From: Tribonema minus
Lineage: Eukaryota > Sar > Xanthophyceae > Tribonematales > Tribonemataceae
Assembly: GCA_017506865.1 (NCBI GenBank)
Contig: JAFCMP010000145.1
Location: 102,970-166,969, forward strand
Direction of reading: 5' to 3'
DNA: 64,000 nt
Shown here: one piece after another, positions 1-64,000 of the stretch
How positions within the stretch are numbered: position 1 is the first letter of the stretch
Layout: each line of letters begins with the position of its first letter
Made by a program: the position numbers and the translations under genes
The notes under the pieces: model-generated
Databases searched by the model: none
The model's input: the letters and a program-made list of their open reading frames with translations, nothing else
What the model was told of the DNA's origin: nothing

Positions 1-1439
1 AGAGGCACGTGCTGCACAGAACGGCGGCGGCGCAATGTATGCTTTTATGTCCATTACGAACTGTATGTATCTATCATTGCGCTAGACAGAGCGGCGGCAG
101 CGCATGTATTTTAATGTATATTTCGTTGCCTTAACTGCAGGATGCGCTGCAGTTCTTAGACGGTTTCCTCTGAACCGGTGGCAATGGGACGATGGATCCT
201 TGGTAGAGGCAGCAGTATGAGAGGTGCATGGGTAGAAAAGTTGCGACAACTGTTACGGTGTGTAGTTTCCTTGACGATCCACCCCAGATATGCTTTCATT
301 ATATTTTTTTCACAGGACCCCTGACCCTGACTCTACTTCGAAATAGCGCCCCATGCGTGTTGAACCATTGTCATGAGCGTGCACAGAGCAGTAGACTATG
401 GCTGACCTCTACGATGTCAGTCGCAAACCCAGACACGCAAGAACCCCTTCTGGCTCTTGCTTACCACCTCCCCCCCCCTGACCTCCTTTCCAGTCTTTGT
501 TGCCAGTTTTACCCCCTGTTTTCACCGTGTGATCCACGCTAACCAGTTGACTTTATTGATGAACAAGTTCACTTTATCTTATGTGCGTCCGACAGGTGTG
601 GTGATCCGAGAGCACTCACCAACCCTAACCCTGGCCCTAGGCTTACGTGCGCTGACGCTTCCCACGTGTGCCTGCAGTGACCCAAATTAGGGCTAGGGTA
701 GGTTAGCTAACCTAAACCTAACCCTACACTTGACATAGCAACGCTCAGCTGAAGATCATGCAGCGCTCAGCGGCACAGTCAACGCCACTGCAGATACCGC
801 ATCTCCAGTCAGCAGCACATAGATGCTGGCAAGACTGACGCAAAAGCACCATGAGTCGCGAGTTGAAGTGCCATCGGCGACTCAACTGGTTTACTAACCC
901 TAACCCAACCTAACCTAATCCCAACCTCTACCCTGACCCCACCTCCGCCTCGGTCTGTGCTCGCATCAATTACTTGATCTACATTCGTACCACCACCACC
1001 ATCATCGTACTACCTCAAGACCCGCGTCGGTTTCGTCTAAACCTACCCCCAAGCAAGCAAAGCGCTCGGTGTCGGAGAGGGGTTAGGGTTAGTTTTAGGT
1101 TAGGGTGAGCCGGGCCAGGCCTGCTGCACAAATTCTGATTGAGGCATACACCGACGGGTTCTACTGAGATGCCGCACCAGCTGAAAGTATGAGCGAGAGC
1201 TGTTCCTAACCCTAACCCTAACCCTAATCCTATTCCTTTAGTTAAACGCTAAGAGAATGTGTGGTTATAATACCAACATTGTGCCTGTGGGTGCCTGAGT
1301 CGAGACCATCATGCAAGATCCTGCTTCTGGTAGGAGTAGTATTGATGGAGGCTCAAGAAGCATCAGTGTATGATGTACTGTAGGTATGCAAGAAACATTG
1401 CGTAAAGGGCCGCACAGTGTCTTGGCAGCAAATGTGTAG
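1..1439. other. Repeat-rich stretch without a supported gene
   Basis: No ORF here looks coding. The stretch holds many CCCTAA and TTAGGG words, singly and in short runs (for example 1205-1230), with unique sequence between. It could be the downstream intron or 3' flank of the ankyrin gene, or a subtelomere-like repeat patch. Confidence 0.5.
1205..1230. repeat. Interstitial telomere-type repeat (CCCTAA)
   Basis: Four consecutive CCTAAC-phase units of the vertebrate-type TTAGGG repeat, followed by a degenerate unit. Confidence 0.8.
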
Positions 1440-2110
1440 GGTCACCAATAAGGCTAGGGTCAGGCCTGAGCTGTGCACCTGTGCAATGTTGGGATGGCGC
1501 GTCACACGGGACATAGCGCCTGCAATGATACCATCATGTGAGGTCCTACTTCTGATGGAAGTAATCATGGTGAAGGTAGCTTTTGAGGTAGGGTCTCAAA
1601 TAGAGCTAGGGCTAGGCCTGAGCTGCGCATCTGTTGAGGGTTAGGGTTACCCTAACCCTAACCCTAAGCTAGAATGGCGCGTCAAACAGGCCATATAGCT
1701 CCTGCGATAGAGTCATTACGCGGGCCGTACTTCTGGTGGGAAGAGTGATGGTGAATCTAAGGTTTGGGGCCGGGTCGCAAATGGGGTTAAGGGTTGGTTG
1801 GGAGCAGCAATGGTGAAGCTAGGGTTCCAGGTGGGGTTTGATGATAAGGTCAAGATGTAGGCCCGAGCACTGCACCTGTGAGGTGGCAGGCCGCAGCACG
1901 TGCACCTCTCTCAGATGCGGATGGTCGCTGTGTAGACTTCTGCAAAGCTCGGCCCTCACAGTGCCCGCAGTACAGTCATCCCGTGGGGTCTCGTTTCTGG
2001 TGATAGTAGTCATGGTGAAGGTAGGGTTTCAGATAGAGCAGGGCTAGGCCTGAGCACTGCACCTGTGAGGCACCAGGCTGCAGCACGCCAGGTGGGCCAG
2101 AGTGCCTGCA
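1440..2110 (-). repeat. Exon-end echoes downstream of ankyrin exon 10
   Basis: Diverged copies of the end of exon 10 plus its donor (CTCACAG followed by GTGCAGTGCTC on the minus strand) recur near 2046-2100, 1858-1925, 1612-1632 and 1450-1490. They are spaced by TTAGGG-like and GAAACCCTACC-like intron sequence. All lie on the downstream (donor) side of exon 10. Confidence 0.5.
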
Positions 2111-2240
2111 ATACAGTCATCCTGTGCGGTCGTGCTTGTGGTTGAAAGATTATGAAATGGTACACTTTAGGGTGTTTTTTATTATTTAGGGTCTGAGGTA
2201 GGGTTTCAAAAACAGCTAGGGTTGGGCCTGAGCACTGCAC

Positions 2241-5200
2241 CTGTGAGGCGCCAGGCTGCAGCACGCCAGGCGGGCCATCTGCTTCCGGTGCGTCTCCCTG
2301 CAAGGCCGGATTGTGCAATGTGCAGCGCACACAGTCAGTAAGATCACCATGACAACCATCACGCACTTGCAAGAGTGAACTGCACGCAGGGCGAGCTCAG
2401 CACACGGGCCTGCTTGCTGCCACATTTGGCTTTAATAAACATGGCTGCCGCTCATGGAGGTATGTATGCAGATAGCAGCTTTGATACCCAACCCCTTGCA
2501 TTCAAGGTGAAGCAGATTCTCAATCCCATCTCCCCTTGTAGTGCTGCACTCAGCAGCGCCAGTCGACAACAGGGCCCGAGCCCAGCTCTGATGGTCGATT
2601 GCACGAGCCATCCCAAGTGATGATGCTCAGCAATTGCCGCCGTTGGTTGTAGTCAACATGGTGCGGGCAGTGGAAGAAAGCCACGTCTCCCGCCGGTCGC
2701 TGTCGAAAACGATCAACAACCTCAAAGAGGTAACCGGTGGCGCCAAGGCTGGATGTTCAACAGCAAACACAATCTTGGCAGCCCCCCTTGCAGTGCAGCT
2801 AGGGGCCATGCCAGGCCCCAACACTGCCGCGACGCATCACAAGAGAGAGTGCAAGACGCGCTCAACAAACTGACATCGTCATCGTCTGCGGTGTCAAACA
2901 TGGCATAGCCTGGTGGTGATGCTCAACAGACTGACCTCATCATCATCATTGTCTGCCGTGTCGAACATGGCCACGTTCCCCAGTGACGGCATGGACGCAT
3001 GGCGCAGCGCAGGAACGTTCCGCGCAGCGGCGGCGGCGGCGGCAGCAGCTAGAGCACTGCCTTGCGCCTCTGCTGGGGTACTGTCAAGCACCTGCGCGCA
3101 TCGGTTTCAGCGGGACAAGGGGGTTTTCAGCGTGTAGCTAGCCCAAATAAGCAGGTACATGCAACCACGGCGTTAACCCACGCAGCGGCGGCAGCGGCGG
3201 CGGCGGCAGCGGCTAGAGCGCTGCCCTGCGCCTCTGCTGGGGCGCTGTCAAGCACCTGTGGATTGATTAAAGTGCAACAAGGCATTTCTGTGAGGGTTAG
3301 GGGTAGGGTTAGGGTTAGGGCTAGCAAGCGCGCAGGCACAGCTAATCAGACGAGCCGAAGAGGCGACGTCTGCACTTCATGTGTGAGGCACTGTCAAGCA
3401 CCTGCGCAGCAATATCATAGCAATAAGGAATTCTTTTCAGTGGTGCGGCGGGGCGTGCAGCAGAGCCTACCCTTGAGGTTGGTGCACTGTCCAGCACCTG
3501 TGCACATCACATAGAGGATATTGCACAATTACTTCAACACTTGAGGAAGATGCCACTGCAGGTACTTCCAGGCGAGTACTTGCAGCTTCTTGGCAAACGA
3601 TACTTCAAGTATTCCATAGGCCTCTGATGTGTTCTAACGCGATCATGATCTCACTGTTTTCACCACTAAAAATCTGGATTGATGGGCCTGTGCAGACCAA
3701 CAGTCGCTTTGTGGTGCAGAATCTTATACTTGTGGTACATAATCTTATACCCGAAGTACTTGAAATGAATACAGTGGTGCCATCATTTCCACTCGAAGAC
3801 GAAAGTACATACGACACTTTCAGACTGTCATACGACATGTAGATTCCTTACAGCTAGATGCCAATCATCTGGGCTTTTTCGCGCCCTGAGCGAGAATTAA
3901 TAAAAAGTACATACAGTAGTGTATTCCCAGCGTACAGTTTTTACTCACCTCTTTAAAGTACCGAATGACGGGTACTTCAAAGTATGTGCGGACCGCCCTT
4001 AAACGCCACTATCCATACATACAATATTGCTACATTTTGCACTTGGAGTAGTTGATGTGGATTACTGTTAAACCAGTGTATGTACAATGTTCACTCACCT
4101 CTTCAAAGTACCTAATGACAGGTATGTGCGGACCGCCTTTAAACGCCAGCGTCACCGCCGTGTCGCCCGACGCATCGGGCATCTTCAAAACGGTCGCCAT
4201 GGCGGTGGACGCCATCTCAACTTCAACTTTGGAGGCAGCGCGGCTCAGCAGCACGCGGCACGTGCTCAGGTGCCCACCCTGCACAATAAGAGCAGCGGGT
4301 AATTAATGAATGAGGGGATGGAGGTGGTATGTGTTTCTATTTTTGTTGATCAATGGTTCAAAAGAGCTGAGGCGCATGGGGGTTCGCTGTGGCAGTGACG
4401 CGCCAGCTCAGCCTCTATTTCAACTTTGGAGGCAGCGCGGCTCAGCAGCACGCGGCAGGTGCTCAGGTGCCCCCCCTGCGCAGCAAGCAGAGCAAACGTT
4501 CGGCATCAAGGGGATGGAGATGGTTTCACTTTTACTTTTGTTGTTCGCGATGGTTTGCAAGAGATGATAGGCATGGGCGTTTCGCTGGGGCAGTGAGGAC
4601 GGCGGCACAGCTTCAACTTCAACTTTGGGTGCAGCGGGGCTCAGCAGCACGCAGCTCAGGCCCTAACCCTATCCCTAACCCTAAGCAAGGCGCTGTGGCC
4701 ATTTGGCATCAAGGTGATGGAGGTGGTTTCATTATTAATCTTATTTGTCAGAACGGTTTCAAAGAGATGAGAGGCATGGGGTTTCGCTGTGGCAGTGGAC
4801 GCCAACCTAGCTTCAACTTCAACTTTGGAGGCAGCGCAGCTCAGCAGCACGCGGCACTTGCTCAGGTGCCCCCCCTGCGCAGCGAACGCATGAGTGATTG
4901 AATGAATCATCGACAGAGATGGGGAGCACAGTCCGCCAAGACTCTGACCCTAACCCTAACCCTAACTCCTGCTGCATCACAGGGCCCCCATGATAGGTGC
5001 AGCCTGTGTCCTGTGCACGAGCTTGCAGCTTCGATTCATCATGTTCTCAGGTGCCTCCCCTGCGCAGCAACTGCAGCGGGTGATTGAGTGGAGAGACTGA
5101 GACATGATGTCTGGGCGCCTCAAAACGAGAAGGCGCACTGATTGGGTTCGAGGGACAAGAGATGACCCTGCTAGACAACAGGGCAGCCGCAAGTACTCGG

Positions 5201-8200
5201 TGTGTGCTGACAGCAAAAGACATGACAAGCTTTGGGATTGTGCCGTTGCGATTGCGCCTTTGTGGCACAGTGCAGAAGCTTCCACTGAGTATGCGCTTGC
5301 CGACTCCATGTGCACATAGTTTGCGGGAGTATGTAGGTACACAGGCACATACTCCCAATACCTCTGACCACAAATGGACTACTGGAAGGAGAGCGGCTGC
5401 TTGCATGCTTGCAACGGTTTGGCCAGCAAACATCACGTATTGCGCATGACCAGCTGAAACGCCAAGAGCTACCGCACTCATGCGCAAGAACAGTAGCACG
5501 TCACTTCACCTGTGCAGCTGCGTGACGCGGCGTCGTGCCCTTTCCGTCTAACCCTAACCCTAATCCTAATAAGCTAGTCCAACCTCGAGGTTAGGTTATG
5601 AACCCTTACCCTAGCCCTGATACTCACCCTAACCCTACCCGACATATGCCACTTGAGTGCACCTGTGCTGCTACGTGAAGCGGCGTGGTGCCCTAAACCT
5701 AATCGCAACCCTAACCTGACCCTCTCACCCATATCCTAAACTGCTCGAGGCATGCCACTTGACAGTGCACCTGTGCAGCTGCATGAAGCGACGTCTTGCC
5801 CTGACCCTAATCCCAACCCTTGCCTAACCCTGATTCTCACCCTAAGCCAAGCCCCAACCCTGACCCTATCCCTTATCCGCACCCGACGCATGCCAATTGT
5901 GCGCACCTGTGCAACAGCGTAGAGCGGTGCCTTGCCCAGAATTCGAGTTGAGATTTATGAGGGTTGAAACCCTAACTATAACCCCAACCCTTACCCTAAA
6001 CCTAACCCTTCCCCTAAATCCAACCCTCTCAAATTCACCTGTGCAGCGGCGTGTTGCCCAGAGTGAGGGTTGAAATATATTAGGGCTGCAACCCTAACCT
6101 TCACGCAACCCTGACCATAAAGCTAACGCTAGCCTTAAGCCCAACCTCTCGAGTTCACCTGTGCAGCTGCATGAAGCGGCATCTGGCCCTGGGCGTCCGC
6201 CATCTGCTCGTCGCTGTCGGTATCGAGGAGCACTGCCACGACCTTGTCCGACGCATGCCACTATACATACAGCGCACCTGTGCAGCGGCGTGGAGCGGCG
6301 TCTTACAGCCCTACCCCTCACCCAAAGTCTAAACCTAAACTGCACGAAGCATGCCACTTTTGAAACCTGTGCAGCGGCGTGGAGCGGCGTTTGCCCTAAC
6401 CTTAAAAGTAGTTCATGCCCCTAGCCCCTAATCCTGCCCCTAATCCTCAACCCTAATCCTAAACCCAAACCTCTCAAATTCACCTGTGCAGCGGCGTGGA
6501 GCGGCGTTTGGCCCAGGGTGTCCGCCGCCTGCTCGTCGCTGTTGGCCTCGAGGAGCACTGCCACGACCTTGTCGCTGCCGAGCGCTGCCGCGGTGTGCAG
6601 CGCCGTCAGCCCCTCAGCGCTGCGCGCATCGCGCTTGATGCCGTTCGCCAGCAGCACCTGCACAGCACAACACACAGTCAGCGTCGAATGTGTGAGCAGT
6701 GGGTTAAAGTTAGGGTTAGGGTTAGGTTGGGGTTAGGATTAGTATTTAGAGTTAGAGTTAGGGTTAGGTCAAGGTTAGGGCTAGGTTGGGGTTAGGGTTC
6801 GGCGCTCCGCGCGTCGCGCTTGATGCCGTTCGCCAGCAGCACCTGTGCAGCGCAACACATAGTCAGCGTCGAATGTGTGCGCAGCGGGTTAGGGTCAGGT
6901 GAGGTTGGGGTCAGGGTTAGCATTTAGATTAGGGTTAGTTAGGGTTAGGTGGGGTTAGGGTTAGGTTGGGGTTAGGGTTCGGCGCTGCGCGCGTCGCGCT
7001 TGAAGCCGTTCGCCAGCAGCACCTGCGCACGCCGATTTTAGCCAGAGCATAACACATAGTTAGAGCCGAGTCGCGCTTGATGCCGTTAGCCAGCAGCACC
7101 TGCGCGCCAATTTGTGCCGGAGCACAACACATAGTTGGGTTAGGTGAAGCCGTCGCCCTGATGCCGTTCGCCGTCAGCATCTGCCCGCCAGTTGCATGGA
7201 ACTCGTCATATCACAAGCATTAAGGGTTTTAACTTGAAAGCATTCGCCTTCATGCCGTTTGCCAGCAGCGCCCGTGCGCCAGGTGCATGGAGCGTCGTTG
7301 AATTGAAATGTGTGAGCAATGAGTTCTCAGGGCCATCACCTATTCCTATCACTTACCCTAACTCTAACCCTTCTTGTGAGCACATCGACAGTAGATGGAA
7401 GCAAACGCCTGTCGCATGTTGAAACACTTCCAGGCGCCACGTTAACCCTAACCTTAACCTAATCCATGAAACATGTCGATGATTATAAGCATGCACACAT
7501 GAATGCTCAGAACAGTGTGTCTGCGGTAACAAGCTGCTGGGCATACAGTAAGCACAGTGGCTGTTGTCACTTCAGTTGTCCGCGTAAAGAGCATGCTGCA
7601 CAAGGGACAAAGGCCGACCTCCGAATTCGTGAGGCAGGGTGGTGAGGCGCCAGGCCTCTTAAGAATCACAATTTGTGAGCCTGCGCTGCATTGCGCAGGC
7701 ACCTTGAAGTTAGGGGTAGGGTTAGGGTTAGGTCACACCTGGCCTCACAGTGCTGCTGCGTCACGGGCGTGGGGGTTGGACTAGGACTCGGGTCCTCTTT
7801 CTGAGTAAAAGCGAGTACTCGATCTTCTCTTGAGGTGGCAGTCGTGCGGCCAGGATGTACAAAGGGCGGCTGCGCGCGGGATTCTCCATGTTCAAAGTCA
7901 GTCAGAATGCGCTCCAGAGGCCGTACCCAAGTGCACGTGTCTTGTTGAGGTGGCCATCACACGGCGAAGGTGCGTATACTCCGAAGTGATGCTTTGCACA
8001 CATTGCGTCTGCGCGGGTGTGTAACGCATTTGAAGATGTGTGCGTGCTTGTGTGTGTTGTGTGCGTCTGTGTCTCTGTGTGTGTTTGTGTAACTTATGGT
8101 AGGTTCAAGTTGAAGTGCCGTACCGCTTACCTTTGCCAGGTCCCCATGGTTGCCAGTGGCAGCAACGTGCAGCAGCGTGTGCCGCTCCTTACCAGCCGTC

Positions 8201-11200
8201 AGCGCGACAATGCTGGCACGATACGGCAGAGAGCAACACGCGTATGGCATCGGCTGACATTGAAGGCTGACACTGGCTTCAATGTACATATTAACAAGCA
8301 GGTGTGCATATGCATTGAACCAAACACCATACATCAGAAGCATATGATAAGCACGTATCACGTTATCCATGGTCAGCACTGAGGATGGCATGCCATCAGG
8401 ACTGATCACAGAAAGACTGGCAGAAGGCGAGCACGTATGGTATCGGCTGACATCAGCTCCAATGTCAGGTTACATGACAACAGCCAGGTGCATACATTGA
8501 ATCATATAGGTACTGTACTCGCAGTATATAATAATAGGCCCAACTCATGACCAGAGGGCAGCAGATGTACAGCATGAGCTGACATCAGCTCTGTTGTAGA
8601 AACAGACAGTGAATAGGCCAGCACACGGTGAGGTTGTGTCCTGTTCACTGACATGCCTGTTCATGCGGGTGTTGCATCCTGTTTCTCAACAATCACTTCT
8701 AGCAACACGTATAGGTATGCTAGCAGGGCGCACCACATCACACACAGAGTGCATTGCAGCAACACAAAACCTGTACAAGACAGAAGCTTGCGACAAGTCA
8801 CGACCGCAATGTGACAGCATGCACAGCTCACTCACGTTGAGGTTGAGTCCTGTTGAGCACTGACATAACTGTGCATGTTTACCTCCTAATTCTCAATTCC
8901 ATCATCACTTCTTCTGGCAACATGTGCACTAGCCGCGCGTCTTGTGTCTGCGTGGGTCTCTTGGGTGTCTATTTCTGGAACCGTGGTGAGCTATACACTC
9001 TCAGTAACAATGGGTGCCTACATTGACGCAAATACTGCTCAACAAAGCATATGGAAGCAGGTTCCATGTCATCCATAGCACCGTGGATGGCGTGGCATCA
9101 GGACTGATCACAAACAGAGTACTTCTAGAATGCATAACATATGCAGCTCTCTGATGTAGAGGGCGCGCACTACAATGGCATGGCAGTGCTCATCACTGGC
9201 TGCGCAAACAAATTAATATTCCATGGTGCACCGAAGGCATCCACTCCCTGCGAACTTCAACTCAATGAAGAGCTTCGCATTTCATTGCCACAGCGCTGCC
9301 GCAATAAACTCTGACCAAAATACATGCGATATTCACCTTGGTCTTGCAGAAATGCAGTACAGCAGGTAGGTAGTACGCGTTCTCTGTTGCCTCCACGGCG
9401 TATGTGACTAAAATACATGCGGTATTCACCTTGCAGATATGCAGTACAGAAGATAGTACGCATTCCCCTCTGCTGCCGCAGCAGATATGACCAAAATACA
9501 TGCAGTATTCACCTTGGTCTTGCAGAAATGCAGTACAGCAGGTAGTACGCGTTCCCCTTCGCTGCGGCAGCAAATATGGCATCCTTATCCATGACCCCCT
9601 CCCCAAAGCGCCCCCCCTTTTCCTGGAGATACGCCAGCACCTGAAAGTTGGCCAACGGGCGCAGACACAATGGTGGTAAGTCTCTGAACCTTGTCTACTG
9701 CAAGCACTATGAGCCGAATACCTGGCCGTAGAGTATGGATTACTAGTTTATTTTTTATTGTTTACTTACTAACCCTGCAGCCTTTCATGGCTCGCGATGC
9801 TCCAATAAGAATTAGGCTCAAGTGCCTACCAGAGTTGATGAGAGATCACTCTGTCCGGCTCGCTTTGGTCGAGGTAGATGCAACTTCGAATACAACTTCA
9901 AACACTTGTGCCTCCGCTGACACCGCTTGCACAACAGCCGTGTCAAGACAGCGGGCAAAAGACTAAGGTACATACGCCAAGATGTCTTGAACGCTACAGT
10001 ACACAACATATATATCGCTAAACGTTTGCTGTGGTCAGCCACCAACCTCAATGCAAAGTGTGCCGCAATGCTGAATCGAGCATCAATCATAGATCACACG
10101 CCTCATACTTGATAAACCCATATACTATGTAGAGCAGCAGCACAACGCTTGCATTGATTTCAACAATTTCGAGCGTTCCATGACAGTCAACACCTCCTTG
10201 TTGAGCAACAGCCTATGCTTCAGAGTACAAAAGGAATTCCCAGAAGCTGAAAAGATGACTTGAAGTTGACTTGCCTTGTACTTCTCAGTTGAGGCGTGTG
10301 GCTGCTCCTCTGGATCAATGGACTGCAGCACATAATCCAGTGCCGGCCTGCGGTTATGCAAAATATGAATACAGTATGAATTGAAGTTGACTTGCCTTGT
10401 ACTTCTCAGCTGAGGCGTGTGGCTGCTCCTCTGGATCAATGGACTGCAGCACATAGTCCAGTGCGGTCTTGCGCTTATGCCGGCCCTGGTTGGTGCACAT
10501 GACCTCAAAGTCGCCGCCAGATTCCTCCACGAACCAGCGCACAATCTGAGGTGCAAAAACAATGCAAGCGGCCGCTGTTAACTTCAGCTTAGTGTTCATG
10601 ATCTTGAAGTCGCCGCCAGACTCCTCGGCAAACCAGCGCAGTTGCCGCCACTTTGGGTTAGGGTTAGGGTTAGGGTTAACCCTAACCCTAATCCTCGACA
10701 CGCCAGCCATCTCAGATGTAGCGGAGGCGTGACTGTGCAGCTAGGCGGGGCGGGGGGGGAGTGTACGAGACAACGTGCCCCAGCTGTTGAGGCATAGCAT
10801 GATTTGAATCGATGCGCGCACGTGCGTGGCTCTCGTTTGTGCAGGCAGTGCCTTCCACGATGGCACATCGCAGGCGCAATATGTGCCAACAACACAGAAG
10901 AAGCAAATCCCTATGGGCGGACTGAAATGCAATGCTGTGGGCGCTAGGCGATACCACCATCAATTTTACGGGCGTCAAGTCAAGACTCGCCACTCAGAAA
11001 ATCATTCATATCATTCATGAATTCATTCACCTCAAGCTGGCCGTGCTCCGCGGCCCGACTAAAGGCATAATGGGGTCTTCTGAGGGCCCCGTCCAGCTCA
11101 CCAAGAAGAAATCATTGATGCATTCATAAATTCATGAATTCATTCACCTCAAGCTGGCCGTGCTCCGCGGCCCAGAAGGCGTTGTGGTTCTCTGACAGCC

Positions 11201-14200
11201 CTGACAGCTCATCAACAATATTTCTTTCATTCACGCCATTCATGAAGTCATTCACGTTGTTCATGTATTCATTCACCTGAAGCTGGCCCTGCTCCACGGC
11301 CCCAGCAGAAGGCATTGTGGGGTCTTGTGGAAGCCTCGTCTTGCTCATCAAGAAGCATCCATTCACGTCATTGATGCATTCATTCACGTCATTGATGCAT
11401 TCATTCACGTCATTGATGCATTCATTCACGTCATTCATAAATTATTCACCTCAAGCTGGCCGTGCTCCACGGCCCAGCAAAAGGCGCTGTGGGGGTCTTC
11501 TGAGGGCCCCAATCAACTCAGCAACAGAATTCACACGCCATCCATTGACTCATTCACAACATTCATGAATTCATTCACCTCAAGCTGGCCATACTCCGCG
11601 GCCGCCGGCCCAGCAGAAGGCGCCCCAACCAACTCACCAACAAAAATTCATACATGCCATGCATTGATTCACAACATTCATGAATTCATTCACCTCAAGC
11701 TGGCCGTACTCCGCGGCCCAGCAGAAGGCGTTGTGGGGGTCTTCTGAGGGCCCTGTCCAGCTCACCAACAAGAAATCATTCATGCATTCATGAATTCATG
11801 AATTCATTCACCTCAAGCTGGCCGTGCTCCGCGGCCCAGCAGAAGGCGTTGTGGGGGTCTTCTGAGGGCCCTGTCCAGCCATTCACAGCTCCTGCCGCAA
11901 CGAGGTGCAGCACAATGGCCTTGTGTCCATATGCGCAAGCCTGCAGTGTCGTGTTGAAGCCAACATCAGTGTGATGCACAGCTGTCAGTGTTTTCGGACT
12001 ATGATTGATTGGTAGTCCGAAGTATGATCACATGGCACAACGCAATATGATGGCTCTGTGTCCACACATGCAAGCATGTCGCATGGCTGTCGTAGCCAAT
12101 AGCAGTAGCATTCGTCATTAGTCTGTTTGATCCCACTGTACAGAGCTGCTGAGCGATGCCTTCGTGTCGCTATGCGCATGCTTGTGGACTGAGATACGAT
12201 TATGCTACATTGCCGCAAGAGCCTGCAGCAGATCATAAGCGGAAAGTTCAAGCTTGAATAGCATCCATGAACCTGCACGATCACATGATACACAGCCACT
12301 TTTGCAGCGCGATAACCTTGGGTCCGCATACGCAAGCCTGCAGAGCTGTGTCCAGCCGTGTATTGTGCAGCAAACCATGACGTGCCGCATGCATCGCCAC
12401 ATGTAAGATGAGATGCTTCAAGACCATTGTCATCTTTATAGCATTGATGATGTCACTCCCTTTCACATCCGTATCGATGCCAAATGACATGTCCGCCGCC
12501 AACGTCTTGCAGTTGAAACAAATTCAAATTCTGGTTGTTTTGTAAAACCAGCTGACATACTTCGAAGTAGCTGAAGTTCAAGAATGGCGATCAGGGTTGA
12601 AGTTCACTACTCACCTCCATGAGTCCAGTCACCCATTCACATCCGTGTCAATGCCAAATCACTTGTCAGCCACCACGTTTTTGAAGCTGCAGTAATGTCA
12701 AACTCTATGTTCTTCCAAGACCACATGACATGGTCGAAAGCGTGATCAGGGGTGAAGTTCGCGACTCACCTTCATGAGTCCAGTCACGCCATTCACGTCC
12801 GTGTCAATGTCAAATAACTTGTCAGCCGCCAGCTCCTTTTGAGAGGTACTCTGATGTCTAACTCTTTCGTTGAACAGATTGATATGTTGAAGTTCAAGAA
12901 TGGCAAAAGTTCGGTGTTGGAGTTTATAATCCACCTTCATGAGTCCAGTCACCCCATTCTCATCTATGTCAATGCCAAATGACTTGTCCGCCGCCAGCTT
13001 CCTGAAGCTGCAACTCATGTCAAACTGATTTGCTTCTTTGAACCAGATGGTAGTTGAAGTTGGAAAAATAGAGCAAAAATGTCACTCAGGAAGTTGACGA
13101 CTCGCCTTCATGAGTCCCGTCACCCCATTCACATTTGTGTCAATGCCAGATCACTTGTCCGCCTCCAGCTTCTACAAGCTGCAATCATGTGTACACACTT
13201 GTCTTGAAAACCAAGCTGATGATAGTTCAAGTTCCAAAATGGCACAAGTGCCAGGGGTGAATTAGCACTGTTTACCTTCATGAGTCCAGTTACTCCGTTC
13301 ACATCCGTGTCAATGCCAAATGACTTGTCCGCCGCCAGCTTCTTGACGGTCCTCATGTCGCCTTTCTCGCATGCCTCCAGCAGCGCCACCGCCTGCTCTC
13401 AGCAGCAATCAAAGACACGTGCAAGATCATGCGTCATAACAGATACCTGCCAGGAGGATTTGACTCGTAGTGCGGAGTAGGGTTGAATCTGAAGTTATTG
13501 AGTGCCACAGCTCTGAGATCATTGTTCCGACTACAGTTTATCGCATGCCTCCAGCAGCGCTACCGCCTGCTCTCAGCAGCAAGTAAAATTTGCAATAGAT
13601 GCACAAATTATGCATGGTAGCAGGCGTCCAGTGGATTTGACTTGTAGTGCACATTAGGGTTGACATTGAAGTTGATAAGTGCCACCACTTGATTTTAGAA
13701 CCACTGCAGTGTCTTGCATGGCTCCAGAAGCGCTACCTCGTACGCTATGCGGCAAACAGCAATGTAGAAGTGAACGGCAATCGGTACATTAATGCCATAC
13801 TTTCAAGTACTGCTATTGGCTGAAACGCGTCATGCATCATGAACCGTGTAGGATTCAGGGATGAGGTTGCTAGTAACAAAATACGAAGCACCTGTTAGCG
13901 TGTTATTAGGTGATTATTGATGAGGATTACTGTCCCACTGACCTCAGCCCTTCCTCTAGAAGCAGTCATTAACCCCATATCTAAAAACGAACACGTGAGA
14001 GCTTTCCATACTGAACACCCATGCCTCGAACGCAAAAAAGCTTGCACACATGAGTCTTTTGACAACTGTGGATATGGTGGCACTGTTTGACTCGTGGCCA
14101 ATTACCGCAGCAGCGGCAACCACGGTGATAGGTGCAAGCACTTCAATTTGACGCCCAATACACGTTGTCACCAAGAGCTCTACGATCTCTTTATTCGTTT

Positions 14201-14782
14201 CCATCAACAGAAGTGACCGATTGTTCAAGGGACCTTCTCAAACACTGTCGGCAATGCAGCACTGTTGCAACCATGCGAAATTGTTGACTGGCCGGAGTTG
14301 TCGTCAGAGGAAAGCTATAGCTGTTGCAGCTGCTGCAGCCAGACAGCGCGTCACACAACACAAGCCGTTGTGTATGTAGTTGATGATTACTTCAAGTGCC
14401 TAGCATGTCACAGACCGCTTTCATGCCTGGGCTCGGTCGTTGTATGGCAGGCACGCAACCGTCCGCTCACACGCAAGAATAGTTACGACCATGCATGCAA
14501 GAGACTTGTAAGGCCTTAGCAAGCTGTGTGCCTCATCGCCAGCTATTGCCCGCAGCCAGATTCACCGACACTGATACTCTCACCCTATTCCTTTTTTTGG
14601 TCAGTGAGGTGTATGTTCATGATATAAAATCACAGTTCGAATGATGTCGGCGTCTTAGGACGCGCCGCCAGCGCCGGCCACCTACATGCACACACAAATT
14701 TAGATTTCACGGATATTTTACCGGGGCACGAACCACCCACCTTCGGGTCCGCGACCTTCCCGGAAGACTTTCTGCGCCCCAT
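2241..14782 (-). CDS. Ankyrin-repeat protein, ten-exon gene (3' end not located)
   Basis: Exons in transcription order: 14782-14741, 13392-13276, 11940-11812, 10545-10396, 9640-9513, 8212-8131, 6657-6484, 4278-4099, 3091-2936 and, less surely, 2297-2241. Each is bounded by AG and GT (GC after exon 4). The phases agree and the sum is 405 codons with no stop. The start is the ATG of MGRRKSSGKVADPK, followed by a GTGGGT donor. Splicing rebuilds ankyrin helices across junctions: GVTGLMK joins ACAYGHKAIVLHLV, AAEHGQLE joins IVRWFVEESGGDF, and TPLHAAAQ joins GGHLSTCRVLL. I count about nine ankyrin units over residues 15-335, with TALHTAA and TPLHAAA as the classic motifs, then an alanine run and an acidic stretch ending DNDDDE. 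Ankyrin repeats bind protein partners; no catalytic domain is visible. The partner and cellular role are unknown. No stop codon was found, so the gene may continue toward the left edge. Confidence 0.78.
2298..2935. other. Intron 9 of the ankyrin gene, with a possible extra exon
   Basis: It contains a donor-side echo of exon 9 at 2870-2905. On the minus strand a protein-like frame (GDVAFFHCPHHVDYNQRRQL) lies at about 2690-2625, after a plausible acceptor (TTCGACAG). It runs to a TGA near 2557 and could be an alternative last exon. No clear donor was found for it, so it was left out of the gene model. Confidence 0.3.
3092..3520 (-). repeat. Acceptor-side echoes of ankyrin exon 9
   Basis: Copies of the acceptor and the start of exon 9 (CAG then GTGCTTGACAGC, encoding VLDSAPAEAQG and the alanine run) occur at 3181-3260. 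Shorter pieces lie at 3383-3402 and 3483-3505. All are upstream of the exon in transcription order and none carries the exon's 3' end. A TTAGGG patch sits between them at 3291-3322. Confidence 0.65.
3813..3905 (+). mobile_element. Short 3'-end copy of the RLE-A retrotransposon with target-site duplication
   Basis: Ninety-three bases match the 3' untranslated end of RLE-A (compare 56615-56705 and 57293-57382), from GACACTTTCAG to the AATTAATAAAAA end. The insertion is flanked by the direct repeat AGTACATAC at 3804-3812 and 3906-3914. It is a severe 5' truncation typical of target-primed reverse transcription. It lies in the intron downstream of ankyrin exon 8. Confidence 0.85.
4400..5075 (-). 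repeat. Acceptor-side echoes of ankyrin exon 8
   Basis: Four copies of the acceptor plus the exon 8 start (GCAG, then GGTGGGCACCTGAGCACG-like sequence encoding GHLSTCRVLLSRAASKVEVE) lie at 4400-4477, 4606-4660, 4802-4883 and 5000-5070. Similarity fades with distance from the true exon at 4278. A donor-side echo of the same exon is on the other side at 3947-3995. CCCTAA repeats lie at 4662-4684 and 4945-4967. Confidence 0.75.
5076..5640. other. Intron 7 interior of the ankyrin gene
   Basis: No coding signal is convincing. Both strands have ORFs of 60-150 codons without domain features, so these are read as chance. CCCTAA runs begin near 5548. Confidence 0.5.
5641..6420 (-). repeat. Donor-side echoes of ankyrin exon 7
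   Basis: At least six partial copies of the exon 7 end plus donor (on the minus strand, CCGCTCCACGCCGCTGCACAG then GTGAAT) recur near 5650, 5770, 5905, 6026, 6154-6240, 6267 and 6367. The longest (6154-6245) reaches back to SDKVVAVLL-like coding sequence. CCCTAA words alternate with the copies. Confidence 0.75.
6708..6799 (+). repeat. Interstitial TTAGGG-type repeats
   Basis: A degenerate run of TTAGGG and TTAGG variants in the intron just upstream (in transcription order) of ankyrin exon 7. A second run is at 6905-6980. Confidence 0.75.
6800..7280 (-). repeat. Acceptor-side echoes of ankyrin exon 7
   Basis: Five copies of the acceptor and first codons of exon 7 (GCAG, then GTGCTGCTGGCGAACGGCAT, encoding VLLANGIKRD) lie at about 6810-6853, 6982-7024, 7070-7103, 7148-7185 and 7245-7275. 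They sit upstream of the true exon, mirroring the donor-side array on its other flank. Confidence 0.75.
7281..8130. other. Intron 6 of the ankyrin gene
   Basis: No gene seen. It contains a TTAGGG patch at 7708-7730 and a GT-rich microsatellite-like stretch at about 8030-8095. Confidence 0.45.
8213..9310. other. Intron 5 of the ankyrin gene
   Basis: No supported coding sequence. It contains dispersed near-repeats with TATCGGCTGACATCAGCTCC-like words at about 8240-8290, 8440-8470 and 8560-8600. Confidence 0.4.
9311..9512 (-). repeat. Donor-side echoes of ankyrin exon 5
   Basis: Two copies, about 90 bp apart, of the exon 5 end plus donor (minus strand: CTGTACTGCATTTCTGCA, then GTGAATACTGCATGTATTTT) at 9315-9365 and 9405-9455. 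Both lie downstream of the true exon end at 9513. Confidence 0.7.
9641..10260. other. Intron 4 interior of the ankyrin gene
   Basis: No gene seen. Small ORFs on both strands (up to about 90 codons) have no recognisable features. Confidence 0.45.
10261..10395 (-). repeat. Donor-side echo of ankyrin exon 4
   Basis: One copy of the exon 4 3' half (encoding ALDYVLQSIDPEEQPHAS) with its GC-type donor (AAG then GCAAGT) at about 10268-10350. It lies directly downstream of the real exon end at 10396. The GCAAGT donor is identical in copy and exon. Confidence 0.8.
10596..10652 (-). repeat. Acceptor-side echo of ankyrin exon 4
   Basis: A single copy of the exon 4 beginning (encoding RWFAEESGGDFKIMN against RWFVEESGGDFEVMC in the exon), upstream of the true acceptor at 10546. 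Confidence 0.8.
10655..10695. repeat. Head-to-head telomere-type repeats
   Basis: About four TTAGGG units are followed at once by CCCTAA units, forming an inverted junction that could fold into a hairpin. It lies immediately upstream of an exon echo in intron 3 of the ankyrin gene. Confidence 0.85.
11022..11811 (-). repeat. Tandem donor-side echoes of ankyrin exon 3
   Basis: Six copies with a 110-180-bp period contain the exon 3 end (minus strand encodes WAAEHGQLE) and its donor GTGAATGAATTC, starting near 11022, 11140, 11270, 11447, 11572 and 11690. Extra ATTCATTCACGTCATTGATGC units are inserted at 11352-11440. Several keep the frame, so some could act as alternative exons. Only the copy fused to ACAYGHKAIVLHLV (11940-11812) forms a full ankyrin repeat. 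Confidence 0.85.
12040..12420 (-). repeat. Acceptor-side echoes of ankyrin exon 3
   Basis: Copies of the exon 3 beginning (CTGCAG then GCTTGCGTATGCGGACCC, encoding ACVCGPKVIAL) lie at about 12300-12360. Decayed forms are at 12050-12080 and 12160-12190. All are upstream of the true acceptor at 11941. Confidence 0.65.
12448..13275 (-). repeat. Tandem donor-side echoes of ankyrin exon 2 (about 165-bp period)
   Basis: Five copies of the exon 2 end plus donor follow the true exon, near 12457, 12617, 12773, 12938 and 13108. Each encodes a variant of AADKSFGIDTDVNGVTGLMK followed by GT. The spacing is about 156-170 bp. Frames are mostly kept near the exon and decay outward; copies at 12617 and 12457 carry indels. 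Confidence 0.85.
13530..13745 (-). repeat. Acceptor-side echoes of ankyrin exon 2
   Basis: Two copies of the acceptor plus exon 2 start (GAGAGCAG then GCGGTAGCGCTGCTGGAGGC, encoding AVALLEAC) lie at 13535-13577 and, more decayed, 13712-13745. Both precede the real exon in transcription order. Confidence 0.75.
13746..14740. other. Intron 1 of the ankyrin gene
   Basis: No supported exon. One stretch near 14060-14190 recurs at about 20840-20975 in the PX gene (GTGGATATGGTGACACTGTT and following), so a dispersed repeat is shared by both genes. Confidence 0.5.
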
Positions 14783-15054
14783 GATTGCGTCACAAGCACC
14801 ACCTCCCAGTCCAGCCTCACGCCAGCGCGCCGCCCTCGCCTGTGTTCCTGCTGGCTGAAGGGACACTTCAAACTTCAAGTACCAGTTGAGTTTGCGAGTG
14901 AAGTGTTCAACCCCCCCTCTGTGTTTGTTGGTTGTAAACCACTCCAGATCTCTGGGGCACTGGGCACTGAGCGGTCGTCTGAGCAGCACGAGCACGGGTA
15001 GCTTCATGGTTACTCAAGGCTACTGCAACTGCAACTGCGGCGTGCAGTAATGCG
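14783..15054. promoter_or_regulatory. Shared intergenic promoter region of the divergent ankyrin and PX genes
   Basis: These 272 bases separate the proposed start codons of the minus-strand ankyrin gene (14782) and the plus-strand PX gene (15055). The stretch is moderately GC-rich with no obvious TATA box near either start. It contains repeated ACTTCAA-type words around 14865-14880. A head-to-head arrangement this tight suggests a bidirectional promoter, but that is inference from the gene models. Confidence 0.4.
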
Positions 15055-18000
15055 ATGGGGCTGGTCCTTTCTACGCTGGGCCTGGGCCTTACCTGGGCGG
15101 TGTGCTTGAGCCTTGTGCTGGCGGTTGCAGCTGTGCTACAGCTCCCCGACAATGTTGTCAGAGAAGGCATACGACCAGGGCTTGCAGGCGCCAGGTAAGC
15201 CGTTCTGCACACTAGTCCCGGCGACCTTACAGGCATGGACCTCACAAGAAGCAGTATACTATATATTTTTGTTAAATCGACTCGACGAAAAAGGGGCGAG
15301 CGACCCGGAAAGGTACAGCCTTTTTTGTAAATTGCATTTAAAGCGGGTCACGGGCATCACCTCAACTTTGCTTTCATCTGAAGTGCTCCCCCACTTCAAC
15401 TTGCCTATTGACACGCAACACACACATGCAACGCGCTGTTGACGTTACGCGCACGCGCGTACTCGATGCTGCAGAATTACATCTGCCTTGCCACTACACG
15501 GTGCGAGAAGTGCGGACGCAAGACAAACGAATTGGAAGCGGTGTTGCGTGAAGCTTACTGGGTGCAAGAGGCGCGAAAGTCGATGAGCGATGCTGTGGTG
15601 ATTTATTGAGCGCGCTTCAGACGCTGATGGGGCATGCGGGCAACAGGTGCAGGCGGCAGGTACAGCCAGCGGTGCTGTAGTCATAAATCAAATTACATGT
15701 ATTCATTGCAAGCCTGCAGCGCTGGAGCAGACACTGGCTAGTCGGCACCTCACAAATGTCAAGTGCATCAAAGCTAGCACGACACAATGTGGCATTGACA
15801 TTGAGTTCACGATTGCTTCACGATGATGCGCCCCAGCGACTACAACATGAACACTGGCCCTCGTCACCCGATTCAAGCTGCAGGCCACCACAAATACACG
15901 TCACCCTGCGTGCAATAACGTGCATTTCACTGGCAAGCGTGCAGCCTGCCGGTACACTGACGTCATTGCAAATGTGCACGGGACACCTCATGACACACCG
16001 TGACAATGTAACAGCGCAGCGCACAAGTGACAGCACACAGCTCAGCTCATGTTGAAGTCGTGTCCTGTTGAGCACTGACGTGGCTGTTCATGTTTGCCTC
16101 CCGGTTCTCAATGATCACTTCTAGCCACACACGCACTAGCCGAAAGTCTTGCTTCTGTTTGGGTGCCTTGATTGTCAATCTCTGGCACTGTGGGGAGCTA
16201 TACTCAGCAAAAAAGCTCAAGCCAAGCGTCAACTCGAACGTGACATACTGCAGCTGCTACGTTGACATGCGTACGTGGCCAGGAGTGCTAGTGGCAGTGT
16301 GATATGGCCCATAATCACATTCGCGTAATAGACTGCGTGAGGGAAGCTGGCGAGCACGGCGCACTGGAGGAAGACTCAATAAGCGTGTTTGCTCTCCTGC
16401 TGAGCACTGCTGCCACAGGGCCTGCTGCTGATCAAGCAAAGGCAAAACGCTTTCAATGCTGATTACAACAAGGGACCCCTTGTATAAACTCTCAACACGT
16501 GTTTTGCCATACTGCTGAGCACTGCTGCCACAGGGCCTGGGCGCTGCTGCGGCTCCTGGTGTCGGAATTGCCGCCCCCCCACAGTCCCGCCAGCAAGCGC
16601 GGGGGCGCCCCAGCTTCCTCCTCATCACTGACAGTTACGGCAGTTACGGCGCGGCAGCAGCGCTCGCCGTCCCCTCGCGCAGCAGCAGCAGCTGCAGCAG
16701 CGGCATCAGTGCTCAGCGCAGCTAGTGGGGATGATCCTGCGGGGGGAGTGGCAGTGGCGACGGTGAAGCCTGCGGCAGCGGCGGCGGCGGCGGCGGCGGC
16801 GGCGGGAGGGGGACGAACGCTGCTGCCTGCCGCCATGGCAGCAGCGGGCGGGAGGCACTCGCAGGTGCGGACTTGAAGTGCGCAATGAAGTCGGTGGCGT
16901 CGATGAGCGTAAGGGAGTGGTGCTCGAAACGCGCTTTAGAGCTGGTGACGTTGAAGTGCATGTGGGAATGGTGTTGCTTTCTTACTCTTGGTGGTGAACA
17001 TTTTGTACGAGCAAGTGTTGAAACTTGTGTCTAGACCGCAGCTGCAGGGCGCGAAGCATTTCAGGACCAGGTGGCTGGAAATGCTGCTGGGCAACTTCAC
17101 GCTAAGAACTTGAAGTAGCTGGCACGCATGTTGAGCACTGGCGGCTGATGCATTGAGTGTTGACGTAGCATGATTGGTGCAGGCGCTGTGCCTGCTCTGA
17201 CGTGCCACCTGAGTGCTCCTTCTAAAACCAGTATTATGCATAGCTGTCCACAGGCATTTTCCGTTCTTGCCATCTAAATCTCAACCATTGCTGCTGCAGA
17301 CCAATCAGCCACTTATTGTGTTGAAGAGCAGCTATGAGCTGCGGCCCGTGTCGCATGCGGTGGCCAAGCGATCGCGGCTGTAAGTGCAGCCTTGCAAGGC
17401 CTGACTGCAACACTTCGGCAACTGCGCATCAGCAACAACAGTTCAGGTTTTTGGTTACAACACCAAGCACTTGCTATTGCGGCTACCTCAACCCATTGCT
17501 GACGCTGCTGTCGCTGCCGCATCACCTACCCCCCTAGCCCTAACTGCAATTCTAGGCTGCGCGTGCCTCCTGGAAGTATTGTAGACCGAAAGCAGCGCCG
17601 CCAAACCCCAACAAGCAACGCCCCCTAACCCTTACCCCCCCCCACCCAATCCCGTGCCACTGCGCAGACGACGAAGCAAGCGCACAGGCGAGCGCGGCTG
17701 CAGTTTCTGGAGGGGTTGAGCGCTGCTGTTCACGAACCCTACCTTCAACCCTAGGCTGCGCGTTCTTCTGGAGGTAGTGTGAACCATGCAACACTGCCTA
17801 GGTAACCTCAACAATCAACACCGCCTAACCCTACCCCCCCCCCCACAATCCTGTGCCGCTGCTCAGACGGCGAAGCAAGCGCACAGGCGAGCGCGGCTTC
17901 AATTTCTGGAGGGCCTGAGCGCTGCTGTTCACGAACCGCGCATCGTCGACGCGCAGTTTGTCAGTTACAAAGTGGAACTGGCGCTGCCGCTGCGCCGAAC

Positions 18001-21000
18001 GTTGGCGGCGGTGCGTGTGGGGGATGCAAGGGGGGCGGGGGCGGGGGCAGGGGTAGGGGGGGAGGGGGAGGGGGGGGCGCGGCAGGACGTGGCGCAGTGG
18101 GCGGTGTGGCGGCGGATCACTGACTTTGCAGTGCTCAGGTGAAGTACGCTTAGGGTTGGACCAGGGTTAGGGTTGGGGTAGGCTCAGGGTATCTGAGGTA
18201 GGGTTGAAGTTGGGGCTCAGCAGAGCAATGTCTGATGGGAGGTGGCGCGGTGGGTGGTGCGGCAGCGGGTCACTTACTGGTCACTGACTTTGCAGTGCTC
18301 AAGTGAGTAGGGTCACTACTAGTAGGGTAGGGTTACTACTAGTAGGGTAAGGGTAGGGATAGGGTCAGGGTTAGGGTCGGGGCCAATTGGGTCTCAGCAG
18401 AGCCCTGCCTGACATGAGGTGGCGCGGTGGGCGGTGTTGCGATGGATTGTTGACTTTGCTGTGCTGATGTGGGTAGGGTTAGGGATAGGGTTTGGGTAAG
18501 ATTAGGGTTTTGGGGGTAGGGTCAGGGTTTAGGGAAGGGTTGGCGGAGCACTGACTTTGCCGTGCCCACGTGGGTGAAGTTGAGGTTAGGGTTAGGGTAG
18601 TATCAGATTAAGTTGGGACAGGGTTTGACGGAGTCCTGACTATGCAGTGTTGATGCAACTAGGCGTAGCGTTCGGGTTTGCCGGAGCAAAAGTTGCCCTC
18701 TTTAGTTGACCTCTGCAGGGCTGAAGGTACATATCATCGCAACCTGGTGGCACTGACTTTGCTGTGCGCAGGCAAGTAGTCTGCGGCTGTGCATCAGTGT
18801 GCTGCCGTAGCTGGCGCTGGAGCCATCTGAAGTTTGCGTTGCATTTGAATCAGCGAGGCCTGCGGAAGGCTGAGGCCTGAAGCTAGGGCAATGCTTAGGT
18901 TAAGATGCTTAGGTTAAGGTGAGGATGCCGCACCTGCAGGAGGCCACATAATGGTATAAGCTGACCAGGCTATAAGTAGGTCATGTGTCACATCAGTATT
19001 TGTAATTGAGTTGGGCTTAGGGTAGGTTGTGGACGACGATGGGGGTTTGAGCGGCCTATGGCGGATGAATATAATGTAGGCCCAGTGTAACGTCGCCAAA
19101 AGTGTACTATTTTGTGTTCAAACAAGAGTTGTTTTAGACTTTACACATGCATTGTTGTGCAACATGTTTCTTTCACGATGGTCAGGTACTGAGCCATGTG
19201 GGCGTCTTTGGCATACTTCACCTGGTGATGTTCCCCCTACGTTCTGCCCGCTGATCGGCAGAGAGCAGTTACTCTGTGACCTGGCTCAAATCGTCAGCAG
19301 CGCTCACTCAGCTGCACGGTCACGTTCAGCAAATAAGCAACAGTCTACTGCACATTGTGACATGCTATCACAGCGGCACCAGTGGCCTTCACGGTGACCT
19401 TGCCGTCACTTGCTGCAACCTCACAGTAAACTTCACACAGTGACATTACTTCACAGGCAACATTCCATCAGACGGCAGCGTTCCATAAGACGGCAGCAGT
19501 GATCTTCACAACGACCTTGTTTTCACACACGCAGTAAACTACACATGGTGACATGCCATCAGGGTGGAACAGTCATGTTAACAGCAACCTTCACGTCATT
19601 CGCTGCACCCTCATCATCAGGGCTGCCCTGCTGAAAGCGGAGGCTAATCACGGCGGCGGCGGCGGCAGCGGCACTGGCAGCAGCGGCGGCGGCGGCGGCG
19701 GCAACAGCGCAGTGTCCCTGCCTGTGCTGCCGCACTCACTCAGGCGGACATTTGAGCCTGATCACCTGGCGAAGCGCGCGGCACGGCTGCACCGCTTCAT
19801 GGAGGTGAGTGGAGCGTCGTATATTTTCAGTTGAAGTTCCCATGTACTTCATGTGCCTCGTGCGCAGCACGTCTGCACCGCTTCATGCATGTGAGTGAAG
19901 CGGAACGTCATAGATGATTAGTTGAAGTTAATCCATACTTCATGTGACTCGTGCGCAGCACCGCTGCACCGCTTCACGGAAGCGAGTGGAGCGTCGTACA
20001 TGACCAGTTGAAGTTTACCCTGTGCCTCATGTGACTCGTGAGCTCAGATGAACGATTCAGAAGACAGTTACGCCATCATAACCCTAATTCTAACTCTGAG
20101 TGGAACGCAGTGTTTTACATAGGGGCCGGCTGTTGCTCATCCATACCGCACGTGACTCGTGAACTCACATGAACTTCAAGGCAATTTTTTTCATTCACAG
20201 ACGTGAGTGGGGTGGTGTACATGGGCAGTTCAGTCACAGTTCTCCCACGCTTCATGATAATTGAATTGCAACAATGAAGTCGCCCTAACCCTAACCCTAA
20301 GCCTGAAAGCCGCAACTACTCCAAGTGTGTGCACCGCCTTGTAAGGCATCATTGTTTACAATCAGGTGTTGCGTGTATGCTCGTGGCACGCGACTGTCAA
20401 GCCTAAACCGCCGGTGTGCAACCACTGCTAGCGCAAACGTCAACTTCTGAGCACTCTGCTATATGAGAGTACATGTGCTGGCACCATCGTCATCGCTGCA
20501 GTCGCTGAGGTGACCGTTGAGCTGGTGCTTCGCAAGGCAGGCATCATCTCGTCGACAAGAGGTGGCAAGTGTAAAGTGTCAGCGAACTGGCCTCAAGTGA
20601 TACACCTCATGAGATTCATGTGATCCAGGCTGCGCTGCACGCTGCACTGTTTGGATAAATCAAATCGAAACGCAGTTTAATGATAATCAAGGGTGAGGCT
20701 CAAGTTGACTAACCTGACCCTAACACTAGCCCTACCCCTGGGATAGTCTTACACTGCGCACCCCTCTAGCATGCTGCTACAAACCAGACTCTCAACTCAA
20801 CGTGTACTGCTCTTCCCGCCCCAAACTCTGCCACAATACAATGTGGATATGGTGACACTGTTTGACTCGTGGCCAATTGCCGCAGCAGCGGCGACCACGG
20901 TCATTGGCGGAAGGCATTCAATTTGACGGCCGACGACACCTTGTCACCTACTAGTCTAGCTCTACGATCTTTTGATTCGTTTCCACGATACTGATACCCT

Positions 21001-24000
21001 ACATACCCCATGCTCTGATGGTGACGCTCAGGTGGTCCTCCAGGACCCTCTCATGCGCACGTCCCAAGACCTCTTCGACTTCATCACGCCGCGCGAGTGG
21101 GACGCGGCGCTGCCACAAACTTCAACTCCAACCCAAACTACAACTTCAACAACGCCCGCGCAGCACCGCCGCAGCAGCTCCCTGGCTGCAGCGGCAGCGG
21201 CAATGGCATCAGCAGCGGACCGCAGCACTGCTCAGCAATCATCCCTGGCCAATCAGAATACCAGGGCGGTAGCGGCGGCGCCAGCATCAGCGGCGGCGGC
21301 GGCGGCGGCGCTTGACGATGTGAGCAGTGGCGGCGGGGAGACCCCGGTGGCTTCTCCGAGGCTCGGTCTTCGGGACCTGGAACGCGCCTCAGAACAGTCT
21401 TCGATCGCGCTGGGGGAGCAGTCGCAGTCAGACTGCCCGCTGGGAGGTATGTATACAAGCGTGTCGAGAAGTTATGTGCCTGTGTACGCATGCATGCATC
21501 CCGTAAGCTGTATCGCGCGTCTCTTGATGTTTTGCAGCGACACAGAAGTGCATATGCAGAAGTGGTAGTCTATGCGCGTTGAGACACTTTCAAGTTTTCA
21601 CCAGATGCATGTAGAGTTCGGTAGCAAGCTTTTCCTCGACCCTGGGCGAGAATTAGTAAAATGTACTTTTGCAGTTCACATCTGGTTTCCTTAGTGAACC
21701 ACAAGTGCTCACGGTGTACTGCGCGTCTCTTGTTGATTTGCACTGGCACATATATACATACACAATACGCCTCTGTATTCCTGTGTGTACCACAAGAGCT
21801 CACTCACGCTGCACTGCGCGTCTCTTGTTGATTTGCACTGGCACAAAAGTACATACACAGTACTCCTCTGGATTCCTGTGTGAACCACAAGTGCTTTACG
21901 CTGTACTTTGTTGTACTCATTGCGTCTCTTGTTGATTCGCACTGGCGCAGAAGGCTCTGCAGGCGAGGGATACGAGCTCTCAACCTCCCCCATGGCACGA
22001 GGCAGCATGTTCTCAGCTATGCAGGGGGACGGGAGGGGTTCATTGAGCCCTACCGTCAACGACTTGGGAAGCCCTGCATCTGGCAGTAGGTGAGATCACA
22101 AGACGCTTGACTACTTTTGAAGTGCCTGTGATTCTCAGCGTGCAGTAAGCCCACTCGGGCGAAGCAGGCAGCTGAGTGGGATCAGACCCCAGCGTTCACT
22201 GGCGATATTATTTTGACTTGTGCTCAGAGTGCCTTGAACCTCAAGAAACTCGCTGAAAGTGCGATCCAGTTGTCATTAGTTCACTTTGGCCAATGGGTTT
22301 GGGAGCCTTGCCCAGCCTGTGGTGCAGCTCTGTCACGCCGGCACAAGTATGGCCCTCCCCTTGTATTTCTGTATAGCACTTGTAGTGCGACACACATCTT
22401 GAGATCTGTGTGCATACATGCATGCACCGCTGCCCACATTATCTAGCCAGTACTGCCATCTGGGGGCATGTACGCATTCGGCGCACTCGTACCGTCCCCC
22501 TTCCCCTCACCCCTGTCCTCATCATGCCCTACGCCACAGGCAGCATGGCACCCGCAGTTGCGCGCGCGCATTTGTATGCGATGCATTTCCAGTTGTTGCT
22601 ACTTTGTCGTAGTACCCTATAACGGTAGCGGTTACATGTCGTAGATTCCTCGTGTCGTTGCTTGCTTCATGCTGCAGTCCGTGCATGCACCGTGCTGCAA
22701 ATTCTGTCCACGATCGTGCGCCGATGTGTTTTGGTGTTGACGTTGACGCTGATCTGACCCTCATCGGTCTCGCTGAATCTGCAAGGCAGGCAGCGTCGTC
22801 TTCTCATGCAGCTACTGATGGCATTATCCCATGAAGTGACTAAAACATCACAAAACCTGTCTGTGCTCGAGCCCCTTTTCCCCACCCTCCTTTCACCCAT
22901 TCGCTATGGTAGTCCCATGGGACAATGTCAGGTGGGGCTCAAATTGTTCAGCCAGTTCTTGCCGCCCAGTCTGGTGCTCGTCGAATATACCTACCCCACC
23001 AATAGGCTCATGACTTTGGTGTCTCATGTGTAGCGCAGCTGGCAGTGGACTCGTCCCTGCATTTCAATGCCAGGTTACACTGCTAGCCGTGGTCGCCGAA
23101 TTTACGTTCCCCCTTCCTGCATGCATACGCTGCACTACATACATGCTGCACCGTCAAGCCCCAGCCCTAATGTAACGCTTCCGCTGCCCCGCCCCATATC
23201 ATCACCGCTCAGCTCGAGGATAGTGCGTCTGGCGGTGGCGCGCGCGTCCATCGTTACACGCTCCCTCGCCAGCGGCGCCACAGTCACATCAGTTACGCTG
23301 CCATCCCCAACCGCATGTTCCCCCTTTCTGCTTGCACATGCTGCACTACATACCTACTGCACCAATAAGCCCCGGTCCTAACGCTTCCGCTGTCCCGCCC
23401 CATGTCATCACTGCTAAGCTCAAGGATAGCGCCCTAACGCTGCTGCTTCCTCACCCAATGTCATCATCGCTCAGCACGAGGATAGCGGGTCTGCATGCAT
23501 ACGCTGCACTACATACGGTAACATACCGCACCCCCCCTAACGCTGCCATTGCCCCGCCCCATGTCATCATCGCTCAGGTCCAGGATAGTACGTCTGCACT
23601 ACATACTGCACCACAAAGCCTCTCCCCCTGACGCCGCTGCCATTGCCCCGCCCCATGTCATCATCGCTCAGCTCGAGGATAGTGCCCTAACGCTGCTGCT
23701 GCCCCGCTTCATGTCATCATCGCTCAGCTCGAGGATAGCGCGTCTGGCGGCGGCGCGCGCGTCCTTCGCCGCGCGCTCCCTCGACAGCGGCGCCACAGTT
23801 ACATCAGTTACGCTGCTAGCCGTGATCCCCAACCACACGTTCCCCCTTTCTGCAATGCACACGCTGCACCACTGCTTCGTCATGCCCCGCCCCTAACGCT
23901 GCTGCTGCCTCACCCAATGTCATCACTGTCAAACCCCACCCCTGACGCTGCTGCTTTCTCACCCCATGTCATCACCGCTCAGCTCGAGGATAGCGCGTCT

Positions 24001-24247
24001 GGCGGCGGCGCGCGCATCCATCGCCGCGCGCTCCCTCGCCAGCGGTGCCAGCAGAGGCGCGCGCCAAATCAAGGCCAACATGAACACGGGCTCGCTGCAC
24101 TTCAAGCCAGCCGCTGCCGCTGCCACGGGGGCGAGCTTGAAGTTGGCGGCAGTTGCGAAGCTGTCGGGGCTGAAGCGCGAGAGCGCGCCGCCGCGGCCGC
24201 AGAGCGACGGCCACGGCGCATTAGGCGGTGCTGATGCTCAGCTGTGA
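15055..24247 (+). CDS. PX-domain (sorting-nexin-like) membrane protein, seven-exon gene
   Basis: Exons: 15055-15194, 16534-16864, 17867-18138, 19621-19804, 21032-21446, 21951-22089, 23983-24247. Splice sites are AG/GT and phases match at every junction. The spliced frame is 581 residues and ends at the TGA at 24245. Residues 3-32 form a hydrophobic segment (signal anchor or signal peptide). Residues 50-155 are Pro/Ser/Ala-rich. A PX domain spans about 181-330: FVSYKVELALP strand, then VWRRITDFAVLR (237-248) matching the RR-x-S/T-D-F signature that includes the phosphate-binding arginine, a proline loop in SLPVLPHSLRR, the helix DHLAKRAARLHRF, and VVLQDPLMRTSQDLFDF closing the fold. Glycine-rich insertions interrupt it. 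PX domains bind phosphoinositides on endosomal membranes. An N-terminal membrane segment plus PX recalls the SNX13/14/25 group, but I see no PXA, RGS or nexin-C domain. The last exon's end is uncertain: a weak donor near 24232 could extend the gene. Confidence 0.72.
15195..16533. other. Intron 1 of the PX gene, with an exon 2 acceptor echo
   Basis: No further exon was found. At 16390-16425 a copy of the exon 2 acceptor and first bases (GCTGCCACAG then GGCCTG) precedes the real one at 16534, matching the echo rule. Confidence 0.5.
17555..17755 (+). repeat. Acceptor-side echo of PX exon 3
   Basis: A copy of the intron end and the first about 75 bases of exon 3 (CAG, then ACGACGAAGCAAGCGCACAG; encodes QAHRRARLQFLEGLSAAVHE) lies at 17660-17735. 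It is about 200 bp upstream of the true exon start at 17867. The copy lacks the rest of the exon and diverges after VHEP. Confidence 0.85.
18150..18790 (+). repeat. Donor-side echoes of PX exon 3 mixed with TTAGGG repeats
   Basis: Five successively decayed copies of the exon 3 end plus donor (CTGACTTTGCAGTGCTCA then GTGAGT or similar) lie at 18235-18310, 18418-18480, 18540-18580, 18630-18655 and 18740-18782. Just after nearly every copied donor sits a run of TAGGGTTAGGG-type repeat. Confidence 0.8.
18791..19620. other. Intron 3 interior of the PX gene
   Basis: No coding signal. It contains repeated TGACATGCCATCA and AACTTCAC words at about 19360-19560. Confidence 0.4.
19805..20215 (+). repeat. 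Donor-side echoes of PX exon 4
   Basis: Copies of CTGCACCGCTTCATGGAG plus donor GTGAGTGGAGCGTCGTA follow the exon at 19868-19905 and 19961-20000, with a remnant near 20195-20220. Each copy is preceded by CGTGCGCAG and followed by AGTTGAAGTT. The period is about 90 bp. Confidence 0.8.
20216..21031. other. Intron 4 of the PX gene
   Basis: No exon seen. It holds a CCCTAA patch at 20281-20302 and the dispersed repeat shared with 14060-14190. Confidence 0.4.
21505..21950 (+). repeat. Acceptor-side echoes of PX exon 6
   Basis: The intron end GCGTCTCTTGTTGATTTGCA, then CTGGCACA or CTGGCGCAG, and then AAG occurs at about 21515-21550 (diverged), 21722-21752, 21818-21848 and, as the used acceptor, 21922-21953. 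Confidence 0.7.
21588..21657 (+). mobile_element. Diverged 3'-end copy of RLE-A in PX intron 5
   Basis: The sequence from GACACTTTCAAG to CTGGGCGAGAATTAGTAAAA aligns with the RLE-A 3' end, with many substitutions and a deletion. It sits next to TGTAC. No clear target-site duplication remains, so it looks old. Confidence 0.6.
22090..23190. other. Intron 6 of the PX gene, upstream part
   Basis: No coding exon was identified. A decayed copy of exon 6-like sequence (CAGGCAGCATGGCACC) is at about 22538. Confidence 0.4.
23195..23982 (+). repeat. Acceptor-side echoes of PX exon 7
   Basis: Five copies of the acceptor plus exon start (CATCACCGCTCAG then CTCGAGGATAGCGCGTCTGG) lie near 23203, 23405, 23462, 23565, 23660 and 23715. 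The copies at 23203 and 23715 extend through the RLAAARAS-like coding part and then diverge. The true exon starts at 23983. Confidence 0.85.
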
Positions 24248-25320
24248 ACATGATGGCGGCGAGGGCAAAGCAGTGCACAGCGCCAGCAGCTGCAGAGCAG
24301 CGATTATGGCCCAGCTCGGACGTGGTGCTTGGGCCAGCAATTGTGAGCTGTTGGTCGAGACAGCGCTCTATTGCGGCCGCAGAGCCATGGCTGTGGCCGC
24401 ACAGCGACGCCTATGGCCCTGCAGGAGGGCGCTAAGGCTCAATCATGGTGGCTGCGGTCATGAATATGTCGGGACTAAAGTGAGGCAGCGCTCCGCCGCG
24501 GCTGCAGCGCGGTGACTAAGGGGCCTAGCCGGCGGCGCTGACCCTCAGTTGTTTCTAACAGCAATGCTTACGTAATTGTTGGGGCAATCAGCGATCTCAG
24601 TGCTCAGCCACAACTGTGGAGCGACGTTTGCAGCTCGCCCGGCGGCGGCGTTGAGAGTCAGTGATGATGCATATGCGGCAGTTACAACATCATGATTGTC
24701 GGGGCTCGTGCGAGAGAGTGCCTGGCGGTGGTCACAGAGCGGTGGTGCTGGCCCACAGGCCAGTGCCGACGATCAGTCTTGATGCCATTCAACAACTGCC
24801 ATGGCCCCCAGTCGCTGGCACGTAGCACTGGTAATGTTGACAGCTGCAATGTAGCTGGCGAAGCGACACGGCTGTCGCGCCGCCACGGCCGGAGGAGCGA
24901 TGCTTATAGATGGCCATACATGGCCACCGGCGATCAGCGACCGATACAGCCTTGCAACACCTCAGCGTGTGCACAGAAACACGAGCTTGAAGTTGATGGC
25001 CACAGTGTACTCAGATTGTACAGTCAGCTGACATGGGGAGTTGGATATGCCAAACTGGCAACTGACTTGTGTTCGTCGTCACAAAGCATAATTCCGATGG
25101 CGACAAATCGCAGGTGCTTAGCTAGTGACCTCCACTTGGCATGGGTGACCTGGCCCCATGCAGTGCCACAGCTCAGCGAGAAAGCATTAAATAGTGACGC
25201 CACCTGCGCAGCTCGCCTGCAGACCCATCACACGCACACAACCAATTTTTCCTGTCTTGATGAGTCTGCAGGTACATGTACATGCAGCCAGGGCTGCGTT
25301 GGCACTTTGAATTCTTTGAG
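24248..25320 (+). repeat. Decayed copies of the PX exon 7 3' part
   Basis: Degenerate copies of GTCGGGGCTGAAGCGCGAGA and following sequence recur near 24345-24420, 24465-24535, 24590-24650, 24700-24770 and 24850-24910. A 240-codon open frame spans much of this (24692-25414), but it is made of decayed repeats and runs into retroelement sequence, so it is not called a gene. Confidence 0.55.
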
Positions 25321-25332
25321 CAACCACTGTAC

Positions 25333-25522
25333 GTATGGACTTGTATTTATAAAGGCCCAAGGGAGGCCGGGTTGCCTATGCAATCGAAAAGCTTGCGTCA
25401 ACGCAGCAGCCTAGTCTGCGCTGTGCCCTAGGAGCTTGGATACCGGCGCCGCAACACAGCCCAGCATTCGCGCTCCACGTGTGTACGCCATGACGCGCTC
25501 CGCCAACTCCCGCGCCAGCGAT
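25333..25522 (-). mobile_element. Short 3'-end copy of RLE-C with a 13-bp target-site duplication
   Basis: These 190 bases match the end of RLE-C (43865-44053), including the last codons (ARMLGC to KLLGHSAD and stop) and the 3' untranslated region. The exact direct repeat GCAACCACTGTAC flanks it at 25320-25332 and 25523-25535; on the element strand it reads GTACAGTGGTTGC. Confidence 0.9.
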
Positions 25523-25535
25523 GCAACCACTGTAC

Positions 25536-25966
25536 TATGATGTTGGTGCTCGGAGCAGTCATCTAGCCTAAGGCATGGCACTGTTGCGCATTTGCTCAGC
25601 TCTCGCAGTAGCAATCCATATGGCGTAATGTTTGTGAGTTATTCTCACATGGCGGCGACTGAAGGGGGCGGACAGATGGACGAGGGCGTAGTGGGAGGGA
25701 GGTGCCATTTGGTGATGATGTTTTGAAGTGAGTCAATGCGCATTAAGACACCTTCAGTTGCCAAATGATACTTGTACTTATGATCTTGTATTTATGATAC
25801 TTGTACTTTCATAAACTTCGTGGGCACATGGTTAGCAAGATCGACATCAACCATCTGAGCTTTCTCAATCTCAAGCTAGAACTTTCTAACAGTAAAATTG
25901 TATGAAGTCTTTCTTATGCATATGGCGTGGCTGGGCAGCCTGCAGGTCAGCTGTGCTTTGCGTACT
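25536..25966. other. Spacer between RLE-C and RLE-A insertions
   Basis: No gene or strong repeat was seen apart from ACTTGTACTT words. Confidence 0.5.
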
Positions 25967-28900
25967 TTTTATTAATTCTCGCTCAGGGCGCGAAAAAGCC
26001 CAGATGATTGGCATCTAGCTGTAAGGAATCTACATGTCGTATGACAGTCTGAAAGTGTCGCAACGACAACCACTCAAACGCCGCCGCCGCCAAATGGCAT
26101 CTCGGGGTCCTCCCCTACGTCCTCCTCCATGTGCCCCCCCCCCCTGGATTCTGCCATGTGTGTCATGACACGGCCAGAGTACGCCATGTGGAGCGCTGCC
26201 GACAGTGCCGAGCGTAAGCGCGCCAGGGCGATGCCCTTGAGAGCTTTAGGGCGCGCTCCTCCGGGCACTGACATCCTGCTGGCATACTCCGTCGCCACAG
26301 CCTCCAGCAGCTTCCGCCCCTGCTCCCCGATGCTGCCAAATGACCCTATTGCCAATGTGGCAAGTTTGTAGCAATTCTGATCATAATGACCAGAATAGTG
26401 GGTAGTTTTGGCGGCCTCTTGGTCGCGGCAGCATCGCTCGGGGTCTGCTGCAGTCTTCGCCGCCCGCGACGCCACCTGTGCCTCGAAGCAGGTAACGTCC
26501 ACCATGAGCGGTAGGTGGCGTGTCGGGTCGTCGTAGCCGGTCACCGGGAAGGCGTCGGCAGGCAGCACGATGTCCATCCTGCGACTCCCCGGCGGCCCGG
26601 CGGACCCCAGAAACGGCGTGTAGTCCTCGTCCACCAGTCCCGTTTTGAGGTATTGCCGCAGGAGGCGCTGCGTGGCCCTCTTGACGCTATTGTGGACAAT
26701 GGTGTCGTGCGCCTTGACGCGTGGCGCTTGACACAGCCGTGCATGCAGGGTGCCGCCCGGCGACTTCCCGCACAGCTTGCAGCCTGCCGTCTGCTCCTCT
26801 ACTCCGATGGCGCGTTTGACGGCCAGCTGCCAGGATAGGCCATCGAACGAAGCCGTTGTGGAGTACATGGGCTCGTTGAGGAATGCCATGCCGATCGAGT
26901 GCATGTGGCGCTGCGACCGGAATCGAGCAAGTGCTTGCGTGCGTTGCGTGCCCTGCGGCAGCTGTTGCAGGTCCGCCTCCACCTTATCTGCAAGCTCGGT
27001 AGCGACGGCATCTGCAAGCGCACTCTGATTGGGGCGCTTCAGGCTACACTGCAACTGCAGAGCACTGGCGTCAAGTACGCAAGCAGCATCCGCACCAGTG
27101 CCACCACCTGCTGTCGGCCGCAGCGGCGGCTGCTGCGTAGGTGGTTGCTGCTGCAGTGGCGTTAGCGCTGGTGGCAGTATATGTTCCAGCTTGTCACCTG
27201 TTGCTGCACGTAGAGATGTGGCAGCTGTGGCGATCGTCTGCATGAGGGGCAGGCGCGCCACCTCTGCTGCTGCTGCGCCTTGTAGCATTGCTGGTGTGGA
27301 ACGCGCAGCGCCTGAATTGACGGCTGCCGCTGCTGCGTGCGCTGGTGCTGCAGCTGTGCCGCCTGCCGTTGCTGCTGCTGCCAGTGGTGTTGCTGCTGCC
27401 GCAGGTGTTGGTGCAGCACCTGCCGCATTGGCCGCTGCCACCGCCATTGCCGCTGTCGCAGCCGGCACGGTTGCGGCGCCGCCTGCCGACGCTGCTCCTG
27501 TTGCAGGTGCTGCAGCAGCCCTTAGGCTAGTAGGGCCTGTAGCAGCTGTATTGCCTATGCCCGCAGCCGCTGCTGTTGATGCTGCAGTTAGTGATGCCGC
27601 CGAGGCCACTTGAGGTGCAACATGTGCTGCCGCTGCTGCAGCAGCCTCTGATGCTGGAGCAGCTGCTGCTGCCGCCGCTGCTGCTGCCGCCGGAGTAGTT
27701 GCGCCGTGCGCCGCCGCTGCTGCTGCTGCCGCTGGTGCCGCCTGTGCTGCCGCCGCGGCCCCTGATCCAGCGGCAGCTGCGTCGTGTGTTGCCGGAATGG
27801 CTGCGCCATAAGCGCGGCCAGCCGCTGATGCAGTTGCCGCTGCCGGGGCGGTCGCGCCTCCACTGGCAACCGCCGCTGCCGCTGTAACAGTTGCCGCTGC
27901 TGATGCTGCTGGTGCTGGTGCTGCTGCCGCTGCTGCCGGTGCCGCTTGTGTTGCCGCATCCTCAGCAGCGTTGTCTGCAGCCGCTTGAGGAGCCGCCTGC
28001 TGCAGCACCCCCGCCCATCCAGAGAGTGCTGGTTGCAGCGCTTGCAACGTGCCCGCCACATACGCAGCATCAGCGATGTCGCAGGCGCTGGTAATGCCAA
28101 GGCCGCCATGCCGTGTTGGGAGTCGCGCTTGCTGTAAGGCTGGGCCGTGCGCTGCCAGATGGAAGTGGGCCCCACTTTGCTCAAACTGGCGCCAGGTCTG
28201 GCCTGGTGGCTGCAGGCCCATTGAGTGCTCAAGCACCCACTGCGTGACCCGATCCCACTCCTTGGCGGCTGGCGCTGTCTGCGTAGTGGGAATGGTGCGC
28301 AGGCAGTACGTCATGCGAGGCACCACGCAGTAGCGCAGTAACCTGAACATAGCCCTCGGAGATGTCAGGCGCGCGCATCGCTCTGCAAATCGAGCCCCTG
28401 CCCCGCCTGCACCCGCTTCCCTGCGCAGCCATGCGTCCACAAAGCTGCTGTGGCCCACCGGCACCCCCAGCAACACAGCTCCACGGTTCTGATTTTCATC
28501 CGTATCCCCCACTAGCTGAACGCCCAGCTGCTGCAGCAGTTGCCGCTCGTGGTCTGTCACCACATGCCCCCTGCCAGGCAGCGCGCGTGACTTGGTGAGG
28601 TTTAGCTCCAGCCCCACCTCCGCAAAGTGTTGTTTGAGCTGCGCCACCGCCTGTATGTCATCCTGAGTCAGCGTGCAAGCGCCTGTTCGGACGTTGGCAT
28701 CGTCCATGTAGGCGCCCATCCGCCTCCGCGCGCGCTGCGCAGCCGCCGCCTCATTGAACCGTTTCAAGCACTGAGCAATGGCGCCGCAGAAGAGCATCGG
28801 TGCCGCGGGGTCCCCCTGCTTAAACCCGCGCTGAGACATGATGATGCGCGTGGAGCCGTCAACGTGCTGGAACAGCAGGCGTGGCCGAGTGCGAACGTAT

Positions 28901-31413
28901 GTGCCGATGAAGTAGTCGAGGAAGTCCGGCAGCTGTGCTGCTACCCATTCCGCTGCCGCCAGGACGAACACCATGTTGAAGGCATTCTTGAGGTCCAGCA
29001 TGAACTGCCAGTGACCGAGCTCATACGCGAGTTTGCCGGCCATGGCCGCTTTCTCCGCTCCTGCTGAGACGGCTACCCCATACTGCCCGTCTGGCTCAAG
29101 GAGCTCCGCCAGGAAGTCTTTGCGGTCTGCCACGTACACCGAAGTGCATAGTCGCTGCAGCACCTCGCCGCAAACGATGGGCCGCTGCTTAGCTGTACCA
29201 TCTTCCTGTTGTTCTGCAAGTGGCGTCAGGCGCCCCGCGCCATGCAACTGCCAGAAGGCATCCGGCAGCCGCGCAGCCTCCCGCATAACGGTCTGAAGCC
29301 ACCGTGTGAGGACAGCAGCAAACTCATGCCGTCCCCAGCTTGTGCGTAGCGCATCCTGCAGGTGGCTGTAGCGCAGCCCCGATGGGCCTGCTCCACTGTA
29401 AGGGCTTGCTCGCTGGATGAGCTTGGCAACCGTCTCTGGCTCAATTCCCTCCCCCTGTAACAGGCTGAGTTCTGCTGGCATGTCGGCTGCTTTCGCCACA
29501 AGCTGATCAACCATGCCGGATAGCTCATGGAGTTGTTCCCCTGGCGCAGCGGGGGGGTGTTTGGACTGCATGGCGGCAAAGCAGTCATCATCAGGTATCG
29601 CCACCGTTTTGGGCTGAAGGAAACGCGCTGCCTGCTGTAGCCCCCCCCGTGTGCCCATGCACTGTAGGACGTAGGCGTTGATCGCTGCCTCCGTTTGCTG
29701 GCGCGCGCGCCAGCGCCGGTGCGCACGCGCGTGTGCGAGGAGCGCTGGCACCAACCGGTCAAGCTCACCGCGTGCCAACATTCTGATTCTGTCGGAGCGA
29801 GTGATGCCAGGTGCGCCATCGGTGGAGGTGATGAGTGATGGCATGAGGTGGTGTAGAATCGTGGATCTTTGCAGTCGCTGCACCCGCCCTGCGGAATCTG
29901 GCTCCCGCGCCGCATTGACGAACATCGTCATTGTGTGTGCCAACAGATGTGTTGCTGCGTTCTCCAGTGCAGCTCCCACATAGCGACGATTGCGTGGTCT
30001 AGCAAGGCTTCTAGTTGTCGCGAACTGCAGCTTGCACAGCTCATCGAGGCTGATGCTGTCAAGCACTGCTGCGACTGCGGGGGTTGAGATGGTCCACGTG
30101 AAAAGCCCACCTGCCCCACCTGCTGCGCCTGCAGGGCCTGGCGCTGCCGCTGCTGTCGCCGCACCTGCCGCTCTGGGGCCCCCTCCGCCGCCGCCGCGGC
30201 CGCCACGACCACAGCCTCGTCCGCCGCTGTCGCTGCTGCGACCGCTGCCACGGCCACCGCGGCCGTTTTGAGTTCGCGCGCCACTGCCGCTGTTGCTAGC
30301 ACCGCCGCTGCGGCTGCTGGCATCACTGCTGCGGCCGTTGCCAGCGCCGCTGTCCTTAGTACCGGCTGCACTGCCGCCGCCGGCACCGCTGCTGCTGCCG
30401 CCTCCGGTTCTGCTGCCGCTAGTCGCTCTGCTACTGCTGATGTCTGCATCATTGCTGCCGCTGCGAACGCGTCCTCCATTGCCACGTCCGCGCCCTCCAC
30501 TGCGACCCCGACCCCCTCGTGTAGCACTGCTGCCCCCACGTTCCGGCCTCTTCGAGCTGCCGGAGGAGCTGCTGCCACCAGCCTGAGCAGCAGGTGCCTG
30601 CTGCGCGTGCGCTGGTCCCTTTGCGTAGGGGTTGCCGATGGGTGTGCACGCCGGTTGCTGCTGTGGCAGCGACGTGGTAGCTGTTGCCGTCGATGCATCA
30701 GGTGCTAGCGGTGCTGCTGATGCTGTTGTTGACAATGTTGCCGCCACTGCAGCGGGTGAAGTGATAGGCCTGCATTTGCGGCAGTGCTTGCCCGCGCTGG
30801 CATCGCTGCTGTCCACTCTGAATGTCTTGTTGGCATGAAACAGGTTTTTGCACAAGGCACACTCGGTGTAGATGGTTTGCAAGTGCGACGTGCTGAGGTC
30901 GGAGCGCTCCAGGAACGTTGTTGCTGTCCCACTGTGGTGTTTGCGCTGGTGCTTCGCCGCGATGTGGGCGTTTAACCTCTGCTGTAACGAGAGCAGCGAC
31001 ATGCCCTTCTTCACCACGAGGTCGCATAAGTTGCACTTGTACTCCGGGTCCGCACTGCCTCCACCTCCAGCTTCGTCGTCTAGCATCAGAGGTTGCTGTT
31101 CCAGACTGTTATGACCTGTTCTAGAGCGCTTGACTGCACTTTGCCCGCCCGTGTGCTCCCCTTCGCCTGTTTGATCGGAAATTGACCAACCGTCATTCTG
31201 TACCCTCTTGCGTTTGTGCGCTGCGCGTCCGTCTCCAGTTGCTCTGCTGCTGCCACTCGTGCCATCGTCCTGTTGACAAGCGCCATTGCCATCTGCAGCA
31301 CTGGTGCTAATATCCTGCGCTTGTGCGCACGCTAGATCGGATTCCTTGCATTTCTGCGCTGATTCAGAGTTGGCAATACGGGCCTCCCGCCGCCGCCATG
31401 ATATTCTTTTCAT
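25967..31413 (-). mobile_element. RLE-A, near-complete non-LTR retrotransposon
   Basis: The element has one long ORF, a 3' untranslated region of about 105 bases ending in AATTAATAAAAA, and the adjoining AGTAC of the target. Other copies of the same 3' end are at 3813, 21588, 33414 and 56551-57382. The 5' end and its target-site duplication could not be found, so the upstream limit is set at the start codon. The intact frame and a near-identical truncated copy at 56815 suggest recent activity. Confidence 0.88.
26074..31413 (-). CDS. RLE-A polyprotein: zinc fingers, reverse transcriptase, restriction-like endonuclease
   Basis: A single 1,779-residue frame starting at ATG (MKRISWRRREAR). Domains: C2H2 finger (C127, C130, H150, H155); second Cys cluster (C185, C188, C211, C214); Gly/Arg/Ser-rich, RGG-like region at about 285-435; reverse transcriptase with motif A LDLKNAF (about 806-812, Asp807), motif B region QGDP (866-869) and catalytic YMDD (902-905); a long alanine-rich linker (about 1140-1420); zinc knuckle CX2CX8HX3C (C1545, C1548, H1557, C1561); and a restriction-like endonuclease with R1612-x-D1614, MVDVT (Asp1639) and K1669 to Y1673. 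This order is that of R2/NeSL/CRE-type elements, which nick a target and copy their RNA there. All catalytic positions I can check are present. The alanine-rich linker between RT and nuclease is unusually large. Confidence 0.9.
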   Translation of the reverse strand: MKRISWRRREARIANSESAQKCKESDLACAQAQDISTSAADGNGACQQDDGTSGSSRATGDGRAAHKRKRVQNDGWSISDQTGEGEHTGGQSAVKRSRTGHNSLEQQPLMLDDEAGGGGSADPEYKCNLCDLVVKKGMSLLSLQQRLNAHIAAKHQRKHHSGTATTFLERSDLSTSHLQTIYTECALCKNLFHANKTFRVDSSDASAGKHCRKCRPITSPAAVAATLSTTASAAPLAPDASTATATTSLPQQQPACTPIGNPYAKGPAHAQQAPAAQAGGSSSSGSSKRPERGGSSATRGGRGRSGGRGRGNGGRVRSGSNDADISSSRATSGSRTGGGSSSGAGGGSAAGTKDSGAGNGRSSDASSRSGGASNSGSGARTQNGRGGRGSGRSSDSGGRGCGRGGRGGGGGGPRAAGAATAAAAPGPAGAAGGAGGLFTWTISTPAVAAVLDSISLDELCKLQFATTRSLARPRNRRYVGAALENAATHLLAHTMTMFVNAAREPDSAGRVQRLQRSTILHHLMPSLITSTDGAPGITRSDRIRMLARGELDRLVPALLAHARAHRRWRARQQTEAAINAYVLQCMGTRGGLQQAARFLQPKTVAIPDDDCFAAMQSKHPPAAPGEQLHELSGMVDQLVAKAADMPAELSLLQGEGIEPETVAKLIQRASPYSGAGPSGLRYSHLQDALRTSWGRHEFAAVLTRWLQTVMREAARLPDAFWQLHGAGRLTPLAEQQEDGTAKQRPIVCGEVLQRLCTSVYVADRKDFLAELLEPDGQYGVAVSAGAEKAAMAGKLAYELGHWQFMLDLKNAFNMVFVLAAAEWVAAQLPDFLDYFIGTYVRTRPRLLFQHVDGSTRIIMSQRGFKQGDPAAPMLFCGAIAQCLKRFNEAAAAQRARRRMGAYMDDANVRTGACTLTQDDIQAVAQLKQHFAEVGLELNLTKSRALPGRGHVVTDHERQLLQQLGVQLVGDTDENQNRGAVLLGVPVGHSSFVDAWLRREAGAGGAGARFAERCARLTSPRAMFRLLRYCVVPRMTYCLRTIPTTQTAPAAKEWDRVTQWVLEHSMGLQPPGQTWRQFEQSGAHFHLAAHGPALQQARLPTRHGGLGITSACDIADAAYVAGTLQALQPALSGWAGVLQQAAPQAAADNAAEDAATQAAPAAAAAAPAPAASAAATVTAAAAVASGGATAPAAATASAAGRAYGAAIPATHDAAAAGSGAAAAAQAAPAAAAAAAAHGATTPAAAAAAAAAAAPASEAAAAAAAHVAPQVASAASLTAASTAAAAGIGNTAATGPTSLRAAAAPATGAASAGGAATVPAATAAMAVAAANAAGAAPTPAAAATPLAAAATAGGTAAAPAHAAAAAVNSGAARSTPAMLQGAAAAEVARLPLMQTIATAATSLRAATGDKLEHILPPALTPLQQQPPTQQPPLRPTAGGGTGADAACVLDASALQLQCSLKRPNQSALADAVATELADKVEADLQQLPQGTQRTQALARFRSQRHMHSIGMAFLNEPMYSTTASFDGLSWQLAVKRAIGVEEQTAGCKLCGKSPGGTLHARLCQAPRVKAHDTIVHNSVKRATQRLLRQYLKTGLVDEDYTPFLGSAGPPGSRRMDIVLPADAFPVTGYDDPTRHLPLMVDVTCFEAQVASRAAKTAADPERCCRDQEAAKTTHYSGHYDQNCYKLATLAIGSFGSIGEQGRKLLEAVATEYASRMSVPGGARPKALKGIALARLRSALSAALHMAYSGRVMTHMAESRGGGHMEEDVGEDPEMPFGGGGV

Positions 31414-32040
31414 GATCTCTGCTACGCCATGGTGCTACATGCTACAGCTACATACCTATCCGCAAGTACTTGTCAATACTACTAGTAGGATCAGGCATTC
31501 TGTAAGAACAGTCATATACCAGCGCTGTGCAGCCAATGCATTGACGACAACGAAGCTCCCTCTCACCATCCTCTCTCACATTGCTAACAAATTAGCAGAG
31601 TCTTGTAAACAAGGACCGCCATGTGTGCACACATAAGGTGCCTCGTTTGATGATGCCACAGAATGCCATGGAAGCAGATGTGTTTGCTCGCCACAAAAGC
31701 ACACTTGGCATTGACTGGCCTGCGATGTGCGCACTGCGTGTGCAACGTGACATTTATGAACGGGAAGGCACAGCCTGTGTTGTGTTGTCGGACAAATGCG
31801 CCTCGAATTTAGGGTCAGTATTAGCACATCTCCTTGCGCGTTTGAAGCAGAGACTGCTAGCTGTAACACAGTCAATTCATCAAAACAAGGTCAAGAATAT
31901 ATGTGCTCTGGCTCCAGACATCTGTCAATGTGGTGATTTCTACTGTACGAATTCAAATGGTGCTATCATGTCTGCTTCAAATCAAGTCCCCCCTTGCTGT
32001 TCATCATGATGGCTACAGGTGATAAACGTTTAAACCACAG
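31414..32040. other. Region upstream of RLE-A, no gene supported
   Basis: It may contain the RLE-A 5' untranslated region. A plus-strand ORF of 128 codons (31623-32009) has no recognisable features. It may be chance or a poorly conserved upstream part of the exon at 32041. Confidence 0.35.
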
Positions 32041-32169
32041 CTGCAGCAAATGCAGGCAAAGGGGCAGGCCCAGGTGGGGCTGATATCGATGGCCGAGACG
32101 GCGCTCTCCGAGGAAGTTGACAACTTCATTCAGCACCACAGCCCTGGTTATGTCGTGGATGATGAAGAG
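32041..32169 (+). CDS. Isolated exon, unknown protein
   Basis: Forty-three codons between AACCACAG and GTCAGT, phase 0 at both ends. The translation includes MAETALSEEVDNFIQHHSPG and ends in acidic VVDDEE. It is amphipathic and protein-like, but no family was recognised. A decayed echo of its 3' end seems to follow at about 32240-32275. Partner exons were not found. Confidence 0.45.
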
Positions 32170-33402
32170 GTCAGTCTTGATGATGTTATCCAGTCCTAAG
32201 TAAAGCTCGAGGATTCGTAGGAACTGGATGACATCATTGAGCACCAATTAGGACCGGATGACCTCATCATCGTATAATGTGTTGATTGGGGAACAAGCAA
32301 CACATTGGAGGAAAGGAAGGAGTTTTTTGTGCGCATTATACGCTGCCCAAAGAGGTTGTGGACCGTGCGACGATGTATCATTGCGTGCATCAATGGACCA
32401 TCCGGCAACAAGCAGGGAAACAAAACAGGAAACGCGCTTGGGAAACAAGAAATCCATTCATACATACCAAGACCACTCCCACCATGGAGAAAGTGGCCTC
32501 AAACACTCACAATAATGACATTCATCACGCATCATACACCGCCGTCACCGGTGCCTTCTATCCAGGATTGCGCCTGGCGAGCGCTTCCCGTCCTTCTCCT
32601 TCACTGCTTGCCTCCTGCAAAATGAGATTACGAAACGCAGGGCGCGTACGAATAGTGTGCGTGCATGAGTACATGCGATGCAATGGACAGCCTCAGCGAT
32701 GCAAGATGAATTCACCTGTCAAGTATACAGCCTTAGGTAGTACCGGCGGTTGCGGGTGGTTGGGATATTTTGATGCAATCATCAGCAACGGCACCGCTTG
32801 CGGCCATGCGGCACACAAAACGTCGCGTTGCAAGCATATACCATGAGTAATACATTCATACTTGTCTACTGCTCGAAGCACAAGTTTTCTCTGCCTGGTC
32901 ATCAGGTAGGCTAGCTACCCAACCCAAGTAAGGTTCAACTCACGAAGTTTGTGAAGTTGAAGTTGACAAGCCTGACAACTCAACAGGTAGTCTGGGCTCC
33001 TACGAAATCAATCCTGCGCAGCACTACTTTCTGAGTGTACGCTGATGCTAGCAACCAGATGCATCAATGCATCTGTTGGCGTGCGGCTGTCATGTACGTG
33101 TACCAATTCTTGCTCAGGGGGCGAACTTCTGAGCATACAGCACTGCGGTGTACTGCTTTCAAGCTGACACCATTGCGACAACGACTTGCCATTGGCATCA
33201 CCATCGCCTGCGTGCAGGCTACCACTAGCGCGCACATGTATACAAACATTCCTTGTGAACATGTCACGAACCTGTGATGGCCGCGCACCAACCGGTTCAC
33301 CGCCGTGCCGCAATTTTCTGTAGATTGGACCCGCAAGCGCACGTACAATGTGGGGCAGGTGGTCAGTATTGTCAGGGCATCGTACTCACAATGAGAATGA
33401 TC
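32170..33402. other. No supported gene
   Basis: ORFs of 60-190 codons occur on both strands but have no domain signature, repeat structure or paired splice sites that I could recognise. Confidence 0.4.
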
Positions 33403-33413
33403 ATGCATGTACT

Positions 33414-33692
33414 TTTATTAAAATTCCGGCTCAGGGCTTGAAACAACCCAGATGGTGGATGCCATGGACTTACAACCAGAATCTACAGGTGTCTTTGTGA
33501 ACACCTTGAAAGTGTTCTCAAAGCGCATTGCTGAGCACTTCTAAACCACATCGCCACATGGCACCCCCCCCCCCTCCAAACCCTCGTTCATCTGCTCCGC
33601 CTTGCACGCCATGTGCGTCATAACATGCAAAGAGTACGCCATGTGGAGCGCTGACGACAGAGCTGAGCAGATGCGCGCCAGTGCTATCATAT
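33414..33692 (-). mobile_element. Diverged, 5'-truncated RLE-A copy
   Basis: On the minus strand it matches the last about 60 codons (the MAYSGRVM-like end, frame broken) and the 3' untranslated end of RLE-A. It finishes in GGAATTTTAATAAA beside AGTACATGCAT. The putative duplication is ATGCATGTACT (33403-33413) and ATGCCTGTACT (33693-33703) on the plus strand, 10 of 11 matching. Sequence divergence marks it as an older insertion. Confidence 0.75.
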
Positions 33693-33703
33693 ATGCCTGT
33701 ACT

Positions 33704-34213
33704 TCAAATCTTCACGGCATGTACTTCAAAAAGTCACGCTCAACGCGCGTCAACAGCATTGCGGACGCTCATGCGAATGAATTCTGCTTTGTGTGGGCAA
33801 CTTGCTGTCTGCAGGCGCATGCTGAAACGTATGTCAGTGTGTGCGTGTGCGTGTGTGATATGCACATGCCATGTCTGCGTATGTGCGGCAAAGCCGGAAC
33901 CTGCCATGGCATTCGGACGGCATTGCTGTTTCTTGCCAAGGCTGCCTGCTGCCTGAATCAGCCCATCAAGTGGACGCACTACTCTCCGCGTTCAAATACA
34001 CACACGAGGCGCATCTACATTCAGCAGCTCTCAGCAGCTGTGCAATATCATAGCAGGCAAGCAGATGGCGAGTGCCATGCTCACGAGTGTCGTGCTACTG
34101 ATACACAGTGCGTTTGCAGCCAAATTATGACAAGTCGGCCTTCCCCCCGTACACGATCCATGCCCAGTGTGGTTGTTCTCGGCGTACAAACAGCGCCAGC
34201 TTGAGACACTTAC
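33704..34213. other. Probable intron sequence
   Basis: No exon was recognised. A GTGTGCGTGTGCGTGTG microsatellite is at about 33836-33860. Confidence 0.4.
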
Positions 34214-34324
34214 CGCAACCAGCTGCGCGCGCTGCTTCTTCAGTTCTTCAATGCTGGCCTTTGTGGCCGCCAGGTCACTGCACAGTCGGTTGCGCAGTGC
34301 GAGCAGTCCGGTGATCCTCATCAC
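34214..34324 (-). CDS. Coiled-coil exon of an unidentified minus-strand gene
   Basis: Thirty-seven codons between GCTGACAG and GTAAGTG, phase 0 at both ends: VMRITGLLALRNRLCS, then LAATKASIEELKKQRAQLVA. The heptad-like pattern suggests a coiled coil. In phase with it upstream is a possible small exon at 38497-38471 (GPDHVVMRK then GTGAGT). A decayed echo of that exon lies near 34505-34545, downstream as the echo rule predicts. Function is unknown. Confidence 0.45.
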
Positions 34325-36580
34325 CTGTCAGCAAGTGGCAGTGTTCAAACAGTACTGAGTCTTCACTTTTCATCAACGTTTTTCGGTTGCGCCATACAAC
34401 ATTCACCGTCACGGTGCAGTGGTTGACGTCAACAAATGCTGAAACAAGACAGAAAATGGCGTCCTTCGCGGACACAAAGCACGCCATGTGAGTACCCACT
34501 TCCTTAAATCAGGGCGCTCGACGTCGTCAGGGCCCTCGACTGGAATGAATTCCGCCATGCTTTGCGTGGAAGATACGAGCGAGGCAATCTTCAGTTTAAG
34601 TGGTCAGTTCCAGGTGCTTCCTGAAATTATGACTTTGCCTGGAGCTTCACCATCAAAGCTACCGCTTTCTTTACTCTCCTAGGCATGTGGATCGCAGCTG
34701 CACACGGTCTGCAAAAAAGTGGAGAAGGTATGGGTCTCGCTGAAAGTGTTTCGACACAGGGTCATTTGCAAGTCCCGGGGCATCTGTGTGTGCGGCGGGA
34801 GCAAACCTAAACCATAATCCTGCTGCTGAGAGTTGTCATGCTGCCTTGCTGCTGAAATGAGCATGAGCATGCACAGAGGCCATGTTCAGTGTTGTTCCGC
34901 AATCTGCCTCAAAGCAAGATCACTGAGCTACAGAACGCTATGCTAATGGCAGATAGAGATCGGACACGCAGGATCGTCGTGGACTCACCGCAGCAGCTCT
35001 CCTGCCTCCACGCGTGAGCGGAGGTGTGTGATTGATTTGATGTTGCAGTGCTTTGATTTTGTTTTTTAAAGACCGAATAAACGCCGACGAGTGAAGAGAA
35101 GAGGTGAGAGCGAGCTAGCTAGCTAGCTTTTGTGACAGAGCTGCGGTAATGTTGGCAGGGTGCAAGTCAATCTGGCAGTGTGTTGATGCAACTGACGGGT
35201 CGGTCACAGCGCCATGACACACGTCCCAGATGACCACATCGGGGGTCATGTTGTTGTTGAAAATTATGACAAACAAGAGTTTCCACACGGTCACAAACCT
35301 GTAACACATGGCATGTACATGTGCCTTCAGTCCTATGGCAGCCTCGGTCGGCTCAGCCCAGCATGAGCATGATATCCCAGCATCTCAACACCCAGAGCCA
35401 AGCACAACCTCAGCATGGCCTGCCCGCATTCCTCAGCAACGATCTGCACCTTGGCTACAACCAAGTCAATTGCAAGACAATCCAGTCGCAATCGATTCAA
35501 AAAACAATAATGAATTGATGGCCTCGATGTGCAGGCACTTGCCTTGCCTTGACTGGCCTGCACTTCTTAGTGTCAGCTACTGGTGTCCAGCGTTTAAGTT
35601 TTGACTGTTGGTGCATGCGAACATTTGTGAACGAAGGTGGGCTGCACAGTGTGCTGCTTGAGACTTTAGTGGACCAAAGGTGGTGCTAGTTTACTGGCAC
35701 TGCGTTGTGCGCCTAGAGCTATACAGCCATGGCTCAGCGGCTCCGATTCAGGCTCTGCAATTGCATGCACAATCTAGGCCTGCAACAATTGTGCAAACTC
35801 GCTTGCGCGGATGCGCGTCAGTGCTATGGCTTTTAGGGCTGCCCATGTACACCACGCCACCCCACCCACTGGTGAACTCACTTCCACGCCGGCGAAACTG
35901 CCTCAAGGTTCATCTGAGTTAACTCACAAGACAACGCCCCGCTTCACTTACTTCCATAACAGTGGCGCACGTGTGCTGTGCACGAGTCAATTCAAGTATG
36001 GGGGACCTTCCTTCGAGTGATCATGTACGACGCTTCTACTTGACCAAAATTATCAGGGCGCGCATGTCGTGTCGTGCGCCTGCGCGCGCAGTCATGCGCG
36101 GCGACGCACACGGAGAGAGGCCATGAAGACCTTTTGTTGAAATTTTCAACGCGTATCAATAGCGTTTGCGCACCCACGCTAGAGAGAGAGAGACAGAGAG
36201 GGAGAGCGGGCAGGCGTGCCCATGGGGCCGAGAACCTGCCGTGCGGCGGGTGCCTTCGCGTGTTTTCGATGCGTGTTGCCTGAGGTCAGCCACCTTGACG
36301 TAATACTTCTATGTACAGCTACTCCAGACTTACCACAGTACAGTATGTGCAGAAAGCAGAGCGCCACGGGCTATCTGCACAAAAGCCGTCGAGTGCGGCG
36401 CGGCTAGGAGATCAGGTGGTCGCGCGGTGCGCAACGCAGCAACGTCAACCATGCGGGCCGAACGTAGTGCAAGCATAGGCAACTTCATGCGCGCGCAGCG
36501 CATGGTGCTCCAAGTAAAATGTGGCGTCCTTCCACAGCGTGAAACAACAATCACCAGTCCCAGGCTATTTGAATCATCAT
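34325..36580. other. Intronic or intergenic, no gene supported
   Basis: A minus-strand frame encoding CTVTVNVVWR (about 34390-34420) recurs as CCTVNVVWR near 38360-38385. Another minus-strand frame (KLLFVIIFNNNMTPDVVIWD) is at about 35215-35290. Neither has convincing exon borders. Simple repeats: AGCT tandem at 35113-35128 and GAGA-rich at 36181-36206. Confidence 0.3.
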
Positions 36581-36765
36581 CATGGACGGCAGCAGAAGGT
36601 GGAGAAAGAAAACAAGCCTGCTGCTCAATTGCAAATTGCTACATTTACTGCTGCAGTCAGTCAATGCTGAGCAGCTGCGGAATGCGCATAGAGCGCTTTC
36701 AAATTGTGTCTGTGAAGAGCTGCTAGTCAACTTGTTGGGCAAGCGATGCGTTTACAGCCTCCCCG
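36580..36765 (+). pseudogene. Degraded copy of the coding block at 41,690-41,875
   Basis: The plus strand encodes AAEGGERKQACCS, then, after a frame change, RALSNCVCEELLVNLLGKRC. The minus strand at 41690-41875 encodes the intact counterpart (AAADEEKKQARDSS to SRALGVREELLVYLLGKHC). The two are inverted paralogues about 5 kb apart, and this one is frame-broken. Confidence 0.5.
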
Positions 36766-36959
36766 GCAAATCCATTGGACAGCTGCTCGGGGGTGTTTAC
36801 ATGCCCTTGCTTTGTTGCACTAGAGCCTTGAGAAGACATCCCCCAATCCAGTGCCTTGCGGTGCCTGCGAGGTCAGACAGAGCCAGCACACAGTTTGCAC
36901 GAAAAATATGAGTACTACTGAAACAATTATTATACGTCGACATGATATTGTGGTGTAAT

Positions 36960-37985
36960 CAGCGTGCGTCACAGGAAATGAGAGCTGAAGTTTGCAATTG
37001 CTTTAAGAGTGGGCAACAACACTTGATGACACCGTATGCAACTGCAGCCGAGCAGACTGTCATGAGTCAATTGGTCACACCTACTCAAACGCCTCAGCCG
37101 GTCGCTCGCAGTGAGAGAGAACGCATCAGCCGGTGGCATTGTTTCATGTGCAACCTGGCATTTGAAACCACTCATGACTGAAAAGCACATTGGATCCGTG
37201 AGTCAACCACAAACTCGCCGTGCATGTAACTCGCTCAAGGGCGCATCACTTGCCACCTTGGCATTAATGAGCCCAAGAGCATGGCCAACGTCGTCAGTAA
37301 TAGCCGTCACCTTGCGTAGCATTGCAAAACCTGTCAAGACTCAGTGGGCGACGCTCTCTCACCCAAACGCCTTAGCCGGTCGCTCGCAGTAAGGAAGAAC
37401 ATATCAGCCGGTGGCATTGTGTCAAGTGCAACATGGCATTTGACACCACTCATGACTGAAAAGCACCTTGGGTTTGTGACCCACCGTGCATGTAACTCAC
37501 TCAAGGGTGCGTACACTTGCCGCCTTGGCATTCATGAGCTCAAGAACATCACTCACGTCATCATAGACACGGTTGCCAGCCCTGCGTAGCAGTTTAAATC
37601 CATCTAGTGTATCCAGTGTTGCTACCCTACGGTATGTACAATCCCAAGAGCATGACCAACGTCATCAGTAATAGCCGTCACCTGGCGTAGCAAACCCTGT
37701 CAAGACTCAGTGGGCAGCGCTGCTCTCACCCAAACGCCTTAGCCGGTCGCTCGCAGTAAGGAAGAACACATCAGCCGGTGGCATTGTGTCAAGTGCAACA
37801 TGGCATGTAACACTACTCATGACTGAAAAGCACCTTGGGTTCATGACTCAGTCACAAACTTGCAGTGCATGTAACTCGCTCAAGGGCGCGAACACTTGCC
37901 ACCTTGGCATTCATGAGCTCAAGAACATCACTCACGTCATCATAGACACAGTTGCCAGCCCTGCGTAGCAGTTTAAAATGTCGCA
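36960..37985. repeat. Three tandem units of about 250-350 bp
   Basis: Units starting near 37085, 37365 and 37735 share GCATCAGCCGGTGGCATTGT, ACTCATGACTGAAAAGCAC and CTTGGCATTCATGAGCTCAA. On the minus strand parts read as protein-like (YDDVSDVLELMNAKAA; LTASDRLRRLGE). The array may therefore be exon-junction echoes of a minus-strand gene, but exon limits were not resolved. Confidence 0.6.
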
Positions 37986-40900
37986 GGTGTTTATGTCAAC
38001 GGCGCTCTGCACGTCTGCGGCTTACAACGTCTGCTATGGAGTACAGATCTCGTGCTCTTCTATCGGCCGACATTATAGTTCACCCAACGCTGCATCTCTG
38101 CCCTACCACTTGGCTTGCGGTACGGTGCCCGAGCTCTGGAATCCGGTGCGCCCCCAGAAGGGCCGACCGGTGAGCCTCAACTGCCCCACGCAGGACGTCT
38201 TGCTGCGTATACGCGAGACTCCATCGCACCCAGCCTGGTAAGCGCCCTGGGCGCACATCTGAGGCAAGGCAGAGAGCAAAGCAAATGGAAGGCGACAGGG
38301 CGTGAGATGACAAAGGCTGCCAAATTGAGCCTTCATTCATAAACGTTGCAGGTGTGCGCCACACGACATTCACAGTGCAACAGATTTGTAATTGACACAC
38401 CAACACACGCCAGAGCATGACGCAATGTGGCACGTCTTTCGTGAACACAAGGCACGTCGACTGTACTCACCTTCCTCATGACCACGTGATCTGGGCCCTC
38501 AATGTCAGGTAACGGCGTTTACAAACAAATCGATTGTGTGATGATGCTGGGGTCAACAACTTGAAATGGCTGGCGCTTACATACTGAATCCCTTATTGAG
38601 CGCGTACGGCGCACAACCGGCAGCTGCATGTCAGGACTACGTTGTACACAAAGCATCAGAATCTCCAGAAGGAGTACACGCAGCATCAAACTTAACGTAC
38701 AGGTATGGCATAGGGACACAGCGCATGCATGCGCCGCGTGGTTTCAGGAGGCGCATCGGATCTGAGTCACCGTGGGTCAAGCCGGCCTTAGGACTCCCGG
38801 ATGCAACGGCGCATTACAATGCAAGTATTACTACTGGTAATTGAGCACATCGATCTCCATTGTCCAAAAACTTGATCTGCAAGAACATACCCAAGGGGGC
38901 GCCTTGAGTAGCGATTCACTGTGACACTTAAAGCATGGGTAGGCGAGATCAAGCATGCAGCAGGTGGCATGCAACATCTTGAAATAGAAGTATTATATAA
39001 GTATGCAACTTCTCAAGAGTTCTCTAAAAGTCAACGGAAAGCGAACGCATGAAAGTTACATCAGAGTTAGTACATGGAGGCGGTGGCTGACTGCCAACCG
39101 TTGTGCAGGAACTACATTGAGAGCAGAAGAATTTGTATATGTGACCTACAGCTATACTCTTCCTATACCATCAGAAAGCGCCGGCGGCCGCAAGGCAAAT
39201 GTCACAACGCAAGACCATCGCTGAAAGCATGTACAGCAAGCAGATTAGTCGTTGAAGCGGCCGTTGCGTCCACAACCAATCATGCAGTGCAGGATGTTCC
39301 AGCCGAATGCTGAGAGCAGACGCGCGTCAAGTAGCACTGTGACAGCTGCGCCAGTACGCACTCCCTCGTCCTGCCAGAGCGCGCTGCACTGCGGAGGACG
39401 AAAGCAGGAGCCTGAAGTATGTATATATGCACGAGATGCCATGCTGCGTATTCTTGCATGCATTGTTGCTCAGCACCCACCCGCCGCCGCTGCGAAGCAC
39501 GATGTGCAGGATGCGTATACTTTTCAGTCAGTGCACATGTGAACCATGTTATTGAGCGCCGCATGCATGCGTGCCGCACAGCGCACGGCGGGCGGCGCGC
39601 TGCAAGGTGATGCTCAACAGCATGAGGCATGTAATGCGTACATTTGGAGCTGCATCAAGCAGGGTGTACATGCGCAGCGCTCACCACTACAGCCTCCCAT
39701 CACAACGGCAGAAGTCCGAGTTGTGACAGAGATACGCGCCGATATGAGGGGGGGGCTGGAGCCGGTGTTTAGTCTGCTCGTGCGGATGCTATCCCATGAC
39801 AGCCTGACTCCTGAGGAGTCATGGCGACACCAGAATTCCTGGTGGCCAGGGCAATGGAAGAATGCGGTAGCGCTCAACATGTTCTAACCCCAACTTCAAT
39901 CCTGACCCCACCCCTACATTTGAGGCTGACACGCAGTCCTATCTTGAGGCGGACCGCCACACGACGATGCATTCGGCTTCCATAGGGTTAGAGTTAGTGC
40001 TAGAGCTAAGTAGGTCCCACACGCATGACGATGGTGCGCGCAGTGCGACCGTTCTGTCAGGGCGACGGGCCCGTGTGGAGGCCCGCCTGCTAACCCTAAC
40101 CCTACCTGTCATGCAGATGTCACCAGTGCTCAGCTGCCTGCCCCGGAACCTCCGCTACAGTACAGACGCTGACAGCCACAATGTATCATACTCAAAGTAT
40201 AGAAGAAGCAATATTGACATCGCGCAAATCACCGTGCAGAGGAACCTGAGCTTGACCCATCACAGCAACAAGTCACACACACGTGCTAGTGTGTAGGAAA
40301 GGAAGTGATATTACAAAGCACAGCAAGCCTGGGCATTCCAGCTCAGGATTGCTAAGTCATCCATGCAAAAGATCTCGAACTGATCTCGAACAGATCTCGA
40401 ACAAACTGCAACGTCAAGTGCACAACTTCAAGTGCAACCTGACTGCTTCAAAACAATGCTCATTTCAACATACTCAAAGTATAGAACTTGGCGGAGGGTC
40501 GTGGTGCTGGCGTCGATGGTACAGCACGCACTCTGACTTTGTTGAGGATGACGACGTTACTACTGTAGTGACGGGGGTGCTTGGGACGCTGCCGATCATC
40601 AACATCTAGCAGCACATTGCGTTGCTCGCAATAATGTCACACTGCTGGTGTCAAACCCTGTTGAATGTGACGCAACATGACGCGCGGTGAACATTCTGCC
40701 GCCGAACAACTACAATGCGTGCTCCGCACCGACGGTGCAGTGGTAACCAAGCATGCCGTCAACTGTCTGCACCTTTCGGCGCCCCAAGCGAAAAAATAAA
40801 CTGCCTAAGTGCAATGCGTACATCGCTTGCACATGGACGTTGCCTTGCGCAGGCAGGACCGCCACAAAAAAAAAAAAAAACTGCATCGATCCACGCGCCC

Positions 40901-41560
40901 TCTTCTACAGCAGCAGCCTCCCCGCCTCTTGCCGGCCCTCCACTGTCAGAGGCGGTGGCGGCAGTGCTCAGAGGCTCAACGGCCGTCCACCAACAGCAGG
41001 GTCACTAGATACTGGTGCACGATTGAGACACTCTGCAACAAGCTTCAAGTCGTCAACGCTGGCGGCAAGCGTGGTACTGGCCAACCGGGCTTTTTTACGC
41101 CCATGGGGCGAATATGTGAACTTCGTTATTGTATGCAGGTGCATACGCCGGCGCCGCATGGCAGTGAAAGTGTCGATGCAATCACAAGGAGTGTTTGCTC
41201 TCAACCGCGCCAAGTATACCTACCCTATGAATGCAGTGCTCAACAGTCAGTTTTTGACAGTGCGCCTGCGCACACATTGTGGCTACACATGCACGATCGA
41301 CATGACGCTGCTGCGCTGCACATCGCGGCAGCGCTCGGTGGCCCCCGCTGCTGCCTTTAAGCCCGTGTACTCGTTGCATGCATGTGCACATGTGCTTGGC
41401 AATTGCCAACTTGTTCCGTCTGATCGCCGCAAACACTTGCTACTGTCCAACAAAAGTGCATCGACACGTGAACTCTCAAATATGGCGCTTCTGTGTTCAG
41501 TGCTTTTGCTTGGAGGGTACCATTGAATTCTGAGGGGCCCAAAACACAACTTGCATGTGC
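37986..41560. other. Mixed stretch with weak ankyrin-like fragments
   Basis: On the minus strand TLAASVDDLKLVAECLNRAP (about 41095-41035) and LLSAFGWNILHCMIGCGRNG (about 39325-39255) resemble single ankyrin units. Neither has two good splice borders. Long ORFs here (for example plus-strand 40753-41526) look like chance or antisense readings. An A15 run lies at about 40865-40880. Confidence 0.3.
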
Positions 41561-41564
41561 ATGT

Positions 41565-41612
41565 TTACGTCATTAGTTCTCGCTTGAGGCGCAAGAAAAC
41601 CATGTGCCATGC
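41565..41612 (-). mobile_element. Possible remnant of an RLE-A 3' end
   Basis: The minus strand reads TTTTCTTGCGCCTCAAGCGA then GAACTAATGACG, resembling the RLE-A 3' hairpin and tail. It is short and diverged. Confidence 0.35.
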
Positions 41613-41689
41613 AATGCACTCTTTCATGTAGCAGTTTTTGCTGTTTCATTCCACGTTCGCCGTCTTCCTTAATTTTGGCATGACTGGTG

Positions 41690-41875
41690 GCGCTTGTGAT
41701 CAGCGCCTGCAGTGCTTGCCCAGCAAGTAGACCAGAAGCTCTTCACGGACACCAAGCGCTCTAGACGCATTCGGCAGCTGACCAGCTGATTGCAGCAGTG
41801 AATATAGCCAAATATAGCCGCTTTCAGATGAGTCGCGGGCTTGTTTTTTTTCTTCATCTGCTGCTGCCATCTTTG
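41690..41875 (-). CDS. Exon-like block encoding a helical segment, unknown protein
   Basis: The minus-strand frame starts at MAAADEEKKQARDSS and runs through YIWLYSLLQSAGQLP to EELLVYLLGKHC. It is open and its paralogue at 36580-36765 supports coding. The frame extends past GKHC only three codons, where the two copies diverge, so a splice site probably lies there. No family was recognised. Confidence 0.4.
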
Positions 41876-42357
41876 TTGATGGTCTCTCTGCGTGTGAATG
41901 GTGACGGTTGTGCTGGCAGATGTGATATTGTGTTTGTTTGCCCGTCGTTTCAATCTGCTGTTTTGCCAGAGTCAGGCCTGCTATTTCAACAAAGCGCATC
42001 TGCCAAATGGTCAGCACACAAAGCTGCAGTAACACAGTGAGCTTGTGCCACGCACACTCAAAGTGTCATGCTATCATGAATTACAGCTTGCTGGTGTGTG
42101 CATGAATGCATGTTCATGCATGATTCTCAATACATGTAGCACAGGTTGCATTGAGCAGTCTGCATGAGTATTTTGCATTCATGATCATGGCGAACCTTGT
42201 CGCTGCAAAAAACTCGTTGTGTTGTGCACACATGTAATTTGCCGGCATGTATGTATCCGCACAGAAATGTGTTCACACTATACTGTAGTACTACTGTAGT
42301 ACCTCAGCATGCTGCAGCTTTGGTGGCGGCAGAGGACAAGCGACGGCTACAGCTGGA

Positions 42358-43975
42358 ATGATGTACACTTCTACGGCCCAGGCATGCACAACACTGCGGC
42401 CGGCAATAATTCATGCCAGTGTGGCAGCAGGGGCCCTGAGGTTCGGTACTGACGAACACGGCGCAGTCACCTGGTTCGCGCAGCACTCATGCGCATTACG
42501 CAAGGACCAGGTCCTGCCGCCAATCATCGAGGCCGTGCGATGCTCTACGCGAGCGCTGACAGCTGATGGCGGCAAAAAATCACGCACAGCTTTGGCCGAG
42601 CAGCTCCACGCATCGTTGCTACGGTGGGCAGCAGATACGACGGCCGCAGCGTTGACGCTCCCCGCTGCGGCGCAAGCGATCTACGCTGCAACTGCCGTCA
42701 CGGAGACGGTGACCACTGAGCCAGCCCCACACGCACACGGCAGTGCGCCTGGCGCCGAGGCGGCCGCTGCGGCGGCGACCGTACCTGGCCCTCAAGCCGC
42801 TGCCGCGGCTGCCTCTTCCACGCCCGCTCAAACACAAACTAGCGCGGAAGAAAGCAACTGCCGCGGCGGGCAGGAGGAGGACGACGACGACTGGGAGGCC
42901 TATGCTGACGAGATCTGCAGGAAGGTAGTGCCCCGCCGCCGGTGCGGTCACTTCATGCACGGACTACAGGCCGGCCTTTCAAATGTTCTTCGACGTCAAT
43001 ACGAGGATTGCCTGGTGAAGGACCTAGAGGCTGCCTCGGCTAGTGCCGTGGGCAAGCCGACGCAGGCTGCACCTATTGGTGACTCGCGTGCCACCAGCCG
43101 CCGCCGTCAGCAGGCTAGCGCGCGGGTCATGGCGCAGCTGCGCAGCCAGCGTGCGTCCGGGGCCATGGCGTGGATGAGCGTGCCACCCACTGCCAATGAC
43201 CGCCCGGGTGCGGCGCTCATGTCCAGTATGGCAGCAGCCACGATGATTTTGGCTACCATCTTCATAGACGGGTGGGGTATACAGGGCGAGGTGTGCCCAC
43301 GGCGGTGCAGTGACGTGAGCCCCACCTCCACGCATGCAATCAGCTGCCCCAGCCAGCACATACGGGGGCACAACGCGACACACACTGCCCAAAAGCGGTG
43401 CCTCCAGCGCATCTTGAGACAGCACCATGTCTCTATTGTCCGCAATGAGGACGCTTGCTTCTTCAAGGTACCGGGGTATTGGGCGGACACAGTCATTGAC
43501 CCAGGGTGTCTGCACTTTAGCAGTGCATACCGCAACAAGGGAATAGTGCTAGATACAAGTGTGCGCGCGCCCACAGCGAGCTGGTACCTGACAGGCAAAA
43601 CAAATGCCTCGAACACGGACGGCTATGCTGCTGGGGTGGGGGAGGACGCGCAGGTCAAGCACCACACCGGCACCTTGACGCCATCTTGGGCCTTTGCGCC
43701 ATTCGTGCAGGAGTCGTACGGACGGCTGGGCAAGCAGACAAGACTTTTTGTCGAGGAGCTGGCAATGCACTCAGCACTGTGCTCAGGGGGGGGGGAAGGC
43801 AGATGTGTTACGCAAGGCCGGGTTAGCTAAGCGTCAGATCCTCATTGAGCTGAGCATATCGCTGGCGCGGGAGTTGGCAGAGCGCGTCATGGCGTACACA
43901 CGCGGAGCGCGAATGCTGGGCTGCCAGTGTGTTGCAGCGCCGGTATCCAAGCTCCTAGGGCACAGCGCAGACTAG
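42358..43975 (+). pseudogene. RLE-C nuclease region, frameshifted at a G10 run
   Basis: The first frame (42358-43830) encodes an alanine-rich linker, a cysteine/histidine-containing segment (CPRRCSDVSPTSTHAISC), then GIVLDTSVRAPTA with the endonuclease aspartate, a VKHH segment, and PFVQESYGRLGKQT. This resembles the restriction-like endonuclease of R2-type elements. At ten consecutive G (43786-43795) the frame is lost. It resumes in another frame and continues through LARELAERVMAYTRGARMLG to KLLGHSAD and a stop at 43973-43975. Either the copy is dead or the homopolymer length is a sequencing error. The reverse transcriptase is absent because of 5' truncation. Confidence 0.75.
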
Positions 43976-44053
43976 GCTGCTGCGTTGACGCAAGCTTTTC
44001 GATTGCATAGGCAACCCGGCCTCCCTTGGGCCGTTATAAATACAAGTCCATAT
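42372..44053 (+). mobile_element. RLE-C retrotransposon, 5'-truncated copy
   Basis: It starts abruptly within the region between reverse transcriptase and nuclease (the counterpart of about 62990 in the copy at the window end). It runs through the stop at 43975 to a 3' end that matches the short copy at 25333-25522, with a GGCC-TCCCTT-GGGCC type hairpin near 44015-44033. GTACA lies on both flanks (42363-42367 and 44054-44058), but a longer duplication is not evident. Confidence 0.8.
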
Positions 44054-44580
44054 GTACATCGGGGCCCTCTAGCTGGGCTATATGCAACACACGCAGCAAC
44101 GCTAAGCCGACCGCTCAGCTGCTGCAGTTGCCGTCTTGATTCTTCAAGTCTTCACACAGCCGCAGGACTGGATCTCGTACTTCAACTTCAAGCACACGCA
44201 TCCTGCGGGTGAGTGGCGAGTACTCTATTCACAACGGCCTAGCCTGCACATCTGAAACTGTCAAAGAAAGAAGAGTCTACCACGACAAGGCCAACTCGTT
44301 GTTGAGGTCATGGCCATACACGTTTTGAAGTAAAACTGGGCTGGGATCTGGAATACCAACCTGATTCCAAGTAAACTTTGAGGTACTCCATCAGGTACTG
44401 TATGCACACGCAGCGGGTGGGGGTACCTACATACCTGAACGGTCAAATCGGGGTCCTTGTACAGGGTGCGTGATTGGTAGGGCTAGAGTTTGAAATCCCT
44501 GCCTAGATCTACACATTCGATGAAGAGTAGCAAGTAGTACTCAATTCACGCAAAGATCAGGGGGGGAGGTGCCTACGTAC
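44054..44580 (-). repeat. Spacer with a donor-side echo of the exon at 44581
   Basis: At 44430-44470 a copy of the exon end and donor (encoding YKDPDLTVQ then GTATGTAGG) lies downstream, on the minus strand, of the exon ending at 44581. No other gene was seen. Confidence 0.5.
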
Positions 44581-44639
44581 CTGAATGGTCAGATCGGGGT
44601 CCTCGTACATGGCGGTTTGCGGCACGCGCTGCGACGCGG
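44581..44639 (-). CDS. Isolated exon, unknown protein
   Basis: Fifty-nine bases between GGACGCAG and GTACGTAGG encode SQRVPQTAMYEDPDLTIQ and end in phase 0. Support is the good donor and the echo at 44430. CCCTAA repeats follow at once upstream (44657-44706). Partner exons were not identified. Confidence 0.4.
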
Positions 44640-44656
44640 CTGCGTCCGTGAGGGTT

Positions 44657-44706
44657 CCTAACCCTAACCCTAACCCTAACTCTAACCCTAAACCCTAAAC
44701 CTAACC
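44657..44706 (-). repeat. Interstitial telomere-type repeat (CCCTAA)
   Basis: About eight CCCTAA units, the last ones degenerate, directly next to the exon at 44581-44639. Confidence 0.85.
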
Positions 44707-46480
44707 GTAAGGTGATGAGGTCCCTGTGGCTGGGTGCGCGGCACCCAATGGAGATGGTCGTGCACTCCTGATAGTTTTAGGGCTAGGGTTCGGACCGGAG
44801 CGCTGACTGCAAGTGCCTGTGGGGAAGCGCCTATGGTAGCTGTCCTGGGGGCGCTGCTATCGCGCACTCAGTGTGACGCTGACGAACACATGGCTGCTAG
44901 AGGTCAGAAACGGAACAGAACCGAAACGGAAAACAGATGAAAAATGTCAACGGGCATCTGGTCATGTGCACCATGTGCGTACTACTCATACAGTCTGTTG
45001 GACACAAACGGGTACATCAGTGAACTCATGATCAAGTCAAGATGTGCGGCAGTGGCGCACTGTTGCGATTATACTGCGCCGTGCATGTCTGCAACCTCGT
45101 GCTTGAGAAGATCACCGCTATCAGACTTTGCGCAGAGCAACGCCCGCCCCAAACTATATATGATACCAAGCCGCTTCCATGAAATCTCCTGTGCACATGC
45201 TTGAACATGACGCAATGCAGGCTTGCGCGGAAATAGCAAGAAGCTAGATCATGCCCTATTTTGTAAGCCTGCCGCACTAGCCTGCATTTGATGTGAGCGT
45301 CGTGCGGCTATAGATATATCAAAGGTTTCGGCAAACTTAGCACAAAATGGAGCCAAAAACCAGGAACCAGCAGGGGGCGCAGAGGAGGGGGAAGGCGATA
45401 AGTTTGGGCGTATAGGTCACACGCAGCACAGTCTCAGCCGGAGGCAGACATGCAGCAATCAGCAGACCAACGTGGCCCCAAGGTGGCATGTGGGGCTTGC
45501 AGCTGCTAACCCAGGCAGAGATCGATTTGCAAATGTGAGGATGGTTTTCCCCCCACCACATCTGTCAGTTTCTCAGCTGTCTGTTGCACTTGTGATGCTC
45601 CACAGTGCTCATGCAGCATCGATTCTGTGTGCCTTGCATCGCATTCCGTCGACCAGCCCCCGGCTAGTTTCTCTCTATATATATGGAATAATTTTTGTGA
45701 CCACCGTGGCATATGGTGTGCTAGTCATAAAGCCCCCCAGTATAGGTTGAGGGCTGGCACGGTACTGTGGCAGGTGTGAGGCTCCGGATCAGCCTCTTCA
45801 AAGTGCACCAAGCCATAAGTTGCTCAGCAACAACGAGAGCAGAGCACTCATGAAGAGGGTGGCGACCAGAGAAAGCACTTCAGCTGCTGGTCTACTCACG
45901 TTCAGATGTGCGACTTTATTATAAATTAGGTGCTGGGTGTGTGTGGGGGGAAACGACAGTTCCGCCATCAACATCGACAATGACCATGGGGTGTACCTGC
46001 CAGTGGAAGCACACGCCCACGTCAACCACGCTTTGTGAGGCCAAACGACGATATGCGTGCTCAATTGGCTACGCAGTCAAATGCCTCTGTGATCACTGCT
46101 GCTGCCACTGCATGCACGGCCATCTTTGCCCAATACTTTACCTCGAATGCCCAACGACTGCATAGCGGCTTTACTCCAACAGCACATGGACAGTGCAGTG
46201 CGAGCAGCAGATGCCTGCCTTCGCTGTCACCGAGTCACGCTTTGAGTCACGGGTGCTGCCGTGACTGCCAGAACGACACATTACAACCTCATGGAACATC
46301 GGACAGTGTGTGTCACATCAGCTCGCACACGTGCGCGTGGGAGTAGCCCAAGAGTGCGCAGTTAGCAGTACAGCCCTGACACGCATGCCGATCGTCGCCT
46401 GCTGCTGCGCACATGCACATCGGTGAGAATCCGGTAGGGACGTCTCACTGCACAACCTGACGTAGCATCAGCAACCCCTC
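44707..46480. other. No supported gene
   Basis: ORFs are short and unremarkable. A possible tiny plus-strand exon (CTTGCAG, then LLTQAEIDLQ, then GTGAGG) is at about 45499-45535. It may also be the 3' flank of the minus-strand gene ending at 46916. Confidence 0.35.
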
Positions 46481-46499
46481 GCCACAGTCGAATGCGCGT

Positions 46500-46534
46500 G
46501 GCGCGGCGCTGCTGCTGCTGCTGCTGCCGCCGCC

Positions 46535-46597
<63 letters not shown>

Positions 46598-46634
46598 CTG
46601 CTGCTGCTGCTGCTGCTGCTGCCGCCGCCGCCGC

Positions 46635-46669
<35 letters not shown>

Positions 46670-46690
46670 CTGCTGCTGCTGGCTCCGCTT
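46500..46690. repeat. CTG/CAG trinucleotide microsatellite
   Basis: Long interrupted runs of CTG and CCG triplets. They create artificial poly-Gln, poly-Ser and poly-Ala frames on the minus strand beyond the stop at 46916. Confidence 0.9.
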
Positions 46691-46915
46691 GTGCGCATAC
46701 ACAGTGGTATGACCGCATGTGTGCCGGTGGCACAGGACCAGCGCATAAGAGCCGCTCCTGCAGCAGCGGCATATGACTGAATGCGGCGACATTTCCGATG
46801 CTGCTGCCGCTGCCTGCGCTCACTGCCGCTGCTGCGCGTACGCCGCCACTTGGGCAGCATAGCAGAGAGTGCATCGGCAGGGGCAGCGATGGCGGCAGCG
46901 GCGGGCGGCGCCTTG

Positions 46916-48607
46916 CTACGCAAAGCAGGCATCGGCCATGATCAGCAAGTCTTCGGAGTCGAGTTCCTCCGCGAGCTGCGCAAGCAGATCCTCGTCGACT
47001 TCGATGTCATCGCCATCGAGGCCGAGACTCACAGTTGAAGTTCTTGCCACGGTGGGGGCGCCGTAAGGACCGCAGCACGCGCTGCAGCTGCAGCAGCTGC
47101 TGCTGTGGGAGGTGCCGTTGATGCCGCTGTAACTGCCGCTGTAACTGCCGCTGTAACTGTCGCTTTCACCCCCGCACACGCTGCCAGCAGCTGAGCCGTG
47201 ATATGAGCTGTTCGCGCTGCCGCGAGAAGAGCCCCCAGTGGAGGCAGCGGCAGCGTCGTCCTTGCGCCCAAAGATATCAACTTTGAACCCACTGCAGTTG
47301 CTTGTGCGGTCGTCTTTGACTAGGGCAGGCACCGCGCCTGTCGCGGCAGCGGCAAAGGCATCATGCGAACCGCCGTCACCGCTGCCGCTGATGCAGTCGT
47401 CGCCGCTGATGCGGCCGAGGCCTTCTTGGTGCGTCAGCGCTGGCGGATTGTGCATGTAGGGGAAGTGATGCTCCAAATCGCCCGTGTCCGCCGTGGCGTC
47501 AAAGCTGCCAACCCTCGGGTACAATGCCGCGTGGTTTAGCGGAAGCTGCTGCTGCTGCTGCTGCAGCAGCTGCTGCTGCTGCAGCAGCTGCTGCTGCAGC
47601 AGCTGCTGCTGCTGCAGCAGCTGCTGCTGCTGCAGCAACTGCTGCTGCTGCTGCCAAGTGCCATAGGGTGCAGCAGCAGTGAGAAGCACTGGTGCTGCCG
47701 CTGCTGCCGTAAGTGCTGCTCCAGTGCAAGGGTGCGAGTGGTGGTGGAAATGAACCCTTGCGGGATCCGCACCGCTGCCGTTGCTCAGCACTGCCAATGG
47801 TGAGCACTGCTGCTGGCGCTGTTGAGGTTCAAACAAGTCGTCTCCGTTTCCGCTGTGACCGCTGTGCTCTGCTACTGCCTCGCATGCCCGCTGCTGTTGC
47901 TGCTCTCCGAATGCGCCATCAGGGCGCTGGGCGCTGCTGCCACGGTGCACCGCTGCAGCTGCTGCAGCTGAGGAGCACCTGTAATCCCGCACCTGCTGCT
48001 GCTGCGGCTGTTGCGGCAGCAACGACGGCAGCGTGAGCAGCGGCGGCGGCTGCAGACGCAGCTGCAGCTGCGGCCCCTGCTGCGGCTGCTGCTGCTGCAA
48101 CCCTTGCGATGGCTGCTGCTGCTCCTGTGGCGGCGGCGGCTGCGGCAGCAAGAGCAGCGGCGGTTGCAGCAGACTCAGGTGCAGCCGCGGCCCCTGCTGC
48201 GGCTGCTGCTGCTGATGCTGCGACACTTGCCACGACTGCTGCTGCTGCTGCTGCGGCGGCGGCGGCGGCACGTTGTCGCTGCACCGCACACCCACCGCCG
48301 CCAGATTGATGGGCCCGCCCGTGGGCGCCGCATCAACATCTTTGTCTTCATCAACGGTCGCTTCATCTGCCGCCGCCGCTGCTGCCGCGGTGCGCTGCTG
48401 CTGCCGCCGCCGCCGCGCCGGTTGTAGAGCTTGAGGTGCATGGCGCGGACGAGGCTCACGTACATCGGGGCGGGCGGCGAGGAGAGGTCGATGGCGTCGA
48501 CTTGCGCGCGGGGCACATGCAGCAGCGTGCAGCGCGTGAAGACGGACGCGGCGCCGCGCGAGACGTTGTCCGCCATGACGCGCGCCGTGGCGGCGCAACA
48601 AAAGTGG
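46916..48607 (-). CDS. Gln/Ala-rich C-terminal exon of a large minus-strand gene (apparent frameshift)
   Basis: The exon opens after CGCTGCAG at 48607. Its first frame reads VMADNVSRGAASVFTRCTLL to MYVSLVRAMHLKLYNRR. Near 48,420-48,380, inside GGC/CAG triplets, the sensible frame changes to DEATVDEDKDVDAAPTGGPI. It then runs for about 480 codons through poly-Gln, poly-Pro and poly-Ala tracts, a Ser/Gly/Tyr-rich block (YSGSYSGSYSG) and an acidic tail ending EELDSEDLLIMADACFA. A slip of one or two bases in the triplet run (assembly error or real mutation) explains the switch; no GT-AG intron fits. Phase at 48607 matches the exon ending at 57646. Composition is that of a disordered regulatory protein, and no domain was recognised. 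Confidence 0.55.
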   Translation of the reverse strand, partial: PLLLRRHGARHGGQRLARRRVRLHALHAAACAPRASRRHRPLLAARPDVREPRPRHAPQALQPARRRRQQQRTAAAAAAADEATVDEDKDVDAAPTGGPINLAAVGVRCSDNVPPPPPQQQQQQSWQVSQHQQQQPQQGPRLHLSLLQPPLLLLPQPPPPQEQQQPSQGLQQQQPQQGPQLQLRLQPPPLLTLPSLLPQQPQQQQVRDYRCSSAAAAAAVHRGSSAQRPDGAFGEQQQQRACEAVAEHSGHSGNGDDLFEPQQRQQQCSPLAVLSNGSGADPARVHFHHHSHPCTGAALTAAAAAPVLLTAAAPYGTWQQQQQLLQQQQLLQQQQLLQQQLLQQQQLLQQQQQQLPLNHAALYPRVGSFDATADTGDLEHHFPYMHNPPALTHQEGLGRISGDDCISGSGDGGSHDAFAAAATGAVPALVKDDRTSNCSGFKVDIFGRKDDAAAASTGGSSRGSANSSYHGSAAGSVCGGESDSYSGSYSGSYSGINGTSHSSSCCSCSACCGPYGAPTVARTSTVSLGLDGDDIEVDEDLLAQLAEELDSEDLLIMADACFA

Positions 48608-48633
48608 CTGCAGCGCGGGCGGATGGTGGTGGC

Positions 48634-48990
48634 AGTTAGGGTTAGGGATAGGGCCAGTCCGAGGTCGAAGTTAGAGTCGGGGTTAGGGTTAGCGCGGGGG
48701 GATGGTTTAGTTAGGTTAGGGTTAGGGCCAGTTCGCGGTCGAAGTTAGAGTTGGGTTAGGGTTAGCGCCGTGGCGGCGCAGCGGAAGTGGCTGCGGCGCG
48801 GAGGCAAACAAGTAGGGTTAGAATACATACCAACTTGAAGTTAGGGTTCAGGCCTCTTGTAGGCGAGGGACCCTTCAGGGCGCGAGCCTTCTTGAATCAT
48901 GGCGTGCGCAAGTCTCCGCACTACTGATGCATTTGGGCGTGCTGATTTTTGCAAGCTGGGTATGCATACATGCGCATCGCTACAACCGTT
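48634..48990. repeat. TTAGGG-type repeats and an acceptor-side echo
   Basis: TTAGGG variants fill 48634-48763. At about 48760-48800 lies a copy of the acceptor and exon start of the exon at 48607 (minus-strand CACTTCCGCTGCGCCGCCAC). This is upstream in transcription order, as the echo rule predicts. Confidence 0.6.
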
Positions 48991-49406
48991 CACCAATCAG
49001 CGCGCTGGGGTCTAGTTGCCGCTCCCGCCGGGAACACCCAGGGAAGCTGCGAGCTTATTCTGGCGCTGGCTCTCCAGCTCGCGAGGTGTTGCTGCACATG
49101 TGGCGCTGACTGCATGCAGCGTTTTGGCACTCGGCATGTATCGCATAGCAGTCTCAAGCCTGCGGCCACGCTTCGTGGCCTGCAGAGCTCTCGAGGGCTC
49201 AAGCCTCTACTATCTTCTACTTCAAAGCCGTTTCGCGTCAACTTCAAACAAAACGTTTCTGGGTGGATTTTGCTGGCGCCACGTTGGTGACTCCCACCCT
49301 GTGTGCCTGCTGTTCAGCCAACGCTCGGCACCCTCCACGAGGGGCAGCCGCCACCGTGTCCCAGGGGCGGGGCAGGGCCCGCCCCATTTCAACTTCAAGT
49401 CGTTTC

Positions 49407-51899
49407 ATGCCATCCGAAGCGATGGAGGTGGTGCTGCCAGCGGCGACTGGCGACACGCCAGCTGGCCCAAATGGTCGCGCGGCCACCCCTCCTGCTGCTG
49501 CTGCCTCGTGGGCGGCCAAAGCCGCCAAAACTGCGACAACACCCCCGTCGCTTACAGCGAAGAGCAACCTGCTTCGGGAGGAGGCACGGCTGCTGCACGG
49601 CCACGATGGAGCCTACTTCACTCCCCGAGGCAGCTACACGCCAACCCCAGCCCCATCCGCCCTCACTCCAGGGCAGCTATACCAACAGGCGAGCGAGATG
49701 TTCCACGCCGCGGAACAGGAGCAGTACTTCTTCGTGCCCCCCGCTGTCGCGGCGGTGGGGCGCCAGGGTGGAGCCGCTGCGGGCCGCCTCATGGCGATGG
49801 CGGCGCGCGTGCAGGGCCGTCCGACAGCGGAGGGACAGCCATTTGTGCCGCCGGCGGCGGCAGCCGGCACAGACCTAGTCTCGTTTACGGTGGATCCAGT
49901 CACCTGCTACACCCAGGAGCACTTGGCTGCCTTGCCGGCCAGCGTCCGCGCACTGTTAGCAGAGCTCGCGCCGGCCCGTCAGCCTCACGAGCGCGAGCGC
50001 AGCACCCCTGCGGCGGCTGCACAGCGCCGCGCCCGACTCACGCGGGGGCGCCAGCAGCTGCTAGCGGCGGCGCTCACGCACATGCACGACGCGGCGAGGG
50101 CCGGCGCTGGAGACGCTGCCTCACTTGCGTCCCTATTCAAGGGTGCAGAGACGCTGGGGCCTCTGTCGCCTCGCGATGACTTCCGCACGCTATGCTTGCG
50201 GGCGCCGGCCGCGCTCGTTGACGCGGCGCTCGGAACGGTCGGCGACTCCGCTGACTTCAGCTTCAGCGGCTTCCGCCTGCGCATCACCCGCGCTGGTGAC
50301 ATGAGCGCCCCGGTCACGGTCACCGTGCGCGGCGCGCCGGCGGCGTGGTCTGCAGCGCAGCTTGCAATGCTGCTTGCGCCCGCACTCGCAGCTCCTGGCA
50401 TGCCCATCGCGCCGGTGCGCTTGCGGGCGGGCGGCGGCGGCACTTCCGCCGCCTTTCTGCTGCTGGCCAGCGCTCTGAAGACCTGCGGCGTAGGCATTAA
50501 CGGTGCGGCCTCATCCGCGGCGCCGGCGTCGGCGGCATCGCCAGGCGCCGCGGGTGTTTGGGAGCTAACAGTGGTCCGCGGCGTTGCGCGGCGACTCGCG
50601 CACTCGGTCCTATGCGCGGTGGACGGCACGGAAGTAGCGCTGCGGCTGCTGGGCCCTGACAATCTGACAGCGTGCCCGTCCTGCTTGCGACGGCACTTCA
50701 CGCGCCCGGGTCAGCAGTGCCGGGCAACGCGCTGCGCGCACACCACGCTCCCCGCGGCCTGCACCACGCCAGCCGCCGCCACTGGCACAGCCGCCGGTGC
50801 CCCTGCGGTAGCCACGGCTGCAGCCGCCGCGGCGGCAGCCGCCGCGACGCAGCGTGCGCCCACCGGCGCCGCCGCCTCGCACCCCCCAGCGCCGGCGGCG
50901 ACCGGCGCCGCCGCGACGGACGCTGCCGCCGCCTCGACGCCCGCGCTGGCGAGCGCGTCGCCGGGCGCCTCGCCGCCGCCGCCGGCGGCCGACGCGGACC
51001 CTGCGCAGCTGGGCCAGGAGCAGCGCATTCAGCAGCTGCAGGGGGGCATCCTGGAGGGGAGGACCGCGCGGAAGGGGCTGCAGCAGCAGGTCAAGGCACT
51101 GACAAAGCTGCTGGCAGCCTCCGAGGCGGGAAAGCGGGCTGCTGAGGCCGATCGCGACCGGTCTCTGGCAGAGCAAGTTCGTGCGGAGCGGCTGGCGGCG
51201 CAGCAACGGAGCCTGCGCGAAGGAGAGCAGGTGCGCAACGCTGCGGCGACCGCTCGACTCGAGGCGCAGCTGACAGCAGAAGCGGCGCGCGCTGCGAGCG
51301 TGGCGGTGCCGGCGGCGGACGCCGCCGGCGCGGTGGCCACCACGCCCGTGGCGGGAGACCTTGAGGCTAGCTCTGCAGCGGCTGGCGCTGCGGCGGCGGT
51401 GGCGGCGGACGGGGCAACGGCGGCGGGCGCGGCGGCGGCAGGCGCGGCGGCGGCGGGCGCGCCGCCGCCTGCTGTAGGCGCTGCCAGCGCGGCAGCGGCA
51501 GCGGCCGCAAGCGCGGCAGCGGACCCCGCGGTGGCACTGGAGGCAGCGGCGGCGCCGCGGCAGCCGCCGCGCTCTTGCTCACGCGGGCGCTCGCGGTGTC
51601 GGCGCGCATCGTCGCCAGCGGCTCGGCACGGCAGCGACTGCAGCGCCTCCCCCTCGCGCAGTAGGCAGCCCCCCATGCCTGCCAGTGACAGCAGCGCGCT
51701 TATGTCCGACAGTGGCACACCCCGCGCCAGCCGCAAGCGCACGGCTGCTGAGCGCACGCCGGGCTCGGCGGCGGAACCCCCCGCTGCACGCCCCGCGCGC
51801 GGGCTGCCCCAAGGTCAGTCCGCCGCCGACCGCTTCCTCTCCACCTCGACGGCCCAGCCGCCGGCATCGGAGGGAGGCGGCGGCGCCTCGGGCCTGTAA
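49407..51899 (+). CDS. RLE-B ORF1: gag-like zinc-knuckle and coiled-coil protein
   Basis: 830 residues from the first ATG in frame (MPSEAMEVV); the open frame extends further upstream without an ATG. A segment reading VTVTVRGAPAAWSAAQLAML with following strands (about 290-415) could be an RRM-like fold. After it comes a Cys/His cluster (C423PSC, H, C, C: CPSCLRRHF then CRATRCAH). A long charged helical stretch (QLQGGILEGRTARKGLQQQV and on) is a likely coiled coil. A basic Ser/Arg tail closes the protein. Such an order (RNA-binding, knuckle, coiled coil) is that of LINE ORF1 proteins that package element RNA. It stops at TAA (51897-51899), 33 bases before ORF2 and in the same frame. Confidence 0.75.
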   Translation: MPSEAMEVVLPAATGDTPAGPNGRAATPPAAAASWAAKAAKTATTPPSLTAKSNLLREEARLLHGHDGAYFTPRGSYTPTPAPSALTPGQLYQQASEMFHAAEQEQYFFVPPAVAAVGRQGGAAAGRLMAMAARVQGRPTAEGQPFVPPAAAAGTDLVSFTVDPVTCYTQEHLAALPASVRALLAELAPARQPHERERSTPAAAAQRRARLTRGRQQLLAAALTHMHDAARAGAGDAASLASLFKGAETLGPLSPRDDFRTLCLRAPAALVDAALGTVGDSADFSFSGFRLRITRAGDMSAPVTVTVRGAPAAWSAAQLAMLLAPALAAPGMPIAPVRLRAGGGGTSAAFLLLASALKTCGVGINGAASSAAPASAASPGAAGVWELTVVRGVARRLAHSVLCAVDGTEVALRLLGPDNLTACPSCLRRHFTRPGQQCRATRCAHTTLPAACTTPAAATGTAAGAPAVATAAAAAAAAAATQRAPTGAAASHPPAPAATGAAATDAAAASTPALASASPGASPPPPAADADPAQLGQEQRIQQLQGGILEGRTARKGLQQQVKALTKLLAASEAGKRAAEADRDRSLAEQVRAERLAAQQRSLREGEQVRNAAATARLEAQLTAEAARAASVAVPAADAAGAVATTPVAGDLEASSAAAGAAAAVAADGATAAGAAAAGAAAAGAPPPAVGAASAAAAAAASAAADPAVALEAAAAPRQPPRSCSRGRSRCRRASSPAARHGSDCSASPSRSRQPPMPASDSSALMSDSGTPRASRKRTAAERTPGSAAEPPAARPARGLPQGQSAADRFLSTSTAQPPASEGGGGASGL

Positions 51900-51932
51900 G
51901 CCGCCGGTGCGGCGCTCCCCTCATCCACCGTA

Positions 51933-54900
51933 ATGATGTCTGACTCTACTTCAGGGGGAGCCGCACCGGCGGCCATTGCGGCAGCTGCTGCTGCAGCAGC
52001 GGCTGCCGCGGCGGGCATAGACCCTGCGCAGCCTGAGGCAGTGCAGGCGCCCGCTCAGCCTGCAACAGCTGCCATCTATCCGCGCTGCCCTTTATATGAC
52101 ACTGGCTGCCTCTTTCGGGTGCCAGTGCCCAAACCGCGCCTCCGCCGGAACGGGGAGGCGAACACGCTCACGGCGCAGACGTCGGCGTCGCTGGCGCTGG
52201 CGCGCCGCATCGCCACGACGCTGGCGGATCACCAGCGCCGCGAGCATCCGAATGTGCCTGCCGACTTTCTCGCGCGTATGCAGGCGGTCGACGATGAGTG
52301 TTTGACTCTCCACCGAGCCGGCGCGGGCACCTACTACGCCGTGGAACCCGAGCTGCTACTCTGCGCATGCGCCTCGTGCGGCGAGCCAGGGTGCGTGCGC
52401 ACGAAATTGCACCAGCGCGACCACCTGTACAAGTCCCGGGGGGCGGCCGCAACGCAGCGGCCACACGGGCCCCGCGTCGCGCCTCTGCCCCCCATCCTCC
52501 CCCTCTCTACAGCCAGCGGCGGCGCGCGCGGCCCCGGCGCCCGCGCAGCTGCCGCTGTGGCTGCGGCAGGGCCAACATGGCGCAGCGCGCTTCCGCTCTG
52601 GACGCTGGCGCCGCTCTCGCCCGCGCGCGCAGCGCTTGACGACCTCTCCTTTGACTATGTTCTGCAGCAGCAACTGGTGGTCGGCCGCCGCATTCGCCTG
52701 GAGCACCGCTCGGACTTCACAGCCGCCTTGACGGCCACGCTGGCGGGCCTCCGGGAAGCGCAGACGGCGGTAGCGCAGGCACACGGGGTTGAGGCAGCGG
52801 CACAGGCGTCCGCCACAGCCGGTGCATGGTGCAAGCTGCTGCATCTGCTGCCGTGCCTGCTGCTTGTACCCGACGGCTCCCTGCCGCGGGCGCACCGTTT
52901 TGCGGCCTTCGTGGCAGGCGACCTGGACCTGCTCACGCGCACAGCGCTGGCCTTCTGCCGCCGCGGCGCCGCCCGTGCGTGCACGCGCCGCGCTAGGTCT
53001 ATGACGGAGGCGGCGGCGGCAGTGCGGGAACGCGCGGCGGCGACGGCGCGGCAGCCGGGCGGCGTCGGGCGCGCCGCGCGGCTGCTGGCGGAGGGTGCTG
53101 ACACATCTGCCCCCCGCGACTCTGCTACCTTGCATAAACTGCAGGCTAAACACCCAGCTGGCGATGCGTCTGCGAAGCTGGATGCCGCGGCATCGCGGGC
53201 GCGCAGCTTGGTGGCGGCGGCGGCGCTGGCGGCGCCGGCACCACTCAACTGCGCTTCATTCACGGCGGACGGGCTACGCGAGGCCATCCTCGCCGCCAAC
53301 CCTGGCTCGGCCGCCGGTCCCTCTGGGCTGCGCAACTCCCACCTCCAGCAGTGCGTCCGGCACACGGCGCACACGTCGGGGCGCACGGTTGACTGGCTCC
53401 TTGAGCTGCTGGCGTGGCTGGGTACCGCGGTGTACTCCACCCCCGCCGCGCTGCCCGCCCCCTTTTGGCGCCTTCACGCGGCCGCGCGCCTCAGCGCTGT
53501 GGGCGAGAAGGCGCGCCCCATCGCGTGCGGCGACACCATCCGCCGCCTGTTCGCCCGCACCTTCTGCACGGACACCCGGGACCGCGTCTCCGCGCTGCTG
53601 GAACCAATTGGCCAGTTTGGGGTCGGCGCGCGGGGGGGCGCAGAGAGAGTGGCGCTCATGGCGCAGCTCACGCATGAGTGCGGCGGCGTGCTCCTTGCCA
53701 TTGACGGCAGTAATGCCTTCAACGCGCTGTCGCGCTCGGCAGTCCTCACCGCGGTGGCCGAGCATCTGCCTGGCCTGTACGGCTACGTCGAGCACATCTA
53801 CGGCCCCGGCCGGGCCCCTTGGCTACAATTTGGCCTAGATGGGCACGCCGACGCCGCCATCATCCTCTCCCAACAGGGCGTGCAGCAGGGCGACCCATTG
53901 GGGCCGCTGCTGTTCGCGCTGGCACTGCGCGGCACCATGGTGGCTGCCCGCGCCAAGTTCCCGCAACTGGCGCTTCCGGGCTACCTCGATGACCTCACCA
54001 TCATGACGCCCAGCTGTGACGCGCCGGTGCTCGACCACGTTGGCCGCGCGTTCTGCTTCATACAACAGGCGCTGAGCGAGCTCAACATTCAGGTCAACGT
54101 CACGAAATGCGCGGCGGTGGTGCCGGCCTCAGGCGGCGCCCGCGAGCGCGCCGCCGCCGTCTTTGCCGCCGCCAATGTCCCCGTACCAGTATGTGACGAC
54201 GGCATCACGCTGATGGGGGTGCCGGTCGGCACCGAGGGCTTCGTGCGCGCGCAAGTGGCGGCGACCCTTCGTGCCCCCGGCACCGACCGCCTGGTTGCGG
54301 AGCTTGTGCAGATGGAGGATGTGCAGGCTGCCTTCTCCATTCTGCGTCTTGCCGTCCCCGCCCGCGCAGGGCATGTCTCGCGCAATACAGCGCCATCCCT
54401 CACGCACGAGGAGCTACGGCGCTTCGACGCCATCACGCTAGCGGCCGTGGCCGCGCTGGCGCAGGAGCCATCGGCGGGTCTTACGCCGCCGGCCCACCAG
54501 CGCGCGCCGGCGGCGGGTGACGATTGCCGCGGCCCGCCGGCGGTTTCGGCGGCGGCGGCGCCGCCCTCTCTGTGGGCGGCGGCAGTGGCATGGGTACGCG
54601 GCGCCGACTGGGGTGGCGAGGCCCCAGTGACGCTACCAGCACATCAGCAGGTACGCGTGCATCTGCGGCTGGGGAGTGGTGGCTTTGGCGTGCTGGGCGC
54701 GGCGCCCCGTGCATGTGCCGCATTTGCTGCACGTTCCCTCGAGTGCATGGGGCCGGCACTGGCGGCATTTCCAGTCGCGGCACGCAGCCGCGTCCTAGAG
54801 CATGCCCGCTATGGCTTCACCTTCACCCAGATAGCTACCTGCCTGCAGCAGCTGCGCAGCGGCAGCGATGAGGCTGCAGCGGCCCTCGCACTGCTCCTGC

Positions 54901-56099
54901 CCACGGTCTGGTACCAGGACTGGCGCCAGGACGACGGCGCATGGCGGGCGCTGCGCGATCTGCTGCAACGGGCAGGCGGAGCTGCGGGGCCGGGCATGCG
55001 GACTCGCGCCGGCGCGCGCCGCGCTGCTGCGCCAGCGGTGGCGCGCGAGCCAGGCTCTGCCCAGGCCCCGCCGGCCGCCGTGCTGCCGCGGCGTCAAGCG
55101 GCGCTATCACGGGTGCTAGACGCAGCGCTCGCCGCCACGCAGCTGCGTCGGCTTGAAGCAGCAAATGCGTTGGAAGCAGTCGCGGCGTGGCGCAGCGGCG
55201 CCTCTAAGGGGGCCATGGGTTTCTTGGCGCAATTGCCGAGCACTGACCCAGCGGAGACCATGTCCCCGCCGGAATTCCGCGAGACGCTGCGGCGCCACCT
55301 GGGCGTGGAGCGCCCCGCCCCCGCTGCGGCGCGGTGCCCCAAGTGCCATAGACCAGTGGACTCGGGTGCCCACCTGCGCCGCTGCACACAAGGGCTTAAC
55401 GTCACGCGACACAACTTGCTCGCAGACGCGCTCTTTCAGCTGCTCAAGCAGGTGGCCCACCTCCGCGGTCTCGACCGGGACACCCTTGCCCCCTTCCGCC
55501 GCTACGCGGCGCGCCACGGGTTCAACAAGTTCATGGACATCGTCTTTGGCAGCAACCAGGTCTGCCTTCCAGTCCCTAAAGTGCAGCCGAGCGCCGACGC
55601 GGTAGCAGCAGGCCGGTGCACTAAACTGCGCGGCGGCTTTGAAGTAGCTTGTTGCATAGACGTCACCATACGTGACAGCTCATGCCCCTCCCGCCTCCGT
55701 CAGGCTCAGGGGGGCGCGCGCGATGTGCAGCGCGTGCTTGAATCGGCTTCGCAGGAAAAGATAGACACATACGTAGTCTCAGGGGCCCTGGACCCCACTA
55801 CACACACCCTATTTTCCGCAGCCTTTGACCACTTCGGCGCTATGTCACGCGACACCCAAGCGCTGCTACACGCACTCGCCGAGCAGAGCTCGCAGGGCAG
55901 CTACAATCTCGCGCAGCGCGTTGCCTTCTGGCGCCGCCGCACCTCCCTCGCGCTACAGCGCGCGCTCACACGTGTCGTGATCGACAACTGGAACGCAGTC
56001 ATTGCCCCTGATGGCGACGTCAGCGCTTACCGCCGCATCGCACTGTTGCAAGTGCCGCGGCCCTCGCCGGCCAGCGCCGAACCGCCGGCTCCTCCGTAG
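51933..56099 (+). CDS. RLE-B ORF2: reverse transcriptase and restriction-like endonuclease
   Basis: 1,388 residues starting MMSDSTSGG. An N-terminal Cys/His region (CPLYDTGC, then DHQRREH) looks like a zinc finger, followed by a second Cys cluster (LLCACASCGEPGC). Reverse transcriptase: SAAGPSGLRNSHLQ, motif A AIDGSNAF (589-596, Asp591), QGDP (652-655), YLDD (684-687), and the GVPVGTEGF thumb-region motif. Zinc knuckle CX2CX8HX3C (C1135, C1138, H1147, C1151). Endonuclease: KFMDIVFG (Asp1202) and CCIDVT (Asp1243), then a helical C-terminus. It differs strongly from RLE-A in sequence but shares domain order and so is a separate family. All catalytic positions that I can check are kept, suggesting a functional or recently active copy. 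Confidence 0.9.
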   Translation: MMSDSTSGGAAPAAIAAAAAAAAAAAAGIDPAQPEAVQAPAQPATAAIYPRCPLYDTGCLFRVPVPKPRLRRNGEANTLTAQTSASLALARRIATTLADHQRREHPNVPADFLARMQAVDDECLTLHRAGAGTYYAVEPELLLCACASCGEPGCVRTKLHQRDHLYKSRGAAATQRPHGPRVAPLPPILPLSTASGGARGPGARAAAAVAAAGPTWRSALPLWTLAPLSPARAALDDLSFDYVLQQQLVVGRRIRLEHRSDFTAALTATLAGLREAQTAVAQAHGVEAAAQASATAGAWCKLLHLLPCLLLVPDGSLPRAHRFAAFVAGDLDLLTRTALAFCRRGAARACTRRARSMTEAAAAVRERAAATARQPGGVGRAARLLAEGADTSAPRDSATLHKLQAKHPAGDASAKLDAAASRARSLVAAAALAAPAPLNCASFTADGLREAILAANPGSAAGPSGLRNSHLQQCVRHTAHTSGRTVDWLLELLAWLGTAVYSTPAALPAPFWRLHAAARLSAVGEKARPIACGDTIRRLFARTFCTDTRDRVSALLEPIGQFGVGARGGAERVALMAQLTHECGGVLLAIDGSNAFNALSRSAVLTAVAEHLPGLYGYVEHIYGPGRAPWLQFGLDGHADAAIILSQQGVQQGDPLGPLLFALALRGTMVAARAKFPQLALPGYLDDLTIMTPSCDAPVLDHVGRAFCFIQQALSELNIQVNVTKCAAVVPASGGARERAAAVFAAANVPVPVCDDGITLMGVPVGTEGFVRAQVAATLRAPGTDRLVAELVQMEDVQAAFSILRLAVPARAGHVSRNTAPSLTHEELRRFDAITLAAVAALAQEPSAGLTPPAHQRAPAAGDDCRGPPAVSAAAAPPSLWAAAVAWVRGADWGGEAPVTLPAHQQVRVHLRLGSGGFGVLGAAPRACAAFAARSLECMGPALAAFPVAARSRVLEHARYGFTFTQIATCLQQLRSGSDEAAAALALLLPTVWYQDWRQDDGAWRALRDLLQRAGGAAGPGMRTRAGARRAAAPAVAREPGSAQAPPAAVLPRRQAALSRVLDAALAATQLRRLEAANALEAVAAWRSGASKGAMGFLAQLPSTDPAETMSPPEFRETLRRHLGVERPAPAAARCPKCHRPVDSGAHLRRCTQGLNVTRHNLLADALFQLLKQVAHLRGLDRDTLAPFRRYAARHGFNKFMDIVFGSNQVCLPVPKVQPSADAVAAGRCTKLRGGFEVACCIDVTIRDSSCPSRLRQAQGGARDVQRVLESASQEKIDTYVVSGALDPTTHTLFSAAFDHFGAMSRDTQALLHALAEQSSQGSYNLAQRVAFWRRRTSLALQRALTRVVIDNWNAVIAPDGDVSAYRRIALLQVPRPSPASAEPPAPP

Positions 56100-56180
56100 A
56101 TTTAGTTATTGCAAGCCCGATTTATCGTGCGCGCAGCCCATGCGGTCCAGGACATAATATACAACTTCACTTCCTGAGGC

Positions 56181-56540
56181 GGGAGGGTTAGGTCTGGCCC
56201 TACTTAGGGTTAGGGCCAGAAACCCTTCTGGCGTGGTGGTGTTGATGTGCTAAGCGTGGCAGCACGGCTAAATGCCAATGTAGATGTAATCCCGCAGCAT
56301 GCGCACAACATGATCTCAATGCAACAGAAAACATGAGGTGATGCACATGTTTCATATAACAAAAAAAATAAAGCAAATGTTGAGCGATGGTCTCTAACTT
56401 GCTTCAAGCACCATTACGAAAGAAGCTGTCTGTTTCCGGGTCGCTCGCTCCCCATTCCTTCAGGAGGGGGGTGCTTTCTTGTAGACAATACGGTATGCAT
56501 ACTTCAAGTTCTGACCCATGAAAGTATATAGGGACCATCA
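56181..56540. other. Spacer between RLE-B and the RLE-A cluster
   Basis: No gene was seen. A short TTAGGG patch is at about 56202-56215, close to the estimated RLE-B 3' end. Confidence 0.5.
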
Positions 56541-56550
56541 AGTACATGTA

Positions 56551-56705
56551 GACGGAGGGGAGGACCCCGAGATGCCATTTGGCGGCGGCGGCGTTTGAGT
56601 GGTTGTCGTTGCGACATTTTCAGACTGTCATACGACATGTAGATTCCTTACAGCTAGATGCCAATCATCTGGGCTTTTTCGCGCCCTGAGCGAGAATTAA
56701 TAAAA
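56551..56705 (+). mobile_element. RLE-A truncated copy 1 of a head-to-tail cluster
   Basis: It contains the last codons (EDPEMPFGGGGV) and the 3' untranslated end. The flanking direct repeat AGTACATGTA lies at 56541-56550 and 56706-56715. Confidence 0.88.
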
Positions 56706-56715
56706 AGTACATGTA

Positions 56716-56783
56716 GATTCCGTACAGCAAGCTTAGATACCATTCATCTGGACTTTTTCGCGCCCTAAGCAAGAATTAATAAA
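56716..56783 (+). mobile_element. RLE-A truncated copy 2, 3' end only
   Basis: It begins at GATTCCGTACAG, about 12 substitutions or indels away from copy 1, and ends AATTAATAAA. It is bounded by AGTACATGTA on the left and AGTACATGGACTGTT (56784-56798) on the right. It is more diverged than its neighbours. Confidence 0.8.
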
Positions 56784-56814
56784 AGTACATGGACTGTTAA
56801 AAAGTACATGGACT

Positions 56815-57382
56815 ACGACGATTCGACACGCCACCTACCGCTCATGGTGGACGTTGCCTGCTTCGAGGCACAGGTGGCGTCGCGGGCGGCGAAGACTGCA
56901 GCAGACCCCGAGCGATGCTGCCGCGACCAAGAGGCCGCCAAGACTACCCACTATTCTGGTCATTATGATCAGAATTGCTACAAACTTGCCACTTTGGCAA
57001 TAGGGTCATATGGCAGCATCGGGGAGCAGGGGCGGAAGCTGCTGGAGGCTGTGGCGACGGAGTATGCCAGCAGGATGTCAGTGCCCGGAGGAGCGCGCCC
57101 TAAAGCTCTCAAGGGCATCGCCCTGGCGCGCTTACGCTCGGCACTGTCGGCAGCGCTCCACATGGCGTACTCTGGCCGTGTCACGACACATATGGCAGAA
57201 TCCAGGGGGGGGGGGCACATGGAGGAGGACGTAGGGGAGGACCCCGAGATGCCATTTGGCGGCGGCGGCGTTTGAGTGGTTGTCGTTGCGACACTTTCAG
57301 ACTGTCATACGACATGTAGATTCCTTACAGCTAGATGCCAATCATCTGGGCTTTTTCGCGCCCTGAGCGAGAATTAATAAAA
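56815..57382 (+). mobile_element. RLE-A truncated copy 3
   Basis: It carries the last about 153 codons of the RLE-A ORF (endonuclease core from RHLPLMVDV to the stop at 57275), nearly identical to the master copy, plus the 3' end. AGTACATGGACT lies at 56803-56814 and again at 57383-57394, consistent with a target-site duplication. The ORF fragment is not expected to encode a working protein. Confidence 0.88.
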
Positions 57383-57473
57383 AGTACATGGACTGTTCAT
57401 TGGCACTCAAGAGTGCACGGGTTCACACCTTCTGGTGTCAAATCACACAGAGAGCACAGCACGGCGAAGCACT

Positions 57474-57600
57474 GCTGCAGGCGCCTGCAGCAGCACAGGT
57501 GCGCCTTGCTGTGTTGATGGTCTACGGGCGTCATATCACACAGCACAGAACAGCAGGGCAAAACACACACTAGGCGCCTGCGCCAGCACAGGTGCGTGTC
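57474..57600 (-). repeat. Donor-side echoes of the exon ending at 57646
   Basis: Two copies of the exon end (minus strand CACAGCAAGGCGCACCTGTG, then CTGCTGCAG) lie at 57475-57525 and 57545-57600, downstream of the exon in transcription order. Confidence 0.7.
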
Positions 57601-57645
57601 AAATCACACAAACAGCACAGCATGGTGATACATATTTGCGGGCAC

Positions 57646-60600
57646 CTGCAGCAGCACAGCTGTGCCTTGCTGTGCGCGTCCTCTGGCAGAACGTCGCGAC
57701 CGCCTGCGAGGCGCATGCCGTTGTAGGTGCGCGCCAGCGCGGCATACTCACTGTGCCTGTCGGCACTGGCCAGCATCGCCGCCACCCAGTGGACCTGAAA
57801 CCACACGTGCGTGTACACAGGAGCGGGCAGGGGTTGCTTGAGATGGCAATGCTTGTACTTCAAGTTGAACTTGAGCGGAAGGTCAAGGTACTCTACACGT
57901 GCGGGTAGCCGTTGGCCAGTATCGTAGCAGCCCAGTAGCCCTACATGTATAGACACGCATACAAGTGAGTGGGCAAGGGTAGCAGGCTGCATGGAAGCCA
58001 GTGCCTATACTTCAAGATGAAGTAATGCAGAAGTGCAACGATATACAATCCTGATGCCTCTCAACGCTGGCCAGCATAGCTGTCGCCCAACGAATCTGAT
58101 TCGGCACACACATGTACAGAAGAGTGAGCAAGGCCACAGGCTGGTTGCGGCGCTGGTGAAGTCAAGATGTTACACTTGAATTAGAACTGATGTTGACGTA
58201 AAATGGCATGGGTATGTATGCACGCTCCAGCACTGCTCAGCCTGGCCACCATGTGCGCCGTGCCAGCTACTGATGACGACACCATTTCAACAAATGATTC
58301 TGACGCCTGTGCACAGGTGTAAACACCACATGACAAGGCAACGGCGAAATAAGCAAGTCATAATGGGGGGCTACAGTAGGAGGGAACTCACATTGTGGCG
58401 CCACGATAGCACTCGCAGCATCCCGGGAGTGTTGCAGAAGGTGCGGACCAGGTGCAGGAGCATCTCCATTGCGCCCTCCTGCAGTGGGTTGGCGCATCGC
58501 ATTTGGCAAGCACCCGGTGGGTTGAGCGCAGGTGGATGATGTCAGCAGAGCTCGGCTGCACCGCGATAATGTGGCGCGTTGCGGCGAAGCATAATACCAA
58601 TCGACAGCCTGATGTTGATTTCAGCACTGGGTTGTTGCGTCAGCACCAGAGATAAGGCTACCGCTTAGGGTTAGGGTTAGGGTGCCAAACTGCACAGCTG
58701 GCACTCAAAAGTCAGGCCGCAACGAGCCTGAACACCATGAATGACTGGTGGCGGGAACACTTTCTAGGTCAAAATTCAAAGCAGCACAGCTTCAGCGTAC
58801 ACCCAGTGTGGGTATGCAGGTATAGGTAGGGTCAACAACGCCACACACTTGCTGAAGTGCAACAAACCGCTGCAAGGGCGCAGCAGGTTCTCTTGAGGCG
58901 CTGCGGAATACGGCAACTGTAAAAGCAGCTTAACTTCAACCACTGTAACAGCAGCTACATTAAGAGCACTGTATGAGAGCGGTCTGATGGCTGAACTCGG
59001 ATCAGGTCGATATAAGAGCGGTTTGGTGCCTAACCCTAACCCTAACCCCAACCCAAGGGCTGGCCGCTCTTCCCTATATCGTGCCCACCTACCACCAGCC
59101 GCTTCACGGTCGATGCACACCGGCGGAGATGTGTGCCATTACCTTCAGAAGCAACCCCCTCATAACAACAACATGCGCTCGGCACCGCAGCCACAGCTGC
59201 TGTGCGGTTGTTTCGGCTTCATTGAAACCCACTTCAACTCCTAGGTGCTCCAACTCTACTTGTTTACCATAAACCCTGATGGTAGGGATAGGATTAGCCT
59301 AGGTTTGCCCTAACCCTGGTTAAGCCCAGTAACGATATAAGACTGGTCACAGTATACTAAGGGCGGTGGGGCTGGCGGGACGTACCCGCTCTTACATCAT
59401 AGGGTTAGGGTTCGGGTTAGGGTTAGGGTTAAGTCGCTGTACACGCTGCAAAGCGCAGACGTGGACACGCATTTATATTGACATGTATAGAGTGTGTGCT
59501 CTACCTTGTGGAGAATTGTCGCGCACATTCCTATAGTGCAGCTGCAAAACGACCGTTAAAGCGTGCTCAATTTCACATCCTCCAGTTGTACAATTATCAT
59601 AGGGTTCCAAAACCCCAGCAGCCTAGGGCCAGGCCTGCTTTTCCAGATCATCAAGGACCACTATAACGTAGGGTTAAGGGGTTGGAGCTAACTAGGGCCT
59701 GTGCTGATCGCTGCCACACACCTCATCGCAGCACAGCAGCCTCAGGAAGAGGATCATGTAGCCCAGGGCCAGCTGCATGAAGCTGGGTCGTGTCATGAAA
59801 TCACCGCCAAGGCCTGCTGCGAGACGCGCGACGATACGCTGCACGCGCGCCCCGGCTTCGCGTGCTGCTGCCAGGCTGCCCAGGAATGGCGTGGTGTTCA
59901 CAATGTGCATCACCTGGGAGGGTGGCGGCGGTGGCAAAAGTGACAGTGGCAGTGTGAGACAAATTTAGATGTGGAAGACAGGGGGAACACTACATAGAGC
60001 ACATGGGTGTTGCCGGTGCCTCTTTGCTAGGTCAAGGGTATGCAAGTGCTTTACATTCTACAAGCGAAGGCAGTTGTTCGAGCGTATGCGAAACGGCATA
60101 CAGCGCAGTGCACCCCAGGTTGGCGGGCCATGATAAGGTAGCCCAGCAATGGCATGTGGTGCATTTTCGCTGTGCATGACATCACGTAGGGTTAGGGCTT
60201 GGGGTTGAGCTCCTGCACGATACCATACGGTAGGTACGCAAAGGACAGCGTCATGCTGTTGTCACACTGGATCTGCAGGCGCTGCAGGGTGGCAGTGAAC
60301 TCTTCAACTTGCTGCTAAGATGTTCCGTTTTCCTTCATAAGAAATTATGACTTCTTTACACACTTAGTTGGAGAGTGAGTCAAGGCGAATCGGATGCTTA
60401 AGGCTGCCCAACAAGAACTTCAAGTTCCAGTTGGGCGCAGGCAACTACTTCAGAAAACTGCTGAAACTGTCAGGGTCGCGGTCCAAAGACAAGATGTTGT
60501 CAGATTTGTCTCTGCCATGGTGTAGCCACCAGAACCTCTCAGCAATGGGCGCTGCGCTCTCATTCTTGAGAAGCGTCGCATGTAGCAATACTGTACATGC

Positions 60601-61757
60601 TCTCCGTCACCTGCATGACGCGATGGTCGAGGCTGAACACCATAGGGAGCGCGCGCGTGCCCTCCTGTGTCGAGGCGTGAACGAGGCTCTCCGTTCGCGA
60701 CGTGTCCGCCAGTCCCAGCTCACGCAGCGCGCGCGATACAGAGGCTGGCTGCGCGACATTGGGCGCATGTGGCAGCGAGCAGTGACATTTCACTGTTGAG
60801 GGGGTTGTCGCCGCCACACTTTGTGAGGCGCGTTGGCGAGTGTGTGAAGTGCAACAGTGTGGCAAGGTTGTTATCTGGTGTGAATGCGTGACAGTGGGTG
60901 GTGCTCTGGACACGGCACTTATACGTAGATACTATTACATTCATTTGTTAAAAAACATTACATTCATTTGTTAAAAACGTTGCATTTCTTGTACTCAACA
61001 AGAACTTTGGAAGTGATTTAACACATGAATACATTTATATACTTGCATGAGCAAGTGCGAGCTGCTAGGTTAAAGTTTGTCAAGCGCGTTGGGCTCATTC
61101 AGCGCATGCGCACAATGAAGGCAAGGTCAAATTGAATCAATACTGTGTGTGGTGGCCGCATGAACTATACACAGGCGCAAAGCTCTACTTCAAAGTTGAA
61201 CTTTGGCACAGCAGAGCAAGGCCGCGGTGAAGTGTGTAAGCGCCGACCATGCCCTGGTAATGTAACACAATGTAACAGCGGCACGAGAGATATGTGCCAG
61301 TCACAATGTGACGGCTGCGATGCCCGTGCGCATGCGCACCATGATTGACACGGCAGCGTCGCGCGCAGTGATACCTACTTCAACAAGATGTACCATGAAC
61401 CATCATCCGGACTCCTCTCTCATGTGCAGCTTGACATCAGCGCGTGCCACATCAACATTTGCCCAAATTCAACTCGAGGTAACCACAAAACGTCACCATG
61501 GCATTCCGTGACGCAGAACCTAGTCGCTTGCTCGAGTGCAGCTTAATATGTGCCAGTCAACATTTGCCAGAGTTCAACTTGAAGTTACCACAAACTTCAC
61601 CTTGGCAGTCCCTGATGCAGACCCTGGTCGCTGCTCCTCCACTGCCGCTTGTGCGGGCAGATCGGGCAGGCCCTCTATGCTGGGGCTGAAAGTGATGAAC
61701 AGCATGCCAGGTGTTCCCTGGCCTATGTGTTGGAATTCATCGGGGTTTGGAGCAATC
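57646..61757 (-). CDS. Large multi-exon gene, function unknown (N-terminal and middle exons)
   Basis: Exons in order: 61757-61601 (DEFQHIGQGTPGMLFITFSP), 60748-60611 (SRALRELGLADTSRTESLVH to SLDHRVMQ), 60311-60219 (TATLQRLQIQCDNSMTLSFA; its donor is uncertain), 59913-59722 (VMHIVNTTPFLGSLAAARE to LALGYMILFLRLLCCDE), 58478-58392 (EGAMEMLLHLVRTFCNTPGM), and 57794-57646 (VHWVAAMLASADRHSEYAAL to ARTYNGMRLAGGRDVLP). Borders are AG/GT and internal phases are consistent. The last exon ends in phase 2, which fits the exon starting at 48607. The product is mostly alpha-helical and could be a solenoid or scaffold; I do not recognise the family. The start lies upstream of 61757 and was not found. Retrotransposons RLE-B and RLE-A occupy the intron that follows 57646. 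Confidence 0.6.
57900..58265 (-). repeat. Acceptor-side echoes of the exon starting at 57794
   Basis: Three decaying copies of the exon start (VHWVAAMLAS-like; the minus strand reads GGGCTGCTACGATACTGGCC and variants) lie at 57900-57945, 58055-58105 and 58230-58262. All are upstream of the exon in transcription order. Confidence 0.7.
58520..59700. other. Introns of the large minus-strand gene, with telomere-type repeats
   Basis: No further exon was recognised. TTAGGG or CCCTAA runs occur at 58665-58682, 59030-59055 and 59401-59432. Confidence 0.5.
60749..61600. other. Intron, with donor-side echoes of the exon at 61601
   Basis: Decayed copies of the exon end plus GTGA donor (minus-strand GTTCTGCGTCACGGAATGCC) lie at about 61490-61520 and further at 61375-61480. 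The interior is AT-richer and holds the direct repeat TTACATTCATTTGTTAAAAA at about 60935-60980. Confidence 0.5.
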
Positions 61758-62189
61758 CTGGGGGAGGGGCGCGTTATGTGAGTCGTGAGAGACTGTGACG
61801 CTAGGCCAACACCACTGGCATGTGGCTTATATATGTATATATGGGCATGTGGCACATGGATACTCGGGCCCGTGCAGTGCGATGTTGTTACAACAACGTG
61901 CTTGAGCAACCGCAAAGGAATGCGATGCTGGTTGGCATTGAATGTCAAGAATTTCACTCAAAATGCCATTTTGCGACGCAGTACACCTCGTTGCACAACG
62001 TATTACTTTTTCCTTGTAGTGTCACAACTACAGAGTGTTAGGCACAGCTAGACATGCAAGAGACACTGTGGCACCCAAATGCATTGATGTTGATACTCTA
62101 CGCTAAGGAGATTGCACGGGTTCTTCTGAAGTAGCACATAAGTTGTGAATGCTCATGATCAGCACCAATGCATGCCACAGAGTACACCC
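61758..62189. other. Spacer between the large gene and RLE-C
   Basis: No exon was seen. It may be intron or promoter of the minus-strand gene. Confidence 0.4.
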
Positions 62190-64000
62190 TGATGGAGTGA
62201 GTGCGACGCCCGGCAGTATGCCGGCCTACGGCCACAGCACAGCGGAACCGCCAGCCCCGCACTGCGCTTTCCTGGATGACCTCAACGTGCTGCAAGCTGC
62301 CTACTTCGACGATGCAGCGGCCGCTGGGGTGGCAGAGGTGATCCGTCGGCTTGCGGCAGGGGGCCTACGCGTTCGACCAGACAAGTCGCTGGCCATTGCC
62401 ATGCGCGGCACAGTGTTTGATGAAGCGGCCAGAGCACGCCTGCGCGCCCTTGACATACCGTTTGTGGACGCCACCATGCCAGAATCCAGTCAGGGCTTTA
62501 CGTCGGTCGGGGTACCGGTAGGGCACCCAGCCTATGTGCATGCTGCCATGAGCAAGCATCTTGTTGACGCAGGGACATGGCGATTGTCGTGGCAGCTAGC
62601 TGGGATGGCGCGGCATCACCTACAGGCAGCACAGTTCATTCTGCGCAGGTCACTGACGAAGCGCATGGGCTTCTTAGCTCGGGTCGTTGACACGGCTTTG
62701 AGTGAGACATGGCTGCACGCATTTGACGGGTTCTGTGCATGGACGCTTGAACGCATGCTGCACCTGCACGGCTGCGCTACCGCGGCAGTCATGAAGTCAC
62801 ACCTGCTGGCCGCCTGCACTGCTGGTGACAATGAGGTAGCCAGCAGTGGCAGCGTGCTGGTATTGCCGCGCTTGGGCCCGCCAGAACTCACGGACATCGC
62901 AGTGCCACTGCGGGCGTCACGGTTGCCGGAGCGACGAGGCGGTCTGGGCATGCCGCTTTTGGGGCTACTGGCACCAGCCGCATACACGGCCCAGGCATGC
63001 ACAACACTGCGGCCTGCAATAATTCATGCCACTGTGGCAGCAGGGGCCCTGAGGCTCGGCACTGACGAACACGGCGCAGTCACCTGGTTCGCGCAGCACT
63101 CATGCGCAATACGCGAGGACCAGGGACTGCCGCCAATCATCGAGGCCGTGCGACGCTCTACGCGAGCGCTGACAGCTGATGGCGGCGAAAAATCACGCAC
63201 AGCTGTGGCCGAGCAGCTCCCAGCATCGTTGCTACGGTGGGCAGCGGATACAACGGCCGCAGCGTCGACGCTCCCCACTGCGGTGCAAGCGATCTACGCC
63301 GCAACTGCCGTCACGGAGACGGGGACCACTGAGCCAGCCCCACACACCCACGGCATTGTGCCTGGCGCCGAGGCGGCCGCTGCGGCGGCGACCGTACCTG
63401 GCCCTCAAGCCGCTGCCGCGGCTGCCTCTTCCACGCCCGCTAAAACACAAACTAGCGCGGAAGAAAGCAGCTGCAGGGCGGGCAGGAGGACGACGACGAC
63501 GACTGGGAGGCCTATGCTGACGAGATCTGCAGAAAGGTAGTGCCCCGCCGCCGGCGCGGTCACTTCACGCACGGACTACAAGCCGGCTTTCAAATGTTCT
63601 TCGACGTCAATACGAGGACTGCCTGGTGGAGGACCTAGAGGCTGCCTCGGCTGGTGCCGTGGGCAAGCCGACGCAGGCTACACTTATTGGTGACTTGCGT
63701 GACACCAGCCGCCGCCGCCAACAGGCTAGCGCGCGGGTCCTGGCGCAGCTCTGCGCAGCCAGCGTGCGTCCGGGGCAATGGCGTGGATGAGCGTGCACCC
63801 GCTGCCAATGACCGCGCCGGGTGCGGCGCCCATGTCCAGTATGGCAGCAGCCACGATGATTATGGTTGCGATCTTTATAGACGGGTGGGGCATACAGGGC
63901 GAGGTGTGCCCATGGCGTGCAGTGACGTGAGCCCCACCTCCACGCATGCGATCAGCTGCCCCAGCCAGCACATACGGGGGCACAACGCGACACACACTGG
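62190..64000 (+). pseudogene. RLE-C retrotransposon, second truncated copy running off the window
   Basis: The open frame up to 63540 starts inside the reverse transcriptase. FLDD catalytic motif C is at 62269-62280, followed by KSLAIAMRG, GVPVGHPAY (thumb-region motif), a helical segment, and the linker that is nearly identical to 42372 onward (for example RPAIIHATVAAGAL). Compared with that copy, small indels around 63468-63500 shift the frame, giving a stop at 63538-63540. A further inserted base lies near 63756. The sequence continues in broken frames to the window edge, within the nuclease region. Motifs A and B are missing, so the copy is 5'-truncated near 62190. No function is expected. 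Confidence 0.75.

What the first reader, a model, noticed from the sequence alone, without database searches (positions are those of the whole stretch)
1440..24910. Exons are flanked by tandem 'echoes' of their own splice junctions
For nearly every exon in the ankyrin and PX genes, and again in the gene at 57-62 kb, the neighbouring introns contain short tandem copies of the exon's ends. Upstream introns carry acceptor plus exon start. Downstream introns carry exon end plus donor. Complete exon copies are absent, and similarity usually fades with distance. A simple model fits: junction-spanning segments duplicate in tandem, splicing keeps using the outermost real sites, and surplus copies become intron. 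Introns thus grow without changing the protein. I know of tandem exon duplication and of introner elements, but not of such a gene-wide, polarity-respecting pattern.
Basis: partly seen in the sequence, partly recalled or inferred. Interest (0 to 1): 0.88.

Follow-up and report, generated by a model that had tools for sequence, protein, structure and literature searches.

The report
Introns growing by splice-junction duplication
In a yellow-green alga, introns of several genes carry decaying tandem copies of the neighbouring exon's edge together with its splice site, which suggests that introns there lengthen by repeatedly duplicating exon-intron borders while the protein stays the same.

Summary
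The window is from Tribonema minus. Local repeats in 1-26 kb are 58 direct against 2 inverted; 17 of 28 tested window junctions carry echoes, on the predicted side only. It is not confined to the window: in 14 kinesin loci, chosen for wide span, exon-start copies lie upstream of 19 of 55 exons and downstream of 0; exon-end copies lie downstream of 14 and upstream of 0; reverse-complement controls give 0. Genes with large exons or shorter introns show few. Echo mismatches fit one-sided neutral decay (kinesin codon positions 13/10/20%; intronic parts 17-22%), so echoes look untranslated; most keep GT or AG. Polarity and missing whole-exon copies follow from tandem duplication plus purifying selection. 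Uniform duplication does not predict the focus on junctions: 22 of 28 repeat families in 27 contiguous kinesin introns touch an exon, expected 2.6-6.8. Units are about 164 bp. One junction-crossing case is published (potato RdRp); I found no paper describing intron lengthening of this kind across many genes. No RNA data were available.

The parts
13276..13392 (-). ankyrin exon 1 of those tested; acceptor echoes 13537-13587, 13712-13758; donor-side copies 13046-13163, 12880-12994, 12747-12829, 12568-12671, 12452-12499 (the last exonic part only)
11812..11981 (-). ankyrin exon; seven donor-side copies between 10979 and 11751, one of them (11334-11393) intronic part only
   Evidence: TRF
10396..10545 (-). 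ankyrin exon (GC donor); acceptor-side copy 10607-10640 (exonic part only); donor echo 10241-10334
   Evidence: TRF
9513..9640 (-). ankyrin exon; donor echoes 9388-9452, 9283-9382
8131..8212 (-). ankyrin exon without detected echo
6484..6657 (-). ankyrin exon; acceptor-side copies 6799-6899, 6979-7029, 7071-7103, 7240-7325; eight donor-side copies between 5505 and 6396
4099..4278 (-). ankyrin exon; acceptor echoes 4419-4524, 4615-4727, 4815-4922, 5040-5085; donor echo 3932-4008
2936..3091 (-). ankyrin exon; acceptor echoes 3196-3282, 3445-3508; no donor echo above threshold
1436..2315 (-). direct repeats that look by eye like donor echoes of a further ankyrin exon near 2260-2400 (junction not set or tested)
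   Evidence: reading by eye
16534..16864 (+). PX-gene exon; acceptor echo 16375-16430
17867..18138 (+). PX-gene exon; its translation falls in the part of P0121 that matches the PX domain; acceptor echo 17609-17727; donor echoes 18238-18371, 18413-18528, 18542-18593, 18751-18800
19621..19804 (+). PX-gene exon; donor echoes 19867-19952, 19953-20040; no acceptor echo
21032..21446 (+). PX-gene exon without detected echo
21951..22089 (+). PX-gene exon by my reading (absent from P0121); two upstream copies 21715-21750 and 21818-21849 that are almost wholly intronic
23983..24249 (+). last PX-gene exon; seven acceptor-side copies between 23149 and 23922, one intronic part only; by my reading the copy near 23738 is an exon in P0121
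57647..57794 (-). exon of the third gene; acceptor echoes 57889-57983, 58043-58133; donor echo 57435-57513

Best explanation
In Tribonema minus, segments that straddle an exon-intron border duplicate in tandem; the nearest echo is shifted by 83-327 bp in 45 of 48 cases. Shown here: the copies lie in direct orientation beside the parent exon. They contain the exon's edge (median 54 bp) plus splice site plus adjoining intron. They lie only on the side predicted. They decay like untranslated neutral sequence. Inferred: splicing keeps using the exon-proximal site, so the surplus copy stays in the intron and the intron lengthens without change to the protein. Duplications inside an exon or around a whole exon would alter the protein and are lost, which gives the polarity and the lack of whole-exon copies. 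Repeated rounds give arrays of up to eight detected copies. The excess of families at borders is shown statistically in the sampled genes; its cause is not known.
For: Direct against inverted HSPs: 58 to 2 in 1-26 kb, 204 to 10 over 14 kinesin loci, 75 to 1 in 27 contiguous kinesin introns. Polarity without exception at the threshold used: kinesin 19/55 and 14/55 on the right sides, 0/55 and 0/55 on the wrong sides (the threshold was reached by the best of 60 shuffles in 3 of 316 probe-flank pairs); window 7/14 and 9/14 against 0/13 and 0/14. Junction-spanning echoes at 33 of 68 kinesin and 15 of 28 window junctions. Divergence: exonic parts 0.09-0.14, intronic parts 0.17-0.22; kinesin codon positions 0.131/0.102/0.204, as expected if only the echo drifts at positions 1-2 and both copies drift elsewhere. 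Splice dinucleotides are neither specially lost nor specially kept: GT 38/45 and AG 47/60 intact. Exon-touching families: 22 of 28 in contiguous kinesin introns, expected 2.6-6.8; 14 of 18 in the window genes, expected 3.2. Two junction regions searched in the genome gave, outside their own locus, only telomere-like matches and one 44-bp hit (in one search 40 of 188 candidates were scored). Repeat coverage rises with intron length (rho 0.40, P 0.04).
Against: No RNA evidence shows which sites are spliced. Nine of 27 contiguous kinesin introns have no repeats, and 2 of 14 kinesin loci have no echo at any tested junction. Large-exon kinesin loci: 0 of 25 exon-start-upstream and 2 of 25 exon-end-downstream hits, though many of those match ends are probably not junctions. 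In two CCT genes, 1 of 14 exon starts and 0 of 14 exon ends pass the strict test. Only 7 of 48 nearest echoes abut cleanly (exonic plus intronic extent close to the shift); the others exceed it or leave unmatched sequence between. Kinesin junctions were set by a simple scoring rule that left out 42 of 110 exon sides as unsure; window junctions were set by eye.
Confidence: 0.8

Rival explanations
1. Ordinary random tandem duplication: copies arise anywhere at equal rate, and junction-spanning ones are simply those that can be seen and tolerated beside conserved exons.
For: Polarity and missing whole-exon copies need nothing more. Intron-internal tandem repeats exist (6 of 28 families; 26 of 57 without the contiguity filter). 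Exon-anchored pairs stay recognisable longer because one side is constrained. The depth reached into the exon is not far from uniform: mean 54 against 68 bp expected, with a deficit of deep copies.
Against: Uniform placement predicts 2.6-6.8 exon-touching families of 28; 22 are seen, also when introns are shortened to their non-repeated length. Among more similar families 11 of 15 touch an exon, 2.7 expected. In the unfiltered set, counting only families whose best pair touches an exon and holding those to 5 points higher identity, 11 of 25 touch (3.6 expected) and at a stricter limit 7 of 16 (2.1 expected).
Confidence: 0.3
2. Echoes are functional: alternative exons or spare splice sites that help exon recognition.
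For: 85 of 105 junction-spanning echoes keep the splice dinucleotide. By my reading the NCBI PX model P0121 includes one echo as an exon.
Against: Splice dinucleotides are about as conserved as the neighbouring exonic bases, as one-sided neutral drift would give. Mismatches at codon positions 1 and 2 run at a little over half the mean intronic divergence, so echoes do not look protein-constrained. Complete exons are not copied.
Confidence: 0.07
3. Introner-like or other mobile elements that carry splice sites produce the repeats.
For: Repeats lie in introns and carry splice sites; the window also holds a reverse-transcriptase frame.
Against: Genome searches with two junction regions found local copies only, apart from telomere-like stretches and one 44-bp hit. 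Inverted copies are rare.
Confidence: 0.02
4. Double-strand breaks healed with telomeric repeats make both the duplications and the TTAGGG tracts found in these introns.
For: Thirty-four telomere-like tracts in 140 kb of kinesin loci against 0.05 in shuffles; tracts abut some window echoes by eye (6799, 6979).
Against: Tracts are not nearer repeat ends than random non-exon places: 6 of 34 within 20 bp, 7.4 expected.
Confidence: 0.08

Closest known systems
Junction-crossing tandem duplication in the potato RdRp gene PGSC0003DMG402000361 (Ma et al. 2016, PMC4974935; passages read, including parts of the abstract)
   Same: A tandem duplication crosses an intron-exon border, and the exonic part of the upstream copy becomes intronic while most splicing signals are inherited.
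   Different: One event in one gene, and it created a new intron using a cryptic donor. Here existing introns appear to lengthen, at many borders and in several genes, on both donor and acceptor sides.
[quoted passage not shown] Gao and Lynch 2009; Hellsten et al. 2011; known here only as described in passages of PMC3443670 and PMC4974935; two originals were looked up and not held)
   Same: Tandem duplication plus splicing hides the added DNA from the protein.
   Different: In the classical model an exonic AGGT segment is duplicated to make a new intron; here existing splice junctions are duplicated and no new intron need form.
Introners (PNAS 2022, PMC9860276; search listing and start of abstract only)
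   Same: A repeat-driven source of intron sequence across many genes.
   Different: Introners insert copies in many genes; the echoes searched match only the adjacent exon.
Tandem exon duplication (described from recall; a duplication of a whole intron with flanking exon sequence in Arabidopsis TOUCH3 is mentioned in a passage of PMC4974935)
   Same: Local tandem copies of gene segments.
   Different: No complete exon copy was found.

Membership tests
Tandem genomic duplication of gene segments | copies in direct orientation next to the source | tested here: met
   58:2 in the window, 204:10 and 75:1 in kinesin loci
Tandem genomic duplication of gene segments | copies abut without extra sequence | tested here: inconclusive
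   7 of 48 nearest echoes fit cleanly; the others exceed the shift or leave unmatched sequence between
Intron gain by tandem duplication (Rogers model) | a new intron is created | not tested
   would need orthologous genes of relatives; none are held for this genome
Intron gain by tandem duplication (Rogers model) | duplicated segment is exonic with AGGT | tested here: not met
   segments span existing junctions at 33 of 34 kinesin and 15 of 17 window junctions with echoes
Introner | similar copies in many unrelated genes | tested here: not met
   (two junction regions only; 40 of 188 candidates scored)
Tandem exon duplication | complete exon with both splice sites copied | tested here: not met
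   0 of 55 kinesin exons; 0 of 33 nearest echoes reach 95% of the exon
Tandem exon duplication | copy is translated | tested here: not met
   kinesin codon-position mismatch rates fit an untranslated copy; RNA not available

The most novel reading that the evidence does not exclude
Exon-intron borders are preferred sites of duplication in this alga, not just tolerated ones. The unit of about 164 bp (half of them 126-198 bp), with one end about 55 bp inside the exon and the other within the intron, would fit slippage or flap errors between neighbouring nucleosome-sized steps of replication, with the exon holding a positioned nucleosome. Introns would then grow outward from exons as a by-product of chromatin at exon borders. 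The nucleosome and replication link is conjecture; only the unit length and the border excess are measured. Against a fixed distance: exonic depth rises with exon length (rho 0.40, P 0.03).
Probability: 0.3. Interest if true: 0.88.

Novelty: new variant of a known kind. Interest (0 to 1): 0.74.

Why it matters
How introns lengthen is usually put down to transposons and slow indels (general knowledge). Here about 30% of 67 kb of kinesin intron is recognisable local repeat, and in the 27 introns known to be contiguous 22 of 28 repeat families touch an exon border. Each copy has its parent exon as reference, so duplication, decay and decoy splice-site loss could be measured within one genome. It also offers a natural experiment on splice-site choice: 85 echoes with intact splice dinucleotides lie near the real sites of the genes sampled. 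In practice, gene predictors can take echoes as exons, as the PX model seems to do.

Tried and rejected
Telomerase or break-repair link: telomere-like tracts are hugely enriched but not tied to repeat ends, rejected as the driver. Introner-like origin: rejected on two junction regions. Translated echoes: rejected by codon-position rates. Haematococcus as host organism: guessed from GC and telomere motif, papers looked up, then replaced by Tribonema minus. Depth of copies: first script was faulty (its exonic and intronic depths are not used) and a second stopped with an error; one search replaces both. The annotated ankyrin protein of this alga was not found in two searches limited by protein length and to the candidates sharing most words. 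Haplotype or paralogue copies of two loci were not found, so copy-number variation could not be tested. No other eukaryote genome was at hand for comparison.
Full report
What the window is. The PX gene's protein, read from the window, matches one database protein at 88% identity over the whole query: JKP88DRAFT_354308 of Tribonema minus, whose contig is 166,969 bases long; the window is C145:102970-166969 of the genome held, so it ends at that same base. That genome has 158.18 Mb in 554 contigs. The ankyrin gene (minus strand) matches ankyrin-repeat families and P0121 the PX domain.

The observation. Within 1-26 kb, self-comparison gives 58 direct and 2 inverted HSPs within 3 kb. I set 14 acceptor and 14 donor junctions in the ankyrin and PX genes and searched 2.5 kb on the predicted side with probes of 60 exonic plus 60 intronic bases, threshold above all 100 shuffles and at least 22. 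Nine of 14 acceptors and 8 of 14 donors have echoes; 7 and 8 have a junction-spanning one; 54 copies in all. With 40-base exonic probes the wrong sides give 0 of 13 and 0 of 14, the right sides 7 of 14 and 9 of 14, the reverse complement 0. One exon of the gene at 57-62 kb behaves alike; self-comparison found only 3 direct and 0 inverted HSPs in 57.4-62.1 kb, so that gene is a weaker example than the other two.

Beyond the window. A kinesin search found 132 exon matches, which I grouped in 49 clusters. I fetched 14 clusters at 10 kb, picked for wide span and many hits, so they favour long introns; the other 35 were not fetched at that size. In these 14 loci with 55 exon cores, exon-start probes hit upstream in 19 and downstream in 0; exon-end probes hit downstream in 14 and upstream in 0; mid-exon probes hit upstream in 5 of 48 and downstream in 0; the reverse complement gave 0 throughout. 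The threshold (19) was reached by the best of 60 shuffles in 3 of 316 probe-flank pairs. Of the 110 exon sides, 68 gave a junction that a simple splice-site score called sure (37 acceptors, 31 donors); 42 were dropped. Of these, 21 acceptors and 13 donors carry echoes, 20 and 13 with a junction-spanning copy, 80 copies in all. Two of the 14 loci (L039, L044) show none. Less favourable samples: 25 further kinesin loci with 1.5-kb flanks and mostly large exons gave 0 of 25 exon starts and 2 of 25 exon ends, and the mid-exon probe and its reverse-complement control each gave 1 hit on either side. Two CCT chaperonin genes, whose matches are about 0.2-1.1 kb apart, gave 1 of 14 and 0 of 14 by the strict test, with 6 direct and 0 inverted HSPs, 4 of the 6 touching an exon on the predicted side. 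Echoes are thus common in the long-intron genes sampled and sparse in the others; repeat coverage rises with intron length (rho 0.40, P 0.04, 27 introns; rho 0.35, P 0.02, 41 introns).

What the copies are doing. In 105 junction-spanning echoes with 10 bases or more on each side (kinesin and window), identity in the exonic part is 0.86-0.91 and in the intronic part 0.78-0.83. GT is intact in 38 of 45 and AG in 47 of 60. In kinesin echoes mismatches by codon position are 140/1069, 108/1062 and 213/1045. This is what an untranslated copy would give: at positions 1 and 2 only the echo drifts, at position 3 and in the intron both drift. Splice dinucleotides are about as conserved as the exonic bases beside them, so I see neither selection against nor for the decoy sites. 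Intact decoys with exon context therefore persist beside the real sites; how the spliceosome ignores them, perhaps by exon definition, is inference.

Polarity explained. Duplicating a segment that straddles a donor leaves the copy downstream of the exon. The mirror case holds for acceptors. Copies inside an exon or of a whole exon would change the protein and be lost. So polarity and the absence of whole-exon copies are consequences of tandem duplication plus selection, not a separate mechanism.

What is not explained. In 27 kinesin introns whose flanking matches are contiguous in the kinesin profile, 18 have exon-touching repeats, 0 have only internal repeats and 9 have none. Of 28 repeat families 22 touch an exon, 4.9 expected. 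Uniform placement predicts 2.6-6.8 under a range of unit lengths, usable exonic depths and intron lengths, including introns shortened to their non-repeated part (on the lengths and coverage). For the more similar families 11 of 15 touch an exon, 2.7 expected. All 41 introns, without the contiguity filter, gave 31 of 57, 4.6 expected; counting only families whose best pair touches an exon, 28 of 53, 7.7 expected, and among more similar ones 11 of 25 and 7 of 16, with 3.6 and 2.1 expected. The two window genes gave 14 of 18, 3.2 expected. Exon-anchored pairs are easier to detect because one side is constrained; I allowed 5 points of identity for that, but a full model was not made. Nearest echoes are shifted by a median of 164 bp (quartiles 126 and 198); exonic depth has median 54 bp (48 cases). 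In 30 kinesin cases depth averages 54 bp against 68 expected from uniform ends (P 0.015); depth beyond 85 bp is rarer than expected (3 against 9.8, P 0.002); depth rises with exon length (rho 0.40, P 0.03). Selection or mechanism could cause the deficit.

Side phenomena tested. Short telomere-like tracts are strongly enriched in the kinesin loci (34 against 0.05) but not at repeat ends (6 against 7.4). Two junction regions have no dispersed copies apart from the telomere-like part of one and a single 44-bp hit on another contig (in one search, 40 of 188 candidates were scored). That telomere-like part matches arrays near the ends of several contigs.

Comparison with what is known. Tandem genomic duplication is described as a genuine route of intron gain (PMC3443670, passages read). 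The nearest case is the potato RdRp gene, where one tandem duplication crossed an intron-exon border (PMC4974935, passages read). Ectocarpus, a brown alga and recalled as a stramenopile relative, has long introns, and its tandem repeats are spread relatively evenly over site classes (PMC12477816, passages read); border echoes were not mentioned in the passages I saw. Library searches for junction duplication, intron expansion, internal duplication, Tribonema genome and brown-algal intron structure listed no description that I recognised of gene-wide or genome-wide junction echoes. Of most hits I saw only the title and the start of the abstract, most lists were capped, one search returned nothing at its strict setting, and subscription papers are not held; the Tribonema genome paper was not found.

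Verdict. A real pattern seen in several genes, well explained in outline as tandem duplication across splice junctions that lengthens introns; the border preference and the handling of decoy sites are open and testable.

Noticed in passing
introns of kinesin loci L031-L044 and window 1-26 kb, e.g. 6701-6799, 5547, 10654-10690: Short telomere-like tracts (TTAGGG)2+ occur about once per 4 kb in the kinesin loci, either orientation, far above chance; one such window stretch matches arrays near contig ends at about 84% identity.
   Followed up: partly
window 23685-24249 and protein P0121: By my reading the NCBI gene model of the PX protein includes an acceptor echo (about 23738) as an exon and omits the exon I read at 21951-22089.
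   Followed up: partly
window 26090-29100 (minus): A reading frame with a reverse-transcriptase domain (PF00078), probably a retrotransposon.
   Followed up: no
window 3820-3910, 25960-26060, 56620-56710 and 57290-57390: By eye, a nearly identical stretch of about 90 bases recurs (the copy near 26 kb is reverse-complemented), beside the reverse-transcriptase frame and also in an ankyrin intron; perhaps an element end.
   Followed up: no
kinesin loci L031-L044: Exon cores are richer in G+C than the stretches between them (0.631 against 0.557), which could help exon recognition among decoy sites.
   Followed up: no
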